DNA from: a virus
Strand: one strand, 5' to 3'
DNA length: 50,232 nucleotides
IMG/VR virus record: IMGVR_UViG_3300049006_000012
Span: 1 to 50,232 of that record
In this document: positions 1 through 50,232 of the stretch, piece after piece
How positions within the stretch are numbered: the first letter of the stretch is position 1
Layout: each line of letters opens with the position of its first letter
Made by a program: the position numbers and the translations under genes
Notes under the pieces: model-generated
The model's database searches: none
What the model was told of the DNA's origin: nothing
Seen by the model: the letters and a program-made list of their open reading frames with translations, nothing else

Positions 1-60
1 ATCGACCCAGCCGCCCTGGCATTTGGCGCCAAGAAACACTCAAGGCGACCGAAGCAGTGA
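1..60 (+). CDS. C-terminal end of an unidentified gene (partial)
   Basis: The first frame is open from the window edge to a TGA at 58-60 and would encode the last 19 residues of a basic tail (ending KKHSRRPKQ). The other two forward frames are also open across the edge (stops at 67-69 region and 101-103), so the frame choice rests only on its better third-position GC. The large hairpin at 92-163 lies just downstream, which fits the end of a rightward transcript. No function can be assigned. Confidence 0.3.
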   Translation: MDPAALAFGAKKHSRRPKQ

Positions 61-91
61 CGAACAACTAGACGTCTCCTCCTCGGTAACC

Positions 92-163
92 GCGGGCGGG
101 TGACGCTCGGGGGGTCCGGCTGAGGTTGCATGGGACCTCAGGCCCCCGACGTCACCCGCCCGC
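92..163. terminator. Large bidirectional terminator-like hairpin
   Basis: A perfect 14-bp inverted repeat (GCGGGCGGGTGACG at 92-105 with CGTCACCCGCCCGC at 150-163) encloses two further paired arms: CGGGGG at 108-113 with CCCCCG at 143-148, and CTGAGGT at 120-126 with ACCTCAG at 135-141. It lies where a rightward frame ends and contains the stop codon of the leftward gene at 152-388. Position and symmetry suit a terminator for both strands. There is no T-tract, as is common in high-GC actinobacteria. Confidence 0.7.
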
Positions 164-388
164 TTCCGTCTGCCCGGGCAGCGGCCACGTCGGGTCGTCG
201 CGCAACCGCGCCACCGCCGCCTCCAACACCCGAACCGCCTCATCGCGGCTCAACCGCAACGGCCCGGCGTCGTAAATCGCGATCGTCACCTGACCCGGCC
301 CGCCGATCGGGATCACCTTCACCACCACGCCCGCCGTCGCACCGTCGTGTTCAGGCAACGGCTTCTCCCGACGTGCCAGGCGCCGCAT
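152..388 (-). CDS. Small hypothetical protein
   Basis: Encodes 78 residues, last of three leftward genes. The middle (KVIPIGGPGQVTIAIYDAG) looks like short beta strands, followed by an amphipathic helix (SRDEAVRVLEAAVARLRDD). No family is recognised. The ATG at 388 has a purine-rich GAGGAG directly against it with no spacer, so a start slightly downstream is possible. The stop codon lies in the terminator hairpin at 92-163. Probably an accessory early phage protein; function unknown. Confidence 0.55.
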   Translation of the reverse strand: MRRLARREKPLPEHDGATAGVVVKVIPIGGPGQVTIAIYDAGPLRLSRDEAVRVLEAAVARLRDDPTWPLPGQTEAGG

Positions 389-427
389 CTCCTCGTCGCT
401 CCGCCATCGTCACGACCGCCGCGGTGC

Positions 428-964
428 TCACTCGTTGTGCCGGAAGTTAGCCAGGTCTTGCACCACGGCCTCGGCCGTGCCCGGGTTCACCGCCGTGCGC
501 ATGAACCGGCGGTACGCCGTGTCGGTCTCCACGACGATCGTTGACTGCAGCACGTACAGGGCATGGCCCCGCGCATCGGCCGGTGTCCACTGCGTCAGCT
601 CAACACCATCGCCGTAATGCACCAGGATCTGCGGGCTGTGGTCGCGGGCCGCGATGATGGGAGTGAACCGCAGCGGCGCAGTCGCCGCGTCCTGGATCGC
701 CGGCCGATCATCGCGGAGCCGCGCCACGATGCCCCCCGCATCCCGTTCAGGCAGGCTGAGCTTCTTGGTGAGCTGGGCGAACACCGCCGCATCGTGATCC
801 GCGTACTCACACGCCCGCAGCACCGCCATGCCGTACGCCACCGGATCGGCCGGTGCGAATGTGCGGTCGTTCGAGCACTGCACCGCCACGAAGTAGTCGC
901 CGGTCACCGGCGACATATCGGTGATGACCCACACCGCCTCATCCGGCGCCGGCGGCCCGCTCAC
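428..964 (-). CDS. Hypothetical protein, 178 aa
   Basis: The GTG start at 964 overlaps the stop codon of the upstream leftward gene (GTGA), so I chose it over longer in-frame starts that would run through that gene. The product is soluble and mixed alpha/beta, with no membrane segment or recognised catalytic motif. The C-terminal part (YVLQSTIVVETDTAYRRFM) has regular strand and helix patterns. It is translationally coupled to the zinc-finger-like gene at 961-1167. Function unknown. Confidence 0.65.
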   Translation of the reverse strand: MSGPPAPDEAVWVITDMSPVTGDYFVAVQCSNDRTFAPADPVAYGMAVLRACEYADHDAAVFAQLTKKLSLPERDAGGIVARLRDDRPAIQDAATAPLRFTPIIAARDHSPQILVHYGDGVELTQWTPADARGHALYVLQSTIVVETDTAYRRFMRTAVNPGTAEAVVQDLANFRHNE

Positions 965-1167
965 ACGTGCTCGAATTCGAGGACGGCGCCCGTCACCGAA
1001 CCACCGTCGGCCCACAACTGCGCCGCGTGCTCCGTCATGAAGTGGTGCCGCAGCCCGGCCGTCGCCGATTCCGCAGTCGTGTAATGCGGCCCCCGCCGCA
1101 ACACCTGCTCATCCCGCGGGCACACGTGACACTCCCACGTCGCGACCCGCTCAACCCCGGTGCTCAT
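961..1167 (-). CDS. Small C2H2-type zinc-finger-like protein
   Basis: Encodes 68 residues from an ATG at 1167 preceded by GGAGGG at good spacing. A CxxC pair (CHVC) near residue 14 and a helix with HHFMTEH near residue 43 make a plausible C2H2 zinc site, as in small phage nucleic-acid-binding proteins. It is first in the leftward three-gene unit that starts from the AT-richer region before the integrase. A regulatory or DNA-binding role is inference. Confidence 0.65.
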   Translation of the reverse strand: MSTGVERVATWECHVCPRDEQVLRRGPHYTTAESATAGLRHHFMTEHAAQLWADGGSVTGAVLEFEHV

Positions 1168-1402
1168 CACGCCGCCCTCCGTGTATTCAAGGTGGACCAG
1201 AGTGTGCCAGGTATGCGAACGCACACACACCCCGAAACGTTGCACCGCGTAATACCTCCCGCCCCGTCACCGGTGTCTCTAATGCCGCGGTATGGGGTGG
1301 TAAAACTGCCCCGCGAATGGATAAGTTCGGTTATGCCGCAGGGATAAAGTGTTGCCTTGCTCTTACTCAAGATAACGCCGTCAATGTCGTTTACAGAATG
1401 GA
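1168..1402. promoter_or_regulatory. AT-richer divergent control region, possible attachment site
   Basis: This 235-base gap between the leftward genes and the integrase has visibly lower GC than its surroundings. It holds three GATAA-centred direct repeats (GGATAA at 1319 and 1342, AGATAA at 1370), spaced 23 and 28 bases, which could be arm-type integrase sites. Promoters for both directions must lie here, but no clear -35/-10 pair stands out. As the sequence flanking the integrase it is also the natural place for attP; no core repeat can be shown without the bacterial junctions. Confidence 0.4.
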
Positions 1403-2446
1403 ATGAGAGCTATGCCTGCTTTATCGGGTGAACTGCTGCCGGCCGGCGCCGCCCTGCACCTGCGCGGCCCCGACCCCGACCCGCAGCGCGACCCGGTCGA
1501 GGAGTTGGTGCAGCGCTGGCTGATCGGCTACCCGTCGAAGAACAGCCGCGACGCGTTCGGCGTCGACATCCGCGAATGGACCTCGTTCTGCACCGCCTCC
1601 GGGATCGACGCCCGTTCCGCGCGCCGCTTCCACGTCGAGGCGTGGATGCGGGCCCTGGAACAAGACCCGCGGGAATTGGCGCCGGCGACCCTCGCGCGCA
1701 AGATCGCCGCGGTGTCGTCGTTCTACACCTGGGCCATCGGCAACGAATACGCCGACCGCAACCCCACCGTCGGGGTCAAGCGCCCCAAGCCGCAGGTCGA
1801 CCCGACCCGACACGGCGGCCTCACACTCGACCAGCTGCGGCACCTGCTCGCCGCCGCCGACACCGACGACCACCGGCAGGCCCCCCGGGAGCGGTTCGCG
1901 CTGCGCCTCATGGCCCTCAACGGGCTGCGCGTCGGGTCGCTCGTCGGCGCCAACACCGGCGACCTCGGCCAGGTCCACGGGCATCCCGGCATCACCGTGC
2001 CGGTCAAGGGCGCCAGGAAGCAGTTCACTCCGTTCGCCCCCTCCACCCTCGCCGCCCGCGACGCCTACCTCGAACACCTGCAGCGGGCGCCGTGGATCCG
2101 CGCCGGCGTCATCGTGCACCGCGATCAGGCGCGCGGCCCGGCGAAGTCGCCGCTGTTCACCCTGTACGAGACGGGGGCGCGGGCCACCGCAAGCTCCTTC
2201 ACGTGCGCCCTCACCCGCCTCGCCCGCCTGGCCGACCTGCCCGCCGATGTCGCCGAACGCATCACACCGCACTGGCTGCGCCACACGTTCGTCACCCTGT
2301 CGCTCGCCGCCGGCGTCGAACTGCACCACGTCCAGGACGGCGCAGGGCACTCCAACCCGGCGATCACCCGCGGCTACGACGGCAACCGCAACTCGGTCGA
2401 GAACCACGCCACGTACCGCCTCGACAGCGTCGTCACCGGCCCGTGA
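1403..2446 (+). CDS. int: Tyrosine recombinase (phage integrase)
   Basis: Encodes 347 residues, normal for an actinophage integrase. Residues about 30-125 form the N-terminal SAM-like core-binding domain. The catalytic domain follows with the expected residues: Arg in LNGLRVGSL (about 176), Lys in the VKGARKQ hairpin (about 202), His-x-x-Arg in PHWLRH (290/293), His in GAGHSN (316) and the nucleophile Tyr in TRGYDGN (325). It should integrate and excise the phage at an attachment site, probably adjacent. ATG 1403 has no strong ribosome site; ATG 1412, three codons later, is an alternative. Confidence 0.93.
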   Translation: MRAMPALSGELLPAGAALHLRGPDPDPQRDPVEELVQRWLIGYPSKNSRDAFGVDIREWTSFCTASGIDARSARRFHVEAWMRALEQDPRELAPATLARKIAAVSSFYTWAIGNEYADRNPTVGVKRPKPQVDPTRHGGLTLDQLRHLLAAADTDDHRQAPRERFALRLMALNGLRVGSLVGANTGDLGQVHGHPGITVPVKGARKQFTPFAPSTLAARDAYLEHLQRAPWIRAGVIVHRDQARGPAKSPLFTLYETGARATASSFTCALTRLARLADLPADVAERITPHWLRHTFVTLSLAAGVELHHVQDGAGHSNPAITRGYDGNRNSVENHATYRLDSVVTGP

Positions 2447-2504
2447 CGCTGTCACACCGCTCTGCCACCCTGGCCGTACACCAACGCGAGAGGACACCAC
2501 GACC

Positions 2505-2966
2505 ATGCCCGCCGACCACCACCACCCGCGTCCCGACGTCCCCGTGATCGACGCCCGCGCGTTCGGCCTACCCCCCGTCGACATGACCCCCGGCTCCGAA
2601 CTGCTCGGCGCCGCCCTCGCCGGCTGCGCCCCGTGCCAAGCCGAACGGGCCGCGGCCATGACCGACGCGGAGCAGCAGTACGTGACCGGGCACCTGCTCG
2701 GCGCCCTCTACGCCGGCGTCATGTCCTCGGCCGGCGGCGCCATGATGGGCCGCCTGATCCTGGGCAAGTTCCCGCCGCTGCTCCGCGAAGCGCTCGGCTA
2801 CATCGACCGCGCCCAACTCCAAGGCCTCGCCGAGGTGTACCTGCCGTCGCTGACCCGCACCCAACGCCTCGACACCATCGAACACATGCTCGACTACCTC
2901 ACCGGCCTCGTCGCGTTGCAGCAGGCCGAACGCGTCACGCTGCACCTCGTGGACCCGACGCCATGA
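2505..2966 (+). CDS. Hypothetical helical protein, 153 aa
   Basis: Starts at ATG 2505 after a GAGAGGA ribosome site. The N-terminal 25 residues are His/Pro-rich, followed by a CAPC pair near residue 47 and a mainly helical body (TGHLLGALYAGVMSSAGGAMMG, then amphipathic helices). The mid-region is hydrophobic but too short and interrupted for a confident membrane segment. It is coupled by ATGA overlap to the next gene, the first of a small operon after the integrase. No family recognised. Confidence 0.65.
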   Translation: MPADHHHPRPDVPVIDARAFGLPPVDMTPGSELLGAALAGCAPCQAERAAAMTDAEQQYVTGHLLGALYAGVMSSAGGAMMGRLILGKFPPLLREALGYIDRAQLQGLAEVYLPSLTRTQRLDTIEHMLDYLTGLVALQQAERVTLHLVDPTP

Positions 2967-3316
2967 GCGGCGAGACCCCGCAGGAGATGGCCGACGCGCT
3001 GCGTGCCGTGGCCGACGCGAAGGACAACCCTGACAACCGTGCCGCGCACCTGGTGTCCGAGCAGTTCCGGCGCCTCGACGACGAGCCTCTTCAGATCCTG
3101 GAGCGGGCGTGGTTCGACGCCGGGGAGATCATGTCGACCGCCGTCGAGCAGATCATCGACCGGGAGACCGCGAAGGCCCGCGCCCAGGAACGGCAGCGCA
3201 TCGCCGCCGCCATTGAGGCGCATCGAGGATCGACCAACATCGGTAACCCCACCTGGATGGCTGGCTACCGAACGGCGCAGGACGCCGCCGCCCGCATGGC
3301 GCGGGGTGAGGCGTGA
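2963..3316 (+). CDS. Hypothetical helical protein, 117 aa
   Basis: ATG 2963 overlaps the preceding TGA. The sequence is charged and helical, with a long predicted helix (ETAKARAQERQRIAAAIEAH, about residues 66-85). The stop overlaps a GTG that opens a tiny coupled reading frame at 3313. It belongs to the 2505-3639 operon of small accessory genes. No known domain. Confidence 0.65.
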   Translation: MSGETPQEMADALRAVADAKDNPDNRAAHLVSEQFRRLDDEPLQILERAWFDAGEIMSTAVEQIIDRETAKARAQERQRIAAAIEAHRGSTNIGNPTWMAGYRTAQDAAARMARGEA

Positions 3317-3424
3317 CGTACTCCGGGCAGCGCACCGCGATGCCGCCCCGACGGCCAACCCGACCGGCCGCTGACCGCCTTCAACATCGAAGTCGTGACC
3401 GCCGTAACCGCCCTGGAGGACTGA
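3313..3424 (+). pseudogene. Tiny coupled ORF that needs a +1 frameshift
   Basis: A GTG at 3313 overlaps the previous stop (GTGA) and reads VTYSGQRTA. From about 3340 the high third-position GC moves to the next frame, which reads CRPDGQPDRPLTAFNIEVV and ends at TGA 3422-3424, overlapping the next ATG (TGATG). Joining the two halves needs +1 near 3337-3340 and would give about 36 residues. Coupling at both ends suggests a real short gene that is either broken, frameshifted in translation, or carries a one-base sequence error. Confidence 0.3.
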
Positions 3425-3639
3425 TGACCGCCCCCGCCCCGAAGATCGAGCACCGCGTCGGAGCGCTCGCCCGCCGCGTCACACGCGCCGAGGAAGACCT
3501 CGAAGGGTTGATCGACACCGTGTACGCGATCCACCGCCGCGCCGCCGGCCTGGAGCTCGGCATGGGCAAACTGCTCGACCACTTCGGCCTGGACCGCCAC
3601 ACCGACGCCGAAGTAACGGCCGTCCTCGACGACCAGTGA
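3424..3639 (+). CDS. Small coiled-coil hypothetical protein, 71 aa
   Basis: ATG 3424 follows TGGAGGA at ideal spacing and is preferred over the in-frame GTG 3313, whose extension has poor codon use. The sequence has heptad-like helices (IEHRVGALARRVTRAEEDL), then LGMGKLLDHFGLD. It resembles the small coiled-coil protein encoded at 48745-48999 in length and style, with RRV...LARV-like helices, but I cannot show homology. Last gene before the hairpin at 3646-3678. Confidence 0.6.
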   Translation: MTAPAPKIEHRVGALARRVTRAEEDLEGLIDTVYAIHRRAAGLELGMGKLLDHFGLDRHTDAEVTAVLDDQ

Positions 3640-3645
3640 GCGCGC

Positions 3646-3678
3646 GGCGGGGCCGTGCAGCAACGGCACGACCCCGCC
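3646..3678 (+). terminator. Intrinsic terminator-like hairpin
   Basis: GGCGGGG (3646-3652) pairs with CCCCGCC (3672-3678) and CGTGC (3654-3658) with GCACG (3666-3670), separated by one C/A mismatch, around a seven-base loop. It directly follows the stop at 3639 and closes the 2505-3639 operon. Confidence 0.55.
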
Positions 3679-3690
3679 ACAATGCAACCC

Positions 3691-4281
3691 GTGACGAGCG
3701 CACCCACGTGGATACCCGACTTCCTCCGGCACCTGCGCACCGACCGGCGCGGCCTGCCCGTCCCGTGGATCAACCTGTGGGGCGACCCCCTCACCAACCC
3801 CGACATGATCTCCATCCGCCCCGACGCCACCGTGCGCATGGACGCGGTGTTCATGGACGACGACGGCCAGGACGTGCCCGACTTCACGAAGCAGAACTAC
3901 GGGCGGCAACGCGCCTCCGTCGTGTACGGGCTGTGCCAGGTGTGCGGCCGGGAGGTGCCGTGGTCCCGCCGCTTCCTCGTATGGGCCAACCTGTCGGTGC
4001 AGGTCATCGACCTCGGCGGGGAGGCGCACGCCGCGGTCACCGAACCGTGGCTGGACGAACGCTGCGCCATATTCGCCCTCGAACGCTGCCCCGCGCTGAT
4101 CCGCCGCCGCCGCGGCGAGGAGCTCGCCGTCCTCAAGGTGACGTCGGCCCGTCAGGTCGCGCTCACCGTCGCCACCGGCTGGATCGAAGGCGTACACGCC
4201 GAGGCGACCAAGGCGAACCCGGTGGCGTTGACCGTCAAGATCCTCGCGCCGCAACGCTCGGGCCGTACCGTGACAGCATGA
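3691..4281 (+). CDS. Conserved actinophage hypothetical protein with Cys pairs
   Basis: I chose GTG 3691 because earlier in-frame starts at 3655 and 3682 lie in or against the terminator hairpin; CACAAT at 3678-3683 stands seven bases upstream of the GTG like a -10 of a leaderless message. The 196-residue product has a PWINLWGD opening, an acidic FMDDDGQDVPDFT stretch, CQVC, and later C residues (DERC, ERCPAL) that could complete a zinc site. From memory, proteins of this pattern recur in actinobacterial phages and prophages without a known role. Confidence 0.7.
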   Translation: MTSAPTWIPDFLRHLRTDRRGLPVPWINLWGDPLTNPDMISIRPDATVRMDAVFMDDDGQDVPDFTKQNYGRQRASVVYGLCQVCGREVPWSRRFLVWANLSVQVIDLGGEAHAAVTEPWLDERCAIFALERCPALIRRRRGEELAVLKVTSARQVALTVATGWIEGVHAEATKANPVALTVKILAPQRSGRTVTA

Positions 4282-4796
4282 GGACCGTCAAACGGAACAC
4301 CAGCGACGCCGACGCCGCCAGCAACGCCGCCGCGCTGCTCGCCGCCGCCGACACCTTGGACGTCGACCGGGCCACGATCCGCACCGTGTCCGACGGCGCC
4401 CGCATCGACCTGTCCGCACCCGCCGCGGTGTACACCGCCTCAGGCCTCACCGGGGGTGTCGCCGCACCGGACAACGAGGGCGACCCAGCGCCGGCCCAGC
4501 CGCCGGCCCACCTGTCGGTGGCCGTGCACGCCTACGACCCCGCCAACGGCGACGACGTCAACGTCATGCTCGCCGCAGCGGCCACCACCCCGCCGCGGAC
4601 GGTCACGGTCGCCGTCGGCACGTTCACCGTGCCCCTGACCACCGGCCAAACCAACAACTCCGCGGCGCACTTCCCCGTCGGCTGGCCGGGCGGCACCGTC
4701 ACCCTCACCGACGACGCCTCCGGCACCAGCACATCGGGGCAGCTGAACATCACCGCCCAGGACTCCTACCTCACGCTGACCCTCGACGTCCCGTAA
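4278..4796 (+). CDS. Hypothetical beta-rich protein, 172 aa
   Basis: ATG 4278 overlaps the upstream stop (ATGA). A TACCGT at 4266-4271 also sits at -10 distance from the start. The N-terminus is helical and Ala-rich. The rest is Thr/Val-rich beta sequence (RTVTVAVGTFTVPLTT, GTVTLTDDASGTSTSGQ), like small phage structural or Ig-like domains, but no signal peptide is present. Function unknown. Confidence 0.65.
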   Translation: MRTVKRNTSDADAASNAAALLAAADTLDVDRATIRTVSDGARIDLSAPAAVYTASGLTGGVAAPDNEGDPAPAQPPAHLSVAVHAYDPANGDDVNVMLAAAATTPPRTVTVAVGTFTVPLTTGQTNNSAAHFPVGWPGGTVTLTDDASGTSTSGQLNITAQDSYLTLTLDVP

Positions 4797-4818
4797 GGAG
4801 CCGCCGCGCATCGGTGTG

Positions 4819-4888
4819 TGCGAACTGTGAACCGTGACCCGGTACCATAACCGGTGTTCCCGGCCCCGCACACGAGAGGGACGAGCCT
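4819..4888 (+). promoter_or_regulatory. Probable promoter and leader for the recombinase-like gene
   Basis: TACCAT at 4843-4848 is a good actinobacterial -10 (TAnnnT), with TGCGAA 18 bases upstream as a weak -35. The following leader (CGGTGTTCC, then CACGAGAGG) is closely similar to that before the RecT-like gene at 42470-42500, suggesting that the two genes share regulation or ancestry of their 5' ends. Confidence 0.45.
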
Positions 4889-5794
4889 GTGCCGCGCTGC
4901 TTCGGATACACCGCCGACGGTGACCTGATCGACCACGAAGCGACCATCATCCGCGGCGTCGTCGCCTCGATCCTCGACGGCCACCTCACCCTGTCCGGTG
5001 TCGTCGACGAACTCAACGCCGCCGGGATCACCACCGCCGCCGGCAAGCCGTGGCAGATCGGCCCGCTCGTGCGGCTCCTCACCAACCCGCGCCTCGCCGG
5101 CCTCACCGCAAAGAGCCGCCGCGACCGCAACACCCCGGCCGCGCCCATCATCAGCCGCGACCAGCACGCCCGCCTCGCCGCCCAGGCCGCCGCGCGCCGC
5201 GAACACGGGCCGCGTCAGCGCGCCGCCACGACCCGGCTGCTGTCCGGGCGGGTCGTGTGCGTCAAGGACGGGGCGGTCATGACCGGGCACCACAACCCCG
5301 CCGGCGCCTCCTACCGCTGCCCCCACGGCGACGGGCAGGTCCAAGCCGACCTGCTGGAGCGGTACGTCATCGAACGCACCATCGGTCTCCTCGACCGCGG
5401 CGCCCGCACCGCGCCGCTCGTCACCGTCGACGCGCTCCGCGCCCGACTCGCCGAACTGTCCCGGCACCGCTCCCACGTCACGCAGGCGCGGCGCGCCGGC
5501 GTGATGACCGACGCCGAGGCGCGGGTGGCGTGGGCGCGGATCAAGAAACGCCGCCACGACGTGAACCAGGAGATCGCCCGCCTGCAGGAGCAGGGCGACC
5601 CGGTGATGCCGACACCGGGGAAGGCCCGGGCGTGGTGGGAGGACGCGACCGCGGCGCAGCACCGCGCGGTCCTCGACGCCGTGTGGGACCGCATCGAGAT
5701 CGGGGAACCGACCAGGCGCGGCCAAGCCGGCCTGGACGCCTCACGGGTCCACATGGTGCGCCGCCACAACGAGGTGCGGCGCGCCGCCAGCTAG
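4889..5794 (+). CDS. Large serine recombinase remnant lacking the catalytic domain
   Basis: GTG 4889 follows GAGAGGGA. The 301 residues begin directly in the recombinase (DNA-binding) domain: FGYTADGDLIDHEAT, VDELNAAGITTAAGKPW and LVRLLTNPRLAGL match the usual order. A zinc-ribbon-like segment follows, but two of the four expected cysteines are changed (C-V-K-D instead of CxxC; RCPHGDG instead of RCPxC), then a coiled-coil region (LRARLAELSRHRSHV) and a C-terminal helix. There is no resolvase domain or catalytic serine here or upstream. It could bind DNA but not recombine it. A domesticated regulator or a decayed integrase are both possible. Confidence 0.8.
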   Translation: MPRCFGYTADGDLIDHEATIIRGVVASILDGHLTLSGVVDELNAAGITTAAGKPWQIGPLVRLLTNPRLAGLTAKSRRDRNTPAAPIISRDQHARLAAQAAARREHGPRQRAATTRLLSGRVVCVKDGAVMTGHHNPAGASYRCPHGDGQVQADLLERYVIERTIGLLDRGARTAPLVTVDALRARLAELSRHRSHVTQARRAGVMTDAEARVAWARIKKRRHDVNQEIARLQEQGDPVMPTPGKARAWWEDATAAQHRAVLDAVWDRIEIGEPTRRGQAGLDASRVHMVRRHNEVRRAAS

Positions 5795-6240
5795 GGCCGC
5801 GGCGGTCCGGCGTCGCGCCGCACCTGCTCGATGCGGGCGGCGAAGGCCTGCATCTCCCGGCCGGTCCGCTGGCTGTCGTGCGCCATCCACACCACCCCGG
5901 TGATCCCGACGGCCGAGTAGCCCAGGTAGGCCCACAGGGCGCCGGTCTCGATACCCACGATGATCAGCGCGACGAACAGCACCGATCCGGCCGCCAACGA
6001 CACCTCCCACCGCGGTGCCCGGCGCAGCCACAGAAGCCGCACGAGGCGCACCAACGGCGCTGCCAGCAGCACCGCGTACACGGCCCGTATCCACCGCTGC
6101 GTCCCCACCGTCCCGACCGGCAGCAGCAGCATCACGATGAGGGACAGGGCGGCGCCGACACTCGCGAACAGCAGCCACCGGTCCAGGCGGCTCAAGCCCA
6201 CCGCCGGTGGCCGGGACACCCGCGGCGGCTCCTCCGTCAC
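5791..6240 (-). CDS. Four-helix membrane protein
   Basis: Leftward gene of 149 residues whose GTG start overlaps the upstream stop (GTGA). Four hydrophobic segments are visible: about 21-42 (LLFASVGAALSLIVMLLL), 53-70, 78-97 (VSLAAGSVLFVALIIVGIE) and 100-118. A short charged C-terminal helix follows. Its stop shares the CTAG palindrome with the stop of the convergent recombinase-like gene. It would sit in the host cytoplasmic membrane; a lysogen surface or exclusion role is possible but unsupported. Confidence 0.7.
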   Translation of the reverse strand: MTEEPPRVSRPPAVGLSRLDRWLLFASVGAALSLIVMLLLPVGTVGTQRWIRAVYAVLLAAPLVRLVRLLWLRRAPRWEVSLAAGSVLFVALIIVGIETGALWAYLGYSAVGITGVVWMAHDSQRTGREMQAFAARIEQVRRDAGPPRP

Positions 6241-6758
6241 TGGATGCCCACCAGGCGGCGCACCAGCGCCGCACCAACCACGCCATACCCCTCGTGCGGG
6301 TGGGGCCGCCCGACGAGCAGGTCAACGTTCTCGGTCGTGCCCGCCCGGGGGCCGGTGAGCCACCGCCGGCCCCGCCACCGACGCCCGTCGCGGCTCGCCC
6401 CGTACACGATCGTCAGCTCGGCAGCGTCCGGATGCTCATGCAACCGGCCCTGCCCGGCGAGGCGCCGCCCCAACTCGTCCATCGGGTGCACCGTCCACAC
6501 CTCCTGGCTCATGCCGGCGAACAACGGCACGGCGCCCTCCTCGCTCGCCTCGACCGCCGCGGCCATGATGACCTTCGCGATGAACCGCTCGACCTCGACG
6601 TCGCCGTCGGGGGCGATCGCGTACACCTTGACCGCGAGCTGCTTCTCATCCGGCACCCCCAGCGGCCCCACCGCGCCGGTCGGCGCGGCCACGACGTGCA
6701 GGTGGTGCATCGACGCGCCCGGCTCCGAACTCGTGAGCAGCGTGTCGAGGTGGGCCAT
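6237..6758 (-). CDS. Hypothetical protein, 173 aa
   Basis: ATG 6758 is six bases after GGAAGAG, so I preferred it. A GTG at 6782 overlapping the upstream stop would add eight residues. The product is soluble: beta-rich at first (LAVKVYAIAPDGDVEVER), then helix (FIAKVIMAAAVEASEE), then VWTVHPMDELGRRL. It lies between the HTH-repeat regulator and the membrane protein in one leftward operon. This arrangement of regulator plus small acidic partner is common in actinobacterial chromosomes. Function unknown. Confidence 0.65.
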   Translation of the reverse strand: MAHLDTLLTSSEPGASMHHLHVVAAPTGAVGPLGVPDEKQLAVKVYAIAPDGDVEVERFIAKVIMAAAVEASEEGAVPLFAGMSQEVWTVHPMDELGRRLAGQGRLHEHPDAAELTIVYGASRDGRRWRGRRWLTGPRAGTTENVDLLVGRPHPHEGYGVVGAALVRRLVGIQ

Positions 6759-6778
6759 GATCATCTCTTCCGGGATCG

Positions 6779-8089
6779 TCACGCCAACGCCCGCAACTGC
6801 CGATCCAGGGCGCCGCCCGCCGCCGTCCTGCGATACGGGGCCAAGTCGGGGCGGATGCGGGAGAGCCGGTCGCGGGCCCGCAGCGACCCGACGCCGCCCA
6901 GGTCGGCGGCCGCGGCCGACACCACCGCCGCGCCCTCCTCGACGCGGCGGGCGAGGATCAGGGCGTGCCCGTAGCCGATGCGCACGAGCAGCGACGAGCG
7001 GGCCTCCCCGACGGGGTAGGAGCCCGCCGCGGCGCGGAACGCCGACGCTGCGCGGGCCGCGGCCCGCCCGTCCGTCCGTGCCTGCACCAGCAGCGTCATG
7101 CCACGCACCGCCGCCAACTCGCCCTCGGTGAAGTACTGCGCCCACACCGGCTGGTCCCCCCGATCGTGCGCGCGGGCCAAGAACGCCTCCGCGGCGCCCA
7201 TCGACCGCGCCGCGTCCGTGCCCCGCCCCCGGCCGGCCTGCGCCCACGCCCGCGACGCGGCCATCATTGCCCGCACGCCCGGCGGACCGCCCCGCGCCGC
7301 CTCCTCCGCCCGGGCGAGCTCGACGTCGGCGGCGACCCAGTCCAGGGCGTGCAAATGAACCCGAGCCTGGCAGTAGTGGGCGCGGGCGGTCGCCGCGCCA
7401 TCGCCGGCCGCACCCGCCAGCGCGACGGCCGTCGCGAACTGCCGCTGTGCCAAGGGCATGTGCCCGGCGTCCATGGAGGCGAACCCGGCGACGTTGTGCA
7501 GGTCCGCCGCCGCCCGGTTCATCTGCGCAGCTGCGGTCGGGGCGACCGGGCCGCGGGCCAGCCGCAGCGCGTTGCGGCAGGCCGACGCGGCGTCCTCCCA
7601 CACCGCGGCTCCCCCGTGCCGGTGATCGGCGATCCGGTACAGGCCCACGAGGTGCTCGAGTGCTTGGGCGTCGACGGTGCCGGCGGTCATGTCGCCTCGC
7701 AGCAGCGGGGCGGTGGTGGTGGCGGCAGCCAGGATGGACAGGCCGGACAGGAAGCGGCGTCGGTGCATGTCGGGATCTCCCCCGGTCGTGGCGTACTGGT
7801 CACCACTGACGGTACGGACCTGCGACGAAGGGGCAAGGTGAACATCCACCAGGTGGGCGACCGCCCGCGCATACACCGGACTCAACACCCGGCCGCGTTC
7901 CCACGATTTCCAGCGCTGCAGCACCGCCGCCTGCCCCGGCGGGTCACTCATCGCAAGGCGCAGGTGACGGGCCGCGTCCCCCTGGGACCAGCACAGCCAG
8001 GCGCGCAACGCCCGCAACTGGGCGGACAGGTCCGCGCCGGGACGTACCCAAGACGTACCCGGCGAGTGGTTTGCTGTGGCGGCCGTCAC
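6779..8089 (-). CDS. HTH regulator with helical-repeat sensor domain
   Basis: The 436-residue product opens with an XRE-like HTH region (LSAQLRALRAWLCWSQGDAA, then RWKSWERGRVLSP), followed by an HRRRF motif and Ala/Thr-rich helix (about 108-130), as seen in Streptomyces-type transcriptional regulators. A long Ala-rich helical repeat region, TPR-like, runs from about 150 to the end. Such proteins bind DNA through the N-terminus and sense a partner through the repeats. It reads like a bacterial gene carried by the phage. GTG 8089 faces the divergent gene at 8122 across a short palindromic gap, suggesting autoregulation. Confidence 0.75.
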   Translation of the reverse strand: MTAATANHSPGTSWVRPGADLSAQLRALRAWLCWSQGDAARHLRLAMSDPPGQAAVLQRWKSWERGRVLSPVYARAVAHLVDVHLAPSSQVRTVSGDQYATTGGDPDMHRRRFLSGLSILAAATTTAPLLRGDMTAGTVDAQALEHLVGLYRIADHRHGGAAVWEDAASACRNALRLARGPVAPTAAAQMNRAAADLHNVAGFASMDAGHMPLAQRQFATAVALAGAAGDGAATARAHYCQARVHLHALDWVAADVELARAEEAARGGPPGVRAMMAASRAWAQAGRGRGTDAARSMGAAEAFLARAHDRGDQPVWAQYFTEGELAAVRGMTLLVQARTDGRAAARAASAFRAAAGSYPVGEARSSLLVRIGYGHALILARRVEEGAAVVSAAAADLGGVGSLRARDRLSRIRPDLAPYRRTAAGGALDRQLRALA

Positions 8090-8112
8090 GGTGCAAACCT
8101 TAGCGGCGCCGA

Positions 8113-8130
8113 GGTGACGACGTGGTCACC
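8113..8130. promoter_or_regulatory. Candidate operator between divergent genes
   Basis: The inverted repeat GGTGAC (8113-8118) and GTCACC (8125-8130), with a 6-base spacer, overlaps the ribosome site and GTG start of the rightward gene at 8122 and lies 24 bases from the start of the HTH regulator. Binding there could repress either gene. Confidence 0.4.
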
Positions 8131-8604
8131 GTGCGGCAGGAGCCCCCGCTCGAACACCGGTCAGGCACCCCGGCCGCCGAACTGGTGTTCGAACGCGGGG
8201 GCACCTACGAGTTCGGCGCGGGGCGGGAGAAGCCCCCCGCACGGGGCGTGTCCCCGCCCCGCGCCGCCCCACCGTTGGGAGCAGGCACCGTGGCTCAACC
8301 CGACCAGCAGGAACCGGCGCCTCGCCGCCCGGTCGACGACCCGCTGACTTGGCGGCTCGCCCGCGACACATCCCACCGGCACAGCCCCGATGTGGACGCC
8401 ACCTACGGCAGCCCCGACATCATCTGCGCCGGCTGCGCCACCACGTGGCCCTGCACGGCGCGGCGCAACGCCGACGCGGTGATGCGAGCGTTAGAGCGCC
8501 CGGCGGACCCGTCGGCCCAGTGGTGCGCCGGCCTGGACTACGCCACCGCCGCCGTCCTCGTCCACCACCCGGTCCTCGCCCACTCGACGGCGTGGGGATG
8601 TTAG
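8122..8604 (+). CDS. Hypothetical protein with Cys motifs, divergent from the regulator
   Basis: GTG 8122 has GAGGTG at good spacing and the frame keeps high third-position GC (RQEPPLEHRSGTPAAELVFERG). A second start, GTG 8290 after GGGAG, would make only the C-terminal 104 residues. That part has CAGCATTWPC, as in many small actinobacterial proteins with a W-x-C-T-Cys pattern, then a helix AVMRALERPADP. Such genes commonly sit beside HTH regulators of the HTH/repeat type. The large hairpin at 8215-8265 lies between the two starts. Confidence 0.55.
   Translation: MVTVRQEPPLEHRSGTPAAELVFERGGTYEFGAGREKPPARGVSPPRAAPPLGAGTVAQPDQQEPAPRRPVDDPLTWRLARDTSHRHSPDVDATYGSPDIICAGCATTWPCTARRNADAVMRALERPADPSAQWCAGLDYATAAVLVHHPVLAHSTAWGC
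8215..8265 (+). repeat. Nested 13-bp inverted repeat inside the coding frame
   Basis: GGCGCGGGGCGGG (8215-8227) is perfectly complementary to CCCGCCCCGCGCC (8253-8265), and an inner stem pairs GCCCC (8232-8236) with GGGGC (8243-8247). In RNA this would be a very stable two-tier hairpin about 25 bases before the GTG at 8290. Confidence 0.6.
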
Positions 8605-8706
8605 GCGCCGAGGCCGGCGGGTCACCTAACGACCCCACCGGCCCCGACTGGGCAGACCGAGGACACCACATCACCGACGCTGCCCATGTGACGGCGACGA
8701 TGCTAC
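8602..8706. other. Intergenic gap with a small inverted repeat
   Basis: Between the rightward gene ending at 8604 and the leftward gene ending at 8707 there is no gene. GTTAGG at 8600-8605 pairs with CCTAAC at 8626-8631 around a 20-base interval; this could be a weak terminator for the convergent pair. Confidence 0.3.
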
Positions 8707-8961
8707 CTACCGCCCCCGGCCGCCCGGGGCGCACCGGTCCTCGATCCGCCGGGCCCACCCGTTGTACAGCTCCACGATTGAACGACTCGTGTCCCCCGCG
8801 AGTTCCTCCAACTGGGCGGCGAACATGCGGTACTCCATCGCCTGGCGCATCCGCCACCGGCACAGCACGCTGTCGATGGCGGCCCCCACCCCGGTGACCC
8901 GCACCACGACCGCCACCCCGTCGGCGCCGGCCCCAAGCACCCGCATCACGTGTTCGCGCAT
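8707..8961 (-). CDS. Small helical hypothetical protein, 84 aa
   Basis: ATG 8961 is the first start outside the excisionase-like gene's upstream region; longer frames would cross it. The sequence is helical (MREHVMRVLGAGADGVAVVV; CRWRMRQAMEYRMFAAQLEEL). The Val-rich segment near residues 14-30 may be membrane-associated but is short. It runs leftward, convergent with 8122-8604 and divergent from 9023-9238. Function unknown. Confidence 0.5.
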   Translation of the reverse strand: MREHVMRVLGAGADGVAVVVRVTGVGAAIDSVLCRWRMRQAMEYRMFAAQLEELAGDTSRSIVELYNGWARRIEDRCAPGGRGR

Positions 8962-9022
8962 CCGTCCCCCCGGTGGCTGTCGCAACGACGTTAACCGGTC
9001 ATCGTGTGCGAAGCTGACGTGC

Positions 9023-9238
9023 GTGGCCGCACTCCCGGACGCACCGCCACCGGCAGACCTGATCGGCAGCGTCACCGCAGCCGCGCGGTGCAACGTCGAC
9101 CAGCGGACGTTCGTGCGGTGGTGCCAGATCGGCCGCGTCCCCTCCTACCGCATCGCCGGCCGGTGGAAGGTGTCGGCAGCCGAGCTGGATGAGTTCATCC
9201 GCTCCTCGCGGTACAGCCCGCCGCCGCTACCGGTCTAG
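9023..9238 (+). CDS. Excisionase-like HTH DNA-binding protein
   Basis: The 71-residue protein from GTG 9023 is a single winged-helix/MerR-like HTH: ADLIGSVTAAARCNVDQRTF, VRWCQIGRVPSYRIAGRWKV, then AAELDEFIRSS. This is the pattern of excisionase-family proteins, in which VPSYRIAGRWKV forms the wing and the following helix positions the protein on DNA. It probably helps the integrase excise or acts as a small regulator. The stop shares a CTAG with the convergent gene. Confidence 0.75.
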   Translation: MAALPDAPPPADLIGSVTAAARCNVDQRTFVRWCQIGRVPSYRIAGRWKVSAAELDEFIRSSRYSPPPLPV

Positions 9239-9921
9239 CCCACCGCCCGCTCGTCGTCATCGTCGGGCCGGTGGATCAGCCCGCGGGGGTAGGCGTAGGC
9301 GATGATCGTGCGCGACGCCCGGCCCAGCGCCGCCAGCGCACCGGAGATCAGGTCGGTCGCCCGCTCGTCGTGACCGGGCACGGCCGGGCGGTCCAGCCCG
9401 GCCGTGTCGACCGTGAGCAGGCTCGCGAGGTTCGCGGTGACCACGGCGCACAGGTGCGTGGCATTGGCCAACAGGTCGGGGTTGGAGCCGTCGCCGTCGT
9501 CGGAAGGGTCGAGCGGATCGGCGTGCCCACCGTTCGCGGCGAGGTTCACCAGGCCCGTGGCCCGCGACGCGTACTGCGTCTCGCACGCCGCGAGGAACGC
9601 CCGGGCCATCGGCGTCCGCGTATGGGTGCTGTCCCACTGCCCCGCCACCGCCACCCCGGCGCCCGTCACCTGATCCAACCGCTCGGTGTCCTGCGACGGG
9701 TCGCAGAACCCGGTCACCGTCTCCCGCCAGTACTGGGCAACCACGCGCTGCACGAGCGCGGCGGTGGCGACGCATGCCAGCACGTCGTCGTGGCCGAACG
9801 CCGCGTCGAGCCGTAGCCGCTCGTTGCCGGTGTCGTACCCCAGCTCCGACAGCACGTCGAGGAGACCGAGCAGGTGGATGCGCTGCGCCGGCAGTGGCAG
9901 CGCGTCGTCGTCGTCGGTCAC
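9235..9921 (-). CDS. Hypothetical helical protein, 228 aa
   Basis: GTG 9921 follows GGAAGGA, a clear ribosome site, and begins with an acidic VTDDDDALPLP. The body is helical and Ala-rich (LVQRVVAQYWRETVTGFCD; ATHLCAVVTANLASLLTVDT), with an acidic linker (DPSDDGDGSNPD). No catalytic motif is visible. It is divergent from the DUF932 gene. Function unknown. Confidence 0.65.
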   Translation of the reverse strand: MTDDDDALPLPAQRIHLLGLLDVLSELGYDTGNERLRLDAAFGHDDVLACVATAALVQRVVAQYWRETVTGFCDPSQDTERLDQVTGAGVAVAGQWDSTHTRTPMARAFLAACETQYASRATGLVNLAANGGHADPLDPSDDGDGSNPDLLANATHLCAVVTANLASLLTVDTAGLDRPAVPGHDERATDLISGALAALGRASRTIIAYAYPRGLIHRPDDDDERAVG

Positions 9922-10025
9922 CGGTGATTCCTTCCGTGCGTCAGGCGGGCGGTGCGGCGGCGTCAGGGTAGCAACGCTGCGGCCCCGCGCGGGCCCGTGC
10001 GCGACACACCCACCACCACCCCGGT

Positions 10026-10055
10026 TTGGGCAGCTGGAACGGAACAGTGTACCGT
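10026..10055 (+). promoter_or_regulatory. Probable promoter for the DUF932 gene
   Basis: TTGGGC at 10026-10031 and TACCGT at 10050-10055 are separated by 18 bases and stand upstream of the strong gene at 10133. The leader of about 70 bases contains a small hairpin (CCCGC/GCGGG, about 10087-10104) just before the GAGAAAGG ribosome site. Confidence 0.45.
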
Positions 10056-10132
10056 AACCAGCACCACGCAACATCCCACCCACGCACCCCGCATCCACCA
10101 GCGGGTACGTGCACGAGAAAGGCACCGTCACC

Positions 10133-11122
10133 ATGCCCGATTATTTCGAGACCGGGTTCTGCGTCCGCACCCCCAGCTGGCACGGCAAAGAGACCCTCCT
10201 CGCCGAGGCGCCCAAGACGTGGGCCGAGGCCCGCAAGCACGCGGGCCTGGAATGGGAGGTCGCACAGGGGCAGGTGTATGAGGTCGACGGCATGAACCCC
10301 GACGGCACCCCGCACTACGCCCCCATCGACGGATGGAAACGCATCTACCGCGACGACACGATGGACACCCTCGCCGTCACCTCCGAGACCTACACCCAGA
10401 TCACGCACGAGGAGATGGGGCAGGTGATGGAGGAGATCCTGGCCACCACCAACCTCACGTTCGAAACCGGCGGCGTCCTCGAAGGCGGCCGCAAGGTGTG
10501 GGCGCTGCTGCAGCTGGACGAGCCGGTCACGATCCCCGGCGACTCGTCCCAGACGCTCCCGTACTTCTCCGTCACCAACCGCCACGACTCCAAGGGCTCG
10601 TTCCAGGTGCAGGCCACCGCGGTGCGGATCGTGTGCGCCAACACCTGGCACGCCGCCGAACTCGAAGGCGACCGCACCGGCACCGTGTACTCGTTCAAGC
10701 ACACCGCGAACTGGCGCGACCGCGTCGAGGAGGCACGCGAAGCCGTCCTGACCGCCCGCCGGTCAATCAACCGGTATCTGGAGATCGCAGAGCACCTGCT
10801 GACGGTGCGCGTCACCGCGAAGCAGCGGGAGTTGTTCATCCACGAGTTTTTCCCCATGCCGCCGGTCGGCATGGCCTCGGACTGCGTCATCGGCAACGTG
10901 GAGGCGTCCCGGGACGCGCTGCGCGCCATCATGGCGTCCGACACCACCGCGCCGGTCGCCCACACCGCCTACGGCCTGATCCAAGCCGCAGGGGAGTACA
11001 TGGACCACGTGCGGGTCGCCAAGTCGTGGGAGACGAAACTCAACCGCTCGCTGCTCGGTGCCGAGAAGTTCAAGGGACGGGCGGTGCACATCGCCCGCGC
11101 CGTCGCCGGCGCCGCCATGTGA
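10133..11122 (+). CDS. DUF932 phage/plasmid-like protein
   Basis: The 329-residue product matches the phage/plasmid-like DUF932 family: opening MPDYFETGFCVRTPSWHG, KRIYRDDTMDTLAVTSETY, then GGRKVWALLQLDEPV and LPYFSVTNRHD, VRIVCANTWHAA and a helical C-terminal part. The family is widespread on phages and plasmids with no settled biochemical role; a link to DNA metabolism is often proposed. It has its own promoter region and is followed by a strong terminator, so it is a single-gene unit likely expressed independently. Confidence 0.88.
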   Translation: MPDYFETGFCVRTPSWHGKETLLAEAPKTWAEARKHAGLEWEVAQGQVYEVDGMNPDGTPHYAPIDGWKRIYRDDTMDTLAVTSETYTQITHEEMGQVMEEILATTNLTFETGGVLEGGRKVWALLQLDEPVTIPGDSSQTLPYFSVTNRHDSKGSFQVQATAVRIVCANTWHAAELEGDRTGTVYSFKHTANWRDRVEEAREAVLTARRSINRYLEIAEHLLTVRVTAKQRELFIHEFFPMPPVGMASDCVIGNVEASRDALRAIMASDTTAPVAHTAYGLIQAAGEYMDHVRVAKSWETKLNRSLLGAEKFKGRAVHIARAVAGAAM

Positions 11123-11126
11123 TCCC

Positions 11127-11163
11127 GTCGCCCGCCCCGGCCTGGCTCCCCGGGGCGGGCGAC
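11127..11163 (+). terminator. Strong terminator hairpin after the DUF932 gene
   Basis: GTCGCCCGCCCCGG (11127-11140) is perfectly complementary to CCGGGGCGGGCGAC (11150-11163), with a 9-base loop, beginning five bases after the stop codon. Confidence 0.75.
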
Positions 11164-11308
11164 CTCGCCACCCACGCCAACGCCGCGCGTGTTCGCGCGA
11201 CACGCCGACACCGGCCCCAACCGGCCAGCGCGGGCAACCGCCCGTGACCGCCGCCGCCCGGGTTGACTGGTCACCCCGACCACCAACCGCGCGAGAGGCG
11301 AACCCACG

Positions 11309-11977
11309 GTGTACCCGACGGCCGAGCAGATCACCGACATGATCCACGCCACCCAGAACGGGTGCCGCGCCCACGGCTGGGACCGCGACCCCGGCCTACT
11401 GGCCCTCTACCTCGACCCCGACGACCCCGCCGCCCCGCTGCGCTGGTCCCTCGTGCCCGTCCCCGCCTCCACGTGGCGCACCGACGACCCCGACACGGTC
11501 ATGCGCACCATGGCCAAATCGCTGGCCACCCCCGAAGCCGTGTACTGCCTGTCCGTCGAGGCCGGCTGGGCACGCTGGTGCGGCCTGCTGTTCGCCGTCG
11601 AAATCTGGGAGGTCGACTGCGACACCAGCGACCCCGACGTGATCGCCGCCGCCGTCGAGCGCGCCCAGTCGACCGAGGGGCACCCCGACCGGGTGCAGTC
11701 ACGCGTGGTCGCCGCCATCTACTATCCCGGCGCCGACAACGACGACGCCCCCCACCTCGCCTGCACCTCCTGGCCCGACGGCGCCGACCTGCGCTGGCTG
11801 TGGGACGGCCCCGGCCCCTACGACGCCGACACCATGGGCGTCCTCGCCGACTCCCTCTACCTCATCGGCGCGTCCATGCGCGACCTACGCCGCACCGTCC
11901 TGAACGCCGGCATCGCCCCCACCGCCGCCGTCCACGAACACCACCAACACGAACTCGGCGCGACAGTCGGGCACTAA
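11309..11977 (+). CDS. Hypothetical protein, 222 aa
   Basis: GTG 11309 follows GCGAGAGGCG; TTGACT at 11263-11268 is a likely -35 with a poor -10. The protein is acidic, with an N-terminal helix (AEQITDMIHATQNGCRAHGW), a hydrophobic core (WCGLLFAVEIWEVDCDTSD) and a helical His-rich C-terminus. From memory, proteins of this type appear beside DUF932 genes in actinophages. Function unknown. Confidence 0.65.
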   Translation: MYPTAEQITDMIHATQNGCRAHGWDRDPGLLALYLDPDDPAAPLRWSLVPVPASTWRTDDPDTVMRTMAKSLATPEAVYCLSVEAGWARWCGLLFAVEIWEVDCDTSDPDVIAAAVERAQSTEGHPDRVQSRVVAAIYYPGADNDDAPHLACTSWPDGADLRWLWDGPGPYDADTMGVLADSLYLIGASMRDLRRTVLNAGIAPTAAVHEHHQHELGATVGH

Positions 11978-12016
11978 CCGGCCACGGCGGCCAACACGTC
12001 ACATACTGGTGAAACC

Positions 12017-12490
12017 ATGAGCGACCGAAAGACGTCCCCGGCGGGCCGACGCAAACCCGGCCGCACCCGCCTGCCCTCCACCGAAACGCTGCTCCGCGAG
12101 AAGCAGGCGTTGGAGTTGCGGCGCGGCCGGGCCACGTACGAGCAGATCGCCGCCCAGTTGCAGTACGCGTCACCGTCCGGGGCGTACGAGGCGGTGCAGC
12201 GCGCGCTCGGCCGGATCAGCCAAGGCAACGTCGAGGAGTTCCGCCGCGAGGAACGGGACATGCTCGACCGGCTGCACCTGGCGTGGTGGCCGCTGGCGCT
12301 GCAGGGCAACGAGAAGGCGGCCCGGGTGATCCTGTCGCTGTCCGAACGCCGCTCCCGCCTCCTGGGCCTCGACGCCGCGCTCGCCGTCCACGCCACCATC
12401 ACCGACGCCGTGGACGCGAAGATCGAGGAGCTGGTGGCCGAGCTGGGCGAGGTCGCCGCGGCCGAGGCCGCACACCGGGAGGATCTGTGA
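12017..12490 (+). CDS. terS: Terminase small subunit (probable)
   Basis: Encodes 157 residues with an N-terminal HTH (RRGRATYEQIAAQLQYASPSG, then AYEAVQRALGRI), a middle helical region and LSERRSRLLGLD, a pattern found in small terminases or terminase-associated DNA-binding proteins of actinophages. It precedes the large terminase by two genes. It should bind packaging sites on phage DNA. CATACT at 12002-12007 near the ATG suggests that the late message may start almost at the start codon. Confidence 0.7.
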   Translation: MSDRKTSPAGRRKPGRTRLPSTETLLREKQALELRRGRATYEQIAAQLQYASPSGAYEAVQRALGRISQGNVEEFRREERDMLDRLHLAWWPLALQGNEKAARVILSLSERRSRLLGLDAALAVHATITDAVDAKIEELVAELGEVAAAEAAHREDL

Positions 12491-12804
12491 CGGTGGCCGG
12501 GGCAGTCGGGGCGCTGTTCGTCGGAGGCGGCGCCGCCGGCGTCGCGCAATGGATCGTCGTGCTGCTGATCCGGCTGTGGACAGACAGGGGCTACCCGTCG
12601 CCGTGGCCGGCCCTGGCCGGCGCATCCGCCGTGATGCTCGGCGGCCGGCTCGTCATCGACGCGCGCCTCGCGAACCTGGCCCTCACGATGGGCCTGTGGG
12701 CGTTGTTCCTCGTCACGACCGTGGAGGCGACCAGGCCGCGCTACGACCGCGCCCGATCCTACGACGACGACGGCCCGATCGACCTGGAGCAGTGGGACCG
12801 GTGA
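12487..12804 (+). CDS. Small membrane protein between terminase subunits
   Basis: GTG 12487 overlaps the stop of the small terminase gene. The 105 residues hold two to three hydrophobic helices (AVGALFVGGGAAGVAQWIVVLL; ALAGASAVMLGG; ANLALTMGLWALFLVTTVE) and an acidic C-terminus (YDDDGPIDLEQWDR). Many actinophages carry such a small membrane protein in the terminase region. Role unknown. Confidence 0.65.
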   Translation: MTVAGAVGALFVGGGAAGVAQWIVVLLIRLWTDRGYPSPWPALAGASAVMLGGRLVIDARLANLALTMGLWALFLVTTVEATRPRYDRARSYDDDGPIDLEQWDR

Positions 12805-12820
12805 CCGCCCGCCGCCGCCG

Positions 12821-14221
12821 GTGACGCCAGAGTGGCGTGACCTGCCCACCGCGGCCAAGGTGCGCCTCGCCGAACGCCTCGAACGGGAAGTGCACGAGCG
12901 GCGCCGGTCCCTGTGGCGGCCATACCCGTGGCAAGTCCCGCCCGCCGCGATCCCGGCGCACGGCACCTGGCTCCTCATGGGCGGACGCGGCACAGGCAAG
13001 ACCGACGGCGCCGCCCGGTACGTGGTCGATCACGTCCGCGGCCCCGCCTGCGACCACCGCATCACCGGCGGGCACCGCATCGCGATCGTCGCCCCCACCC
13101 TTGGGGACGCGGTGGAGTCGTGCGTCAACGGCCCCTCGGGGCTGCGCGCCCATGACCCCACCATCACGATCAAGCAAGGCGTCGGCGGCATCCACGTCCG
13201 CTGGCCCGGCGGCGCCGAAGGGAAACTGTTCGGGGCGCACACCCCCGACGACATCGAACGGCTCCGCGCTGGAGGCAACCGCTGCCTCGTGTTCCTCGAA
13301 GAGGTCGCGGCGATGCGCCACCTCGGGCCCGCCCTGAATCACACCGCGTTCGGTCTGCGCATCGGGCCCCGCCCCCACTACGTCGCCTCCACCACCCCCA
13401 AACCGCGCGCGGAGCTGCGGACCCTCATCGCCCACCCCGACACGATCGTCACCCGCGGCCGCACCGCCGACGCGTTCCACCTTGACCAGGACGTGCGGGA
13501 CGAGCTGTTCAAGGCCTACGCCGGCACCCGCCTCGGCCGCCAAGAACTCGAAGGGGAACTGCTCGACGACGTCGAAGGGGCGCTGTGGCTGTTCGACCAC
13601 ATCTCCGACGCCCGCATCAAACCGGACGAGGTGCCGGAGCTGATGCGCGTCGCGGTCGCCGTCGACCCCGCCGTGTCCGTGTCCGAGACGTCGGATGAGA
13701 TGGGCCTGGTCGGCGGCGGCCTCGGCGTCGACGGCCACATCTACATCCTCGCCGACCGGTCGATCAAGGACGCCGGATCCACCGCCGCCCGCCGCGCCTG
13801 GCAACTGTGGGCCGACCTCGGCGCGAACGTCATCGTGTACGAGGACAACCAAGGTAAGAGATGGGTGAGAGACGTCCTGACGCAGGTGTGGCGGCAGATG
13901 CAGACCGAAGGGGTTCTGCCGGGCGGTAACCCGCCGCTGATCGGCGTTACCGCCGTCCACGGCAAACGGCTGCGCGCCGAACCCGTCGCGTCGCTGTACG
14001 AGCCCCCGGGGCGGGTGCACCACGCCGGGATCCTGCCCGAGCTGGAGGAGCAGTTGACGACATGGGTGCCCGAGTCGGGGGAATCCCCGGACCGCCTCGA
14101 TGCGCTCGTGCACCTCGTCACGCACCTCGCGAACCGGTCGCACGCTGCCGCGGTCGCCTCCCCCGTCGGCATGTCCCGGGCCGCGTTCGGCGGCGGCCGG
14201 CCCGCCACCCGACGCGGGTAA
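12821..14221 (+). CDS. terL: Terminase large subunit
   Basis: A 466-residue ATPase-nuclease. Walker A GGRGTGKT is at residues 54-61, Walker B CLVFLEE at about 155-161 with the catalytic Glu, and the coupling motif is YVASTTPK at about 187-194. The nuclease domain has an Asp in VAVDPAVS (282) and SPDRLDALVH near the C-terminus. It translocates DNA into the prohead and cuts the concatemer. GTG 12821 is the first good start after the preceding gene; no strong ribosome site is visible. Confidence 0.95.
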   Translation: MTPEWRDLPTAAKVRLAERLEREVHERRRSLWRPYPWQVPPAAIPAHGTWLLMGGRGTGKTDGAARYVVDHVRGPACDHRITGGHRIAIVAPTLGDAVESCVNGPSGLRAHDPTITIKQGVGGIHVRWPGGAEGKLFGAHTPDDIERLRAGGNRCLVFLEEVAAMRHLGPALNHTAFGLRIGPRPHYVASTTPKPRAELRTLIAHPDTIVTRGRTADAFHLDQDVRDELFKAYAGTRLGRQELEGELLDDVEGALWLFDHISDARIKPDEVPELMRVAVAVDPAVSVSETSDEMGLVGGGLGVDGHIYILADRSIKDAGSTAARRAWQLWADLGANVIVYEDNQGKRWVRDVLTQVWRQMQTEGVLPGGNPPLIGVTAVHGKRLRAEPVASLYEPPGRVHHAGILPELEEQLTTWVPESGESPDRLDALVHLVTHLANRSHAAAVASPVGMSRAAFGGGRPATRRG

Positions 14222-14268
14222 CCAACGCCAACCATGTACACGCCCGCTTTGCCCGGTAGCCTGCCCGT

Positions 14269-14580
14269 ATGTCGCTTCTGTGGTTCGGTGTGCTCGCGGT
14301 CGGCGCCACCGCCCGCCTGACCCGCCTCATCACCGCCGACCACATCCTCGCCCCCGCCCGCCACTGGCTCGTCACCCGCACCCGCACCACCGCGCAAGCC
14401 GACTGGGCGTCCACGTTCATCACCTGCACCTGGTGCGTGTCCATGTGGCTCGCCCCCGCCGTGATCGCCCTGGGCTGGTGGCCCGCCCGGCACGGCACCG
14501 CAACCTGGTGGTGGTACCCCGCCGCCGCGCTCACCGTCTCCTACCTCGTCGGCCTCATGTCAGCCGCACACAGGGACTAG
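14269..14580 (+). CDS. DUF1360-like membrane protein
   Basis: Encodes 103 residues. The signature is an N-terminal hydrophobic helix with RLTRLITADHILAP, then FITCTWCVSMWLAP, the CxxC-V-x-x-W pattern seen in DUF1360-type small membrane proteins common in actinophages, and a second and third hydrophobic helix. TAGCCT at 14257-14262, six bases before the ATG, suggests a leaderless transcript start. Function unknown; located between terminase and portal genes. Confidence 0.7.
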   Translation: MSLLWFGVLAVGATARLTRLITADHILAPARHWLVTRTRTTAQADWASTFITCTWCVSMWLAPAVIALGWWPARHGTATWWWYPAAALTVSYLVGLMSAAHRD

Positions 14581-14619
14581 CACGGGGCCCCTGCACCAGC
14601 CGGAGGGAGGTACGCCCGC

Positions 14620-16470
14620 GTGGCCATCCGCAACCGACTCGGACGCGCACCCGCCACACCACCGCCGCAGCCGCGGGCCATGGTCGCGGCCGCCACCCTC
14701 ATCTCCCAAGCGCAACTGAAGTCGCTGACGAAGAAGTCGGGGCCGGGCGGCGAATCGTGGCAGGACGAGGCGTGGGAGCACTACGACATTTGCGGGGAGT
14801 TCCGGTACGCCGCCAACTGGATCGGCAACGTCCTGTCCCGCGTCCGCCTCTTCCCCGCCTACCAGGACGACCAGGAGGACGAGGCGGTCGCGATCGAGGA
14901 CGGCCGCCCAGCCGAGATCCTCGCCCAGCTCCACGGCGGCACCGGCGGGCAATCCCAGATGCTCAAGCGCCTCGGCGTGCACCTGTCGGTGCCGGGCGAG
15001 TCGTTCGTCGTCACGTGGAACGACGGCGGTACGCAGCGCTGGGCGACGCTGTGCGGCGACGAAATCTCGGAGAAGGCCGGCAAGCAGATCGCGCAGGTCG
15101 ACGGAGAGGACGTCGAGCTGCCACCGGACAACCACATCATCCGCGTGTGGCGCCCCCACCCCCGCAAACACTGGGACGCCGACTCCCCCGGCCGCGGACT
15201 CCTACCCACGTTGCGGGAACTGGAACGCCTGTCGGCGCGGGTGATCGCGCAGATCGAGTCGCGGCTCGCCGGCAACGGCGTCCTGTTCCTGCCCGACTCG
15301 ATGACGTTCCCGGTGGAGGACGCCGACGGGAAGGTCCGTACCGGCAGCGACGTGTCGGAGTTCATGGCGATCCTCGCCCGCGCCATGATCACCCCGATTC
15401 AGGACCGGGACTCCGCGGCGGCGGTCGTCCCGATCCTGGCGCAGGCCCCGCCGGACGCGATCGACGCGATCAAACACATGGGGTTCTCCACCGAGCTGGA
15501 CGCCCAGACGATCGCGCTGCGCGAGGCCGCGCTCAAGCGCCTCGCGCTGGGCGTCGACATGCCCCCCGAAATCCTGCTGGGCCTGGGCGACTCCAACCAC
15601 TGGAACGCGTGGGAGATCAACGAGAACGCCATCACCCAGCACGTCGAGCCGCTGATGGGCGTCATTGTGGACGCGTTCGCCGCGAACTACCTGCGGCCCG
15701 CCCTGTACGACGAGTCGTTTCCCGACGCCGAACGGTGGGGCATCGGCTTCGACACCTCCGAGCTCGTCAACCGCCCCAACCGCGGCCCCGACGCGATCCA
15801 GCTGTACGACCGGGGCGAGTTGACCGGGGAGGCGTTGCGCCGGGAACACGGCTTCTCCGAGGCGGACGGGTTGAACGCCGCTGAACGACGCCAACGGGAA
15901 CTCCGTGACCTCCTCGGCCACGCCGGCATCGACTCCGTCACCGCCAACAAACTCCTCGAACTGTTGGGGTACGTCGCGCAGGGCCAGGTCGACACGACGG
16001 CGCCCACACCCCCGCCGGTGCAGCAGGTGCCGGCGACCCGCACCGACACCGCCCCGCCGCCGCCGCCGCCGCCGACGGCGCAGCCGCGCGCCATACCGCA
16101 ACGCCCCGCCGCGTCCATCCACCACGACGACGGGACGCTGCTCGCCGCCACCGCCGTAGCGCAGTACGCCGCATCGGCCGCACTCGAATACGCCGGGAAA
16201 CGGCTCCTGGCCTCCGACCGCTCCTACCGGTCGCAGTACCGGGACGTCCCCCACCACGAACTCCACGCCCACATCCTCGTCGGCGGTGAAGACGTCGGGT
16301 TCCTCCTCGACGGCGCCTTCCGCACGTTCGACCAGCTGCCCGACCTGGCGCCGGTGCGACACGTCGTGGAGCGGCACGTCACCGCCCTCCTGTTGTCCGG
16401 TAACCACCTGGACCGCGGCGCCCTGTCTGAGCAGGTCGCCCAGTCCCTCGGGAAGCTGGCCCGGGCATGA
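14620..16470 (+). CDS. Portal protein
   Basis: GTG 14620 follows GGAGGGAGG. The 616-residue product has the actinophage portal pattern: DEAWEHYDICGEFRYAANWI near the start, LPPDNHIIRVWRPHPR, GRGLLPTLRELERLSARVIAQ, LGVDMPPEILLGLGDSNHWN and ENAITQHVEPLMGVIV, the last being the conserved helix of portal stems. A poly-proline linker (TAPPPPPPPT, about residue 480) leads to a C-terminal extension seen in related phages. It forms the dodecameric DNA gate and the base of head assembly. Its stop overlaps the next gene's ATG. Confidence 0.92.
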   Translation: MAIRNRLGRAPATPPPQPRAMVAAATLISQAQLKSLTKKSGPGGESWQDEAWEHYDICGEFRYAANWIGNVLSRVRLFPAYQDDQEDEAVAIEDGRPAEILAQLHGGTGGQSQMLKRLGVHLSVPGESFVVTWNDGGTQRWATLCGDEISEKAGKQIAQVDGEDVELPPDNHIIRVWRPHPRKHWDADSPGRGLLPTLRELERLSARVIAQIESRLAGNGVLFLPDSMTFPVEDADGKVRTGSDVSEFMAILARAMITPIQDRDSAAAVVPILAQAPPDAIDAIKHMGFSTELDAQTIALREAALKRLALGVDMPPEILLGLGDSNHWNAWEINENAITQHVEPLMGVIVDAFAANYLRPALYDESFPDAERWGIGFDTSELVNRPNRGPDAIQLYDRGELTGEALRREHGFSEADGLNAAERRQRELRDLLGHAGIDSVTANKLLELLGYVAQGQVDTTAPTPPPVQQVPATRTDTAPPPPPPPTAQPRAIPQRPAASIHHDDGTLLAATAVAQYAASAALEYAGKRLLASDRSYRSQYRDVPHHELHAHILVGGEDVGFLLDGAFRTFDQLPDLAPVRHVVERHVTALLLSGNHLDRGALSEQVAQSLGKLARA

Positions 16471-19136
16471 CCGCGCCGCGCCCCATCGACGGCGACCAGC
16501 GCGCCGTCCTGGACCAGGCCCACGCTCTCCTCGCCGACTTCGACGCCCGCCACGACACGATGCTCGCCGCCGCCCTCGCCGCCCTGGACGAATTCCTGGC
16601 GCTGGTGCGCGCCGCCGTCATGGGCCTCGGCGGCGGCGTCGACCTGGACCAGTTCCCGACGGGGCAGCAGTGGGTGGCGATCGCCCACCGCCACCTCGAC
16701 AAACTCATCGGCGCGGCGTTCACCGACGCGTACCTGTCGGTGTTCGACCGGGCCGCCATCACCGACGCCGACGCATCCGACATCGCCAACGTCAACCCGT
16801 TCGTGCAGCACCACATCGAGACCGTCACCGACCGGCTCCGCGACTGGCCCCAAGGGATCTTCGAGGAGATCCGGGACGAGCTCCACGCCTCCATCCGCGC
16901 AGATGAAACGGTGGAGCAGCTGCGGGACCGCATCGGCGCCGTCCTGCGCATCGACCACGCCCCCGACGGGCAGTGGCAGTGGCGCGCGGACCGGATCGCC
17001 CGCACCGAGACCGCCGCCGCCGTCAACGGCGGCGCCCACCAGGCGCAGATCGCGTTGGCGGCCGCCACCGGCCGCCCGATGCGCAAGCAGTGGTTGGCGA
17101 CCAGCGATGAGCGGACCCGCCATTCCCACGCCCGAGCGAACGGGCAGGTGCGGCCGCTCGGCGAACCGTTCACCGTCGGCGGACACCACCTGCAGTTCCC
17201 GGGCGACCCCACCGGCCCCGCCGAAGAAGTCATCAACTGCCGATGCGCGGTGCTGTTCCTGCACCCCGACATGGACCCGTTCGACCTGGCCCCCATCGGG
17301 GACAGCGAAGACGAGCCGCTGACCGCCGCCGCACCGGAGGGCCGCACTGTGACCGCACCCGCACTCACCGACGAAAACATGCCAGCAAATATGCCGGCGG
17401 CCCTGCCGGACGGGTGGCGTGGCATCCTCGCCCCGCTCGACGCCCCGTCCGGGGACGGCCGCATCATCGCCCACCCCGGCCAGCAGTTGCAGGTTCGGCC
17501 CCTGCCGTTGCCGCTGCTGGCGCAGGAGCAGCTGGCGGACGGGCACGAGGGCGCCGTCGTCGTCGGCCTCATCGACCGCGTGTGGATCGAAGACGGCGCG
17601 CTGTGGGGCGAAGGACGCCTCGACCTCGCCGACGACGCCGGCGCCCGGTGGGCCCGACGCCTCGCCGACGGGTACGCCGGCTGGGTGTCCGTCGACCTCG
17701 ACGCCGTCACCATGACCGAGATGATGCGCAACACCGCCACCGGCGACATTCTCGACATCCCGCAGGTCGCCGACGTCGCCGGCGGCGACCCGGAGATGGC
17801 GGGGCTGATGGACGCACTGCTGCCCTCGGCGATCCCCGACGGCCACGAGCTGGTGTACCGGGCCCTGCCGTGGCGCCTCATGTCCTCCACCCTCGTGTCC
17901 CAGGCCGCGTTTCACGAGGCGCGGGTCGCCGCGCTGTGGGGCTACACCGGGCCGGGCACCGGCAGCGAAGCAGCACTCGACACAGGAGACGCCACCATGG
18001 CGACCGAACCGACGTTCGCGTTCCCGCCGAAGAAGACCGCGCCGGTCGACGGGGGCAAGCCGCCGGCGACGCCGGGCGACGCGCCGCAGCAGCTACCGAA
18101 GGTCGGGGACAGGGTCGTGGTCGATGACCCCGCCGCCGGCGGCCCGGGTGAAGTGACCGCGGTGGACACCACCGTGGACCCCGTCATGGTCACGGTGCAG
18201 CTCGACGCCGGCGGCCCCGTTGAGGTCACCGTGGACAAGGTGTCACCGGAGCCGGCCGCGCCGCCGCCGAAGAAGAAGCCGGCGCCGTTCCCGCCGAAGT
18301 CGGCGGCCCGCGCCGCCCGCGCGCTCACCGCCGGCGGCCGCGCCGCGCCCCCTCGGGAGTGGTTCAACGACCCGAACCTGGACGGGCCCACGCCGCTGAC
18401 CGTCGACGGGGCCCGCGTGTACGGGCACCTAGCCGTGTGGGACACCTGCCACATCGGCATCACCGACACGTGTACCACCCCGCCCCGCACCGCCACCGGC
18501 TACGCCCTGTTCCACACCGGCGAGGTCGTGTGCGCGGACGGCTCGACCGTCCCGGTCGGGAAGGTCACGCTCGGCACCGGGCACGCCGACCCGCAGGCCG
18601 GGTTCCGCGGCGCCACCGACCACTACGACAACTCCGGCAGCGCCGTCGCCGTCGTCCGCGCCTACGAAGACCCGCACGGCATCGCGGTGGCCGGGGCGCT
18701 GTGCCCCAACGCCGACGACACCGCCGTCGCCGCGCTGCGCCGCTCCCCACTGTCCGGGGACTGGCGGCGCGTCGGCGGCAACCTCGAACTCGTCGCCGCC
18801 CTCGCCGTCAACGTCCCCGGCTTCCCGATCGCCCGCCCCGCCCTGGTCGCCACGGCCGGCGACATGGGACGCCCCGAGTCGCTGGTCGCCGCCGGGGCCC
18901 TGCCACCGCGGGACCCCGACGCCGTGTTCCTGGACCGGGTCAGCGGCGCTGTGCGCGCCGCCCTCGATGACCGCGCAGCCAAGGCGCGCCGCGTCGCCCA
19001 GCTCACCCCCCGGATTCTGGCCCCGCTCGCCCGGTGGGAACGCACCCGCGCCGCGCTCGCCGCCGCCCGAATCAACGGAGACACTGGCGTCGCGGCCCGT
19101 GCGGCCAAGGCGCACGGCTACACCGAAAGGGAGTGA
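16467..19136 (+). CDS. MuF-like protein fused to capsid maturation protease
   Basis: Encodes 889 residues. Residues about 1-290 are the MuF-like minor head part, ending in KQWLATSDERTRHSHARANG and PAEEVINCRCAV, the typical MuF zinc-site C/H pattern. Residues about 295-510 resemble actinophage prohead protease (HPGQQLQVRPLPLPLLAQEQ, VGLIDRVWIEDGALWGEGRLD, GWVSVDLDAV). After a Lys/Pro-rich linker, residues about 635-830 form a further conserved domain (VYGHLAVWDTCHIGI, SGDWRRVGGNLELVAALAVN). Two internal in-frame starts with good ribosome sites (17349, 17997) mark the borders. Confidence 0.9.
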   Translation: MTAPRPIDGDQRAVLDQAHALLADFDARHDTMLAAALAALDEFLALVRAAVMGLGGGVDLDQFPTGQQWVAIAHRHLDKLIGAAFTDAYLSVFDRAAITDADASDIANVNPFVQHHIETVTDRLRDWPQGIFEEIRDELHASIRADETVEQLRDRIGAVLRIDHAPDGQWQWRADRIARTETAAAVNGGAHQAQIALAAATGRPMRKQWLATSDERTRHSHARANGQVRPLGEPFTVGGHHLQFPGDPTGPAEEVINCRCAVLFLHPDMDPFDLAPIGDSEDEPLTAAAPEGRTVTAPALTDENMPANMPAALPDGWRGILAPLDAPSGDGRIIAHPGQQLQVRPLPLPLLAQEQLADGHEGAVVVGLIDRVWIEDGALWGEGRLDLADDAGARWARRLADGYAGWVSVDLDAVTMTEMMRNTATGDILDIPQVADVAGGDPEMAGLMDALLPSAIPDGHELVYRALPWRLMSSTLVSQAAFHEARVAALWGYTGPGTGSEAALDTGDATMATEPTFAFPPKKTAPVDGGKPPATPGDAPQQLPKVGDRVVVDDPAAGGPGEVTAVDTTVDPVMVTVQLDAGGPVEVTVDKVSPEPAAPPPKKKPAPFPPKSAARAARALTAGGRAAPPREWFNDPNLDGPTPLTVDGARVYGHLAVWDTCHIGITDTCTTPPRTATGYALFHTGEVVCADGSTVPVGKVTLGTGHADPQAGFRGATDHYDNSGSAVAVVRAYEDPHGIAVAGALCPNADDTAVAALRRSPLSGDWRRVGGNLELVAALAVNVPGFPIARPALVATAGDMGRPESLVAAGALPPRDPDAVFLDRVSGAVRAALDDRAAKARRVAQLTPRILAPLARWERTRAALAAARINGDTGVAARAAKAHGYTERE
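17336..17351 (+). promoter_or_regulatory. Internal ribosome site and GTG start at MuF/protease border
   Basis: GGAGGG (17336-17341), a 7-base spacer and GTG (17349) are in frame with the fusion gene at residue 295. They would start a 595-residue protease-plus-C-domain product without the MuF part. Position at the domain border argues for function or for a relic of two formerly separate genes. Confidence 0.55.
17984..17999 (+). promoter_or_regulatory. Internal ribosome site and ATG start at protease/C-domain border
   Basis: AGGAG (17984-17988), an 8-base spacer and ATG (17997) are in frame at residue 511. Translation would give a 379-residue product, starting MATEPTFAF, that carries the Lys/Pro linker and the C-terminal domain. 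The layout mirrors lambda C/Nu3, where a scaffold is translated from inside the protease gene. Confidence 0.55.
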
Positions 19137-19143
19137 CATCGCG

Positions 19144-19326
19144 ATGGGATGCGGATGCGGCGGGGGCGGGGGCGGGAAGGTGTCGACGGCGTCGATGTAT
19201 GAGGTGGTGACCGCCGCCGGGGACACCACCACGTACAGCACCGCGTCGCAGGCGCGCCGGGCGGCGGCCGCGGCGGGCGGCACCGTGTACCGGGTCGAGG
19301 CCAACGGTGGGCGGACCCGCGTGTGA
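19144..19326 (+). CDS. Short MGCGCG-type phage protein
   Basis: Sixty residues starting MGCGCGGGGGGKV, then YEVVTAAGDTTTYSTASQAR and GTVYRVEANGG. Tiny proteins with this Cys-Gly opening followed by a small beta domain are common next to capsid genes in actinophages; some databases group them as DUF7196 (from memory). The cysteines could bind metal. AAGGGAG precedes the ATG. The stop overlaps the next ATG (TGATG). Role in head assembly is guessed from position only. Confidence 0.7.
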   Translation: MGCGCGGGGGGKVSTASMYEVVTAAGDTTTYSTASQARRAAAAAGGTVYRVEANGGRTRV

Positions 19327-19562
19327 TGAACACCGGCCGGTGCCGGTCTGCGAACTGCGCGGCGACGGTGCAGTGGGCCCGGACCGCCAACGGTCGCCTC
19401 ATGCCGTTCGATGTCGACGCCACGCCCGACGGGCAGTGGGCCGTGTCGGTCGGCGTCGCCCGGCACCTGACCGCCGCCGAACGCGCCGGGTTCACCGGCG
19501 ACCTGTACAGCTGCCACTTCGCGACGTGCCCTGACGCCGCCTCGTGGCGCTCCAAGCGTTGA
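19326..19562 (+). CDS. Small zinc-ribbon-like protein, 78 aa
   Basis: Starts at ATG 19326 within the TGATG overlap; a GTG one codon earlier is possible. Cys pairs CRSANC near the start and CHFATC near the end bracket a beta-rich middle (MPFDVDATPDGQWAVS), suggesting a zinc-stabilised fold. Similar short proteins lie in the early and lysis regions of this phage. Function unknown. Confidence 0.65.
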   Translation: MNTGRCRSANCAATVQWARTANGRLMPFDVDATPDGQWAVSVGVARHLTAAERAGFTGDLYSCHFATCPDAASWRSKR

Positions 19563-19585
19563 CCGCCCACCCGCCGTATCGTCAC

Positions 19586-19652
19586 TACCGGTGCGTGCCA
19601 CTGCTCACGCGCGTGAGGGCCCGGCCCGGGGGGATTGCATGAACCCCGGGCC
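19586..19652 (+). terminator. Hairpin-rich gap before the capsid unit
   Basis: The perfect palindrome CTCACGCGCGTGAG (19604-19617) is followed by a 9-bp inverted repeat, GGCCCGGGG (19623-19631) with CCCCGGGCC (19644-19652), around a 12-base loop. TACCGG (19586-19591) and the GCGCGTGAGGGCCCGG stretch also look like a decayed copy of the late -10/leader element found complete at 19681-19721. Likely a terminator or attenuator for readthrough from the upstream genes. Confidence 0.5.
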
Positions 19653-19680
19653 GTTCGCATTCGGTCGCCGCGCGCGCTGC

Positions 19681-19721
19681 TACCGTTGACCTCGCACTTC
19701 ACCGCTGGCGCGAGGGCCGGG
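19681..19721 (+). promoter_or_regulatory. Late promoter/leader element, copy A (major capsid)
   Basis: TACCGT (19681-19686) as -10, then the 20-base motif CCGCTGGCGCGAGGGCCGGG (19702-19721). The same 20 bases stand before three other late units. The motif can fold as CTGGC/GCCGG with a six-base loop. It would lie within the first bases of the mRNA. Confidence 0.65.
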
Positions 19722-19758
19722 TGTGACCACGTCACCCCCTTGCATCGGAGGCCCAGCG

Positions 19759-21513
19759 GTGAAACTGGCAGACCTGCTCAAGGCGATGAGCGACGACAAC
19801 GCGGACGTCCCCGGCCTCCTCGCAGGGGCCACACCCGAAGCCCTCGACGCGCTGGCCACCGCGATCGTGGAACAGTTCCAGGAGCTGCAGCAGGGCGACC
19901 TGACGAGCGAGTCCATCGACCGGATGGAACGCCTCGCCGACGCCCGCGACGCGGTGCGCGGCGAGGTCGCGAACCGGGACGCGGCGGCCGCCGAGGCCAC
20001 GGAACGCGTCGCGCAGCTCGCCCAGCGAATCAACGGCGGCGACGGCGACGGTGACGGCGGTGATGACGGCGACCCGGAAGGGCAGGGCGACGGAGACTCC
20101 GGTGGCGAGGACGACGACCAGCGCACCACTGGGGACCAGCAGGCCCCCACGGCGGACGCCCCGGACGGTGAACCGGTCGCGGCGGGTGATCCGGAGTTGG
20201 TGAACGCGTCGGCGCGCAAGCCGGTGAACCTCGCCGCGGTGAAGGCCCGCGCGGGCACCGCCCGCCTCCCGCAGCGCAACACGGGCCGGGCGACGATCAT
20301 CGCCGCCGCCGACCTGCCCGGCGTCCCCACGGGCGCCACCATGGACATGGACAAGTTGGTCGCCGCGGCCGAGGCCCGGTTCCGCGGGTTCCCGTCGTCC
20401 AAGCGCGGCAACGGCCAGCAGTTCAAGGCGTCGATCGCGTCCATCGAACGCCCGTTCGGGCAGGACGTGACGCAGTCCGCGGACACCGACAACGACTCCC
20501 CGCTCCTGGAGCGGGCGGTGGACCAGTCGCGGCTCCCCGGCGGGTCGCTCGTCGCGGCGGGCGGCTGGTGCGCACCGTCGGAGACGGTGTACGACCTGTG
20601 CGAACCGGAGACGGTCGGCGGGCTCGTGTCCATCCCGGAACTGGCGATCCGCCGCGGTGGCCTGCGCTACCCGGTGGCGCCGCTGTTTTCCGACATTTAC
20701 TCCGCGGTCGGGTTCCAGCAGACCGAGGCGGAGAACATCGCGGGCGAAGAGAAGGACTGCTACGAGGTGACGTGCCCGTCGTTCACCGAGGTCAGGTTGG
20801 ACGCGATCGGGGTGTGCATCACCGCCGGGATCCTGCAGCAGCGCGGCTACCCCGAGATGGTGCAGCGGGTGATCCGCGGTGCGATGACGGCGCACGCGCA
20901 CAAGGTCAACGCCTACGTGCTCGGCCGGCTGGAAGCTCTGTCCACGGCGGTCACCCCGGTCCTGGCCGGGTTCGGCGCGTGGGCCGACTCCCTGTCGTCG
21001 ATCGAGTTGCAGGTCGAGGACATCCGGTACAAGTACCGGCTCGATGAGAACGCGCAGATGGAGTTCGTGGCGCCGCGGTGGATGCGCGCCATCTTCCGCG
21101 CCGACCTGGCGGTGCGGGCGGGCGCTGACCCGAACAACCCGGCGACGAACGCCCAACTCGACGCGCACTTCCGCGCCCGCGGCGTCAACCCGCAATGGGT
21201 GCTCGACTGGCAGGACGCGTACGTCGACGGCGGCGCCGGCCTCGGCCGCGCAACACCGAACACGGCGTGGCCCACCGCGGGCAGGGTGCTGATGTACCCG
21301 GCCGGAACGTTCGTCAAGGGCACCGCGGACATCATCAGCCTCGACGCGATCTACGACTCGACCAACATTCGTACCAACTCTTACACTGCTCTGTTCACCG
21401 AGGAAGGCGCGCTGGTCGCCAAGCGGTGCATGGAGTCGCGTGTGTTGACGCTGGGCGCGCTGTGCCCGTCGGGCCGCACCGGCATCGGCGTCGCTTACGA
21501 CTGCACCCCGTAA
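19759..21513 (+). CDS. Major capsid protein with N-terminal scaffold domain
   Basis: GTG 19759 follows CGGAGG. Residues about 1-90 are helical and coiled-coil (delta/scaffold-like), followed by an acidic Gly-Asp-rich linker (about 95-130) and a basic stretch. From about 200 the HK97-type shell domain follows (SLVAAGGWCAPSETVYDLCE, VGGLVSIPELAIRRGGLRYP, ENAQMEFVAPRWMRAIFRADL, then VLDWQDAYVDGG, FVKGTADIISLDAIYDSTN). Placed after the protease and preceded by a late leader, as expected for the most abundant head protein. The N-terminal part is probably cleaved by the protease. Confidence 0.88.
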   Translation: MKLADLLKAMSDDNADVPGLLAGATPEALDALATAIVEQFQELQQGDLTSESIDRMERLADARDAVRGEVANRDAAAAEATERVAQLAQRINGGDGDGDGGDDGDPEGQGDGDSGGEDDDQRTTGDQQAPTADAPDGEPVAAGDPELVNASARKPVNLAAVKARAGTARLPQRNTGRATIIAAADLPGVPTGATMDMDKLVAAAEARFRGFPSSKRGNGQQFKASIASIERPFGQDVTQSADTDNDSPLLERAVDQSRLPGGSLVAAGGWCAPSETVYDLCEPETVGGLVSIPELAIRRGGLRYPVAPLFSDIYSAVGFQQTEAENIAGEEKDCYEVTCPSFTEVRLDAIGVCITAGILQQRGYPEMVQRVIRGAMTAHAHKVNAYVLGRLEALSTAVTPVLAGFGAWADSLSSIELQVEDIRYKYRLDENAQMEFVAPRWMRAIFRADLAVRAGADPNNPATNAQLDAHFRARGVNPQWVLDWQDAYVDGGAGLGRATPNTAWPTAGRVLMYPAGTFVKGTADIISLDAIYDSTNIRTNSYTALFTEEGALVAKRCMESRVLTLGALCPSGRTGIGVAYDCTP

Positions 21514-21520
21514 CACGGAC

Positions 21521-21583
21521 CTGGTGCGGCGCGGACGCTCCCTATCCATGAGCGGGGAGCTTCGGCATCCCGCGCCGCACCAG
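21521..21583 (+). terminator. Strong hairpin after the major capsid gene
   Basis: CTGGTGCGGCGCGG (21521-21534) is perfectly complementary to CCGCGCCGCACCAG (21570-21583); an inner stem pairs GCTCCC (21537-21542) with GGGAGC (21555-21560). It starts eight bases after the capsid stop codon. It likely terminates or attenuates transcription, or protects the 3' end of the capsid mRNA. Confidence 0.75.
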
Positions 21584-21633
21584 CCAGGCCCGGCCAGCAC
21601 CCCCGGTTACCACCGCCGCGGAAGGACCCACTG

Positions 21634-21972
21634 ATGACCCGCTTGATCGACACCCACGACGACGCCCACGCCCGCGACGTCGCCCGCGCGCTCATCCGCG
21701 CCGCGCACGACGCCGGCAAGGACGCGACGGCGGTGCGCACCGTCACCGGCACGAACGGCAGGCAGGCGTTCGAGGTAGACGATGACTTCCCCGACGTGAC
21801 TGTGCCCGAGCCGGACACCGACGAGGACGAGGCCGGCGGCGGCGACGAGCAGGAGCAGCCGCGGCGCCAGGCCAGGCAGGCGGCGAAGAAGACCGCCGCC
21901 GCGCCCGAACCCGCCGCGACGAACGGCGACACCACCAACGGCGACACCACCAACGGCGGCACCACCAAGTAG
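21634..21972 (+). CDS. Small acidic protein with NGDTT repeats
   Basis: ATG 21634 follows GGAAGGA. The first 45 residues are a helical domain (THDDAHARDVARALIRAAHD) resembling small head-tail proteins that follow the capsid gene in actinophages. The second half is disordered: acidic, then QARQAAKK, ending in three tandem NG(D/G)TT units encoded by a nearly identical 15-base DNA repeat at about 21922-21968. Possibly a head-associated protein; not certain. Confidence 0.65.
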   Translation: MTRLIDTHDDAHARDVARALIRAAHDAGKDATAVRTVTGTNGRQAFEVDDDFPDVTVPEPDTDEDEAGGGDEQEQPRRQARQAAKKTAAAPEPAATNGDTTNGDTTNGGTTK

Positions 21973-22031
21973 AGACCCACCCGAACGCCGAGGCGCGCAC
22001 GCGCTGCCCCGGCCGCAGGCCGCACCTGAAC

Positions 22032-22073
22032 TACCCTGACCACCAGGAACACACCGCTGGCGCGAGGGCCGGG
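22032..22073 (+). promoter_or_regulatory. Late promoter/leader element, copy B (tail tube)
   Basis: TACCCT (22032-22037) is followed after 16 bases by CCGCTGGCGCGAGGGCCGGG (22054-22073), identical to copies A, C and D, 30 bases before the next gene's ATG. Confidence 0.65.
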
Positions 22074-22102
22074 TGACCACTCGACACCGAGAGGACACCC
22101 TC

Positions 22103-22801
22103 ATGCCCGACACGATCTGCTTCCCACCGATCCGCGGCACCGTCATGCGCCTCACCCGCCTGTCCAACTGCGGCGTGCCCGTCGTCGGCCCCTGCTCGGT
22201 CATCACCACCGACGGGTTCATCACTGCGAAGATGACGCCGCAGTACGAGGCCGGCACCGAGACGATCGTCAAGAACGCCGCGGGTGCGCTCGCGATCAAC
22301 GACAAGGCGCCCGACGTCCTGAAGAACTACGACGTCGAACTGACGTTCGTCGGCGTGAACCCCGACGCCCTGGAAATGCTCGCCGGGTATGAGGCGCTCC
22401 TGGACAACAACGGCGACACCGTGGGCACCAGCTACGGGGAGTCGGTCACGACGGACGGCACCGCCGTCGAGGTGTGGACCGACATCGCCGGGATCTCTGA
22501 GTGCGCCGGGGGTGTGCAGCGGTACGGGTACCTGCTGCTGCCCTTCACCACCGGATACCGGGTCACGTCCGACATCACGATCCAGAACGATGCGGTGAAC
22601 GCCGTCGTGCAGGGCCGGACCAAGCGCGGCGCCGCGTGGGACGTCGGCCCGTTCGACGTCGTCATGAACGGCGTCGGGACGCCCGCCGCGGGGCCGCTGT
22701 TGACGCCCATCACCGCGTCGGAACACATGCGGCTCCTGACGACCACCGTGGCGCCGCCGGTCGTGACCGACGACTGCGGCTGCACGGCTCTCGCCGCCTA
22801 A
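22103..22801 (+). CDS. Probable major tail (tube) protein
   Basis: A 232-residue beta-rich protein from ATG 22103 after GAGAGGA. Its pattern (RLTRLSNCGVPVVGPCSVIT, TPQYEAGTETIVKNAAG, YDVELTFVGVNPDALEMLAG, GYLLLPFTTGYRVTSDITI) recalls tail tube proteins of actinophages that have the same Cys near the start and the same NPDAL motif. It has its own late promoter/leader, fitting a protein needed in many copies. The position before the connectors is unusual, so a decoration protein remains possible. Confidence 0.65.
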   Translation: MPDTICFPPIRGTVMRLTRLSNCGVPVVGPCSVITTDGFITAKMTPQYEAGTETIVKNAAGALAINDKAPDVLKNYDVELTFVGVNPDALEMLAGYEALLDNNGDTVGTSYGESVTTDGTAVEVWTDIAGISECAGGVQRYGYLLLPFTTGYRVTSDITIQNDAVNAVVQGRTKRGAAWDVGPFDVVMNGVGTPAAGPLLTPITASEHMRLLTTTVAPPVVTDDCGCTALAA

Positions 22802-22833
22802 CCCCGCGGGTGTGGCGTCGACAACATAAGGAC

Positions 22834-22873
22834 GCCCCGGCCGGGGGAGCCACCGACGCCCCTCGGCCGGGGC
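22834..22873 (+). terminator. Terminator-like hairpin after the probable tail tube gene
   Basis: GCCCCGGCCG (22834-22843) is perfectly complementary to CGGCCGGGGC (22864-22873) with a 20-base loop. It lies between the stop at 22801 and the ribosome site of the next gene, so it may lower expression of downstream genes relative to the tube gene. Confidence 0.6.
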
Positions 22874-22895
22874 CCTGCGGAAGGAACCCCCCGGC

Positions 22896-24095
22896 ATGGT
22901 GATGCCCAAGGTGACGGTCGCACCGCCGCCGCCCGTCCCGTTCCGGTACGGGCTGCAGTCCGTGGTGCTCAACCGCGCGGACAACCTCGACCGGGTCCTC
23001 GCCGGGGGCGTCGAGTGGGACTCCCAGACGTGCGGGTGGCGCCCGCACGCGTATGTGGACCCGTCGTGCAACGACGACGTCCTGTCCGGCGGCTACCTGT
23101 CGGTGCGGTGGGCTCCGGGCACCGACCCGGCGACCGCCGACCTGTACGCCACCCCGAACCTCGACCCGACCGCGGTAGAGAGCGGCCCCAGGTGGGCCTA
23201 CGTCACCGTCAACGGCGGACCTAAGCTGCGCGTCACCGCCAACACGCTGTTCGCGAACGTGACCCGCGGCGACGCGCTCACCCTCACCATGATCGACCCG
23301 TACTCCAACACCGCCGGTGACCCCGTGACCGTCACGATCCCGACCACCGGCACCGGCACCTACCTCACCGGCGGCGAGACACCGAGGATCGCCGGCGGGC
23401 TGCGGCCCACGATGGACGCCACCCCGGAGGCGGGGCCGCGCGACACGTACGGGCAGGGACCGTTCTCGGTGTTCATGTCGTTCGACTGCGCCGGCGTGCC
23501 GGCCGACCAGGCGCGGGACGTCCTGCAGCGTCGGTTCGAGGCGTCCGAGGCGGCGGCGGTCGAGGAGACCGTGTGGCACCGCACCCCGTTCGGATCGGGC
23601 ATGACCTCGTTCAAGGACTCGGCGTACAACCCGACGTGGCCCGACACCTCAACCGGCGTCGTGGACGCGGTCGCCCGCCTGGAGGAGGCGTTCTACTGGG
23701 ACCGCACCGAGCTGGGCATCATCCACGCGCCGCGGTGGGTGTACCCGCTCGCGGCCCACGCCGGGCTGATCGTCCGGGACCGCAACCAGCTCCGCACCCC
23801 CGCTGACACCCTGTGGGCGTTCGGCGTCGGATACCAGGCTTCCAACGGCCCAGCTGAGGCGACCGTGTCCGCCGGCGACGGCCAGGCGTGGATGTACATG
23901 ACGGGGCCGGTCGCGCAGTGGCGGTCGGACGTGACGGTGCAGCCCGACGCCGACGCCTCCCTCGACCGGTTCACCAACAACACCGGCCTCGTCGCCTACC
24001 GCACCTATGTGGTGGCGTGGGACTGCTACGTCGTGTCGACCATGGCGGACCTGAAGGCGACACCGGCGGCGGGCGGCGCGGGTGGCGGCTTCTGA
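22896..24095 (+). CDS. Phage structural protein of unknown role, 399 aa
   Basis: ATG 22896 follows GGAAGGA. N-terminal YGLQSVV and VEWDSQTCGWRPHAYVDP, an inserted beta domain (GGPKLRVTANTLFANVTRGD), then FSVFMSFDCAGVPADQARDV, EETVWHRTPF and TELGIIHAPRWVYPLAAH. From memory, proteins with this layout occur in other actinophages next to the tail tube or capsid gene and may be virion structural proteins. A Gly-rich C-terminus (GGAGGGF) overlaps the next ATG. Exact role unknown. Confidence 0.65.
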   Translation: MVMPKVTVAPPPPVPFRYGLQSVVLNRADNLDRVLAGGVEWDSQTCGWRPHAYVDPSCNDDVLSGGYLSVRWAPGTDPATADLYATPNLDPTAVESGPRWAYVTVNGGPKLRVTANTLFANVTRGDALTLTMIDPYSNTAGDPVTVTIPTTGTGTYLTGGETPRIAGGLRPTMDATPEAGPRDTYGQGPFSVFMSFDCAGVPADQARDVLQRRFEASEAAAVEETVWHRTPFGSGMTSFKDSAYNPTWPDTSTGVVDAVARLEEAFYWDRTELGIIHAPRWVYPLAAHAGLIVRDRNQLRTPADTLWAFGVGYQASNGPAEATVSAGDGQAWMYMTGPVAQWRSDVTVQPDADASLDRFTNNTGLVAYRTYVVAWDCYVVSTMADLKATPAAGGAGGGF

Positions 24096-24670
24096 TGGCG
24101 CTGCGCACCGACCTGTCGACTAGCACACCCCGGTCCGAGCACCCGGGGCAGCACAACGAGGTCAACCAAGCGGTCCTGGACCTGGAGGCCAAGCTGGGTG
24201 TGGCCGGCGGGATCGCCACGCTCGACGCCGTCACCGGGTACGTGCCCGACGCGCAGCTGCCGCCGACGGCGTTCACCGTCGGGTCACAGGAGGTCGGGTC
24301 CGAGGCCGAGCAGGTGGCGCTCGACGTGCCGCGCGGCTTCATCGCGATCCGCACCGACGAGAACCGCACCTACATCCGTAACGCCGGCACGGCCGGGACG
24401 ATCGCCGACTGGACACTGCTGCCCACCCCCACCGACGCGGTCCTGTCCGTCAACGGCCAGAACGGGACGGTGTCCCTGGGGGCCGCCGACGTCGGCGCCC
24501 AACCCGCCGACGACGACCTCACCGCGATCGCCGCGCTGACCCCGGCGAACAACGACGTGCTACAACGCAAGGCGGGCGGGTGGACCAGCCGCACCCCGGC
24601 GCAACTCCTCGCCGACCTGGGGATCAACGGCCCGACGTATCTCAGTTCATACAAGTGGGGAGTGGACTAG
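24095..24670 (+). CDS. Tail-fibre-like structural protein, 191 aa
   Basis: ATG 24095 overlaps the upstream TGA. The N-terminal RSEHPGQHNEVNQAVLDLEA helix is typical of phage fibre or appendage proteins that trimerise. Strands follow, then the fibre-type segment VLSVNGQNGTVSLGAADVGA and DDLTAIAALTPANNDVLQ, well known in tail fibres. Probably the attachment or shaft part of a fibre completed by the next three genes. Confidence 0.75.
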   Translation: MALRTDLSTSTPRSEHPGQHNEVNQAVLDLEAKLGVAGGIATLDAVTGYVPDAQLPPTAFTVGSQEVGSEAEQVALDVPRGFIAIRTDENRTYIRNAGTAGTIADWTLLPTPTDAVLSVNGQNGTVSLGAADVGAQPADDDLTAIAALTPANNDVLQRKAGGWTSRTPAQLLADLGINGPTYLSSYKWGVD

Positions 24671-24994
24671 ATGGCCGACACCGCGCGGCGCCTCGTCGGG
24701 CCGGTCCAGCTGGCGGCGGCGGCGGCGACCCTGTACACGGCGCCCGCCGCGACGACGGCGCTCATGCGGTACCTGCGCGTGGTCAACACCACAACCGGCG
24801 ACCGCACATTCACCCTGTCGCTCGGGGCCGACGCCGCCGGGACGCGGATCTTCCACGCGGTCACGGTGCCGGCCAGTGGCGGCGCGGCGGAATGGACCGG
24901 CCTCATCGTGATCGGCGCCGGGGAAATCCTGCAGGGCTTCGCGTCAACGGCGGCATCCTTGACGATCATCGTGTCCGGTGTGGAGGTCACCTGA
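24671..24994 (+). CDS. Small beta-rich fibre/virion protein, 107 aa
   Basis: ATG 24671 follows directly on the previous stop. An N-terminal segment VQLAAAAATLYTAPAATTAL leads into a beta-sandwich-like part (YLRVVNTTTGDRTFTLSLG; FHAVTVPASGGAAEWTGL; SLTIIVSGVEV). It resembles small fibre-associated or receptor-binding accessory proteins in phages. Coupled to the YadA-repeat gene by ATGA overlap. Confidence 0.65.
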   Translation: MADTARRLVGPVQLAAAAATLYTAPAATTALMRYLRVVNTTTGDRTFTLSLGADAAGTRIFHAVTVPASGGAAEWTGLIVIGAGEILQGFASTAASLTIIVSGVEVT

Positions 24995-25872
24995 TGGCGC
25001 TGAAGATCACCGGGGGCAAAGGGTCGACCGACACCGCCACCGTCAGCGGTGTCCCGTCGTTGGCGAAGGGTTTGTACGCGCACGCCGAAGGGACCGCGAG
25101 CAACGCGTCCGGCGACTACTCCCACGCCGAGGGCTACTCCACGATCGCGACCGGCGCCTACGCCCACGCCGAAGGGAACAGCACGATCGCGTCGAGCAAC
25201 GCCGCCCACGCCGAGGGAAACGCGTGTTACGCCACCGACCAGTACGCCCACGCTGAGGGCAGCGGCAGCCAGGCGCAGACGATGGCCGCGCACGCCGAGG
25301 GCCTGGGGACGACTGCGTCGGGGACGGCCTCCCACTCGGAAGGGTGGAACACCACCGCGAGCGGTAACTACGGCCACGCCCAAGGGGTCGATGCGATCGC
25401 GAACCGTCACGCCCAACACGCCCGGTCGGCGGGCCGGTTCACGGCCGTCGGCGACGCACAAGCTTGCGGCTATGTGGCCCGCCGTCAGACCGCGGATGCG
25501 ACGCCCGCTGCTTTGACGTTCGACGGCGGAGCGGTCGTCTTGACCGGGGCGGGCGCGAACGTGTTGACGGTGCCCGTAGACCGGGCGCACCAGTTCCGGG
25601 TGAACGCCGTGGCCCGCCGGTCCGATGTGTCCGGTGACGTGGCGGGGTGGGAGTTCCGTGGTCTCATCGGCCGCGGTTCATCCGGTGATGCGGCGATCGT
25701 CGGCACCGTTCAAGCGTCATCGTGGGGATCGGCCGGCGCCGCCGCCTGGGACGTCAGCTTGTCGGTCAACACCGCCAACGCCACCAACAACTACCTCGCG
25801 ATCACCGCCACGGGCGAGGCCGGCAAGACGATCAAGTGGGTCGCCAACGTCGAGACGGTCGAGGTCGGCTGA
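24994..25872 (+). CDS. Trimeric fibre protein with YadA-head-type repeats
   Basis: Encodes 292 residues. Residues about 28-139 hold eight 14-residue repeats of the form (Y/A)xHAEGxxxxASG (for example YAHAEGTASNASGD and YSHAEGYSTIATGA), the hallmark of YadA-like left-handed beta-roll head repeats found in trimeric adhesins and some phage fibres. A C-terminal beta domain follows (AVVLTGAGANVLTVPVDR; WDVSLSVNTANATNNYLAI). It should be a trimeric receptor-contacting fibre segment. Repeats six to eight diverge (HSEG, HAQG), as usual at the ends. Confidence 0.85.
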   Translation: MALKITGGKGSTDTATVSGVPSLAKGLYAHAEGTASNASGDYSHAEGYSTIATGAYAHAEGNSTIASSNAAHAEGNACYATDQYAHAEGSGSQAQTMAAHAEGLGTTASGTASHSEGWNTTASGNYGHAQGVDAIANRHAQHARSAGRFTAVGDAQACGYVARRQTADATPAALTFDGGAVVLTGAGANVLTVPVDRAHQFRVNAVARRSDVSGDVAGWEFRGLIGRGSSGDAAIVGTVQASSWGSAGAAAWDVSLSVNTANATNNYLAITATGEAGKTIKWVANVETVEVG

Positions 25873-26807
25873 TGCGCGCCGATGCGATCGCCGCCGGGCT
25901 ACCGGCCGCGGCGGCTAATGTTCAGCGGTTCGCAACCCCGGGCACGTGGACCTGGACCAAGCCGGCGGGGTGCTCGATCGTCGTGGTGCAAGCGATCGGC
26001 GCGGGCGGGGGCGGAGGCGGCGGGTGCCGGGTCAACTCCGGGAACGCAGGCGGGGGCGGCGGCGGCGCTGGCGGTTCGATGGTCATGCGCATGTTCCTGG
26101 CCTCGCAGTTGTCGGCGACCGAGACGGTGCAGGTGGGTGCTGGCGGTGCGGGCGGCGCCGGCGGGGCGACAGCTGGCGCTTCCGGTTCGGCCGGCGGTGC
26201 GCCGGGCCTGACGTGGTTCCGCGGCACCGACGTTCTCGGCCTGGCCCTGGCGGCGCCCGGTGACGGCGGCACCCTCACAGCCGCCGGGACGTTCGGCCTG
26301 GAATCCAACGTCACCGCCGGCTCATCCTTGGGCCTCGTCAACCCGATCAACCCGACCACGACCGGCTGGACCGGCCTGCGCGGCGGCGCCGGCGGCTACG
26401 GGTCCGCATACGGCCTCGACGGCTCCGACACGTTCGGCGATGAGACGGCCCGGTACGCCGCGTCCGGCGGCGGTGGCGGCGCCGGGAGCTCGTTCGGGTC
26501 CAACACCTACCTCGGTGGCGGCCTCGGCGGCGCCCGCGGCTACGGCACCATCCGCATCGCCGGTGCCGCGCGCGGCACCATCCTCGGGTCGGCGGGCAGC
26601 AACGGCACCGCCCCGGCCGCTGATCAGCCCGGGCTGGGTGGCGCCGGCGGGTCGTGCGGCGGCTCGGCTGTCGGCGGCGGCAACGGCGGCAACGGGTCCG
26701 TCAACGGCGGAGGTGGCGGCGGCGGCGGCTGCTCCCCGACGAACGGCGGGCCGGGCGGTAACGGCGGCGCCGGGGGTAACGGCCTGATCGTGGTGACGGC
26801 GTGGTGA
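25872..26807 (+). CDS. Glycine-rich fibre tip/adhesin-like protein
   Basis: ATG 25872 overlaps the previous stop. After an N-terminal strand region (FATPGTWTWTKPAGCSIVVV) the 311-residue protein has many Gly runs (for example residues about 43-50, 58-68 and near the C-terminus), separated by hydrophobic strands, ending GNGLIVVTAW. This fits glycine-rich phage adhesins whose Gly runs can pack as polyglycine-II helices and whose loops contact receptors. The WTWTKPAG start is typical of phage glycine-rich fibre proteins. Confidence 0.8.
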   Translation: MRADAIAAGLPAAAANVQRFATPGTWTWTKPAGCSIVVVQAIGAGGGGGGGCRVNSGNAGGGGGGAGGSMVMRMFLASQLSATETVQVGAGGAGGAGGATAGASGSAGGAPGLTWFRGTDVLGLALAAPGDGGTLTAAGTFGLESNVTAGSSLGLVNPINPTTTGWTGLRGGAGGYGSAYGLDGSDTFGDETARYAASGGGGGAGSSFGSNTYLGGGLGGARGYGTIRIAGAARGTILGSAGSNGTAPAADQPGLGGAGGSCGGSAVGGGNGGNGSVNGGGGGGGGCSPTNGGPGGNGGAGGNGLIVVTAW

Positions 26808-26814
26808 CGCGCGC

Positions 26815-27534
26815 ATGACCGCGCCCGGGCCGCCCACGGTGGCGCCGTGCGCCTGGAACCTCAACACGTCCGCGGTGCCCGGCTGGGCCGACGGGACACC
26901 GGATCAGCAGGCGACTGCGGAGGCGGTGGCGGTGTACGTCGTGTGGGCCTTGTCGGGGCGGCGCTTCGGCACGTGCCAGGTTGTGGTGCGTCCCGAGCCG
27001 CCGATCCCGCAGGTGTGCCGCCCGTACGGCCTGTGGCCCCTCGACCTGCCCGGCCCGGTGGCGTCGGTCGACAAGGTCACCGTGGACGGCGTGGACCTCG
27101 ACCCGGCCGAGTACCGCGTCCTGGGCGACGCCGTGTACCGGGACGAGCCGTGGCCGGTGCTGCAGGACCTGGCGTTGGATGACACCGAACCGGGTACATG
27201 GTCGGTGACGTACCGCCGCGGGCGGCCGGTGCCGGTGGCGGGGCAGTTCGCCGCCGGTGTGTTGGCCGGTGAGGTGTTGCGGTCGATCCGCGGCGTGGGC
27301 GGCGCGCGCATCCCGCTGCGGGCGCAGTCGATCGCCCGGGAGGGCGTGAGCATCCAGATGCTGGACCCGCAGGCGTTTTTGGACGGCGGGAAGACGGGCA
27401 TCCCGGAGGTCGACATGTTCCTCGCCGCATCCAACCCGCACCGGCTCTCCTCGGCGCCGCGCGTGTGGTCCCCGGACTTGCAGGCGGGCGAGCCGGTGGA
27501 GCTGTGGCCGTGGGAGCAGCGGGTGGTGCCGTGA
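26815..27534 (+). CDS. Head-tail adaptor (connector) protein
   Basis: The 239-residue protein has the actinophage adaptor pattern: an N-terminal helix with DQQATAEAVAVYVVWALSG, RRFGTCQVVVRP, CRPYGLWPLDLPGPVASVDK, VDGVDLDPAEYRVLGDAVYR and GTWSVTYRRG, then helix (GVLAGEVLRSIRGVGGARIP) and DMFLAASNPHRLS. These match gp6/gp15-like connector proteins that bind below the portal. The ATG is eight bases after the previous stop without a strong ribosome site. Confidence 0.8.
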   Translation: MTAPGPPTVAPCAWNLNTSAVPGWADGTPDQQATAEAVAVYVVWALSGRRFGTCQVVVRPEPPIPQVCRPYGLWPLDLPGPVASVDKVTVDGVDLDPAEYRVLGDAVYRDEPWPVLQDLALDDTEPGTWSVTYRRGRPVPVAGQFAAGVLAGEVLRSIRGVGGARIPLRAQSIAREGVSIQMLDPQAFLDGGKTGIPEVDMFLAASNPHRLSSAPRVWSPDLQAGEPVELWPWEQRVVP

Positions 27535-28100
27535 CCGTCGTCAACCCCGAGTTGTCGGCGCGGCTCGGTGTCGGCGCCGGCCTGCAGGTGTTGCTGACGA
27601 CCGCCTTGGATGCGCTCACCGAAGCGCTGGCGGGCACGGTGGGCGGTCCGTGTGGGCGGGCCGTGATCGCCCCGGGTTCGGTGGTGCCGGCCGACGGGTG
27701 CTGCGCCGAAGAGGCCGACGAGATGTCGGGGCAGGCGCATGTGCGGCTGTCGCGGCTGTTCCCGTCCCGGGTGTTTCCGCAGCCCGACGCGGCGTACAGC
27801 CGCGCGCCGTCGCTCCTCGCCGCCGAAGTCGAGCTGGGCGTGTACCGGTGCGTGGCCGGCATGGACGACGCCGGATACCCGCCGACACCGGAGGAGGTCA
27901 CGGCGGATGCGGTACGCGCCCTGGACGACCTGGCGGCGATGCGCCGCACCGCGCTGGAGACATTCGGTCGGACCCCGGTGGTCGTCGGCGCCTCGTCGCC
28001 GGTGGGACCCAACGGGTACTGCGCCGGCGCCACGATGCTGTTCACGGTGTCGTTCAACCCGGACTGTGCGCCGGGCCTGACGGTAGTAGTGGGAGGGTGA
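27531..28100 (+). CDS. Head-tail connector/stopper-type protein
   Basis: GTG 27531 overlaps the adaptor's stop. The 189 residues are mixed helix and strand, with paired cysteines (GCC, RCV), ending in CAGATMLFTVSFNPDCAPGLT. Its place between adaptor and gp10-like genes fits a head-closure or connector protein. I base the call mainly on gene order. Confidence 0.65.
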   Translation: MTVVNPELSARLGVGAGLQVLLTTALDALTEALAGTVGGPCGRAVIAPGSVVPADGCCAEEADEMSGQAHVRLSRLFPSRVFPQPDAAYSRAPSLLAAEVELGVYRCVAGMDDAGYPPTPEEVTADAVRALDDLAAMRRTALETFGRTPVVVGASSPVGPNGYCAGATMLFTVSFNPDCAPGLTVVVGG

Positions 28101-28106
28101 ATCGCG

Positions 28107-28349
28107 ATGACGGCAAGCAACGGCGGTAACGGCGGTAACGGCGGCATGGTGCGGGTGAAGGCGAACCGGAACGTGTTCGGTTTGCGGGCGGGGCAGACCG
28201 CCGAACTGAAGGACTCGGCGTACCTGCGCAAGTCGATCGAGGCGGGCGCGGTGGAGATCGTGGAAGGCGGCGGCGATACGCCGACCCCCGAGCCGGCGAA
28301 GGCGCCGCCCACGGCTACCCCCGCCAACGAACCAGCCAAGGGACAATAA
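28107..28349 (+). CDS. Small head-tail protein, 80 aa
   Basis: ATG 28107 begins a Gly-Asn repeat (NGGNGGNGG), then VRVKANRNVFGLRAGQTAEL and YLRKSIEAGAVEIVEGGG, the pattern of small beta proteins often found in the connector region of actinophages. The C-terminus is a Pro/Ala/Thr-rich disordered tail. Probable minor head-tail connector. Confidence 0.65.
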   Translation: MTASNGGNGGNGGMVRVKANRNVFGLRAGQTAELKDSAYLRKSIEAGAVEIVEGGGDTPTPEPAKAPPTATPANEPAKGQ

Positions 28350-28403
28350 AAGGCACGCCGGGAGGCCGGGCCCGCGGGTCGCACAGCCACACGGGAAGGT
28401 GGG

Positions 28404-28892
28404 GTGGGGACGGTGGGCGTCGCGGTGCGGATCGATATGCATCCCGCGACGATCCAAGCGTCCCTCCGTAACCCGTCGGGCCCGGTCGCCCGGTTCGTGG
28501 AGCACCGCTGCCAGGTCGTGGAGAACCTGGCGAAGGTCCACTGCCCGGTCGACACCGGCCGGCTCCGCGCCTCGATCAAACATCGGGTGCGCGTCGCGGG
28601 CCGCGCCGTCGTCGGGACGGTCGGCACGAACCTCGAGTACGGCCGGTACATCCACGAGGGCACCGGCATCTACGGGCCCCGCGGGCAGTGGATCTACCCG
28701 CAGCGCGGCCAGTTCCTGGTGTTCCGGGTGAAGCGGCCGTTCGGGCCGATGCCGCGGGGCAAGAAACGCCCGGCGCCCGGGCGGCGGCCGGTGGTGTTCG
28801 CCCGGCGCGTCCGCGGCACCCCGCCGACGCACTTCCTCACCGCCGGCCTGGAGCAAGGGATGGCGGGCGCGCGGATTCAGTACCACGTGTGA
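28404..28892 (+). CDS. HK97 gp10-like tail component
   Basis: GTG 28404 follows GGGAAGG. The 162-residue protein shows the HK97-gp10 family pattern: helix RCQVVENLAKVHCPVDTGRLRASIKH, VGTNLEYGRYIHEGTG, and a C-terminal THFLTAGLEQGM helix. The central insertion (FGPMPRGKKRPAPGRRPV) is basic. Gp10-like proteins act in joining or terminating the tail tube. Other GTG starts within nine bases exist. Confidence 0.82.
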   Translation: MGTVGVAVRIDMHPATIQASLRNPSGPVARFVEHRCQVVENLAKVHCPVDTGRLRASIKHRVRVAGRAVVGTVGTNLEYGRYIHEGTGIYGPRGQWIYPQRGQFLVFRVKRPFGPMPRGKKRPAPGRRPVVFARRVRGTPPTHFLTAGLEQGMAGARIQYHV

Positions 28893-28916
28893 CCGGGCCG
28901 CCGCCCTTCAGAGTCG

Positions 28917-28965
28917 TACACTGCGGACACTACGGCTGTTAGCGGACGGGAAGGACACACGCGCC
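28917..28965 (+). promoter_or_regulatory. Possible promoter before the tail chaperone gene
   Basis: The 73-base gap holds TACACT (28917-28922), a good -10, but no convincing -35, followed by a GGGAAGGA ribosome site for ATG 28966. Confidence 0.3.
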
Positions 28966-29445
28966 ATGGTGTTGTCGTACACGACCCCGACGCGGCAGCG
29001 GCAGGTGGTGGAGGTCGAGTTTGAACTCGACGGAGAGCGCTTCACTGCACGTAAACCGAAAGAGTCGATCCTGGTGTACCTCACCGCGGCCGGCTCCGAG
29101 TCAGCGACGACAAGCGATCAGATGTATGCGGTGATGCAGTTCATCAACGGCTGCCTCACCCCAGCTGCCCAGTTCAAGATCCAGTCGCGGCTCCGCGATT
29201 ACGACGACGACCTGGAGCTGGACGACCTGATGCAGCTCATGAAGGACCTGTCCGAGCACTTCGGCGCGCAGGACGCGCCGCGGGCCATGTCTAAGGCGCA
29301 GGGCCGGCCGGGGGCGGGCAGGATCATCGCCCCCGACGGCACCGAAGCCCTCGACATCACACCTGCCGGCGCGAACCGCGCGGCGCGGCGGGCCAAGCCC
29401 GTCAAGAAGACCCCCGGAGGCAGGGCCCCCGCCTTGCCTCGTTGA
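28966..29445 (+). CDS. Tail assembly chaperone (gpG-like)
   Basis: The 159-residue protein (VEFELDGERFTARKPKESIL, MYAVMQFINGCLTPAAQFKI, LRDYDDDLELDDLMQLMKDL) has the beta-start and helical body typical of the first tail chaperone upstream of the tape measure. It keeps tape measure protein soluble during tube assembly. The C-terminus is Gly/Pro/Lys-rich. A CCCCC run at 29411-29415 near the end could allow a -1 shift into the next frame, but the next gene has its own ribosome site. Confidence 0.75.
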   Translation: MVLSYTTPTRQRQVVEVEFELDGERFTARKPKESILVYLTAAGSESATTSDQMYAVMQFINGCLTPAAQFKIQSRLRDYDDDLELDDLMQLMKDLSEHFGAQDAPRAMSKAQGRPGAGRIIAPDGTEALDITPAGANRAARRAKPVKKTPGGRAPALPR

Positions 29446-29483
29446 AACCGCCCCATCCGCCACCACACAGGAAGGTCACCGCG

Positions 29484-29684
29484 ATGACCACCACCGAGTC
29501 GTTCCCGTCGGACGCCGACGACACCGGCCCCGACAACAGCACGAGCGGGCCCGAGATCGCCGCCACGCCGGAGCCGGGGGAGATGAACCCGGGCCGCGAC
29601 GTGGACGACGGACCCACCACCAGCAACGGCGGCGCCACGAACGGCGACGGCGCCGGCCACGAGGAGCAGGAGCAGTCGTTCTGA
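29484..29684 (+). CDS. Small acidic disordered protein, 66 aa
   Basis: ATG 29484 follows AGGAAGG with an 8-base spacer. The sequence is acidic and low-complexity (SDADDTGPDNSTSGP; NGGATNGDGAGHEEQEQSF), similar in style to the end of the 21634 protein. It sits between the two tail chaperone genes. It may be an independent gene or the C-terminal extension of a frameshifted chaperone. Confidence 0.5.
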   Translation: MTTTESFPSDADDTGPDNSTSGPEIAATPEPGEMNPGRDVDDGPTTSNGGATNGDGAGHEEQEQSF

Positions 29685-29688
29685 CCTG

Positions 29689-30255
29689 GTGACCGCGCCG
29701 CCGCTCGACTGGGAGGCCGTCCAGCCCGCCGCGCTCGCCGTCGTGGTGTGGGTGGACGGCCTCCGCTTCGACCTCACCGTCGCCGGGCCGCAACTGATGC
29801 ACGCCCTGTCCACCGGCGATCTGTCCCGCGTCGTACCTGGGGCCGCCCCACCGGAGCAGGCCGCCGCCTGGTACGCCCAGCTCCTCGACCCCGGTGCGGC
29901 GTTCGACGTGCCCGACGCCCGCGCCGTCGCCGACGCCGTCATCGCCGAGTTCACCGGGATGCCGGCCGAAACCGCCATGTCCCTGGCTCGGTTCTGCACC
30001 GACAACTGGCTCCTCCTCGACGGCTACCACCTGCGGCACGGCCTCGACCTGCTCACCCTCGCGCCACGTCGTCTCCTAGCCGTCCTGTACGCGTTCGTGG
30101 TCGAACACCGGTTCGAAGGGGACCGGGACAAGGCGGACCGGGCGTTGTTCCCGCAGCGGATGCGCGCGCCGACGGCAGCGGAGTTGGCGCAGGACGGGCG
30201 GGCGTTCGCGGCCGCGATGGCGATGGCGGGCAGCATGCCGGGCGCCGGGGGCTGA
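29689..30255 (+). CDS. Second tail assembly chaperone-type protein
   Basis: GTG 29689 lies five bases after the preceding stop. The 188-residue helical protein (LRFDLTVAGPQLMHALSTGD, LDPGAAFDVPDARAVADAVI, LARFCTDNWLLLDGYHLRHG, RRLLAVLYAFVVEHR) matches the helical proteins directly before the tape measure in actinophages. It should cooperate with the 28966 protein in tube assembly. Confidence 0.75.
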   Translation: MTAPPLDWEAVQPAALAVVVWVDGLRFDLTVAGPQLMHALSTGDLSRVVPGAAPPEQAAAWYAQLLDPGAAFDVPDARAVADAVIAEFTGMPAETAMSLARFCTDNWLLLDGYHLRHGLDLLTLAPRRLLAVLYAFVVEHRFEGDRDKADRALFPQRMRAPTAAELAQDGRAFAAAMAMAGSMPGAGG

Positions 30256-30284
30256 ACCTGACCGGGGCCGGCTCGCCCGCCCTA

Positions 30285-30317
30285 TACCCTGGCAGTGCCG
30301 CTGGCGCGAGGGCCGGG
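30285..30317 (+). promoter_or_regulatory. Late promoter/leader element, copy C (tape measure)
   Basis: TACCCT (30285-30290), the sequence GGCAGTG and then CCGCTGGCGCGAGGGCCGGG (30298-30317). The 7-base interval between -10 and motif is identical to copy D. Confidence 0.65.
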
Positions 30318-30355
30318 CCCACCATCCACCGCACGTGGGAGGGGTTCGGGGCCCG

Positions 30356-33300
30356 GTGACCAGCGCTTTCGCGGACGCCACAGTCGAGGTCATCGCCGAC
30401 TTCGACCGCTTCGACAACTCGTTCGCCCGCCGCCTGCGCAGCGCGGTCACGTCGGCGTCGGCGAACGTGCAGCGGTCCATGACCGGCATGAACACCTCGA
30501 TCAACTCGGTGATCCGCGGCATGGGCCGCCTCGCCGTGTCGTTCGTGGCGATCGTCGGTAAGGCCGCGCTCGCCGCGACGGCCGTCGCCGCGTTCTCCGC
30601 CGTCACAGCATCAGCCGGCCTGCACCTGGTGGCGTTCGTCGGGGCGCTCGGCCCCATGACGGGCTTGGTCGCTGCGCTGCCCGCCGCGATCGCCGGTGCC
30701 GCCGCCGCCATGGGCGTGTTCAAACTGGCGACGGTGGGCGTGAAGGACGCCGTGACGTCGCTCGCCGCCGGCGACCTCGACAAGTTCAACGCGGCGCTGA
30801 AGAACCTGTCGCCGAACGCCCGGGCGTTCGCCCAGGAGTTGCGGGCCCTCAAGCCGCACCTGGACTCGCTGCGGTTCGGGGTGCAGGACCGGGTGTTTGC
30901 CGGCATGGCCACCCAGCTGCGGACGCTCACGGCGTCCTTGCTGCCGGTGCTGCGGCGCGGCCTCGGCGGCCTCGCGGCCGAGATCAACGGCGCCGCGCGT
31001 CAGGTCGCCGGGTTCCTCGCCGGCGGCACCGCCCGCTCCCAACTGTCCGCGATCCTGGATTCGGCCAGCCGCTCGGCGCACAACCTGGGCGGTGCGGTCA
31101 CACCGATCATCCGTGCCCTGCTCGGGGTGGCGCAGGTCGGTGGGCCGGCGATCGAGCGGATCACCGCGGCGATCGGCCGCGCCGCCGAACGGTTCGCCGA
31201 CTGGGTGCGGCACGCCACCGAGACCGGCCGGCTCAAGGACATCCTCGACCAGGCCCTGGCGACCGCGAAGACGTTCGGCGGGGTGATCAGCGACGTCGGC
31301 CGCATCCTGGCGACGGTGTTCACCTCGGCCGCCGACGACGGCGGCGACCTGCTCACCAACCTCAAAGACATCACCGGCGCCGTCGCGGCGTTCCTCGACT
31401 CCACGCAGGGCGCCGAAGGGCTGTCGGATGTGTTCGCCTCGATCAAGTCCGCGGGCGACCCGCTCCTGAAGACCCTCGCGTCGGTCGCCGGGATCGTCAC
31501 CGACTCGATCGCCCCGATCTTCGCCCAGCTCGCCCAAGCGGTCGGGCCCGGCCTCGACGTCCTCGTCAAAGGCATCGGGGAAGGCATCGCGCTGCTGGTG
31601 CCGATCGCCGCCCCGGTCGGCGCCGCGTTCTCCGCGCTCGCCGCCGCCCTCGGCCCCGTGGCGGTGCAGGCCGGCCGTCTCGTCGCCGCGGTCCTCGGGC
31701 CGCTCGCCGCCGCCCTCACCGACATCCTGCCCGCCGTGTCGCCGCTGGTGTACCTCCTCGGCAACGCGCTGGTGTCCGCGGTGGAGACGCTCCTGCCGCC
31801 GTTCCTCGGCGTCGTGACGACCGTGGTCGACGCGCTGCCGCACCTTCTCGAACTGGGTCGGGTGCTGCTCGCCGCGGTGGTTCCGGCGTTCGCCTCGCTG
31901 CAACCCGCCCTCACGGTTTTGCTGCCGGCGCTCGGCGGCATCGCCAGCACGCTGGCCGGTTCGCTTGCCCCGATCCTGCCGCCTTTGGCGGCGGCGATCG
32001 TCAACGCGTTCGGCCCCATCTCGATCTACGCCGACTCGTTCGTGCAGCTCGCGAACGCGCTCGTGCCCGTCGTCCCCGCGCTCGCGCAGCTCCTGCCCGC
32101 ACTCATCGGACTGGTCCCCATGTTCGCGGACCTGGTCAATCTGCTCGCGCAGGGCCTCGTGCCGGTCCTGGGCGCGGTCATAGGCCCCATCACGGACCTG
32201 TCGAACTGGCTGACCCGCTACCCGCGGCTCGTGCAGGGCATCGTCATCGCGGTCGGGGCGTGGATCGCCGTGACCCGCGTCTGGACCGGGCTGCAGGCGA
32301 TCAAGGCGTGGTGGATGGCGCGGGAGGCGGCGCTGGCGGCCGCCGCACAAGCCAACGACGCGCGTGGTGTCGCGGCCACCGCGGCGTCGATCGCGATGAC
32401 CTACACCCGGATCGCGGCCGAGCGCCTGTGGACCGCGGCGCAGGCTGCGTCTGCCGGTGTGGGCCGGGTCCTGCTCGGGATCGCGTCGGGGCAGTTGATC
32501 AGGGACGCGGCGATCGCCACGTGGACCGGCGTCAAGACGGCGGCGACGTGGGCGTGGACCGCGGCGCAGTCCGGTGCGGCGATCGCCGCCGGCGTGTGGA
32601 CCGCCGCGCAATGGGCGCTGAACGTCGCCATGGACGCCAACCCCATCGGGGTCGTGGTCCTCGCGATCGTCGCGCTCGTCGGCATCATCGTGCTGGCCTA
32701 CAAGCACTCGGCGACGTTCCGCAACATCGTGCAGGGCTTGGGCCGCGGCTTCGTCGCCATCGCCGCCTGGATCGTGGACGCGGCGAAGGTCATCTGGCAG
32801 TGGATCAAGGTCGCGTTCAACTTCACGCCCATCGGGGCGTTCATCTTCGCGTTCCGGCAGATCATCAAGCACTGGGACGACATCAAGGCGGCGTTCGCCG
32901 CAGGGGCCGCCGCGATCGGCGGGTTCTTCGCCCGCATGGGCGGCTACGTCGTGGAGTTCCTGCAGTGGTACGTGTCGCTGCCAAGCAAGGTGTGGGACGC
33001 GCTCCTCGGGCTGGGTGCGGCGGTCGGCGGCGCTGTCGCCGCCGCCTGGGACTGGGCGTTCGCCGCGGTCCGCTCGGCGATAGCCGCGTTCATCGACCTG
33101 CACCGCCAGGTCGCGGTGCGCGTGCTCGGCGCCCTCGGCGCGTTGGGCGCCACCATCGGCGGCGCAATCTCGGCCGCGTGGAACTGGGCGTACACCGCGG
33201 TGCGCAACGGCATCGAGGCCGCGATCGCGTTCTACGCCGCCCTGCCGGGTCGGGTGTGGATTGCGCTGCTGTCGCTGCGCGACGCCCTGGCGGGCGCGTT

Positions 33301-35029
33301 CGGCAACGCTATGGCCGCCGCGCACGCCGCCATCAGCAACGGCATCGCCACCGCCCTCGGGTTCTTCGCCGGTATCCGGGACCAGCTCGCGGCGCGGCTC
33401 ACCGGCGCCGTCGACTGGCTCCGCGACGCCGGCGCCCGCATCGTCGAGGGTCTGTACAACGGGATCAAGGACCGGTTCCCGGCGCTGTTCGACGCGATGA
33501 AGGCCCTCGGCGACGCGCTCCCGAAATGGATCAAGGACGAGCTGGGGATCCGGTCGCCGTCGGCGGTCATGTACGAGATCGGGTCGTGGGCCGGGCAGGG
33601 GTTCGCGAACGGCATCACCTCGGAGCAGGCGCGGGTCAAGGCTGCGGCGCTTCGCCTGAAGATCGCCGCGGAGGACGGGGTGAAGGGCGCGAACCTCGGT
33701 GTCGGCGGCTCGGCGAACGCCGTGGAGCGGGCGTTGAGCGACGCACGGTTGTCGGCGATGCGCGCCGGTCCGGGCTCGGCCAACGCGATCGAGCACACCT
33801 ACATTCAGGCGCAGCGCGACAAGGAACTTGCGCAGCTGGCCGAGCTGGACCGGATCGCCGCGGGCCGCGGCACACGGGTCGGCGGCGGCGCCGGGACCGC
33901 GGCGACGTTCACGCCGCTGCCCGGGCTGGGCGGCTCGGCCGGCATGGGCATGGTGTCGGCCACGGCGACGAAGGCCGCAAAGACGTTGGCGGACAAGGCG
34001 GCAGCAGAGCTGGCGAAGCGTAAGGACGCGCTCGCCGCCGCGGGCAAGCTCCTCGGCGACGGGTTCATCCAGGGGCTCACGTCCACGAACGCGAAGATCA
34101 AGTCGACCGCGGACACCATGGCCAAGTTGGTCACCGCCGCCCTGGGCGCGGGCGGGGCGCGGCCGGTCATCGCCGCCATGGACGCCGACTCGCGGCGGCT
34201 GCGCGCCATGGCCGACTCGCGGGTCAAGGTCACTGCGGACCTCGCCGCCGCGCAGAAGCGCTTGGACGATCTGATGAGGGCGTCGGACAAGCTGCGGGAC
34301 TCGATCGCGGAGAAGGTCCGCGGCTCGTTCCAGCTGATCCCCGCGGCCGGCACACGGTCGGTGGAGGCGTTGATCCGGGACATGGGCCGGTCCGTGGCGG
34401 CGGCGCAGGCGTTCGCGCGGAACATCGACGCGCTCAAGGCCCGCGGTTTGGCGACGTCGCTGCTGCAGCAGCTGGCCGAGTCGGGTCCGGCCGCCGGGGG
34501 TGCGATGGCGGCCCGGCTGGCTCGGGCGTCGGCTGGGCAGATCGCGCAACTGTCGGCGATGTCGGGGCGGTTGGAGTCGGTGGCGACGGCGACCGGCGTG
34601 TCGGTGGCGGGCGCCATGTACGGGGCGGGGATCGCCGCGTCCCGCGGCCTCGTTGCCGGCCTGACGTCGCAGCGCAGGCAGATCGAGTCGGCGATGCTCG
34701 TCATTGCGCGGTCGATGGCTGCGGCGATCCGCCGCGCGCTCGGCATCCGGTCCCCGTCGTCGGTGATGATGCTGGTGGGGCAGCAGGCCGGCGCCGGCCT
34801 GGAGCAGGGTTTGTTGTCGCAGGTGGCGCCGATCCGGCGCGCCATGGCCACCGTCGGGCGGCAGGTGTCGGCGCCGGAGCTGACCGGGCGGATACCTTCC
34901 GGGGTGCCGGCCCAGCGGGCCGGCTCGGACCGGCCGGGGTTGCAGGTGAACAACACCATCAACTTGCCCACGGGCGACCCGGAGGCGGCGGCGTCGGCGG
35001 TCGTGAACCGCATCGCCGCCGCGATCTGA
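30356..35029 (+). CDS. Tape measure protein
   Basis: At 1557 residues it is the longest protein here, immediately after the tail chaperones. GTG 30356 follows GGGAGGGG. It has an N-terminal domain (SAFADATVEVIADFDRFDNS), long Ala/Val/Leu-rich hydrophobic regions (about 330-570), and repeated Trp-containing amphipathic modules (AAWDWAFAAVRSAI; SAAWNWAYTAVRNGI). The C-terminal half holds two copies of the tape-measure motif GIRSPS(A/S)VM followed by G..GL/NGI. It sets tail length and guides DNA entry; by the usual 0.15 nm per residue the tail would be near 230 nm. Confidence 0.93.
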   Translation: MTSAFADATVEVIADFDRFDNSFARRLRSAVTSASANVQRSMTGMNTSINSVIRGMGRLAVSFVAIVGKAALAATAVAAFSAVTASAGLHLVAFVGALGPMTGLVAALPAAIAGAAAAMGVFKLATVGVKDAVTSLAAGDLDKFNAALKNLSPNARAFAQELRALKPHLDSLRFGVQDRVFAGMATQLRTLTASLLPVLRRGLGGLAAEINGAARQVAGFLAGGTARSQLSAILDSASRSAHNLGGAVTPIIRALLGVAQVGGPAIERITAAIGRAAERFADWVRHATETGRLKDILDQALATAKTFGGVISDVGRILATVFTSAADDGGDLLTNLKDITGAVAAFLDSTQGAEGLSDVFASIKSAGDPLLKTLASVAGIVTDSIAPIFAQLAQAVGPGLDVLVKGIGEGIALLVPIAAPVGAAFSALAAALGPVAVQAGRLVAAVLGPLAAALTDILPAVSPLVYLLGNALVSAVETLLPPFLGVVTTVVDALPHLLELGRVLLAAVVPAFASLQPALTVLLPALGGIASTLAGSLAPILPPLAAAIVNAFGPISIYADSFVQLANALVPVVPALAQLLPALIGLVPMFADLVNLLAQGLVPVLGAVIGPITDLSNWLTRYPRLVQGIVIAVGAWIAVTRVWTGLQAIKAWWMAREAALAAAAQANDARGVAATAASIAMTYTRIAAERLWTAAQAASAGVGRVLLGIASGQLIRDAAIATWTGVKTAATWAWTAAQSGAAIAAGVWTAAQWALNVAMDANPIGVVVLAIVALVGIIVLAYKHSATFRNIVQGLGRGFVAIAAWIVDAAKVIWQWIKVAFNFTPIGAFIFAFRQIIKHWDDIKAAFAAGAAAIGGFFARMGGYVVEFLQWYVSLPSKVWDALLGLGAAVGGAVAAAWDWAFAAVRSAIAAFIDLHRQVAVRVLGALGALGATIGGAISAAWNWAYTAVRNGIEAAIAFYAALPGRVWIALLSLRDALAGAFGNAMAAAHAAISNGIATALGFFAGIRDQLAARLTGAVDWLRDAGARIVEGLYNGIKDRFPALFDAMKALGDALPKWIKDELGIRSPSAVMYEIGSWAGQGFANGITSEQARVKAAALRLKIAAEDGVKGANLGVGGSANAVERALSDARLSAMRAGPGSANAIEHTYIQAQRDKELAQLAELDRIAAGRGTRVGGGAGTAATFTPLPGLGGSAGMGMVSATATKAAKTLADKAAAELAKRKDALAAAGKLLGDGFIQGLTSTNAKIKSTADTMAKLVTAALGAGGARPVIAAMDADSRRLRAMADSRVKVTADLAAAQKRLDDLMRASDKLRDSIAEKVRGSFQLIPAAGTRSVEALIRDMGRSVAAAQAFARNIDALKARGLATSLLQQLAESGPAAGGAMAARLARASAGQIAQLSAMSGRLESVATATGVSVAGAMYGAGIAASRGLVAGLTSQRRQIESAMLVIARSMAAAIRRALGIRSPSSVMMLVGQQAGAGLEQGLLSQVAPIRRAMATVGRQVSAPELTGRIPSGVPAQRAGSDRPGLQVNNTINLPTGDPEAAASAVVNRIAAAI

Positions 35030-35049
35030 CGAGGGACGGGGGTGCGCGG

Positions 35050-36357
35050 GTGTATCACGGCTGGATGGCGCTGGGCGGGCAGGAGATCGCGAACGCGGAA
35101 CGGTTCGCCGCCTACACCGCCGCCCTCGGTCTGCCCACCTTGCATGATGCGGCGCGCTGCCCGCCGCTCGCCGCGGTCCTCGCCGACGACCCGTACACCG
35201 ACCCGGCGACCGGCCCGTGGGTCGACGCCGCGGTGCCCGCCTCCGCCGGCTTCGCCGGCCTGTACATCTCGGCGATCACCGGCCTCGACGCGGCGACGTC
35301 CGTGCGGGCGGTGACCGCCACCGCCGCCGGCTCCGGCGGTGTCCCGACGCTGGCGGTCAACGCCCCCCGCACCATGGCCGTCACCGGGTTCCTCGCCGGC
35401 GACTCCCCCGCCGCCCTCGAACACGGCCTGGCGTGGCTCGACGCCGTCCTGCACGACGACTGCGACCCGTGCGCCGGCGCCACCCTGTGCATGCTCGCCG
35501 ACTGCCCCGACTGCCCCCACGGTACGGACGCGCAGGCGTCGGCGTGCTGGGAGGAGCAGGCCCGCACGTTGCACGACGTGGTGTGCGTCGACGGGCCGCG
35601 CATCACCCAAGTTGTGGAGCTGTCCGGCTGCGGCGGACGCGGCCGGGGCGCGACGGTGGAGTTCACGCTCGTTGCGGCGGCACCGTTCATCCACCGCACC
35701 CCCGTGGCCCTCGCGGACGCGCTCACGTTCACGCCGCCGGCCCCGGACGCCGGCTGCGCGGTGCAGTGGTGGCCGGTCGGCCCGGGCCGGCAGGTGTGCC
35801 CGCCCACGGTCGGCTGCGACGCACCCACTGGCTGCCTCGTGGACCCGGCGCTGCCGCCGCTGCCGTCGATCCCGCGGGCGCCGCGCCCAGCCGTGGCGTG
35901 CGTGAACCGGACCCGGGCGGCGTGGGCCGCCGCGACCGCCACCCCCGGCCTGCTCCCGCGCTGGCTCGACTCGGTCCCGGTCATCACCGTCCGCCCCGGC
36001 CCCGCCCCGCTGCGCCGCCTGTCGGTGCTGGTCTACGACAACCCGATGCTCGTGGACGTCACCGACCCGGACCAGCTCGACCGCTGCTCCGTGCTCGCCG
36101 AGCTGAACGTCACCTACCTACCGCGGGATGTGGAGTTGGTGGTCGACGGGCGGGAGCAGCGCGCATACGTCACGTGTCCCGGCGGGGGTCGGGACAACGC
36201 CGACGGGGTGGTGTTCGGCGCCGACGGGGGGCCGTGGCCGTGGCCGCGGCTCGTGTGCGGCGCCGCGGTGTCCGTCGTCGCCCTGGTCGATGACGCCTTC
36301 TACGACCCGGCGGCGACGGTGTCGGTGGCGCTCGCCGCCCGCCAGGACGTGGCATGA
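35050..36357 (+). CDS. Minor tail protein (distal tail type)
   Basis: GTG 35050 lies after GAGGGACGGGGG. The 435-residue product opens YHGWMALGGQEIANAERFAA, as distal tail proteins of actinophages do, with a Cys-rich insertion (CDPCAGATLCMLADCPDCPH) and TAVLVYDNP-type strands later. Directly downstream of the tape measure, the distal tail protein forms the ring linking tube to baseplate. Overlaps the next gene by ATGA. Confidence 0.8.
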   Translation: MYHGWMALGGQEIANAERFAAYTAALGLPTLHDAARCPPLAAVLADDPYTDPATGPWVDAAVPASAGFAGLYISAITGLDAATSVRAVTATAAGSGGVPTLAVNAPRTMAVTGFLAGDSPAALEHGLAWLDAVLHDDCDPCAGATLCMLADCPDCPHGTDAQASACWEEQARTLHDVVCVDGPRITQVVELSGCGGRGRGATVEFTLVAAAPFIHRTPVALADALTFTPPAPDAGCAVQWWPVGPGRQVCPPTVGCDAPTGCLVDPALPPLPSIPRAPRPAVACVNRTRAAWAAATATPGLLPRWLDSVPVITVRPGPAPLRRLSVLVYDNPMLVDVTDPDQLDRCSVLAELNVTYLPRDVELVVDGREQRAYVTCPGGGRDNADGVVFGADGGPWPWPRLVCGAAVSVVALVDDAFYDPAATVSVALAARQDVA

Positions 36358-37397
36358 CGGAGCTGGGGTGCCCCGACCGGTACACGGTGGAGGTGCGGGT
36401 GCGGGGCGGCGCGCGCGTCGTCGGGCGCCTCACCGGCGTGCAGACGGTGAAGTGGTCGCGGGTGTTGACGGGCACGTCGGAGGCGTCGGTGGTGATCGTG
36501 CCGCGCGCCGCCGCGTGCCAGGAGCTCCTCGACCGGGCCGAAGGGTGGGCGTACGAGCTGGCCGTGTGGCGCGACGACGAGATGGTGTGGTGCGGGCCGC
36601 TGATCGACAAGGACGACTCCGGGACCGATGTGACGCTCACGGCGCGGGACGTCACCGCCTGGTTGCCGCGGCGCCTCGTCCACGACGGCTACGACACGAC
36701 CGTGTCCGATGACGGCATGGACCTGGCGGTCGTTGCCCTGCGGGTCCTGGTCGACGCGTTCGAACCGGATGACCCGGACGTGATCCGGCACGCGTCGGTG
36801 GTCGAGGCGGGGGTGCGGATCAACGACCGGGCGGTGGAGGCGGAGACGGTGATGGCCGACGCCGAACTCGCCGACCTGGTGAAGCTCGGGTTGGACTGGA
36901 CGGTGGTGGGGCGGCGCATCGTGGTGTTCTCCAACCGCCGGCCCCTCTCGCGTATCCCCGCGCTGGGGGCGCCGCACTTCACCGGGACGTTGCCGGTGCG
37001 CGTCGCCGGCGGCGACGTGGTGACGCGGTGCGTGGTGCAGGGCGGGGGGGTGCGGGGCGTCGCCGGCGGGGTCCACCCGGTGTACGGGCTGCTGGAACGG
37101 CTGGAGACGCAGACGTCGGTGGGTGATGACGACGACGCGGCGCACGCCGCCCGCGCCGCCCTGTACACCCCGAACATGCTGGTCGCCGGCGGTGACCTGG
37201 GGTTGACGGCGCTCGCACCGGTGTCGATCGCGGACCTGGTGCCGGGGGTGCAGTGCACGGTGGCGGGCCGGGGGGCGGCGGTCAACGTCGCCGCTGACAT
37301 GCTGCTGACGAAGGTGGCCGTGGAGTGGACGGGTAGCGGGGAGGCGGTCGGGGTGACGTTCACCGAGGCCCACGACCGGTCTGGGCAGGTGGAGTGA
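36354..37397 (+). CDS. Minor tail protein (baseplate hub type)
   Basis: A 347-residue protein: YTVEVRVRGGARVVGRLTGV, VKWSRVLTGTSEASVVIVP, VWRDDEMVWCGPLIDKDDSG, VTLTARDVTAWLPRRL, resembling tail-associated hub proteins in the second position after the tape measure in actinophages. It would form the central hub of the tail tip. The stop overlaps the next ATG (TGATG). Confidence 0.78.
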   Translation: MTELGCPDRYTVEVRVRGGARVVGRLTGVQTVKWSRVLTGTSEASVVIVPRAAACQELLDRAEGWAYELAVWRDDEMVWCGPLIDKDDSGTDVTLTARDVTAWLPRRLVHDGYDTTVSDDGMDLAVVALRVLVDAFEPDDPDVIRHASVVEAGVRINDRAVEAETVMADAELADLVKLGLDWTVVGRRIVVFSNRRPLSRIPALGAPHFTGTLPVRVAGGDVVTRCVVQGGGVRGVAGGVHPVYGLLERLETQTSVGDDDDAAHAARAALYTPNMLVAGGDLGLTALAPVSIADLVPGVQCTVAGRGAAVNVAADMLLTKVAVEWTGSGEAVGVTFTEAHDRSGQVE

Positions 37398-38773
37398 TGG
37401 TGCGGCCGATCCCCCCCGACGCGGATGCGATGCGCACCCTCCTCACCCGCATGAAGACCCAGTTGGAGCAGTTGGCGAACCGGGCGCAGGTGACCGTCGG
37501 CAAGCGGTGGCAGGTGCGGGAGGACCCCAAGACCGGCGATCTGGTGGCGTCGATCCCGTCGAGCGGCCGCAAGGTGGTGCTCGCCACCCCCGACGGGACG
37601 TGCGGGCTCGTCGCGGGCTGCGTCGCCGACGCGTTGGACCTGACGCTGCAGTTCAGCGGGGAGAAGGCGCCGCGGCTCGGCGCCCGCATCTCCGAGCAGG
37701 CCGGGAACACGCTCACCCGCGGAGACGACGGCGGCCTGTACGCCGGCGGCGGCGCCGGCGGCTGGGCCGAGCTTTCGGGGCCGCACCTGGCGCCGGAGCG
37801 AACGACGTGGCCGAACGAGGTCGGCCCGTCCGACGCCGCAGATTACCCGGGGCTATGGACCTTCCCGGACGGGCCGTACGGGACGCCGCTCACCCCCGGC
37901 ACCGACCCGCTCGGCAACTGGAACCCTGGCGCGTTCGGCACGGCGTTCGACGGGTTCCCATTCACCTACTCCAAGGCGCACGCGCCACCGGGTGAGCTGT
38001 CACTGCACTTTCCGGCGCAGACCGGCGCCACAGCGGAAGGCGGGTCCTACGCCGGCGTCGAGTGGAACATCGTGCCGTGGGACGAGTGGTATGTGCCATA
38101 CGGGGTCAACGCCCGGTGGGTCGGTGCCGGTGTCGACGCCGACTTCACGTGCGTGTTCACCGGGCCGTGGCCCACGATCGCGCCTGGGCCGCTGCCGCCG
38201 GACCGGTTCATGGACGCCATGCCGGTCACGTACTGCCTCCTGAACTTCTGGCCCGGGTTCTCCCTGTACGTGGAGGACGGCTACCTGTGGGCGAAGGCCG
38301 CCCCGGTGGGGGCCACGTTGACGAGGAACACGACGTTGGGTGTGGACGCGAACAGGCGTTGGGCCGAGACCTATTTCGCGCGGTGGCAGCCCGGCGCCGG
38401 CACGTACACCACACGGCAAGGGACGCGGGTGCCGTTGGACGTCCCGGTGCGGTTCCGGGTCCAGTTGCGGCGCGCCGGGCAGAACGTGGTGTGGGTGTAC
38501 ATCGGCGACGACGTGGCCACCCGGCCGGTCGAGCAGTTCGACACGTACCTGTCACTCGGCCCGGCCGGGATCAACTTCGACTACTGCCTCGGGTCGCCGC
38601 CCAACTTCGCGTTCGGCCCGCAGGTCGGCTGGAACGAGTTCCTGTACCCCTACGACCCGGTGACGGACACGCCGGCAGTGACGGTGCCGGAGATGTGGAT
38701 GACCGATGTGAAGCTGCGCATCGGCCTGCCTGATCCGGTGTGGTGGCCGCCGCCGCCCACGAACCCGACCTAA
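37397..38773 (+). CDS. Minor tail protein, 458 aa
   Basis: ATG 37397 lies in a TGATG overlap. An N-terminal helix (RTLLTRMKTQLEQLANRAQV) and VGKRWQVREDPKTGDLVASI lead into a Trp/Tyr-rich beta region (FPFTYSKAHAPPGELSLHFP; WNIVPWDEWYVPYGVNARWV) that may be a carbohydrate-binding or jelly-roll-like domain. Position in the tail tip module suggests a host-contact component. Confidence 0.72.
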   Translation: MVRPIPPDADAMRTLLTRMKTQLEQLANRAQVTVGKRWQVREDPKTGDLVASIPSSGRKVVLATPDGTCGLVAGCVADALDLTLQFSGEKAPRLGARISEQAGNTLTRGDDGGLYAGGGAGGWAELSGPHLAPERTTWPNEVGPSDAADYPGLWTFPDGPYGTPLTPGTDPLGNWNPGAFGTAFDGFPFTYSKAHAPPGELSLHFPAQTGATAEGGSYAGVEWNIVPWDEWYVPYGVNARWVGAGVDADFTCVFTGPWPTIAPGPLPPDRFMDAMPVTYCLLNFWPGFSLYVEDGYLWAKAAPVGATLTRNTTLGVDANRRWAETYFARWQPGAGTYTTRQGTRVPLDVPVRFRVQLRRAGQNVVWVYIGDDVATRPVEQFDTYLSLGPAGINFDYCLGSPPNFAFGPQVGWNEFLYPYDPVTDTPAVTVPEMWMTDVKLRIGLPDPVWWPPPPTNPT

Positions 38774-38788
38774 GGCCGCCGCGGCGGT
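38774..38788 (+). repeat. Small palindrome after the 37397 gene
   Basis: CCGCCGCGGCGG (38776-38787) is a perfect 12-base palindrome directly before the -10 of leader copy D; it may help end the upstream transcript. Confidence 0.35.
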
Positions 38789-38821
38789 TACCCTGGCAGT
38801 GCCGCTGGCGCGAGGGCCGGG
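38789..38821 (+). promoter_or_regulatory. Late promoter/leader element, copy D (tail fibre)
   Basis: TACCCT (38789-38794), GGCAGTG and CCGCTGGCGCGAGGGCCGGG (38802-38821). Together with copy C this is a 33-base identical block from -10 to leader end. Confidence 0.65.
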
Positions 38822-38851
38822 CTTCCTCCGATCGTGGGATGGGAGTGCGCG

Positions 38852-39583
38852 GTGGTCAGGTGCAGCGGCGACGCCGGGACGTGTACGTGCACGGTGCACG
38901 GCGAGGGCGCGGTGATGGTCACCGGCGACGGGTCCGTGGCCAACCCGTACACGATCAGCTTGGCCGAGGCGGGCGCCGGCTTGGCGGTCGCGGGCACGGC
39001 GACCGTCGACATGGGGATCACCGGCGGCGGCATACCGGGCGACCCGTACACGGTGTCGGCCGCGGTGAAGCGGTCCGCGGACGCCGGCAACGCCCTGACG
39101 ACCGGCACCGACGGCGCGCTGTTTGTGCCGCCCGCCGCTGCGCCGCCGCCCCCGGCCGCGTCCGGGTGGGTCGGGGGCCTGGTCACGGCGCAGGTAGACG
39201 CGTGGACCATCTCGGTCGACATCTCCACCACCGGCACCCCGAACGTCGTCGCCGCCAACCGCCCGTTCTCGATCGAGGTGCCGGCGGTCGGCGACTACGT
39301 GTACTTGATCGCCGCTGATGCGTCGATCGCCGGGGACGTCACGAACTCCTACACGCTGTTCGCCAACGACTCCCGCGGCAACACGTGGCACCTCGCCGAC
39401 GTCACCGCGACCGCGCCGCTGACCATCACCCTCGACACCGGGCTGGCCGGGGTGACGAACGTGGCGTTCGTCGCCGCCGCCTACAGCCCGGCCATCGGCG
39501 ACTCGGTGTTCGTGCTGTCGCTCGGGCGCGGCGTCTTCGACGCGACCTACGTGATCATGGGGCTCGCCCCCACCTTGCCGTGA
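38852..39583 (+). CDS. Tail fibre/minor tail protein with Cys start
   Basis: GTG 38852 is six bases after GGGAG; longer starts at 38834 or 38837 overlap this ribosome site. The 243-residue product begins RCSGDAGTCTCTVHGEGAVM and VTGDGSVANPYTISL, the Cys cluster and strand pattern found at the start of actinophage tail fibre proteins. Beta strands follow (VGDYVYLIAADASIAG; TAPLTITLDTGLAG). Expressed from late leader copy D. Confidence 0.75.
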   Translation: MVRCSGDAGTCTCTVHGEGAVMVTGDGSVANPYTISLAEAGAGLAVAGTATVDMGITGGGIPGDPYTVSAAVKRSADAGNALTTGTDGALFVPPAAAPPPPAASGWVGGLVTAQVDAWTISVDISTTGTPNVVAANRPFSIEVPAVGDYVYLIAADASIAGDVTNSYTLFANDSRGNTWHLADVTATAPLTITLDTGLAGVTNVAFVAAAYSPAIGDSVFVLSLGRGVFDATYVIMGLAPTLP

Positions 39584-39593
39584 GGAGCTACCG

Positions 39594-40214
39594 GTGACCA
39601 CCCAGTGTGTTGGGCCGTCCCTCGACGTGGACGACGCCGGGGTGCTCCACTCCCGGCTCGCCGGCAACCCCGCCGCGGCGGCGCTGCCCGCCTCCGGGAA
39701 CGGGATGCGCATCGACCCCGACCGGGGCCTGTGGACACCGGCCGAGCATCGGGCTGTGCAGATCGGGGCGGCGCGGGAGGACGTGCCGGGCGGCGGGAAC
39801 ATCCCGACCGGCAACAACCGCGCGGGGGAAATCCTGACCGCGACCGTCGTCAACCCGTCCGCCACGCGGTCGCTGCTGTGTAGCTTCACCGCGACGTTCC
39901 GCGCGATCTTCACGATCCCGCAGGCCGCGGCGGATAACGCCGGTTACACCGGCTGGTCGCTCCTCGCGGGGGTCGACACCGACACCAACACCGGCACCCC
40001 GACGCTGGACGAGCGGATCACGCGCCGCGACCAGGGCGTGGCGGCCGGCCCGTCGCGCATGTCCCATTCGGACGTCATCACCGGGCACCTGGTCATCGCC
40101 CCGGGTCAGACGAGCTACATCCGGGCCCGCATGGGCATGGCCTGCTATGAGTTCGGGTACGTGCAGCCGCTGCACTTCTACACCGATCTGCGCGGCCTCG
40201 GGGTGACGCTGTGA
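39594..40214 (+). CDS. Minor tail/fibre protein, 206 aa
   Basis: GTG 39594 follows GAGGAG. An N-terminal fibre-like segment (VDDAGVLHSRLAGNPAA, IDPDRGLWTP) is followed by a beta domain (LLCSFTATFRAIFTIPQAA; GQTSYIRARMGMACYEFGYV). Such N-terminal pieces are usual in actinophage tail tip fibres. Overlaps the lysin gene by GTGA. Confidence 0.7.
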   Translation: MTTQCVGPSLDVDDAGVLHSRLAGNPAAAALPASGNGMRIDPDRGLWTPAEHRAVQIGAAREDVPGGGNIPTGNNRAGEILTATVVNPSATRSLLCSFTATFRAIFTIPQAAADNAGYTGWSLLAGVDTDTNTGTPTLDERITRRDQGVAAGPSRMSHSDVITGHLVIAPGQTSYIRARMGMACYEFGYVQPLHFYTDLRGLGVTL

Positions 40215-40930
40215 TCGCCGAGACGGGGATGGTGGTGCGGCCGGGCGCGCCCCGCAAAGCCGGTCCGGCGCCGGGCACCACCGTCAACTACCGCGTGTCC
40301 CAGCCGATCATGGACCTAGCGCGGCAGGCAGAGTCATTGGGCTGGCCCGTCCTGGGCGTGGTGGGCAACACCGACCATTTGCGCGGCAACGGCGACCACA
40401 CGCCGTGGTCGGCGGGCAAGCAGCCGGGCGTGATCTACGCCATCGACGTGCACCCACCGGACGGGTTCGAGGCCTGGCTGGTCGCCGCGTGCCGCTCCGA
40501 CTACGACACCGACTGGATCGACTTCTTCAACATCGACGGCCGCCAATACAGCTCAGCTGGGCAGCTACTCGCCAGCTCCGGTGACCAGCACCTGCACATC
40601 AGCGTCGCCCGCGGCCACGAACGCGACCGGGTGACGTTGTTCACCGACTACGCCACGGGAGGCGACGGGATGCCGACAGCGAAGGAAGTAGCGGAGGCGG
40701 TGTGGGCTGAGGGCGTGTCGTCGCCGACGTTGGACAAGGGCGCGGCGCACGGCGCGCACGAGGGCGTGATCAACGCGATCGTCTCGGCCCGGGCCCTGAA
40801 GGAGCTGCTCGACACCGTCGACGGCCTGGTGATGGCGGTGGGGCAGTTGAAGGCGGCGCGGGTCGACCCGGCGGTGTTGGCCGAGACGGTGGCGGCGAAG
40901 GTCGCGGCGAAGTTGGCGGCGCCGAAGTGA
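40211..40930 (+). CDS. Endolysin: M15-type zinc peptidase with helical tail
   Basis: The first about 150 residues hold the M15/VanY-like fold: NYRVSQPIMDLARQAESLGW, GDHTPWSAG, YAIDVH and DQHLHISV. The Hx(n)D and HxH histidine/aspartate set would bind zinc for peptidoglycan stem-peptide cleavage. Residues 154-239 form a separate helical region ([33 protein letters not shown]) that may oligomerise. No signal peptide, so it needs the holin-type gene at 42171. An in-frame ribosome site and ATG at 40670 mark the domain border. Confidence 0.82.
   Translation: MIAETGMVVRPGAPRKAGPAPGTTVNYRVSQPIMDLARQAESLGWPVLGVVGNTDHLRGNGDHTPWSAGKQPGVIYAIDVHPPDGFEAWLVAACRSDYDTDWIDFFNIDGRQYSSAGQLLASSGDQHLHISVARGHERDRVTLFTDYATGGDGMPTAKEVAEAVWAEGVSSPTLDKGAAHGAHEGVINAIVSARALKELLDTVDGLVMAVGQLKAARVDPAVLAETVAAKVAAKLAAPK
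40657..40672 (+). promoter_or_regulatory. Internal ribosome site and ATG inside the endolysin gene
   Basis: GGGAGG (40657-40662), a 7-base spacer and ATG (40670-40672) are in frame at codon 154. This would make an 86-residue product with only the helical region, as in endolysins that self-assemble with a C-terminal fragment. Confidence 0.55.
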
Positions 40931-41076
40931 CGTCCGGTCGCGGCGCCCGCTTCACCGCGCGCTACGACAGCGACTGCAACGACTGCGGCGGGATGATCCT
41001 CGAAGGCGACGACGCCGGGTGGGTCGATGACGAGGTGGTGTGCTCGTCCTGCTACGACGCCGCAACTGACGACTAG
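40927..41076 (+). CDS. Tiny zinc-ribbon protein, 49 aa
   Basis: GTG 40927 overlaps the lysin stop (GTGA) and the frame ends at TAG 41074-41076. It reads [20 protein letters not shown], an acidic middle ([11 protein letters not shown]) and [13 protein letters not shown]: two CxxC pairs separated by 18 residues, a classic zinc ribbon. Similar short proteins are common in actinophages. Role unknown; its position in the lysis module is noted only. Confidence 0.75.
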
Positions 41077-41100
41077 GCGACGGCGGACGATGTCACGGGC

Positions 41101-41478
41101 ATGGACTCCTCCCCGACCACGCTGGTCCCCGCCGCTGGGCTGGCGTCGGCGATCGTGGCCCTCGTCGGCATCATGCTGCGCGCGATCATCTTCGACCGTC
41201 GCGAGTTCCGGAAGCAGATCGCCGGGGAGCAGGCGCGTACGGCGGCGGCCGAGGAACGCCTGGAGGAGGAGCGGCAGCGCGCTGATGCGGCGCAGGGCCG
41301 GGTCGATGCGGAGCTGGAGCGGCGCAGGGCGGCCGAGCACGAGTTGGGGGTGGCGCGGGCCGAGTTGGACACCGCCCGGCACCGCCTGTCGTACTGGGTG
41401 GAGGAGGCGCACAGGTTGCGGCGCCATCTGCCGCCCGGCCCCGTCCTGCCCGACCCGCGCGACCACGACGACGGGTGA
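41101..41478 (+). CDS. Membrane-anchored coiled-coil protein (spanin-like)
   Basis: The 125-residue product has one N-terminal membrane helix (about 10-30, [21 protein letters not shown]), then a long charged coiled coil ([20 protein letters not shown]... to about 100). This fits a lysis accessory such as an i-spanin- or membrane-anchored regulator, in the usual cassette position. Hosts here lack a standard outer membrane, so a spanin role is only an analogy. Confidence 0.65.
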
Positions 41479-41481
41479 GCG

Positions 41482-42174
41482 GTGAACGGCCCGGCCGGGC
41501 CGGTGGACCCGCCGGGGGTGGAGCGTCGGCGGCGGGCGTTGCCGTGGGTCGTGGTGGCGCTGCTGGCGCTGATCGCGTTCCTCGTCGCGGTGACGGTGGT
41601 GCAGGTGTCGACCAGTTCGCGGCGGGCGGACCGTAACCAGGAGGTCGCGGCGACGGCGATTGAGGGTGCGCGGCGCAATTGCGCGCAGGTGCGGGCCGCG
41701 GGCGGGGTGTGTGCGGTCGACCCGGCTGAGTTGCCGCGCCCGGCGCAAGGGGCGCAGGGCCCGGTCGGTGAGCAGGGGCCGCGGGGTGCGCCCGGGCCGG
41801 CGCCGGCGTGCCTGCTCACGGCGTCGCAGTGCCGTGGGCCGCGCGGCCCGCCCGGCCCTGCGGGTCCGCGCGGCATGGTTGGTCCGCCCGGCCCACCGGG
41901 CCCGGCTGGGCAGGTGGGGGTGGCGGGTCCGCCCGGCCCGGCGGGTCCAGCTGGGCAGTCCGGCGTGGGCGAGGTCGGGCCGCAAGGACCGCCGGGTGTG
42001 CCGGGCGATCAAGGGCCCGCCGGCCCACCGGGCGAGCCCGGTCCGAGCTGCCCAGATGGGTGGACCCCGGATGTGGTGCACCTCGACGGCCGGGACCGGC
42101 TGGTGTGCAGCCAGGACGTGGTGGCCGAACCCACCCCGTCCCCCACGACAGCGAAACGGAGGCGACGGCGATGA
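41482..42174 (+). CDS. Membrane-anchored collagen-like protein
   Basis: GTG 41482 begins three bases after the preceding stop. Residues about 20-42 form a membrane helix ([20 protein letters not shown]) after an Arg-rich stretch. Residues about 93-190 hold some twenty-five Gly-X-Y triplets, often GPP, GPA or GPQ, with two interruptions, bounded by Cys residues ([18 protein letters not shown]). The C-terminus is basic. Collagen triplets trimerise; the topology points the triplet rod outside the membrane. It sits between the coiled-coil protein and the holin-like gene. Role unknown. Confidence 0.85.
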
Positions 42175-42455
42175 ACAGCGGTGCGGGTGAGGGCCGGGGC
42201 GTGTTCCAGCGGGAACCGGCCGTGGTGACCGGCGGTGTCATGGGCGGCTTCGCCGCGGTGGTGACGCTGCTGACGGCGTTCGGCGTGATCCACCTGTCGG
42301 CCGAGCAGGAGGCGGCGGTGGCCGCCGTAGCGGTGATCGTGCTCCCGGTGCTGCAGGGGTTGGTGACGCGCCAGTGGGTGCGGCCGGCCGGGTTGTCGCG
42401 CCCGATCTACACGACGCCACCAAGCCCGACCCCGCCGAAAATCGGGAGCGTGTAA
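42171..42455 (+). CDS. Holin-like small membrane protein
   Basis: ATG 42171 overlaps the preceding stop. The 94 residues have two hydrophobic helices ([20 protein letters not shown], about 18-37; and [19 protein letters not shown], about 47-65) and a short charged C-terminus, the size and layout of two-helix holins of actinophages. It would form membrane lesions releasing the endolysin. The last late gene. Confidence 0.7.
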
Positions 42456-42509
42456 CGGTATATGCTTGTCGGTGTTCCAGCACCTCACAGCACGAGAGGC
42501 CACCACATC
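42456..42509 (+). promoter_or_regulatory. Early promoter and leader of the RecT-like gene
   Basis: TATGCT (42461-42466) is a good -10 without a clear -35. The following leader (CGGTGTTCC, then CACGAGAGG) closely resembles that at 4850-4880 before the recombinase-like gene. The upstream ACGGTA also recurs at 44754 and 45222. Confidence 0.5.
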
Positions 42510-43694
42510 ATGACGGGTACCGAAACAGCGACTCCACCCGCTGACGACACCACCCCCGAAACTCCAGCCGTGCAGACAGAGGACGCCCCAGTGTCGTCCC
42601 CGCCCGCCCGCGCCCCCGGCACGGAACTGCTGCTGCACCACGACGTCCCCGCCCGGCTGTCCGAGCGCATCGCGCTCGCTGAGGCGTCTTACCAGTCGAA
42701 CGTCGTCCCAGCGCACCTGCGGTCCGTAGCTGGGCAGCTCAACGCGCAAGCGGCGGCGATCGCGCTACGGCTACCGGTGTGGACGGTGCAGCAGAACATG
42801 CACCTGATCGAGGGGCGCGTGGGGTGGGACGCGACGTTCATCCGGGCGATGGTGCGCCGCGCCGGGCACCGCATCCGCATCACCGAGCGCACCGCGGAAC
42901 GGGCCGAGGTCACGATCTGGCGCAGCGATGAACCTGACGACCCGTACACCGGCGAGTTCACGTTGCAGGACGCCATCGACGCCGAGCTGGTGGCGGTCGA
43001 CCCGAAGACGGGAAAGCCGAAGCGCGACAACTGGCGCCGCTACATGAAAGCGATGCTCGTCGCCCGCGCGACCACCATCGCCGTCCGGGAGTGCTGCCCC
43101 GAGGTGATGCTCGGCAACGCCTACTCCCCCGACGAGTTGGGCGGGGACGTGTTGGACGAGGAGGGCGCCGTGATCCGCTTGGAGTCCGAACGGGTGGTCG
43201 CCAAGACCACGGAGGTCACGGACAAGGCCGAGGCGGTGCGGGCACGCTGGCGCGTCGACATCGAGGGCGCGGCCGACGCCGAGGCGGTGAACCGGCTGTA
43301 CGCGCAGGCGCAGGCGCAGACGTTCGGGGACGGCACCACGCTGCTCGACCGGCCGCTGTACGACGACGGGACGACGGTGGAGGCGGCGTTGGCGGCGCGC
43401 ATCGCGACGCTGCAAGCCGATCAGGTGCACGACGCCGAGATCGTCACGGACGCCGTCACGGACGCCGAGGGCGTGGTACACGACGCGGAGGTGGTGGACG
43501 AGGAGGACGGGCCGCGGCCCGTGCCGGACGACCCCGCGCTGTGCCGCAACACGCCGGCCCGCGCCGGTGTCATCGCCGCGCTCCGCGATGGCGGGGACGC
43601 CGAGGCGCTGGTCGACGTCGAGTACGGGTTGCCGATCGAGCAGGTGTCCACGCGGCGGCTGCGTGAGCTGCTGATCCGGGTGAGCCACTCGTGA
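42510..43694 (+). CDS. RecT-like single-strand annealing protein
   Basis: ATG 42510 follows GAGAGG. The 394-residue product opens with an acidic disordered stretch; residues about 48-215 hold the RecT-type core: VVPAHLRSVAGQLNAQAAAI, LIEGRVGWDATFIRAMVRRA, HRIRITERTAERAEVTIWR, FTLQDAIDAELVAVDP and NWRRYMKAMLVARATTIAVR, then CPEVMLGNAYSPDELG. This matches phage annealing proteins that pair with an exonuclease in recombination and replication. The C-terminal third is acidic and not conserved in type. I see no exonuclease gene next to it. Confidence 0.72.
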   Translation: MTGTETATPPADDTTPETPAVQTEDAPVSSPPARAPGTELLLHHDVPARLSERIALAEASYQSNVVPAHLRSVAGQLNAQAAAIALRLPVWTVQQNMHLIEGRVGWDATFIRAMVRRAGHRIRITERTAERAEVTIWRSDEPDDPYTGEFTLQDAIDAELVAVDPKTGKPKRDNWRRYMKAMLVARATTIAVRECCPEVMLGNAYSPDELGGDVLDEEGAVIRLESERVVAKTTEVTDKAEAVRARWRVDIEGAADAEAVNRLYAQAQAQTFGDGTTLLDRPLYDDGTTVEAALAARIATLQADQVHDAEIVTDAVTDAEGVVHDAEVVDEEDGPRPVPDDPALCRNTPARAGVIAALRDGGDAEALVDVEYGLPIEQVSTRRLRELLIRVSHS

Positions 43695-44263
43695 CCGCGG
43701 ACGTCGAGCAGGCCGTGGACCTGCGGACCCTCGCCACCCGGGCCGCGCTGCTCGGTGCGATCCAGCGGCGCGTCAACGCCGAGGCGTCGGCGGCGCGGGA
43801 GGAGCTGGACGCGGCGCTACGCACCGCCCGGCGGGACTCGGGCACCAAGGGTGTGGACGTGACGGTGCCGGATGCGTTGGCGGCCGACGGGGAGCGGGTC
43901 GCGGCGACGGTGGCGTTCAACAGGGCGGGCAAGCCGACGATCGCCGTGGCGAACATGGAGTCTGCGGTGGAGTGGGTGGCGCGCAACCACCCGACGTTCA
44001 TCCGTGAGGTCATCGACCCGACGTTCCTGTCGAGCCTGCTCAAGGGCCTGGACATCGTGGACGGGCAGGTGGTGCACCGCAAGACGGGCGAGGTGCTGGA
44101 GTGGGCGCGTCCGGTGCCGGGTGCGCCCGGCGCGATGGTGCTGCGGTACCCCGACGACGGATCCGACGCGCTCCTCGCTGCGTGGCTGGACGGGCTGATG
44201 TCCGACGTCCGGGTTGGTGCTCTCCCTGCCCCAGCAGCCACTTCCCCGGGGCAGGGGGCCTAG
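43691..44263 (+). CDS. Hypothetical protein downstream of RecT-like gene
   Basis: GTG 43691 overlaps the upstream stop. The 190 residues comprise an N-terminal helical part (LRTLATRAALLGAIQRRVNA, EASAAREELDAALRTARR) and a mixed core (VAATVAFNRAGKPTIAVANM, EWVARNHPTFIREVIDP, FLSSLLKGLDIVDGQVVHRK). Proteins of this build accompany recombination genes in actinophages (from memory). Possibly DNA-metabolism related; unproven. Confidence 0.65.
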   Translation: MTADVEQAVDLRTLATRAALLGAIQRRVNAEASAAREELDAALRTARRDSGTKGVDVTVPDALAADGERVAATVAFNRAGKPTIAVANMESAVEWVARNHPTFIREVIDPTFLSSLLKGLDIVDGQVVHRKTGEVLEWARPVPGAPGAMVLRYPDDGSDALLAAWLDGLMSDVRVGALPAPAATSPGQGA

Positions 44264-44474
44264 AGGTGGGGCGGGCAAGGGCGGGCCGGTGGAGGCCTGC
44301 GCGCGGAGCTGTGGTGGCCTACGCGTCCCTTGCCCGCCTCGCTGCTCCCGCCGTGTGCGGGGCGTCGCTACGGCACCGCGGCTCGCCGCCGCGTCCCTCC
44401 GGGGCCGCGCGGGGCGGGTGTGCGGTGTTCACGCCGCCCAGGGAGTTGGCCGGTACGCGGAACGGCGCGTGCCG
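44264..44474. other. Structured intergenic gap
   Basis: About 210 bases without a convincing gene. It contains a perfect 12-bp inverted repeat, GGCGGGCAAGGG (44270-44281) with CCCTTGCCCGCC (44327-44338), enclosing a 45-base interval with the palindrome AGGCCT, followed by further GC-rich hairpin-prone sequence (about 44345-44425). It may be a terminator or a structured RNA. Confidence 0.45.
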
Positions 44475-44735
44475 GTGAACATCTTCCGTCGCTTCCTCGA
44501 CGCCGCCGATGCGTTGCGGCTGGACCTCGACGCGGTGCGGCGGCTGTGTGGGGATGAGCGCGGGCCGGTGGGGTCGTGTCCGTGCGGCGGCTACCTGTTC
44601 GTGGAGTGCCCGGTGCAGGCGTACCGGGCGGGCGGGCCGGTGTGGGTGTCGCTGGTGTGCGCGGCGTGTCGGCGGGAGACGGCGTGCCCGGACGGGCGGC
44701 TCGCCCCGCACAGGCGGATCACGGGCGCCGCGTAA
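44475..44735 (+). CDS. Small Cys-rich (zinc-ribbon) protein, 86 aa
   Basis: GTG 44475 (or 44469) is the first start with good codon use. The protein reads VNIFRRFLDAADALRLDLDA, then CPCGGYLFVECP and CAACRRETACPDGR, with two to three Cys pairs suitable for a zinc ribbon. Early-region position. No family recognised. Confidence 0.65.
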   Translation: MNIFRRFLDAADALRLDLDAVRRLCGDERGPVGSCPCGGYLFVECPVQAYRAGGPVWVSLVCAACRRETACPDGRLAPHRRITGAA

Positions 44736-44790
44736 CGCGGCGGGGTGTGGTGACGGTACATTATTGGTGCGGTGTAACGGTTTCCCGAGG
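44732..44790 (+). promoter_or_regulatory. Probable early promoter
   Basis: GTAACG (44732-44737) and TACATT (44757-44762), spaced 19, precede the gene at 44796. The ACGGTACA stretch (44753-44760) matches that at 45222-45229. A TTCCCGAGGGGG ribosome site follows. Confidence 0.45.
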
Positions 44791-44795
44791 GGGTT

Positions 44796-45197
44796 GTGGT
44801 GGTGGTGCACGAGATCGAGTACGCGGACATCTACGGGCGGGTCACGCTGGCCGAGTTTCTGCGGCTGGCCGGTTTGGTCGCGGCGGGCGCCGCGGACCCC
44901 GATGACCTGGCGGTCGAGTTCGCGCGGGGCGAGATGACGTTGACGCTGTCTCCGGACGAGTTCCGGTGCGCGACGAGTTTCGGCTGGTACGCGGCGTCGT
45001 TCTCGGCATATCGGCAATGGATGGCGGCCGATGACGTGGCGCAGCGCGAGGATCGGGAGATGTACCGGGGCAAGGCGGTGCAGGACTATCACGACCTGAT
45101 CGTGGACGCGGCTGCGCAGATCGGGGAGCGGGCGTCGGTGGCGGCGGTGGAGTTGGTGTCGGTACCCGTGGCGCGGCGGCTGCGGCTGGTGCGGTAA
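44796..45197 (+). CDS. Hypothetical protein, 133 aa
   Basis: Four consecutive in-frame GTG codons (44796, 44799, 44802, 44805) follow the GAGGGGG ribosome site, so the true start may differ by up to three residues. The protein is helical and acidic in the first half (EYADIYGRVTLAEFLRLAGL), then MTLTLSPDEFRCATSFGWYA and a basic Val-rich C-terminus (VELVSVPVARRLRLVR). It has its own promoter. Function unknown. Confidence 0.6.
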   Translation: MVVVHEIEYADIYGRVTLAEFLRLAGLVAAGAADPDDLAVEFARGEMTLTLSPDEFRCATSFGWYAASFSAYRQWMAADDVAQREDREMYRGKAVQDYHDLIVDAAAQIGERASVAAVELVSVPVARRLRLVR

Positions 45198-45202
45198 CGG
45201 GG

Positions 45203-45250
45203 GTTACGGCGGTTGTGGGTTACGGTACACAATGTGTTGTGCCGTACACC
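45203..45250 (+). promoter_or_regulatory. Promoter with palindromic operator-like site
   Basis: GTTACG (45203-45208) and TACACA (45226-45231), spaced 17, form a promoter. The same bases make an imperfect inverted repeat, TACGGTACACAA (45221-45232) against TTGTGCCGTA (45238-45247). A regulator bound there would cover the -10. Confidence 0.45.
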
Positions 45251-45274
45251 CTGAACCCGTTGAGGAGAACCGTC

Positions 45275-46099
45275 ATGTCCAGAGCTGTGCAGTCGCCGTA
45301 CCGTGCCGCGTCGACGTTCACCGAGCGGTGCGGCGCGCGCCTCGCGGGCGTCTCCGTTGACGACATGCCGGTTGAGGTCGAGCCGATCGAGGGGTGCGAC
45401 GCGGTGTGGGGAACGCTGCGCGTGGCGCTGTGGTCGGCGCCGGGGCTTGCCGCGGACTGGTTCCTGCGGGTGTCGGACGGCCCGCGTCGACCGCAGGTGT
45501 GGCGGTACTCCGCGGAGGCGCGGGAGGTGGCCCGCTACGACTGGCGGTGGGCCGTGTCCGCCGCCCTGTTGTGCTGGGGTGACGTGCCCTCGGCGATCGT
45601 GCTGCGGGACGCCGACGGGCGCCCGGAGTTGGAGTTGGGCGTGGTGCAGCTCGCCCCAGCAGATCCGGTGGAGGCGTGGCGGTTCGCGGTGGTGGTGCGC
45701 TCGGACACGCCGGATGCGGCGAACGCGGTGCACGAGTGCATCAGCTACGACGAGGCGATGGAGGAGTGGTGCGCCACGGCCGAGCAGTGGGCCATCGAGG
45801 AGCTGGACCCGCAGGTGGAGTGGCTGGTGGACCCGGACCCGACCGTGGGGCGGTTCCAGCCGCCGGTCGCCCCGCGCCCGCCCGCGGTTCTAGCTGCGCG
45901 GCTGAGGATGCAGGTGGCGCAGGCCCGCGTCGAGTGGATGGCCGGGGTGTGCGGCTCAACGCTGCGGGACGCCCGGGACCGCGGCCTGCTGGACGCGTGG
46001 GGGTCGACGGAGGACGTGGCGGCGATGCTCGACGTGTCGCGCCCGCAGGTGTCCAAGGTGATCGCGGGGCAGGTGTGGCGCCGCCCGAACTACTCGTGA
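45275..46099 (+). CDS. Putative DNA-binding protein with C-terminal HTH
   Basis: ATG 45275 follows TGAGGAG. The 274-residue protein has a mixed N-terminal part (VWGTLRVALWSAPGLAADWF; GRPELELGVVQLAP), an acidic middle, a helix rich in Ala/Arg (AARLRMQVAQARVEWMAG) and a clear C-terminal HTH: STEDVAAMLDVSRPQVSKVI. It lies directly upstream of the probable initiator gene and behind a palindromic promoter, so autoregulation or control of replication genes is plausible, not shown. Confidence 0.65.
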   Translation: MSRAVQSPYRAASTFTERCGARLAGVSVDDMPVEVEPIEGCDAVWGTLRVALWSAPGLAADWFLRVSDGPRRPQVWRYSAEAREVARYDWRWAVSAALLCWGDVPSAIVLRDADGRPELELGVVQLAPADPVEAWRFAVVVRSDTPDAANAVHECISYDEAMEEWCATAEQWAIEELDPQVEWLVDPDPTVGRFQPPVAPRPPAVLAARLRMQVAQARVEWMAGVCGSTLRDARDRGLLDAWGSTEDVAAMLDVSRPQVSKVIAGQVWRRPNYS

Positions 46100-46311
46100 A
46101 CCCTGGAGCGCGGGGCCCGACGAGGTCGTTTCTGTGTATGGTGTGCGAACGTCCCGCACGCGATTATTTCGGTGCTACATAAAGGGAATGTCCACGGATT
46201 CCCTTACCTAATTGAATAGTCCCGCAAAATGGAAAAGCGACCCACCCTATGCGATCCGGTTACCAGCCGGTTCAGGGAGAGCCGCTTCTCACGCCAAGAA
46301 CGAGGTTACAC
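46100..46311 (+). promoter_or_regulatory. AT-rich control region before the probable initiator gene
   Basis: The lowest-GC stretch of the window. It holds a perfect 8-bp inverted repeat, AAGGGAAT (46182-46189) with ATTCCCTT (46198-46205), around GTCCACGG, which itself resembles a DnaA box. TACATA (46177-46182) and TTGAAT nearby are promoter-like. It could serve as operator, promoter or AT-rich unwinding region for replication. Confidence 0.5.
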
Positions 46312-47400
46312 ATGGGAGCACCCGCGCGCATCCCTTGCACCACAACACGTCCCCCGGCGACGACCGATGTGTCCTCCCGTGAGGCAATCGCAGCCCACGG
46401 GAGAGACGTACATCACACCCGGGCGCTGCCCGCGTACTTTCCCGCACGCGCCTACGCCGTGCCAGAGGTGCTGCTGCGGGCCCGTGACCCCAGCGGCCTC
46501 GCCCTCGCCTACTGGCTAACCCTGGCCCGCATCGGCCACGGCAAAGGCGGGACGACGATCACCGACGAGCAGGCCGCCGAGCTGCTCAACGTCACACCGC
46601 TGCGGATCGCCAATGCCCGCAACGTCCTTATCGACTGCGACCTGGTGCACACCAGCATGCGCGGCCGGGCAGTCCTGCGCCGGGCCAAGCATGACCCGGA
46701 CAGCTTCGTCACGCTCTCCTATCTGGTCGTGGACGAGCTGTGGGCGGGTTCGATCGACGCGAAGGCGGCCCGCCAGTACGCGCGGATACTCGACGCGCGG
46801 GCCGAGCCGGGTGTAGGCGCGGGGTGCGGTCTGACCGCCATTGAGCTGGCGAAGGGCATCAAGGGCCGCGACGGAGAGCGTCGGGGCGGCCTCGGTGTGC
46901 GCCCGGACAGCATCGCGGAGAGCGACCGGCAGCTCGTCGCGGCAGGGCTGCTACGCATCGAGACTAGGGCAGGTGTGGGGAAGATCCGCGTCCCGCTCCA
47001 CGCGCACCCCGTGACCCGCCGGATCTCCGCGACTGCCCGCTACGCGCTGGCGCAGCGCCGCCGCTCCTGGGCTCTCCCGCGTTATCCACAGGATCGCGGT
47101 GCGCGTTGTCCACAGGCTGTGAGCCCCCTTCGAACCCCGCTCCCAAACCGCGACCGAACCCCGCTCCCAAACCGCGACCAGTCGCGTCCAGGCTGGTCAA
47201 CGAACCCGCAGGTGGGACCGCAGATTCCGCGAAGACCGCGTACCGGCCCCATTAACGATGGAGAACTAACGAGTTCCGGTGCCGTGGTTGGCGCCCCGTG
47301 GGATGTCGAAGGTGCGGTGTGGCAACCGCAGCCGAAACGCAGAACCTCGAAGCCATCTGATTTCGCTGATCGGCGGCAAGCCGCAGCCCACCAGGTGTGA
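46312..47400 (+). CDS. Probable replication initiator (winged-helix protein)
   Basis: ATG 46312 lies seven bases after CGAGG. Residues about 40-150 contain a winged-helix-like domain: LPAYFPARAYAVPEVLLRAR, LAYWLTLARIGHGKGGTTIT, DEQAAELLNVTPLRIANARN. A second helical region follows (ARQYARILDARAEPG; TAIELAKGIKGRDGERR). From about 255 the protein is Pro/Arg-rich, low in structure, and its DNA holds two DnaA boxes and a tandem 24-bp repeat. The layout (DNA-binding N-terminus, origin elements inside the gene) parallels lambda O. The initiator call is inference. Confidence 0.6.
   Translation: MGAPARIPCTTTRPPATTDVSSREAIAAHGRDVHHTRALPAYFPARAYAVPEVLLRARDPSGLALAYWLTLARIGHGKGGTTITDEQAAELLNVTPLRIANARNVLIDCDLVHTSMRGRAVLRRAKHDPDSFVTLSYLVVDELWAGSIDAKAARQYARILDARAEPGVGAGCGLTAIELAKGIKGRDGERRGGLGVRPDSIAESDRQLVAAGLLRIETRAGVGKIRVPLHAHPVTRRISATARYALAQRRRSWALPRYPQDRGARCPQAVSPLRTPLPNRDRTPLPNRDQSRPGWSTNPQVGPQIPRRPRTGPINDGELTSSGAVVGAPWDVEGAVWQPQPKRRTSKPSDFADRRQAAAHQV
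47082..47178 (+). other. Candidate replication origin: DnaA boxes and tandem repeat
   Basis: TTATCCACA (47082-47090) is the exact consensus DnaA box and TTGTCCACA (47106-47114) the actinobacterial form; both are preceded by GCG and followed by GG, 24 bases apart. At 47131-47154 and 47155-47178 the same 24-bp sequence (beginning CGAACCCCGCTC) occurs twice in perfect tandem. All lie in the low-complexity coding part of the initiator-like gene. Confidence 0.6.
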
Positions 47401-47401
47401 G

Positions 47402-47611
47402 GTGGTTGTGCGTGCGCTGTTGCCGCTGCTGTGGAGCGCGCTGCGCGCCGAACACCCCGCCGCACGGGTGCACCTACGCCTCCCGCGCGTAACACCACAG
47501 GTGGCCTGGCCCATTCGCCGCCGCATCCAACCAGACGGGCCAGGCCGCAAGGCCACGTCCCCAGCGCATGCTTTTGGTGTACCGCAGCACACGCCGCCAA
47601 ACACACGCTAG
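47402..47611 (+). CDS. Doubtful small ORF, 69 aa
   Basis: A GTG frame begins two bases after the initiator stop and encodes a basic protein (VVVRALLPLLWSALRAEHPA; PIRRRIQPDGPGRKATSPA). It lacks a good ribosome site, and its middle is crossed by the hairpin at 47501-47556, so it may not be a gene. If not, the 47401-47623 gap is a terminator/leader region. Confidence 0.25.
   Translation: MVVRALLPLLWSALRAEHPAARVHLRLPRVTPQVAWPIRRRIQPDGPGRKATSPAHAFGVPQHTPPNTR
47501..47556 (+). terminator. Terminator-like hairpin after the initiator gene
   Basis: GGCCTGGCCC (47503-47512) is perfectly complementary to GGGCCAGGCC (47537-47546); flanking GTGGCC (47501-47506) can alternatively pair with GGCCAC (47551-47556). 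It would separate the initiator transcript from the small-gene operon starting at 47624. Confidence 0.5.
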
Positions 47612-47623
47612 GAGCACCACCTC

Positions 47624-47827
47624 ATGAACGACGGCTTCAACACCTACACCGTCATCGGCACCCACGACGCGAACGAGTTCGCCGTCGCCACCGCGGTCAT
47701 CCGTGGGGACGTAGCCGTCACCCTGGTCGACAACACCTCGCTCGGCTGGGTCGAGGTCGTGCGGGCAGACAGCGCCTACGACGCCGCGAGCGCCGCAGTC
47801 AACGCCGTCGAAGCGATCGAGGCATGA
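47624..47827 (+). CDS. Small hypothetical protein, 67 aa
   Basis: ATG 47624 follows AGGAGC. A compact alpha/beta sequence: TYTVIGTHDANEFAVATAVI, VAVTLVDNTSLGWVEVVRAD, then helix YDAASAAVNAVEAIEA. First of a chain of coupled small genes extending to the window end. No family recognised. Confidence 0.7.
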   Translation: MNDGFNTYTVIGTHDANEFAVATAVIRGDVAVTLVDNTSLGWVEVVRADSAYDAASAAVNAVEAIEA

Positions 47828-48015
47828 GCACCGCGGCGGTGAAGGGCGACCGCGTCCAGCTGGACCACTGCGCCGACCCGCACACCCACCTCACGCCCGG
47901 CGCCACCGGCACCGTCGTGCACATCGATTCCCTGGGCACCGTGCACGTCGCCTGGGACAACGGTCCCACCCTGGGGCTCGTGCCCGACGAGGACCACTAC
48001 ACGGTGATCAAGTGA
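47824..48015 (+). CDS. DUF4314 domain protein, 63 aa
   Basis: ATG 47824 overlaps the upstream stop. The sequence KGDRVQLDHCADPHTHLTPG, ATGTVVHIDSLGTVHVAWDN, GPTLGLVPDEDHYTVI matches DUF4314, a small SH3-like beta domain frequent on phages and plasmids. The biochemical role is unknown. Overlaps the next gene by GTGA. Confidence 0.88.
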   Translation: MSTAAVKGDRVQLDHCADPHTHLTPGATGTVVHIDSLGTVHVAWDNGPTLGLVPDEDHYTVIK

Positions 48016-48254
48016 CCGCCGCCCACGCACGCCGCCAGGCGTGGCTGACCGAGCTGTGCACCGCGATCGACGCCGACAACGACACGGCCTGCGAAGCGGT
48101 CGTGCGCCGCTTCGCGACGGAAGGGCCCGCCCTGGGTCGCACCGAACGCTGGCAGGCCGCCTGCGCCTGGGCGGCCGCGCGGGTCGCCGAAGGTGCCAAC
48201 CCCTACTGGGCCGCCGTGCAAGGCAGCATCTTCATCGCCCACGCCAACAACTGA
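48012..48254 (+). CDS. Small helical hypothetical protein, 80 aa
   Basis: GTG 48012 overlaps the DUF4314 stop. Ala-rich helical sequence (ARRQAWLTELCTAIDADNDT, RWQAACAWAAARVAEGANPY). No motif or membrane helix. Part of the coupled early operon. Confidence 0.65.
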   Translation: MTAAHARRQAWLTELCTAIDADNDTACEAVVRRFATEGPALGRTERWQAACAWAAARVAEGANPYWAAVQGSIFIAHANN

Positions 48255-48295
48255 AAATCCACCACCCACCGGCATGTCACCGAAAGGACACCACC

Positions 48296-48748
48296 ATGCC
48301 CCGCCTCATCACCGACTGGACCCCGTTCCCTCCCTGCCCCGTCTGCATCGCCAAAAAGGGACAGCAGTGCGTCGACCTCCGGCCCCGCGAAGATGGTGAA
48401 CTCCACCCGATCACCTACCCGCACATCCCGCGGCGCGGCCTCGACATCGACCCCCAACGGCTCCGCACCCCACGCGGCAGCGGCAACGCCGCCAGCCGCA
48501 ACTACCGCAGCCGCGCCGCGGTCCCCTACCCGGAACTCGCCGCCGAACGGACCCGCACCGTCAACGCGCTCCTCGCCGAGCGTGGCTACGGCCCCGCCGT
48601 GAAGGTCAAGTCCGCGGCCGGCACCGAAACCGTCGTCACCATCGGCGAGTACGACCCGCAGGAGCTGAAGGCCGCGCTCCGCACACTCAAGTGGCAGGGC
48701 ATGCAGATCGACCGCACCCCGACCACGCTCGTCATCACCCAGAGGTGA
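48296..48748 (+). CDS. Hypothetical protein with N-terminal zinc site, 150 aa
   Basis: ATG 48296 follows GAAAGGA. CPVCIAKKGQQC near residue 14, then HPITYPHIPR, form a likely Cys/His zinc site as in the small actinobacterial zinc-finger proteins that begin with CPxC. A basic middle (RSRAAVPYPELAAERTRTV) precedes an alpha/beta C-terminal domain (VVTIGEYDPQELKAALRTLK). May bind nucleic acid. Confidence 0.7.
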   Translation: MPRLITDWTPFPPCPVCIAKKGQQCVDLRPREDGELHPITYPHIPRRGLDIDPQRLRTPRGSGNAASRNYRSRAAVPYPELAAERTRTVNALLAERGYGPAVKVKSAAGTETVVTIGEYDPQELKAALRTLKWQGMQIDRTPTTLVITQR

Positions 48749-48999
48749 AAGCCCCCCAGGCCGCGCCCCGCCGCCCCGAGAGAGGACCGAAAGAGTTGAC
48801 CCGCCCCGACTTCGTCACCGAGCAACGCATCCGCACTGTGGAAGCCCGCACCAGCCGCCTCGAAGAGGACTTCCAGACGTCCATGTACGTGATGGGCCGC
48901 AGGGTAGCTGGCCTGCAAATCACCCTGGCCCGCGTCGCCGCCTCCCTCAACGTGACGCCCGCGAACGAAGCCGAGATCGATGAGGCCCTGGAGGGATGA
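48745..48999 (+). CDS. Small coiled-coil protein, 84 aa
   Basis: GTG 48745 overlaps the upstream stop; a TTG at 48796 near GAGAGGA is an alternative. After a basic, Pro-rich start, a long helix with heptad pattern (TEQRIRTVEARTSRLEEDFQ, VMGRRVAGLQITLARVAASL) would form a coiled-coil dimer. It resembles in plan the 71-residue protein at 3424-3639. Function unknown. Confidence 0.6.
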   Translation: MKAPQAAPRRPERGPKELTRPDFVTEQRIRTVEARTSRLEEDFQTSMYVMGRRVAGLQITLARVAASLNVTPANEAEIDEALEG

Positions 49000-49757
49000 T
49001 GACTCGTGCCCTTGTCGTGCACCCGCACGGCACCGCCCGCCTCGTGGACGTCGAACCCGTCCCCGGCACCGGATCGCTGCTGCCCTGGCTGCAGCAGCTG
49101 GTCGGCGGCTACATCGAAGGGGTCTCGCCTGGTGCCGCCGCGCCCGATCGGGAGCCGGCGTGGCACGCCTACGTCAACGAGGAAGGCAAGATCCTCGGTT
49201 TGCCGATCAATGAGCAGGCGACTGGTATCGCGGCCGTGTTCGGTTGGCCCGGCCTCCCGCACGACGTCCTGAACGGCACGGTCGTGTTCCTCGGCGACGG
49301 CCCCGACGGTGGGGAGGGCGACGTGCCGGACTACCTGGTCGACGCGGCCCGCGCCGCCCGGCTGCTGCCGTTCGCGGTACGGGTCTTCCACAACACGGCC
49401 CGCGACGCCAACGACCGGCCGATCGCGATGCTCGACGGATACGCGGCCGCCCACGTTGTGACGTGCGTCGCCGAATGCACGGTCGACAGCACGGGCGCCA
49501 CGGACCTCGCGGTGTGCGACGAGGCGTACCGGTTGTTCAACGTGGGGGACGATCCGGAGTTCGGGACACCGGACCCGGAGGCGGTCGAGTACCGGGCGCG
49601 CCGCAACCGGTCGTTGTCCGTCGGTGACGTCGTGTCGGTCGACGGCCGCCACTACGCGTGCGACCCGCGGGGGTGGCGGGCGATCGACCCGCCGCGGGTG
49701 GACACGGTCACGACGTACGGCACCACGCCGCTCGGCGACGAGGCGGCGGGGCAATGA
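48996..49757 (+). CDS. DUF3846-containing protein, 253 aa
   Basis: Two adjacent ATG codons (48996, 48999) follow GGAGGG. The first about 75 residues match DUF3846: ALVVHPHGTARLVDVEPVPG, LLPWLQQLVGGYIEGVS, HAYVNEEGKILGLPIN, found on many actinobacterial phages and plasmids. The rest continues with acidic alpha/beta sequence and a C-terminal beta part (SLSVGDVVSVDGRHYACDPR). Function unknown; the family often lies with replication or plasmid maintenance genes. Confidence 0.82.
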   Translation: MMTRALVVHPHGTARLVDVEPVPGTGSLLPWLQQLVGGYIEGVSPGAAAPDREPAWHAYVNEEGKILGLPINEQATGIAAVFGWPGLPHDVLNGTVVFLGDGPDGGEGDVPDYLVDAARAARLLPFAVRVFHNTARDANDRPIAMLDGYAAAHVVTCVAECTVDSTGATDLAVCDEAYRLFNVGDDPEFGTPDPEAVEYRARRNRSLSVGDVVSVDGRHYACDPRGWRAIDPPRVDTVTTYGTTPLGDEAAGQ

Positions 49758-50125
49758 TGGAGTTCCAGCCGCCCAGTCGGGGCGGGCCGATCATGGCGTG
49801 CGCGGTGTGCGCCCGCGTCCTGGACGCCCAAACCGACGGCGGTCGCCTCGTCGGGTACCGCCACCCCGATCACTTCACCGCCGCCGACCACGTCGCCGTG
49901 CCGGTGCCGCAAGCGCAGGTGCACGTCGAAGGGGTGTGCGACTTCTGCGGTGATCCCGGGCCGGACTGGGTGGTGCCGGCCCGCACGTTCGCCTACATCG
50001 CCCGTGCGTTCGATGACGACGGCACCGAGGTTGACGTCGACGGCGGCCTCGTCCGCAACCAGGTGGGGAACTGGGCCGCCTGCGCGCGGTGCGCGGGTTA
50101 CGTGACGCGCGGGATGAGTTCATGA
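49754..50125 (+). CDS. Cys-rich zinc-ribbon protein, 123 aa
   Basis: ATG 49754 overlaps the upstream stop. Three CxxC pairs are visible: CAVC (near residue 16), CDFC (near 63) and CARC (near 111), with strands between. The arrangement suggests one or two zinc sites. Probably nucleic acid or protein binding; no family recognised. Coupled to the next tiny gene by ATGA. Confidence 0.72.
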   Translation: MMEFQPPSRGGPIMACAVCARVLDAQTDGGRLVGYRHPDHFTAADHVAVPVPQAQVHVEGVCDFCGDPGPDWVVPARTFAYIARAFDDDGTEVDVDGGLVRNQVGNWAACARCAGYVTRGMSS

Positions 50126-50211
50126 TCCGGTCCCTGGTGGAGTACTGGCAGCTGCTTCGGGACAACATGACCGGGCCACCCAGGCCGGCAACCCCGGAGG
50201 ACTGGCGGTGA
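50122..50211 (+). CDS. Tiny coupled ORF, 29 aa
   Basis: ATG 50122 overlaps the upstream stop and TGA 50209-50211 overlaps the next GTG. It reads MIRSLVEYWQLLRDNMTGPP and ends ATPEDWR. Overlap at both ends, as in other short genes of this operon, supports translation. Nothing can be said of its role. Confidence 0.5.
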   Translation: MIRSLVEYWQLLRDNMTGPPRPATPEDWR

Positions 50212-50232
50212 CGCCGCCCGCGGACGTGGTGC
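50208..50232 (+). CDS. Start of a further gene, cut by the window end
   Basis: GTG 50208 overlaps the preceding TGA (GTGA) and reads VTPPADVV to the edge of the window. The coupling pattern of this operon supports a real start. No identification possible. Confidence 0.4.

Follow-up and report, generated by a model that had tools for sequence, protein, structure and literature searches.

The question raised by this locus is what is done by a 20-base sequence that recurs, letter for letter, ahead of the structural genes of a virus, and whether it belongs to the promoters of those genes or to the transcripts that they would produce. For most actinophages little is understood of how the late genes are controlled, and many of these phages carry repeated intergenic motifs of unknown function. 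The window, by which we mean the whole stretch of DNA that was analyzed, is the 50,232 bases of the virus record IMGVR_UViG_3300049006_000012, with 72% G+C and with gaps between predicted genes making up ~8% (7.6%) of its length. Its left part has integrase genes; terminase, portal, capsid, and tail genes occupy the central part, and genes of the holin/spanin-like and RecT-like types come after these on the right. A tyrosine integrase and a serine recombinase-like protein are encoded 2.4 kb apart in the same phage (1412-2446 and 4889-5794), and an ORF with collagen-like repeats (PF01391, 41482-42174) has the tail-region genes on one side and the holin-like gene on the other. The protein at 12017-12490, adjoining the terminase gene, carries the PHROG label "Rnase E" (phrog_645), a doubtful label for what reads more like a small-terminase-type protein. 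The features on which the argument turns are the following.

19626..19657 (approximate limits), +, strong GC hairpin, downstream of the preceding genes and ahead of promoter A; -24.8 kcal/mol centroid, z -1.1
19681..19686, +, -10-like hexamer TACCGT of promoter A, 15 bases before motif A
19702..19721, +, 20-nt leader motif, copy A, exact sequence match
19759..21513, +, major capsid protein gene (phrog_777), GTG start with GGAGG ribosome-binding site, 37 nt after motif A
22032..22037, +, -10-like hexamer TACCCT of promoter B, 16 bases before motif B
22054..22073, +, 20-nt leader motif, copy B, exact sequence match
22103..22801, +, major tail (tube) protein gene (phrog_792), ATG start, 29 nt after motif B
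30285..30290, +, -10-like hexamer TACCCT of promoter C, 7 bases before motif C
30298..30317, +, 20-nt leader motif, copy C, exact match; 33 bases from the -10 on are the same as in D
30356..35029, +, tape measure protein gene (phrog_6090), GTG start, 38 nt after motif C
38789..38794, +, -10-like hexamer TACCCT of promoter D, 7 bases before motif D
38802..38821, +, 20-nt leader motif, copy D, exact sequence match
38852..39583, +, gene for an unclassified tail-region protein, GTG start, 30 nt after motif D

The repeated block and the hexamers upstream of it

A search of the whole window confirmed what a sequence-only reading had reported, namely that CCGCTGGCGCGAGGGCCGGG occurs exactly at 19702, 22054, 30298, and 38802, and added that all four copies are on the + strand. 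No further site was found in the window at up to 4 mismatches, and the next-best matches, at 5 mismatches, are scattered chance sites; in shuffled sequence 0.14 matches are expected at up to 3 mismatches. All four copies sit in intergenic gaps, and in an unbiased search for 13-mers common to at least three gaps, this was the sole such family in the window. Copies A and B have 24 bases in common (CACCGCTGGCGCGAGGGCCGGGTG), while copies C and D are identical over 33 bases from TACCCT through the end of the motif, again as the sequence-only reading had it. The flanks thus fall into two types, A/B and C/D, that are unlike each other outside the 20 bases, and the presence of the same 20 bases in two dissimilar settings suggests that all 20 are under selection, although four invariant copies could alternatively have arisen by recent duplication and spread, or could reflect a DNA-binding site. 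The decayed copy that had been suspected at 19586-19620 is not significant, since an alignment at least as good is obtained in 16 of 2836 windows.

A TACCCT or TACCGT hexamer precedes every copy, at distances (15, 16, 7, and 7 bases) that agree with the 7 to 16 bases originally noticed. TACCCT occurs three times on the + strand, each time at a motif copy (B, C, and D), and TANNNT is found just 25 times on that strand in 50 kb, so that the chance of one lying 6-17 bases upstream is 0.006 per copy and 1.3e-9 for all four. A sigma-70 -35/-10 scan of 19400-39200 gave no match and no -35, the 60-base stretches preceding the four hexamers hold nothing in common beyond chance (P 0.23 and 0.47), and the stretches from motif to start codon likewise hold nothing beyond chance that is common to all four. 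A shared upstream activator site was considered and rejected, there being no common sequence upstream of the -10s. The hexamer is also not restricted to late genes: TACC(C/G)T precedes a pair of divergent genes in the form of hexamers at 9970 (-), ahead of the leftward gene at 9921, and 10050 (+), ahead of the rightward gene at 10109, in both cases with no motif. We also observed that a 13-mer containing the -10-like TACCGT, GTGTACCGTAACC, lies in two gaps in opposite orientations, at 10047-10059 (+) and 45218-45230 (-). Ahead of promoter A, the GC hairpin at 19626..19657 is, from its predicted folding, a possible terminator lacking a T tract.

These results divide the original proposal of a dedicated late promoter with a shared leader. 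The dedicated promoter is not supported, given the motif-free hexamers at 9970 and 10050, the missing -35, and the absence of any common upstream sequence, whereas the shared element of the late units stands, tied to a -10 and placed in what is expected to be the 5' untranslated leader. Because the only common late-specific element sits downstream of the -10, it would be transcribed, and it is better described as a 5' leader tag than as a dedicated promoter. That the motif is probably the shared 5' leader of the late units is the best-supported statement that we can make, and a shared part lying downstream of an ordinary -10 would mean that control is exerted at the level of the transcript or in early elongation, and not in promoter recognition. 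If that is true, the four short sites would form a compact system in which the late regulation of a GC-rich phage could be tested.

Genes and leaders behind the motif

The identities given earlier to three of the downstream genes hold. Gene A encodes a major head protein (phrog_777, E=1e-166), gene C the tape measure (phrog_6090, E=2e-82), and gene B a major tail protein (phrog_792, E=5e-71) whose match begins at residue 5 and thereby sets the ATG at 22103 as the start codon. The fourth gene had been called a tail fibre, and this part is not borne out by any family, as gene D has no PHROG, Pfam, or NCBIfam match. Its sole relative, a protein of PIS 136 that is similar in length and carries another annotation, aligns from residue 1, and for that reason we chose the GTG at 38852 over the ATG at 38915 favored by the gene caller. 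The sequence of gene D holds GDGSVANPYTIS-type repeats, which occur in phage tail proteins, and on that ground a tail-associated product is plausible, with its identity as a tail fibre unproven.

The CTGGC/GCCGG hairpin that had been proposed within the motif proved weak. Folded alone, the motif (CUGGC-GCGAGG-GCCGG) forms a stem of 5 bp capped by a loop of 6 bases (-8.6 kcal/mol, z -0.8). In growing leaders this stem is the first to form, but in most of the four it then gives way to other pairings. When 64 gene starts are ordered by folding z-score, the four leaders as a group take places 2, 5, 13, and 16, and the accessibility of their start regions is low (0.28-0.34), below that of most gene starts in the phage; this predicted folding signal is no more than suggestive. 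A translational switch in which the motif pairs with the start region was considered and rejected, as the ranks of that pairing (3, 17, 36, and 57 of 64) are no better than those of other genes. Searches of the window returned no Rfam match above the gathering score and no tRNA.

A possible role in the transcript, and its alternatives

The account that we prefer is that RNA polymerase of the host type starts at -10-only promoters (TACCGT or TACCCT), whose activity we infer from the hexamers, ahead of the capsid, tail tube, and tape measure genes and the tail-region operon. The start site would be expected 5-10 bases past the hexamer, which would place the 20 bases at or almost at the very beginning of each mRNA, 29-38 bases upstream of the start codon. 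A phage factor, a host factor, or the polymerase itself might then recognize this stretch in the nascent RNA, and recognition could either enable elongation across the late operons, which are long and GC-rich, or set its timing, in the manner of nut/put-like processive antitermination. Recognition as RNA is suggested by the facts that the motif would be transcribed if the promoters are real, that its distances to the -10 and to the start codon vary, that its strand is fixed, and that nothing else is shared; a gap to the -10 of 7 in one pair and 15-16 in the other, with a start distance of 29-38, fits an RNA element better than a promoter part. We favor elongation over translation control because the motif lies nearer to the transcription start than to the ribosome-binding site and because start-region pairing is not enriched, and this is a preference, not a demonstration. 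Taken whole, as a common late 5' leader on -10-only promoters that is read in RNA and acts on promoter-proximal elongation, the account falls a little short of an even probability. The antitermination step on its own is rather unlikely, and no antitermination protein was recognized in the phage; the stricter form, in which each late operon would begin with a minimal RNA tag of 20 nt that licenses processive antitermination, alone or with a phage protein, is less likely again. If it were true, it would constitute a short new nut/put-like system with a separate copy at each late promoter rather than one late antiterminator site.

The main rival to an RNA element is a DNA operator, in which a phage protein would bind the 20-bp duplex after the start point and either block initiation or elongation in lysogeny or help it late. 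We consider this possible but somewhat unlikely. The motif is asymmetric, intergenic, and oriented with transcription, as stoperators are (PMC9283540), many relatives carry dispersed palindromic operator-like repeats, and the phage has integrase genes together with an NsdA-family regulator at 6779-8089 (-). A repressor would nevertheless have to act at the immunity region or at early promoters, and the lack of any copy at the probable immunity region, at an early promoter, or in a leftward region (the neighborhood of the NsdA-family regulator included) counts against a repressor operator; moreover, the operators of relatives are palindromic, present in both orientations, and variable, whereas the site in the window is invariant, and its spacing to the -10 shifts by 8-9 bp. 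The regulator itself, a TPR-like protein (NCBIfam NF053720, E=3e-45) divergent from the gene at 8122 and with no match in the phage collection, is a possible lysogeny regulator. At the start of its gene, beside a TAAGGT hexamer at 8102 (-), there is an inverted repeat (GGTTTGC...GCAAACC, 8069-8100) that could be an operator.

Still within the transcript, the element might protect the 5' end of the mRNA or control late-gene translation, for which the T4 gene 32 leader offers a precedent for a stabilizing 5' leader (cited in PMC8948821). The structured leaders and poorly accessible starts described above speak for such a role, but the pairing ranks do not, the distance to the ribosome-binding site is variable, and a generic 5' hairpin would have no need of an invariant loop and flanks, so that we regard it as quite unlikely overall; mRNA protection is the next most likely role at the RNA level after antitermination. 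It is improbable that the copies are module-boundary repeats, that is, short homologies at operon borders used for module exchange, or the products of a recent duplication, with no regulatory role: their placement at the borders of head, tail, and fibre-region modules, the RecT-like annealing protein at 42591, and the 33 bases common to C and D would all suit this, but the tie to a -10 is strict, the orientation relative to transcription is single, and the flanks have diverged where the 20 bases have not. The length, orientation, and repetition of the 20 bp before late genes would also fit the promoter of a phage-encoded single-subunit RNA polymerase or of an alternative sigma factor, but this is very improbable, given that no polymerase or sigma gene was found among the proteins searched (some small ORFs fell outside that search), that the site is almost pure G+C and so unlike a melting region, and that a host-type -10 lies upstream of each copy.

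Relatives and comparison with known systems

The arrangement of the motif was found in no other phage or prophage searched. Relatives identified by their capsid proteins in IMG/VR and the phage collection share no more than ~45% identity, and the motif is absent at up to 3 mismatches from all 16 relative contigs searched. Exact 17-mer and 16-mer scans of IMG/VR and a 20-mer scan of GTDB genomes, which yielded one match per record, gave no site with the arrangement seen in the window; none of the 89 sites checked among the 16-mer matches repeats it, and of 39 sites found with two gapped patterns combining -10 and motif, 6 are intergenic and none has a matching leader. The capsid protein recovered no prophage relatives in genome contigs, and tail tube and portal queries recovered none among viral contigs. 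The motif is thus unique among the collections searched, from which records very near the window may be absent.

When the same repeat search was applied to relatives, it returned two kinds of repeat. The first are palindromic operator-like sites, present in both orientations and variable between copies, in G003 (TTTAGTCACCAAA), G009, G011, G013, G016, and PIS 136; the G003 family has 17+5 copies and is similar to a palindrome in L019, CGTTTAGTCACTAAACGG, that lies at 1771 and 7452, upstream of the capsid gene and of one other gene, and has an incomplete third copy near 10761. The second are promoter cores, in Quhwah (TAGACTATAGGTGTAAGC, the published EC motif, recovered as the positive control of the search), Pam4 (TGTGCGTATACTCGTGCC), and phiAsp2 (TTGACACTTCACAGTCAAGCC followed by a TAATGT/TAAGGT-type -10). 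None of the relatives with repeats has one lying wholly downstream of the -10. In Pam4 (L175), the asymmetric, promoter-like repeat has seven copies at up to 4 mismatches, all on the + strand (1316, 2001, 10712, 33235, 35508, 37126, and 40994), most with a CTTCC-like block upstream.

The claim that no equivalent had been described needs qualification, as repeated, one-orientation intergenic motifs before genes are already published for actinophages, among them those of Microbacterium clusters EC, EI, and EG, the SAS/ESAS, and stoperators (PMC7302621, PMC3203893, PMC9283540). The cluster EC motif (TAGaCTATaGGTgTaAgC, PMC7302621) of Quhwah, whose capsid gene is homologous to that of the window, is likewise short, asymmetric, and repeated in one orientation in gaps, at 21-30 bases from start codons, and is associated with a -10-like hexamer, which it contains. 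It differs in consisting of a promoter core and the few bases that follow, in keeping a fixed register, and in being found mainly ahead of early or non-structural genes. The window motif is found only before late genes and wholly after the -10, at a gap of 7 or 15-16, with the -10 inside the conserved stretch only in C and D. The repeat of Pam4, whose capsid is the closest by BLAST in the phage collection, resembles it in strand and in its position in gaps before genes, but is a promoter core with TATACT and not a downstream leader. Cluster A mycobacteriophage stoperators share its asymmetry, intergenic position, and orientation with transcription, yet they are 13 bp long, variable, present in more than 20 copies that also occupy early promoters, and bound as DNA by the immunity repressor (PMC9283540), whereas the window motif has four copies, late only. 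The SAS/ESAS of clusters K and EF are also repeated motifs of unknown function before genes, but they occupy the ribosome-binding site, with 3-7 bp to the start, and in cluster K are confined to the non-structural right half of the genome (PMC3203893, PMC7302621); the window motif is 29-38 nt from the chosen starts.

Among RNA elements, HK022 put RNA is similar in being transcribed just past the promoter of a long operon, but it is ~70 nt with two stem-loops (PMC9378689), compared with 20 nt and one weak hairpin here, where antitermination is a proposal. The boxB of a nut site has a 5-bp stem and a purine-rich loop, to which the hairpin of the window, formed by the motif alone at z -0.8, may be compared; reading of the four copies revealed nothing T-rich and boxA-like in the interval from the -10 to the motif. 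The leader of T4 gene 32 is also a phage 5' mRNA leader with a proposed hairpin, but that hairpin is a very stable CUUCGG one, reported to stabilize mRNA (cited in PMC8948821), and the hairpin in the window is ordinary. The comparable published repeats that we examined are promoter cores or operators, and what appears to be new here, with respect to the open-access literature, is an invariant 20-base block that would lie wholly within the expected transcript and that precedes late genes only.
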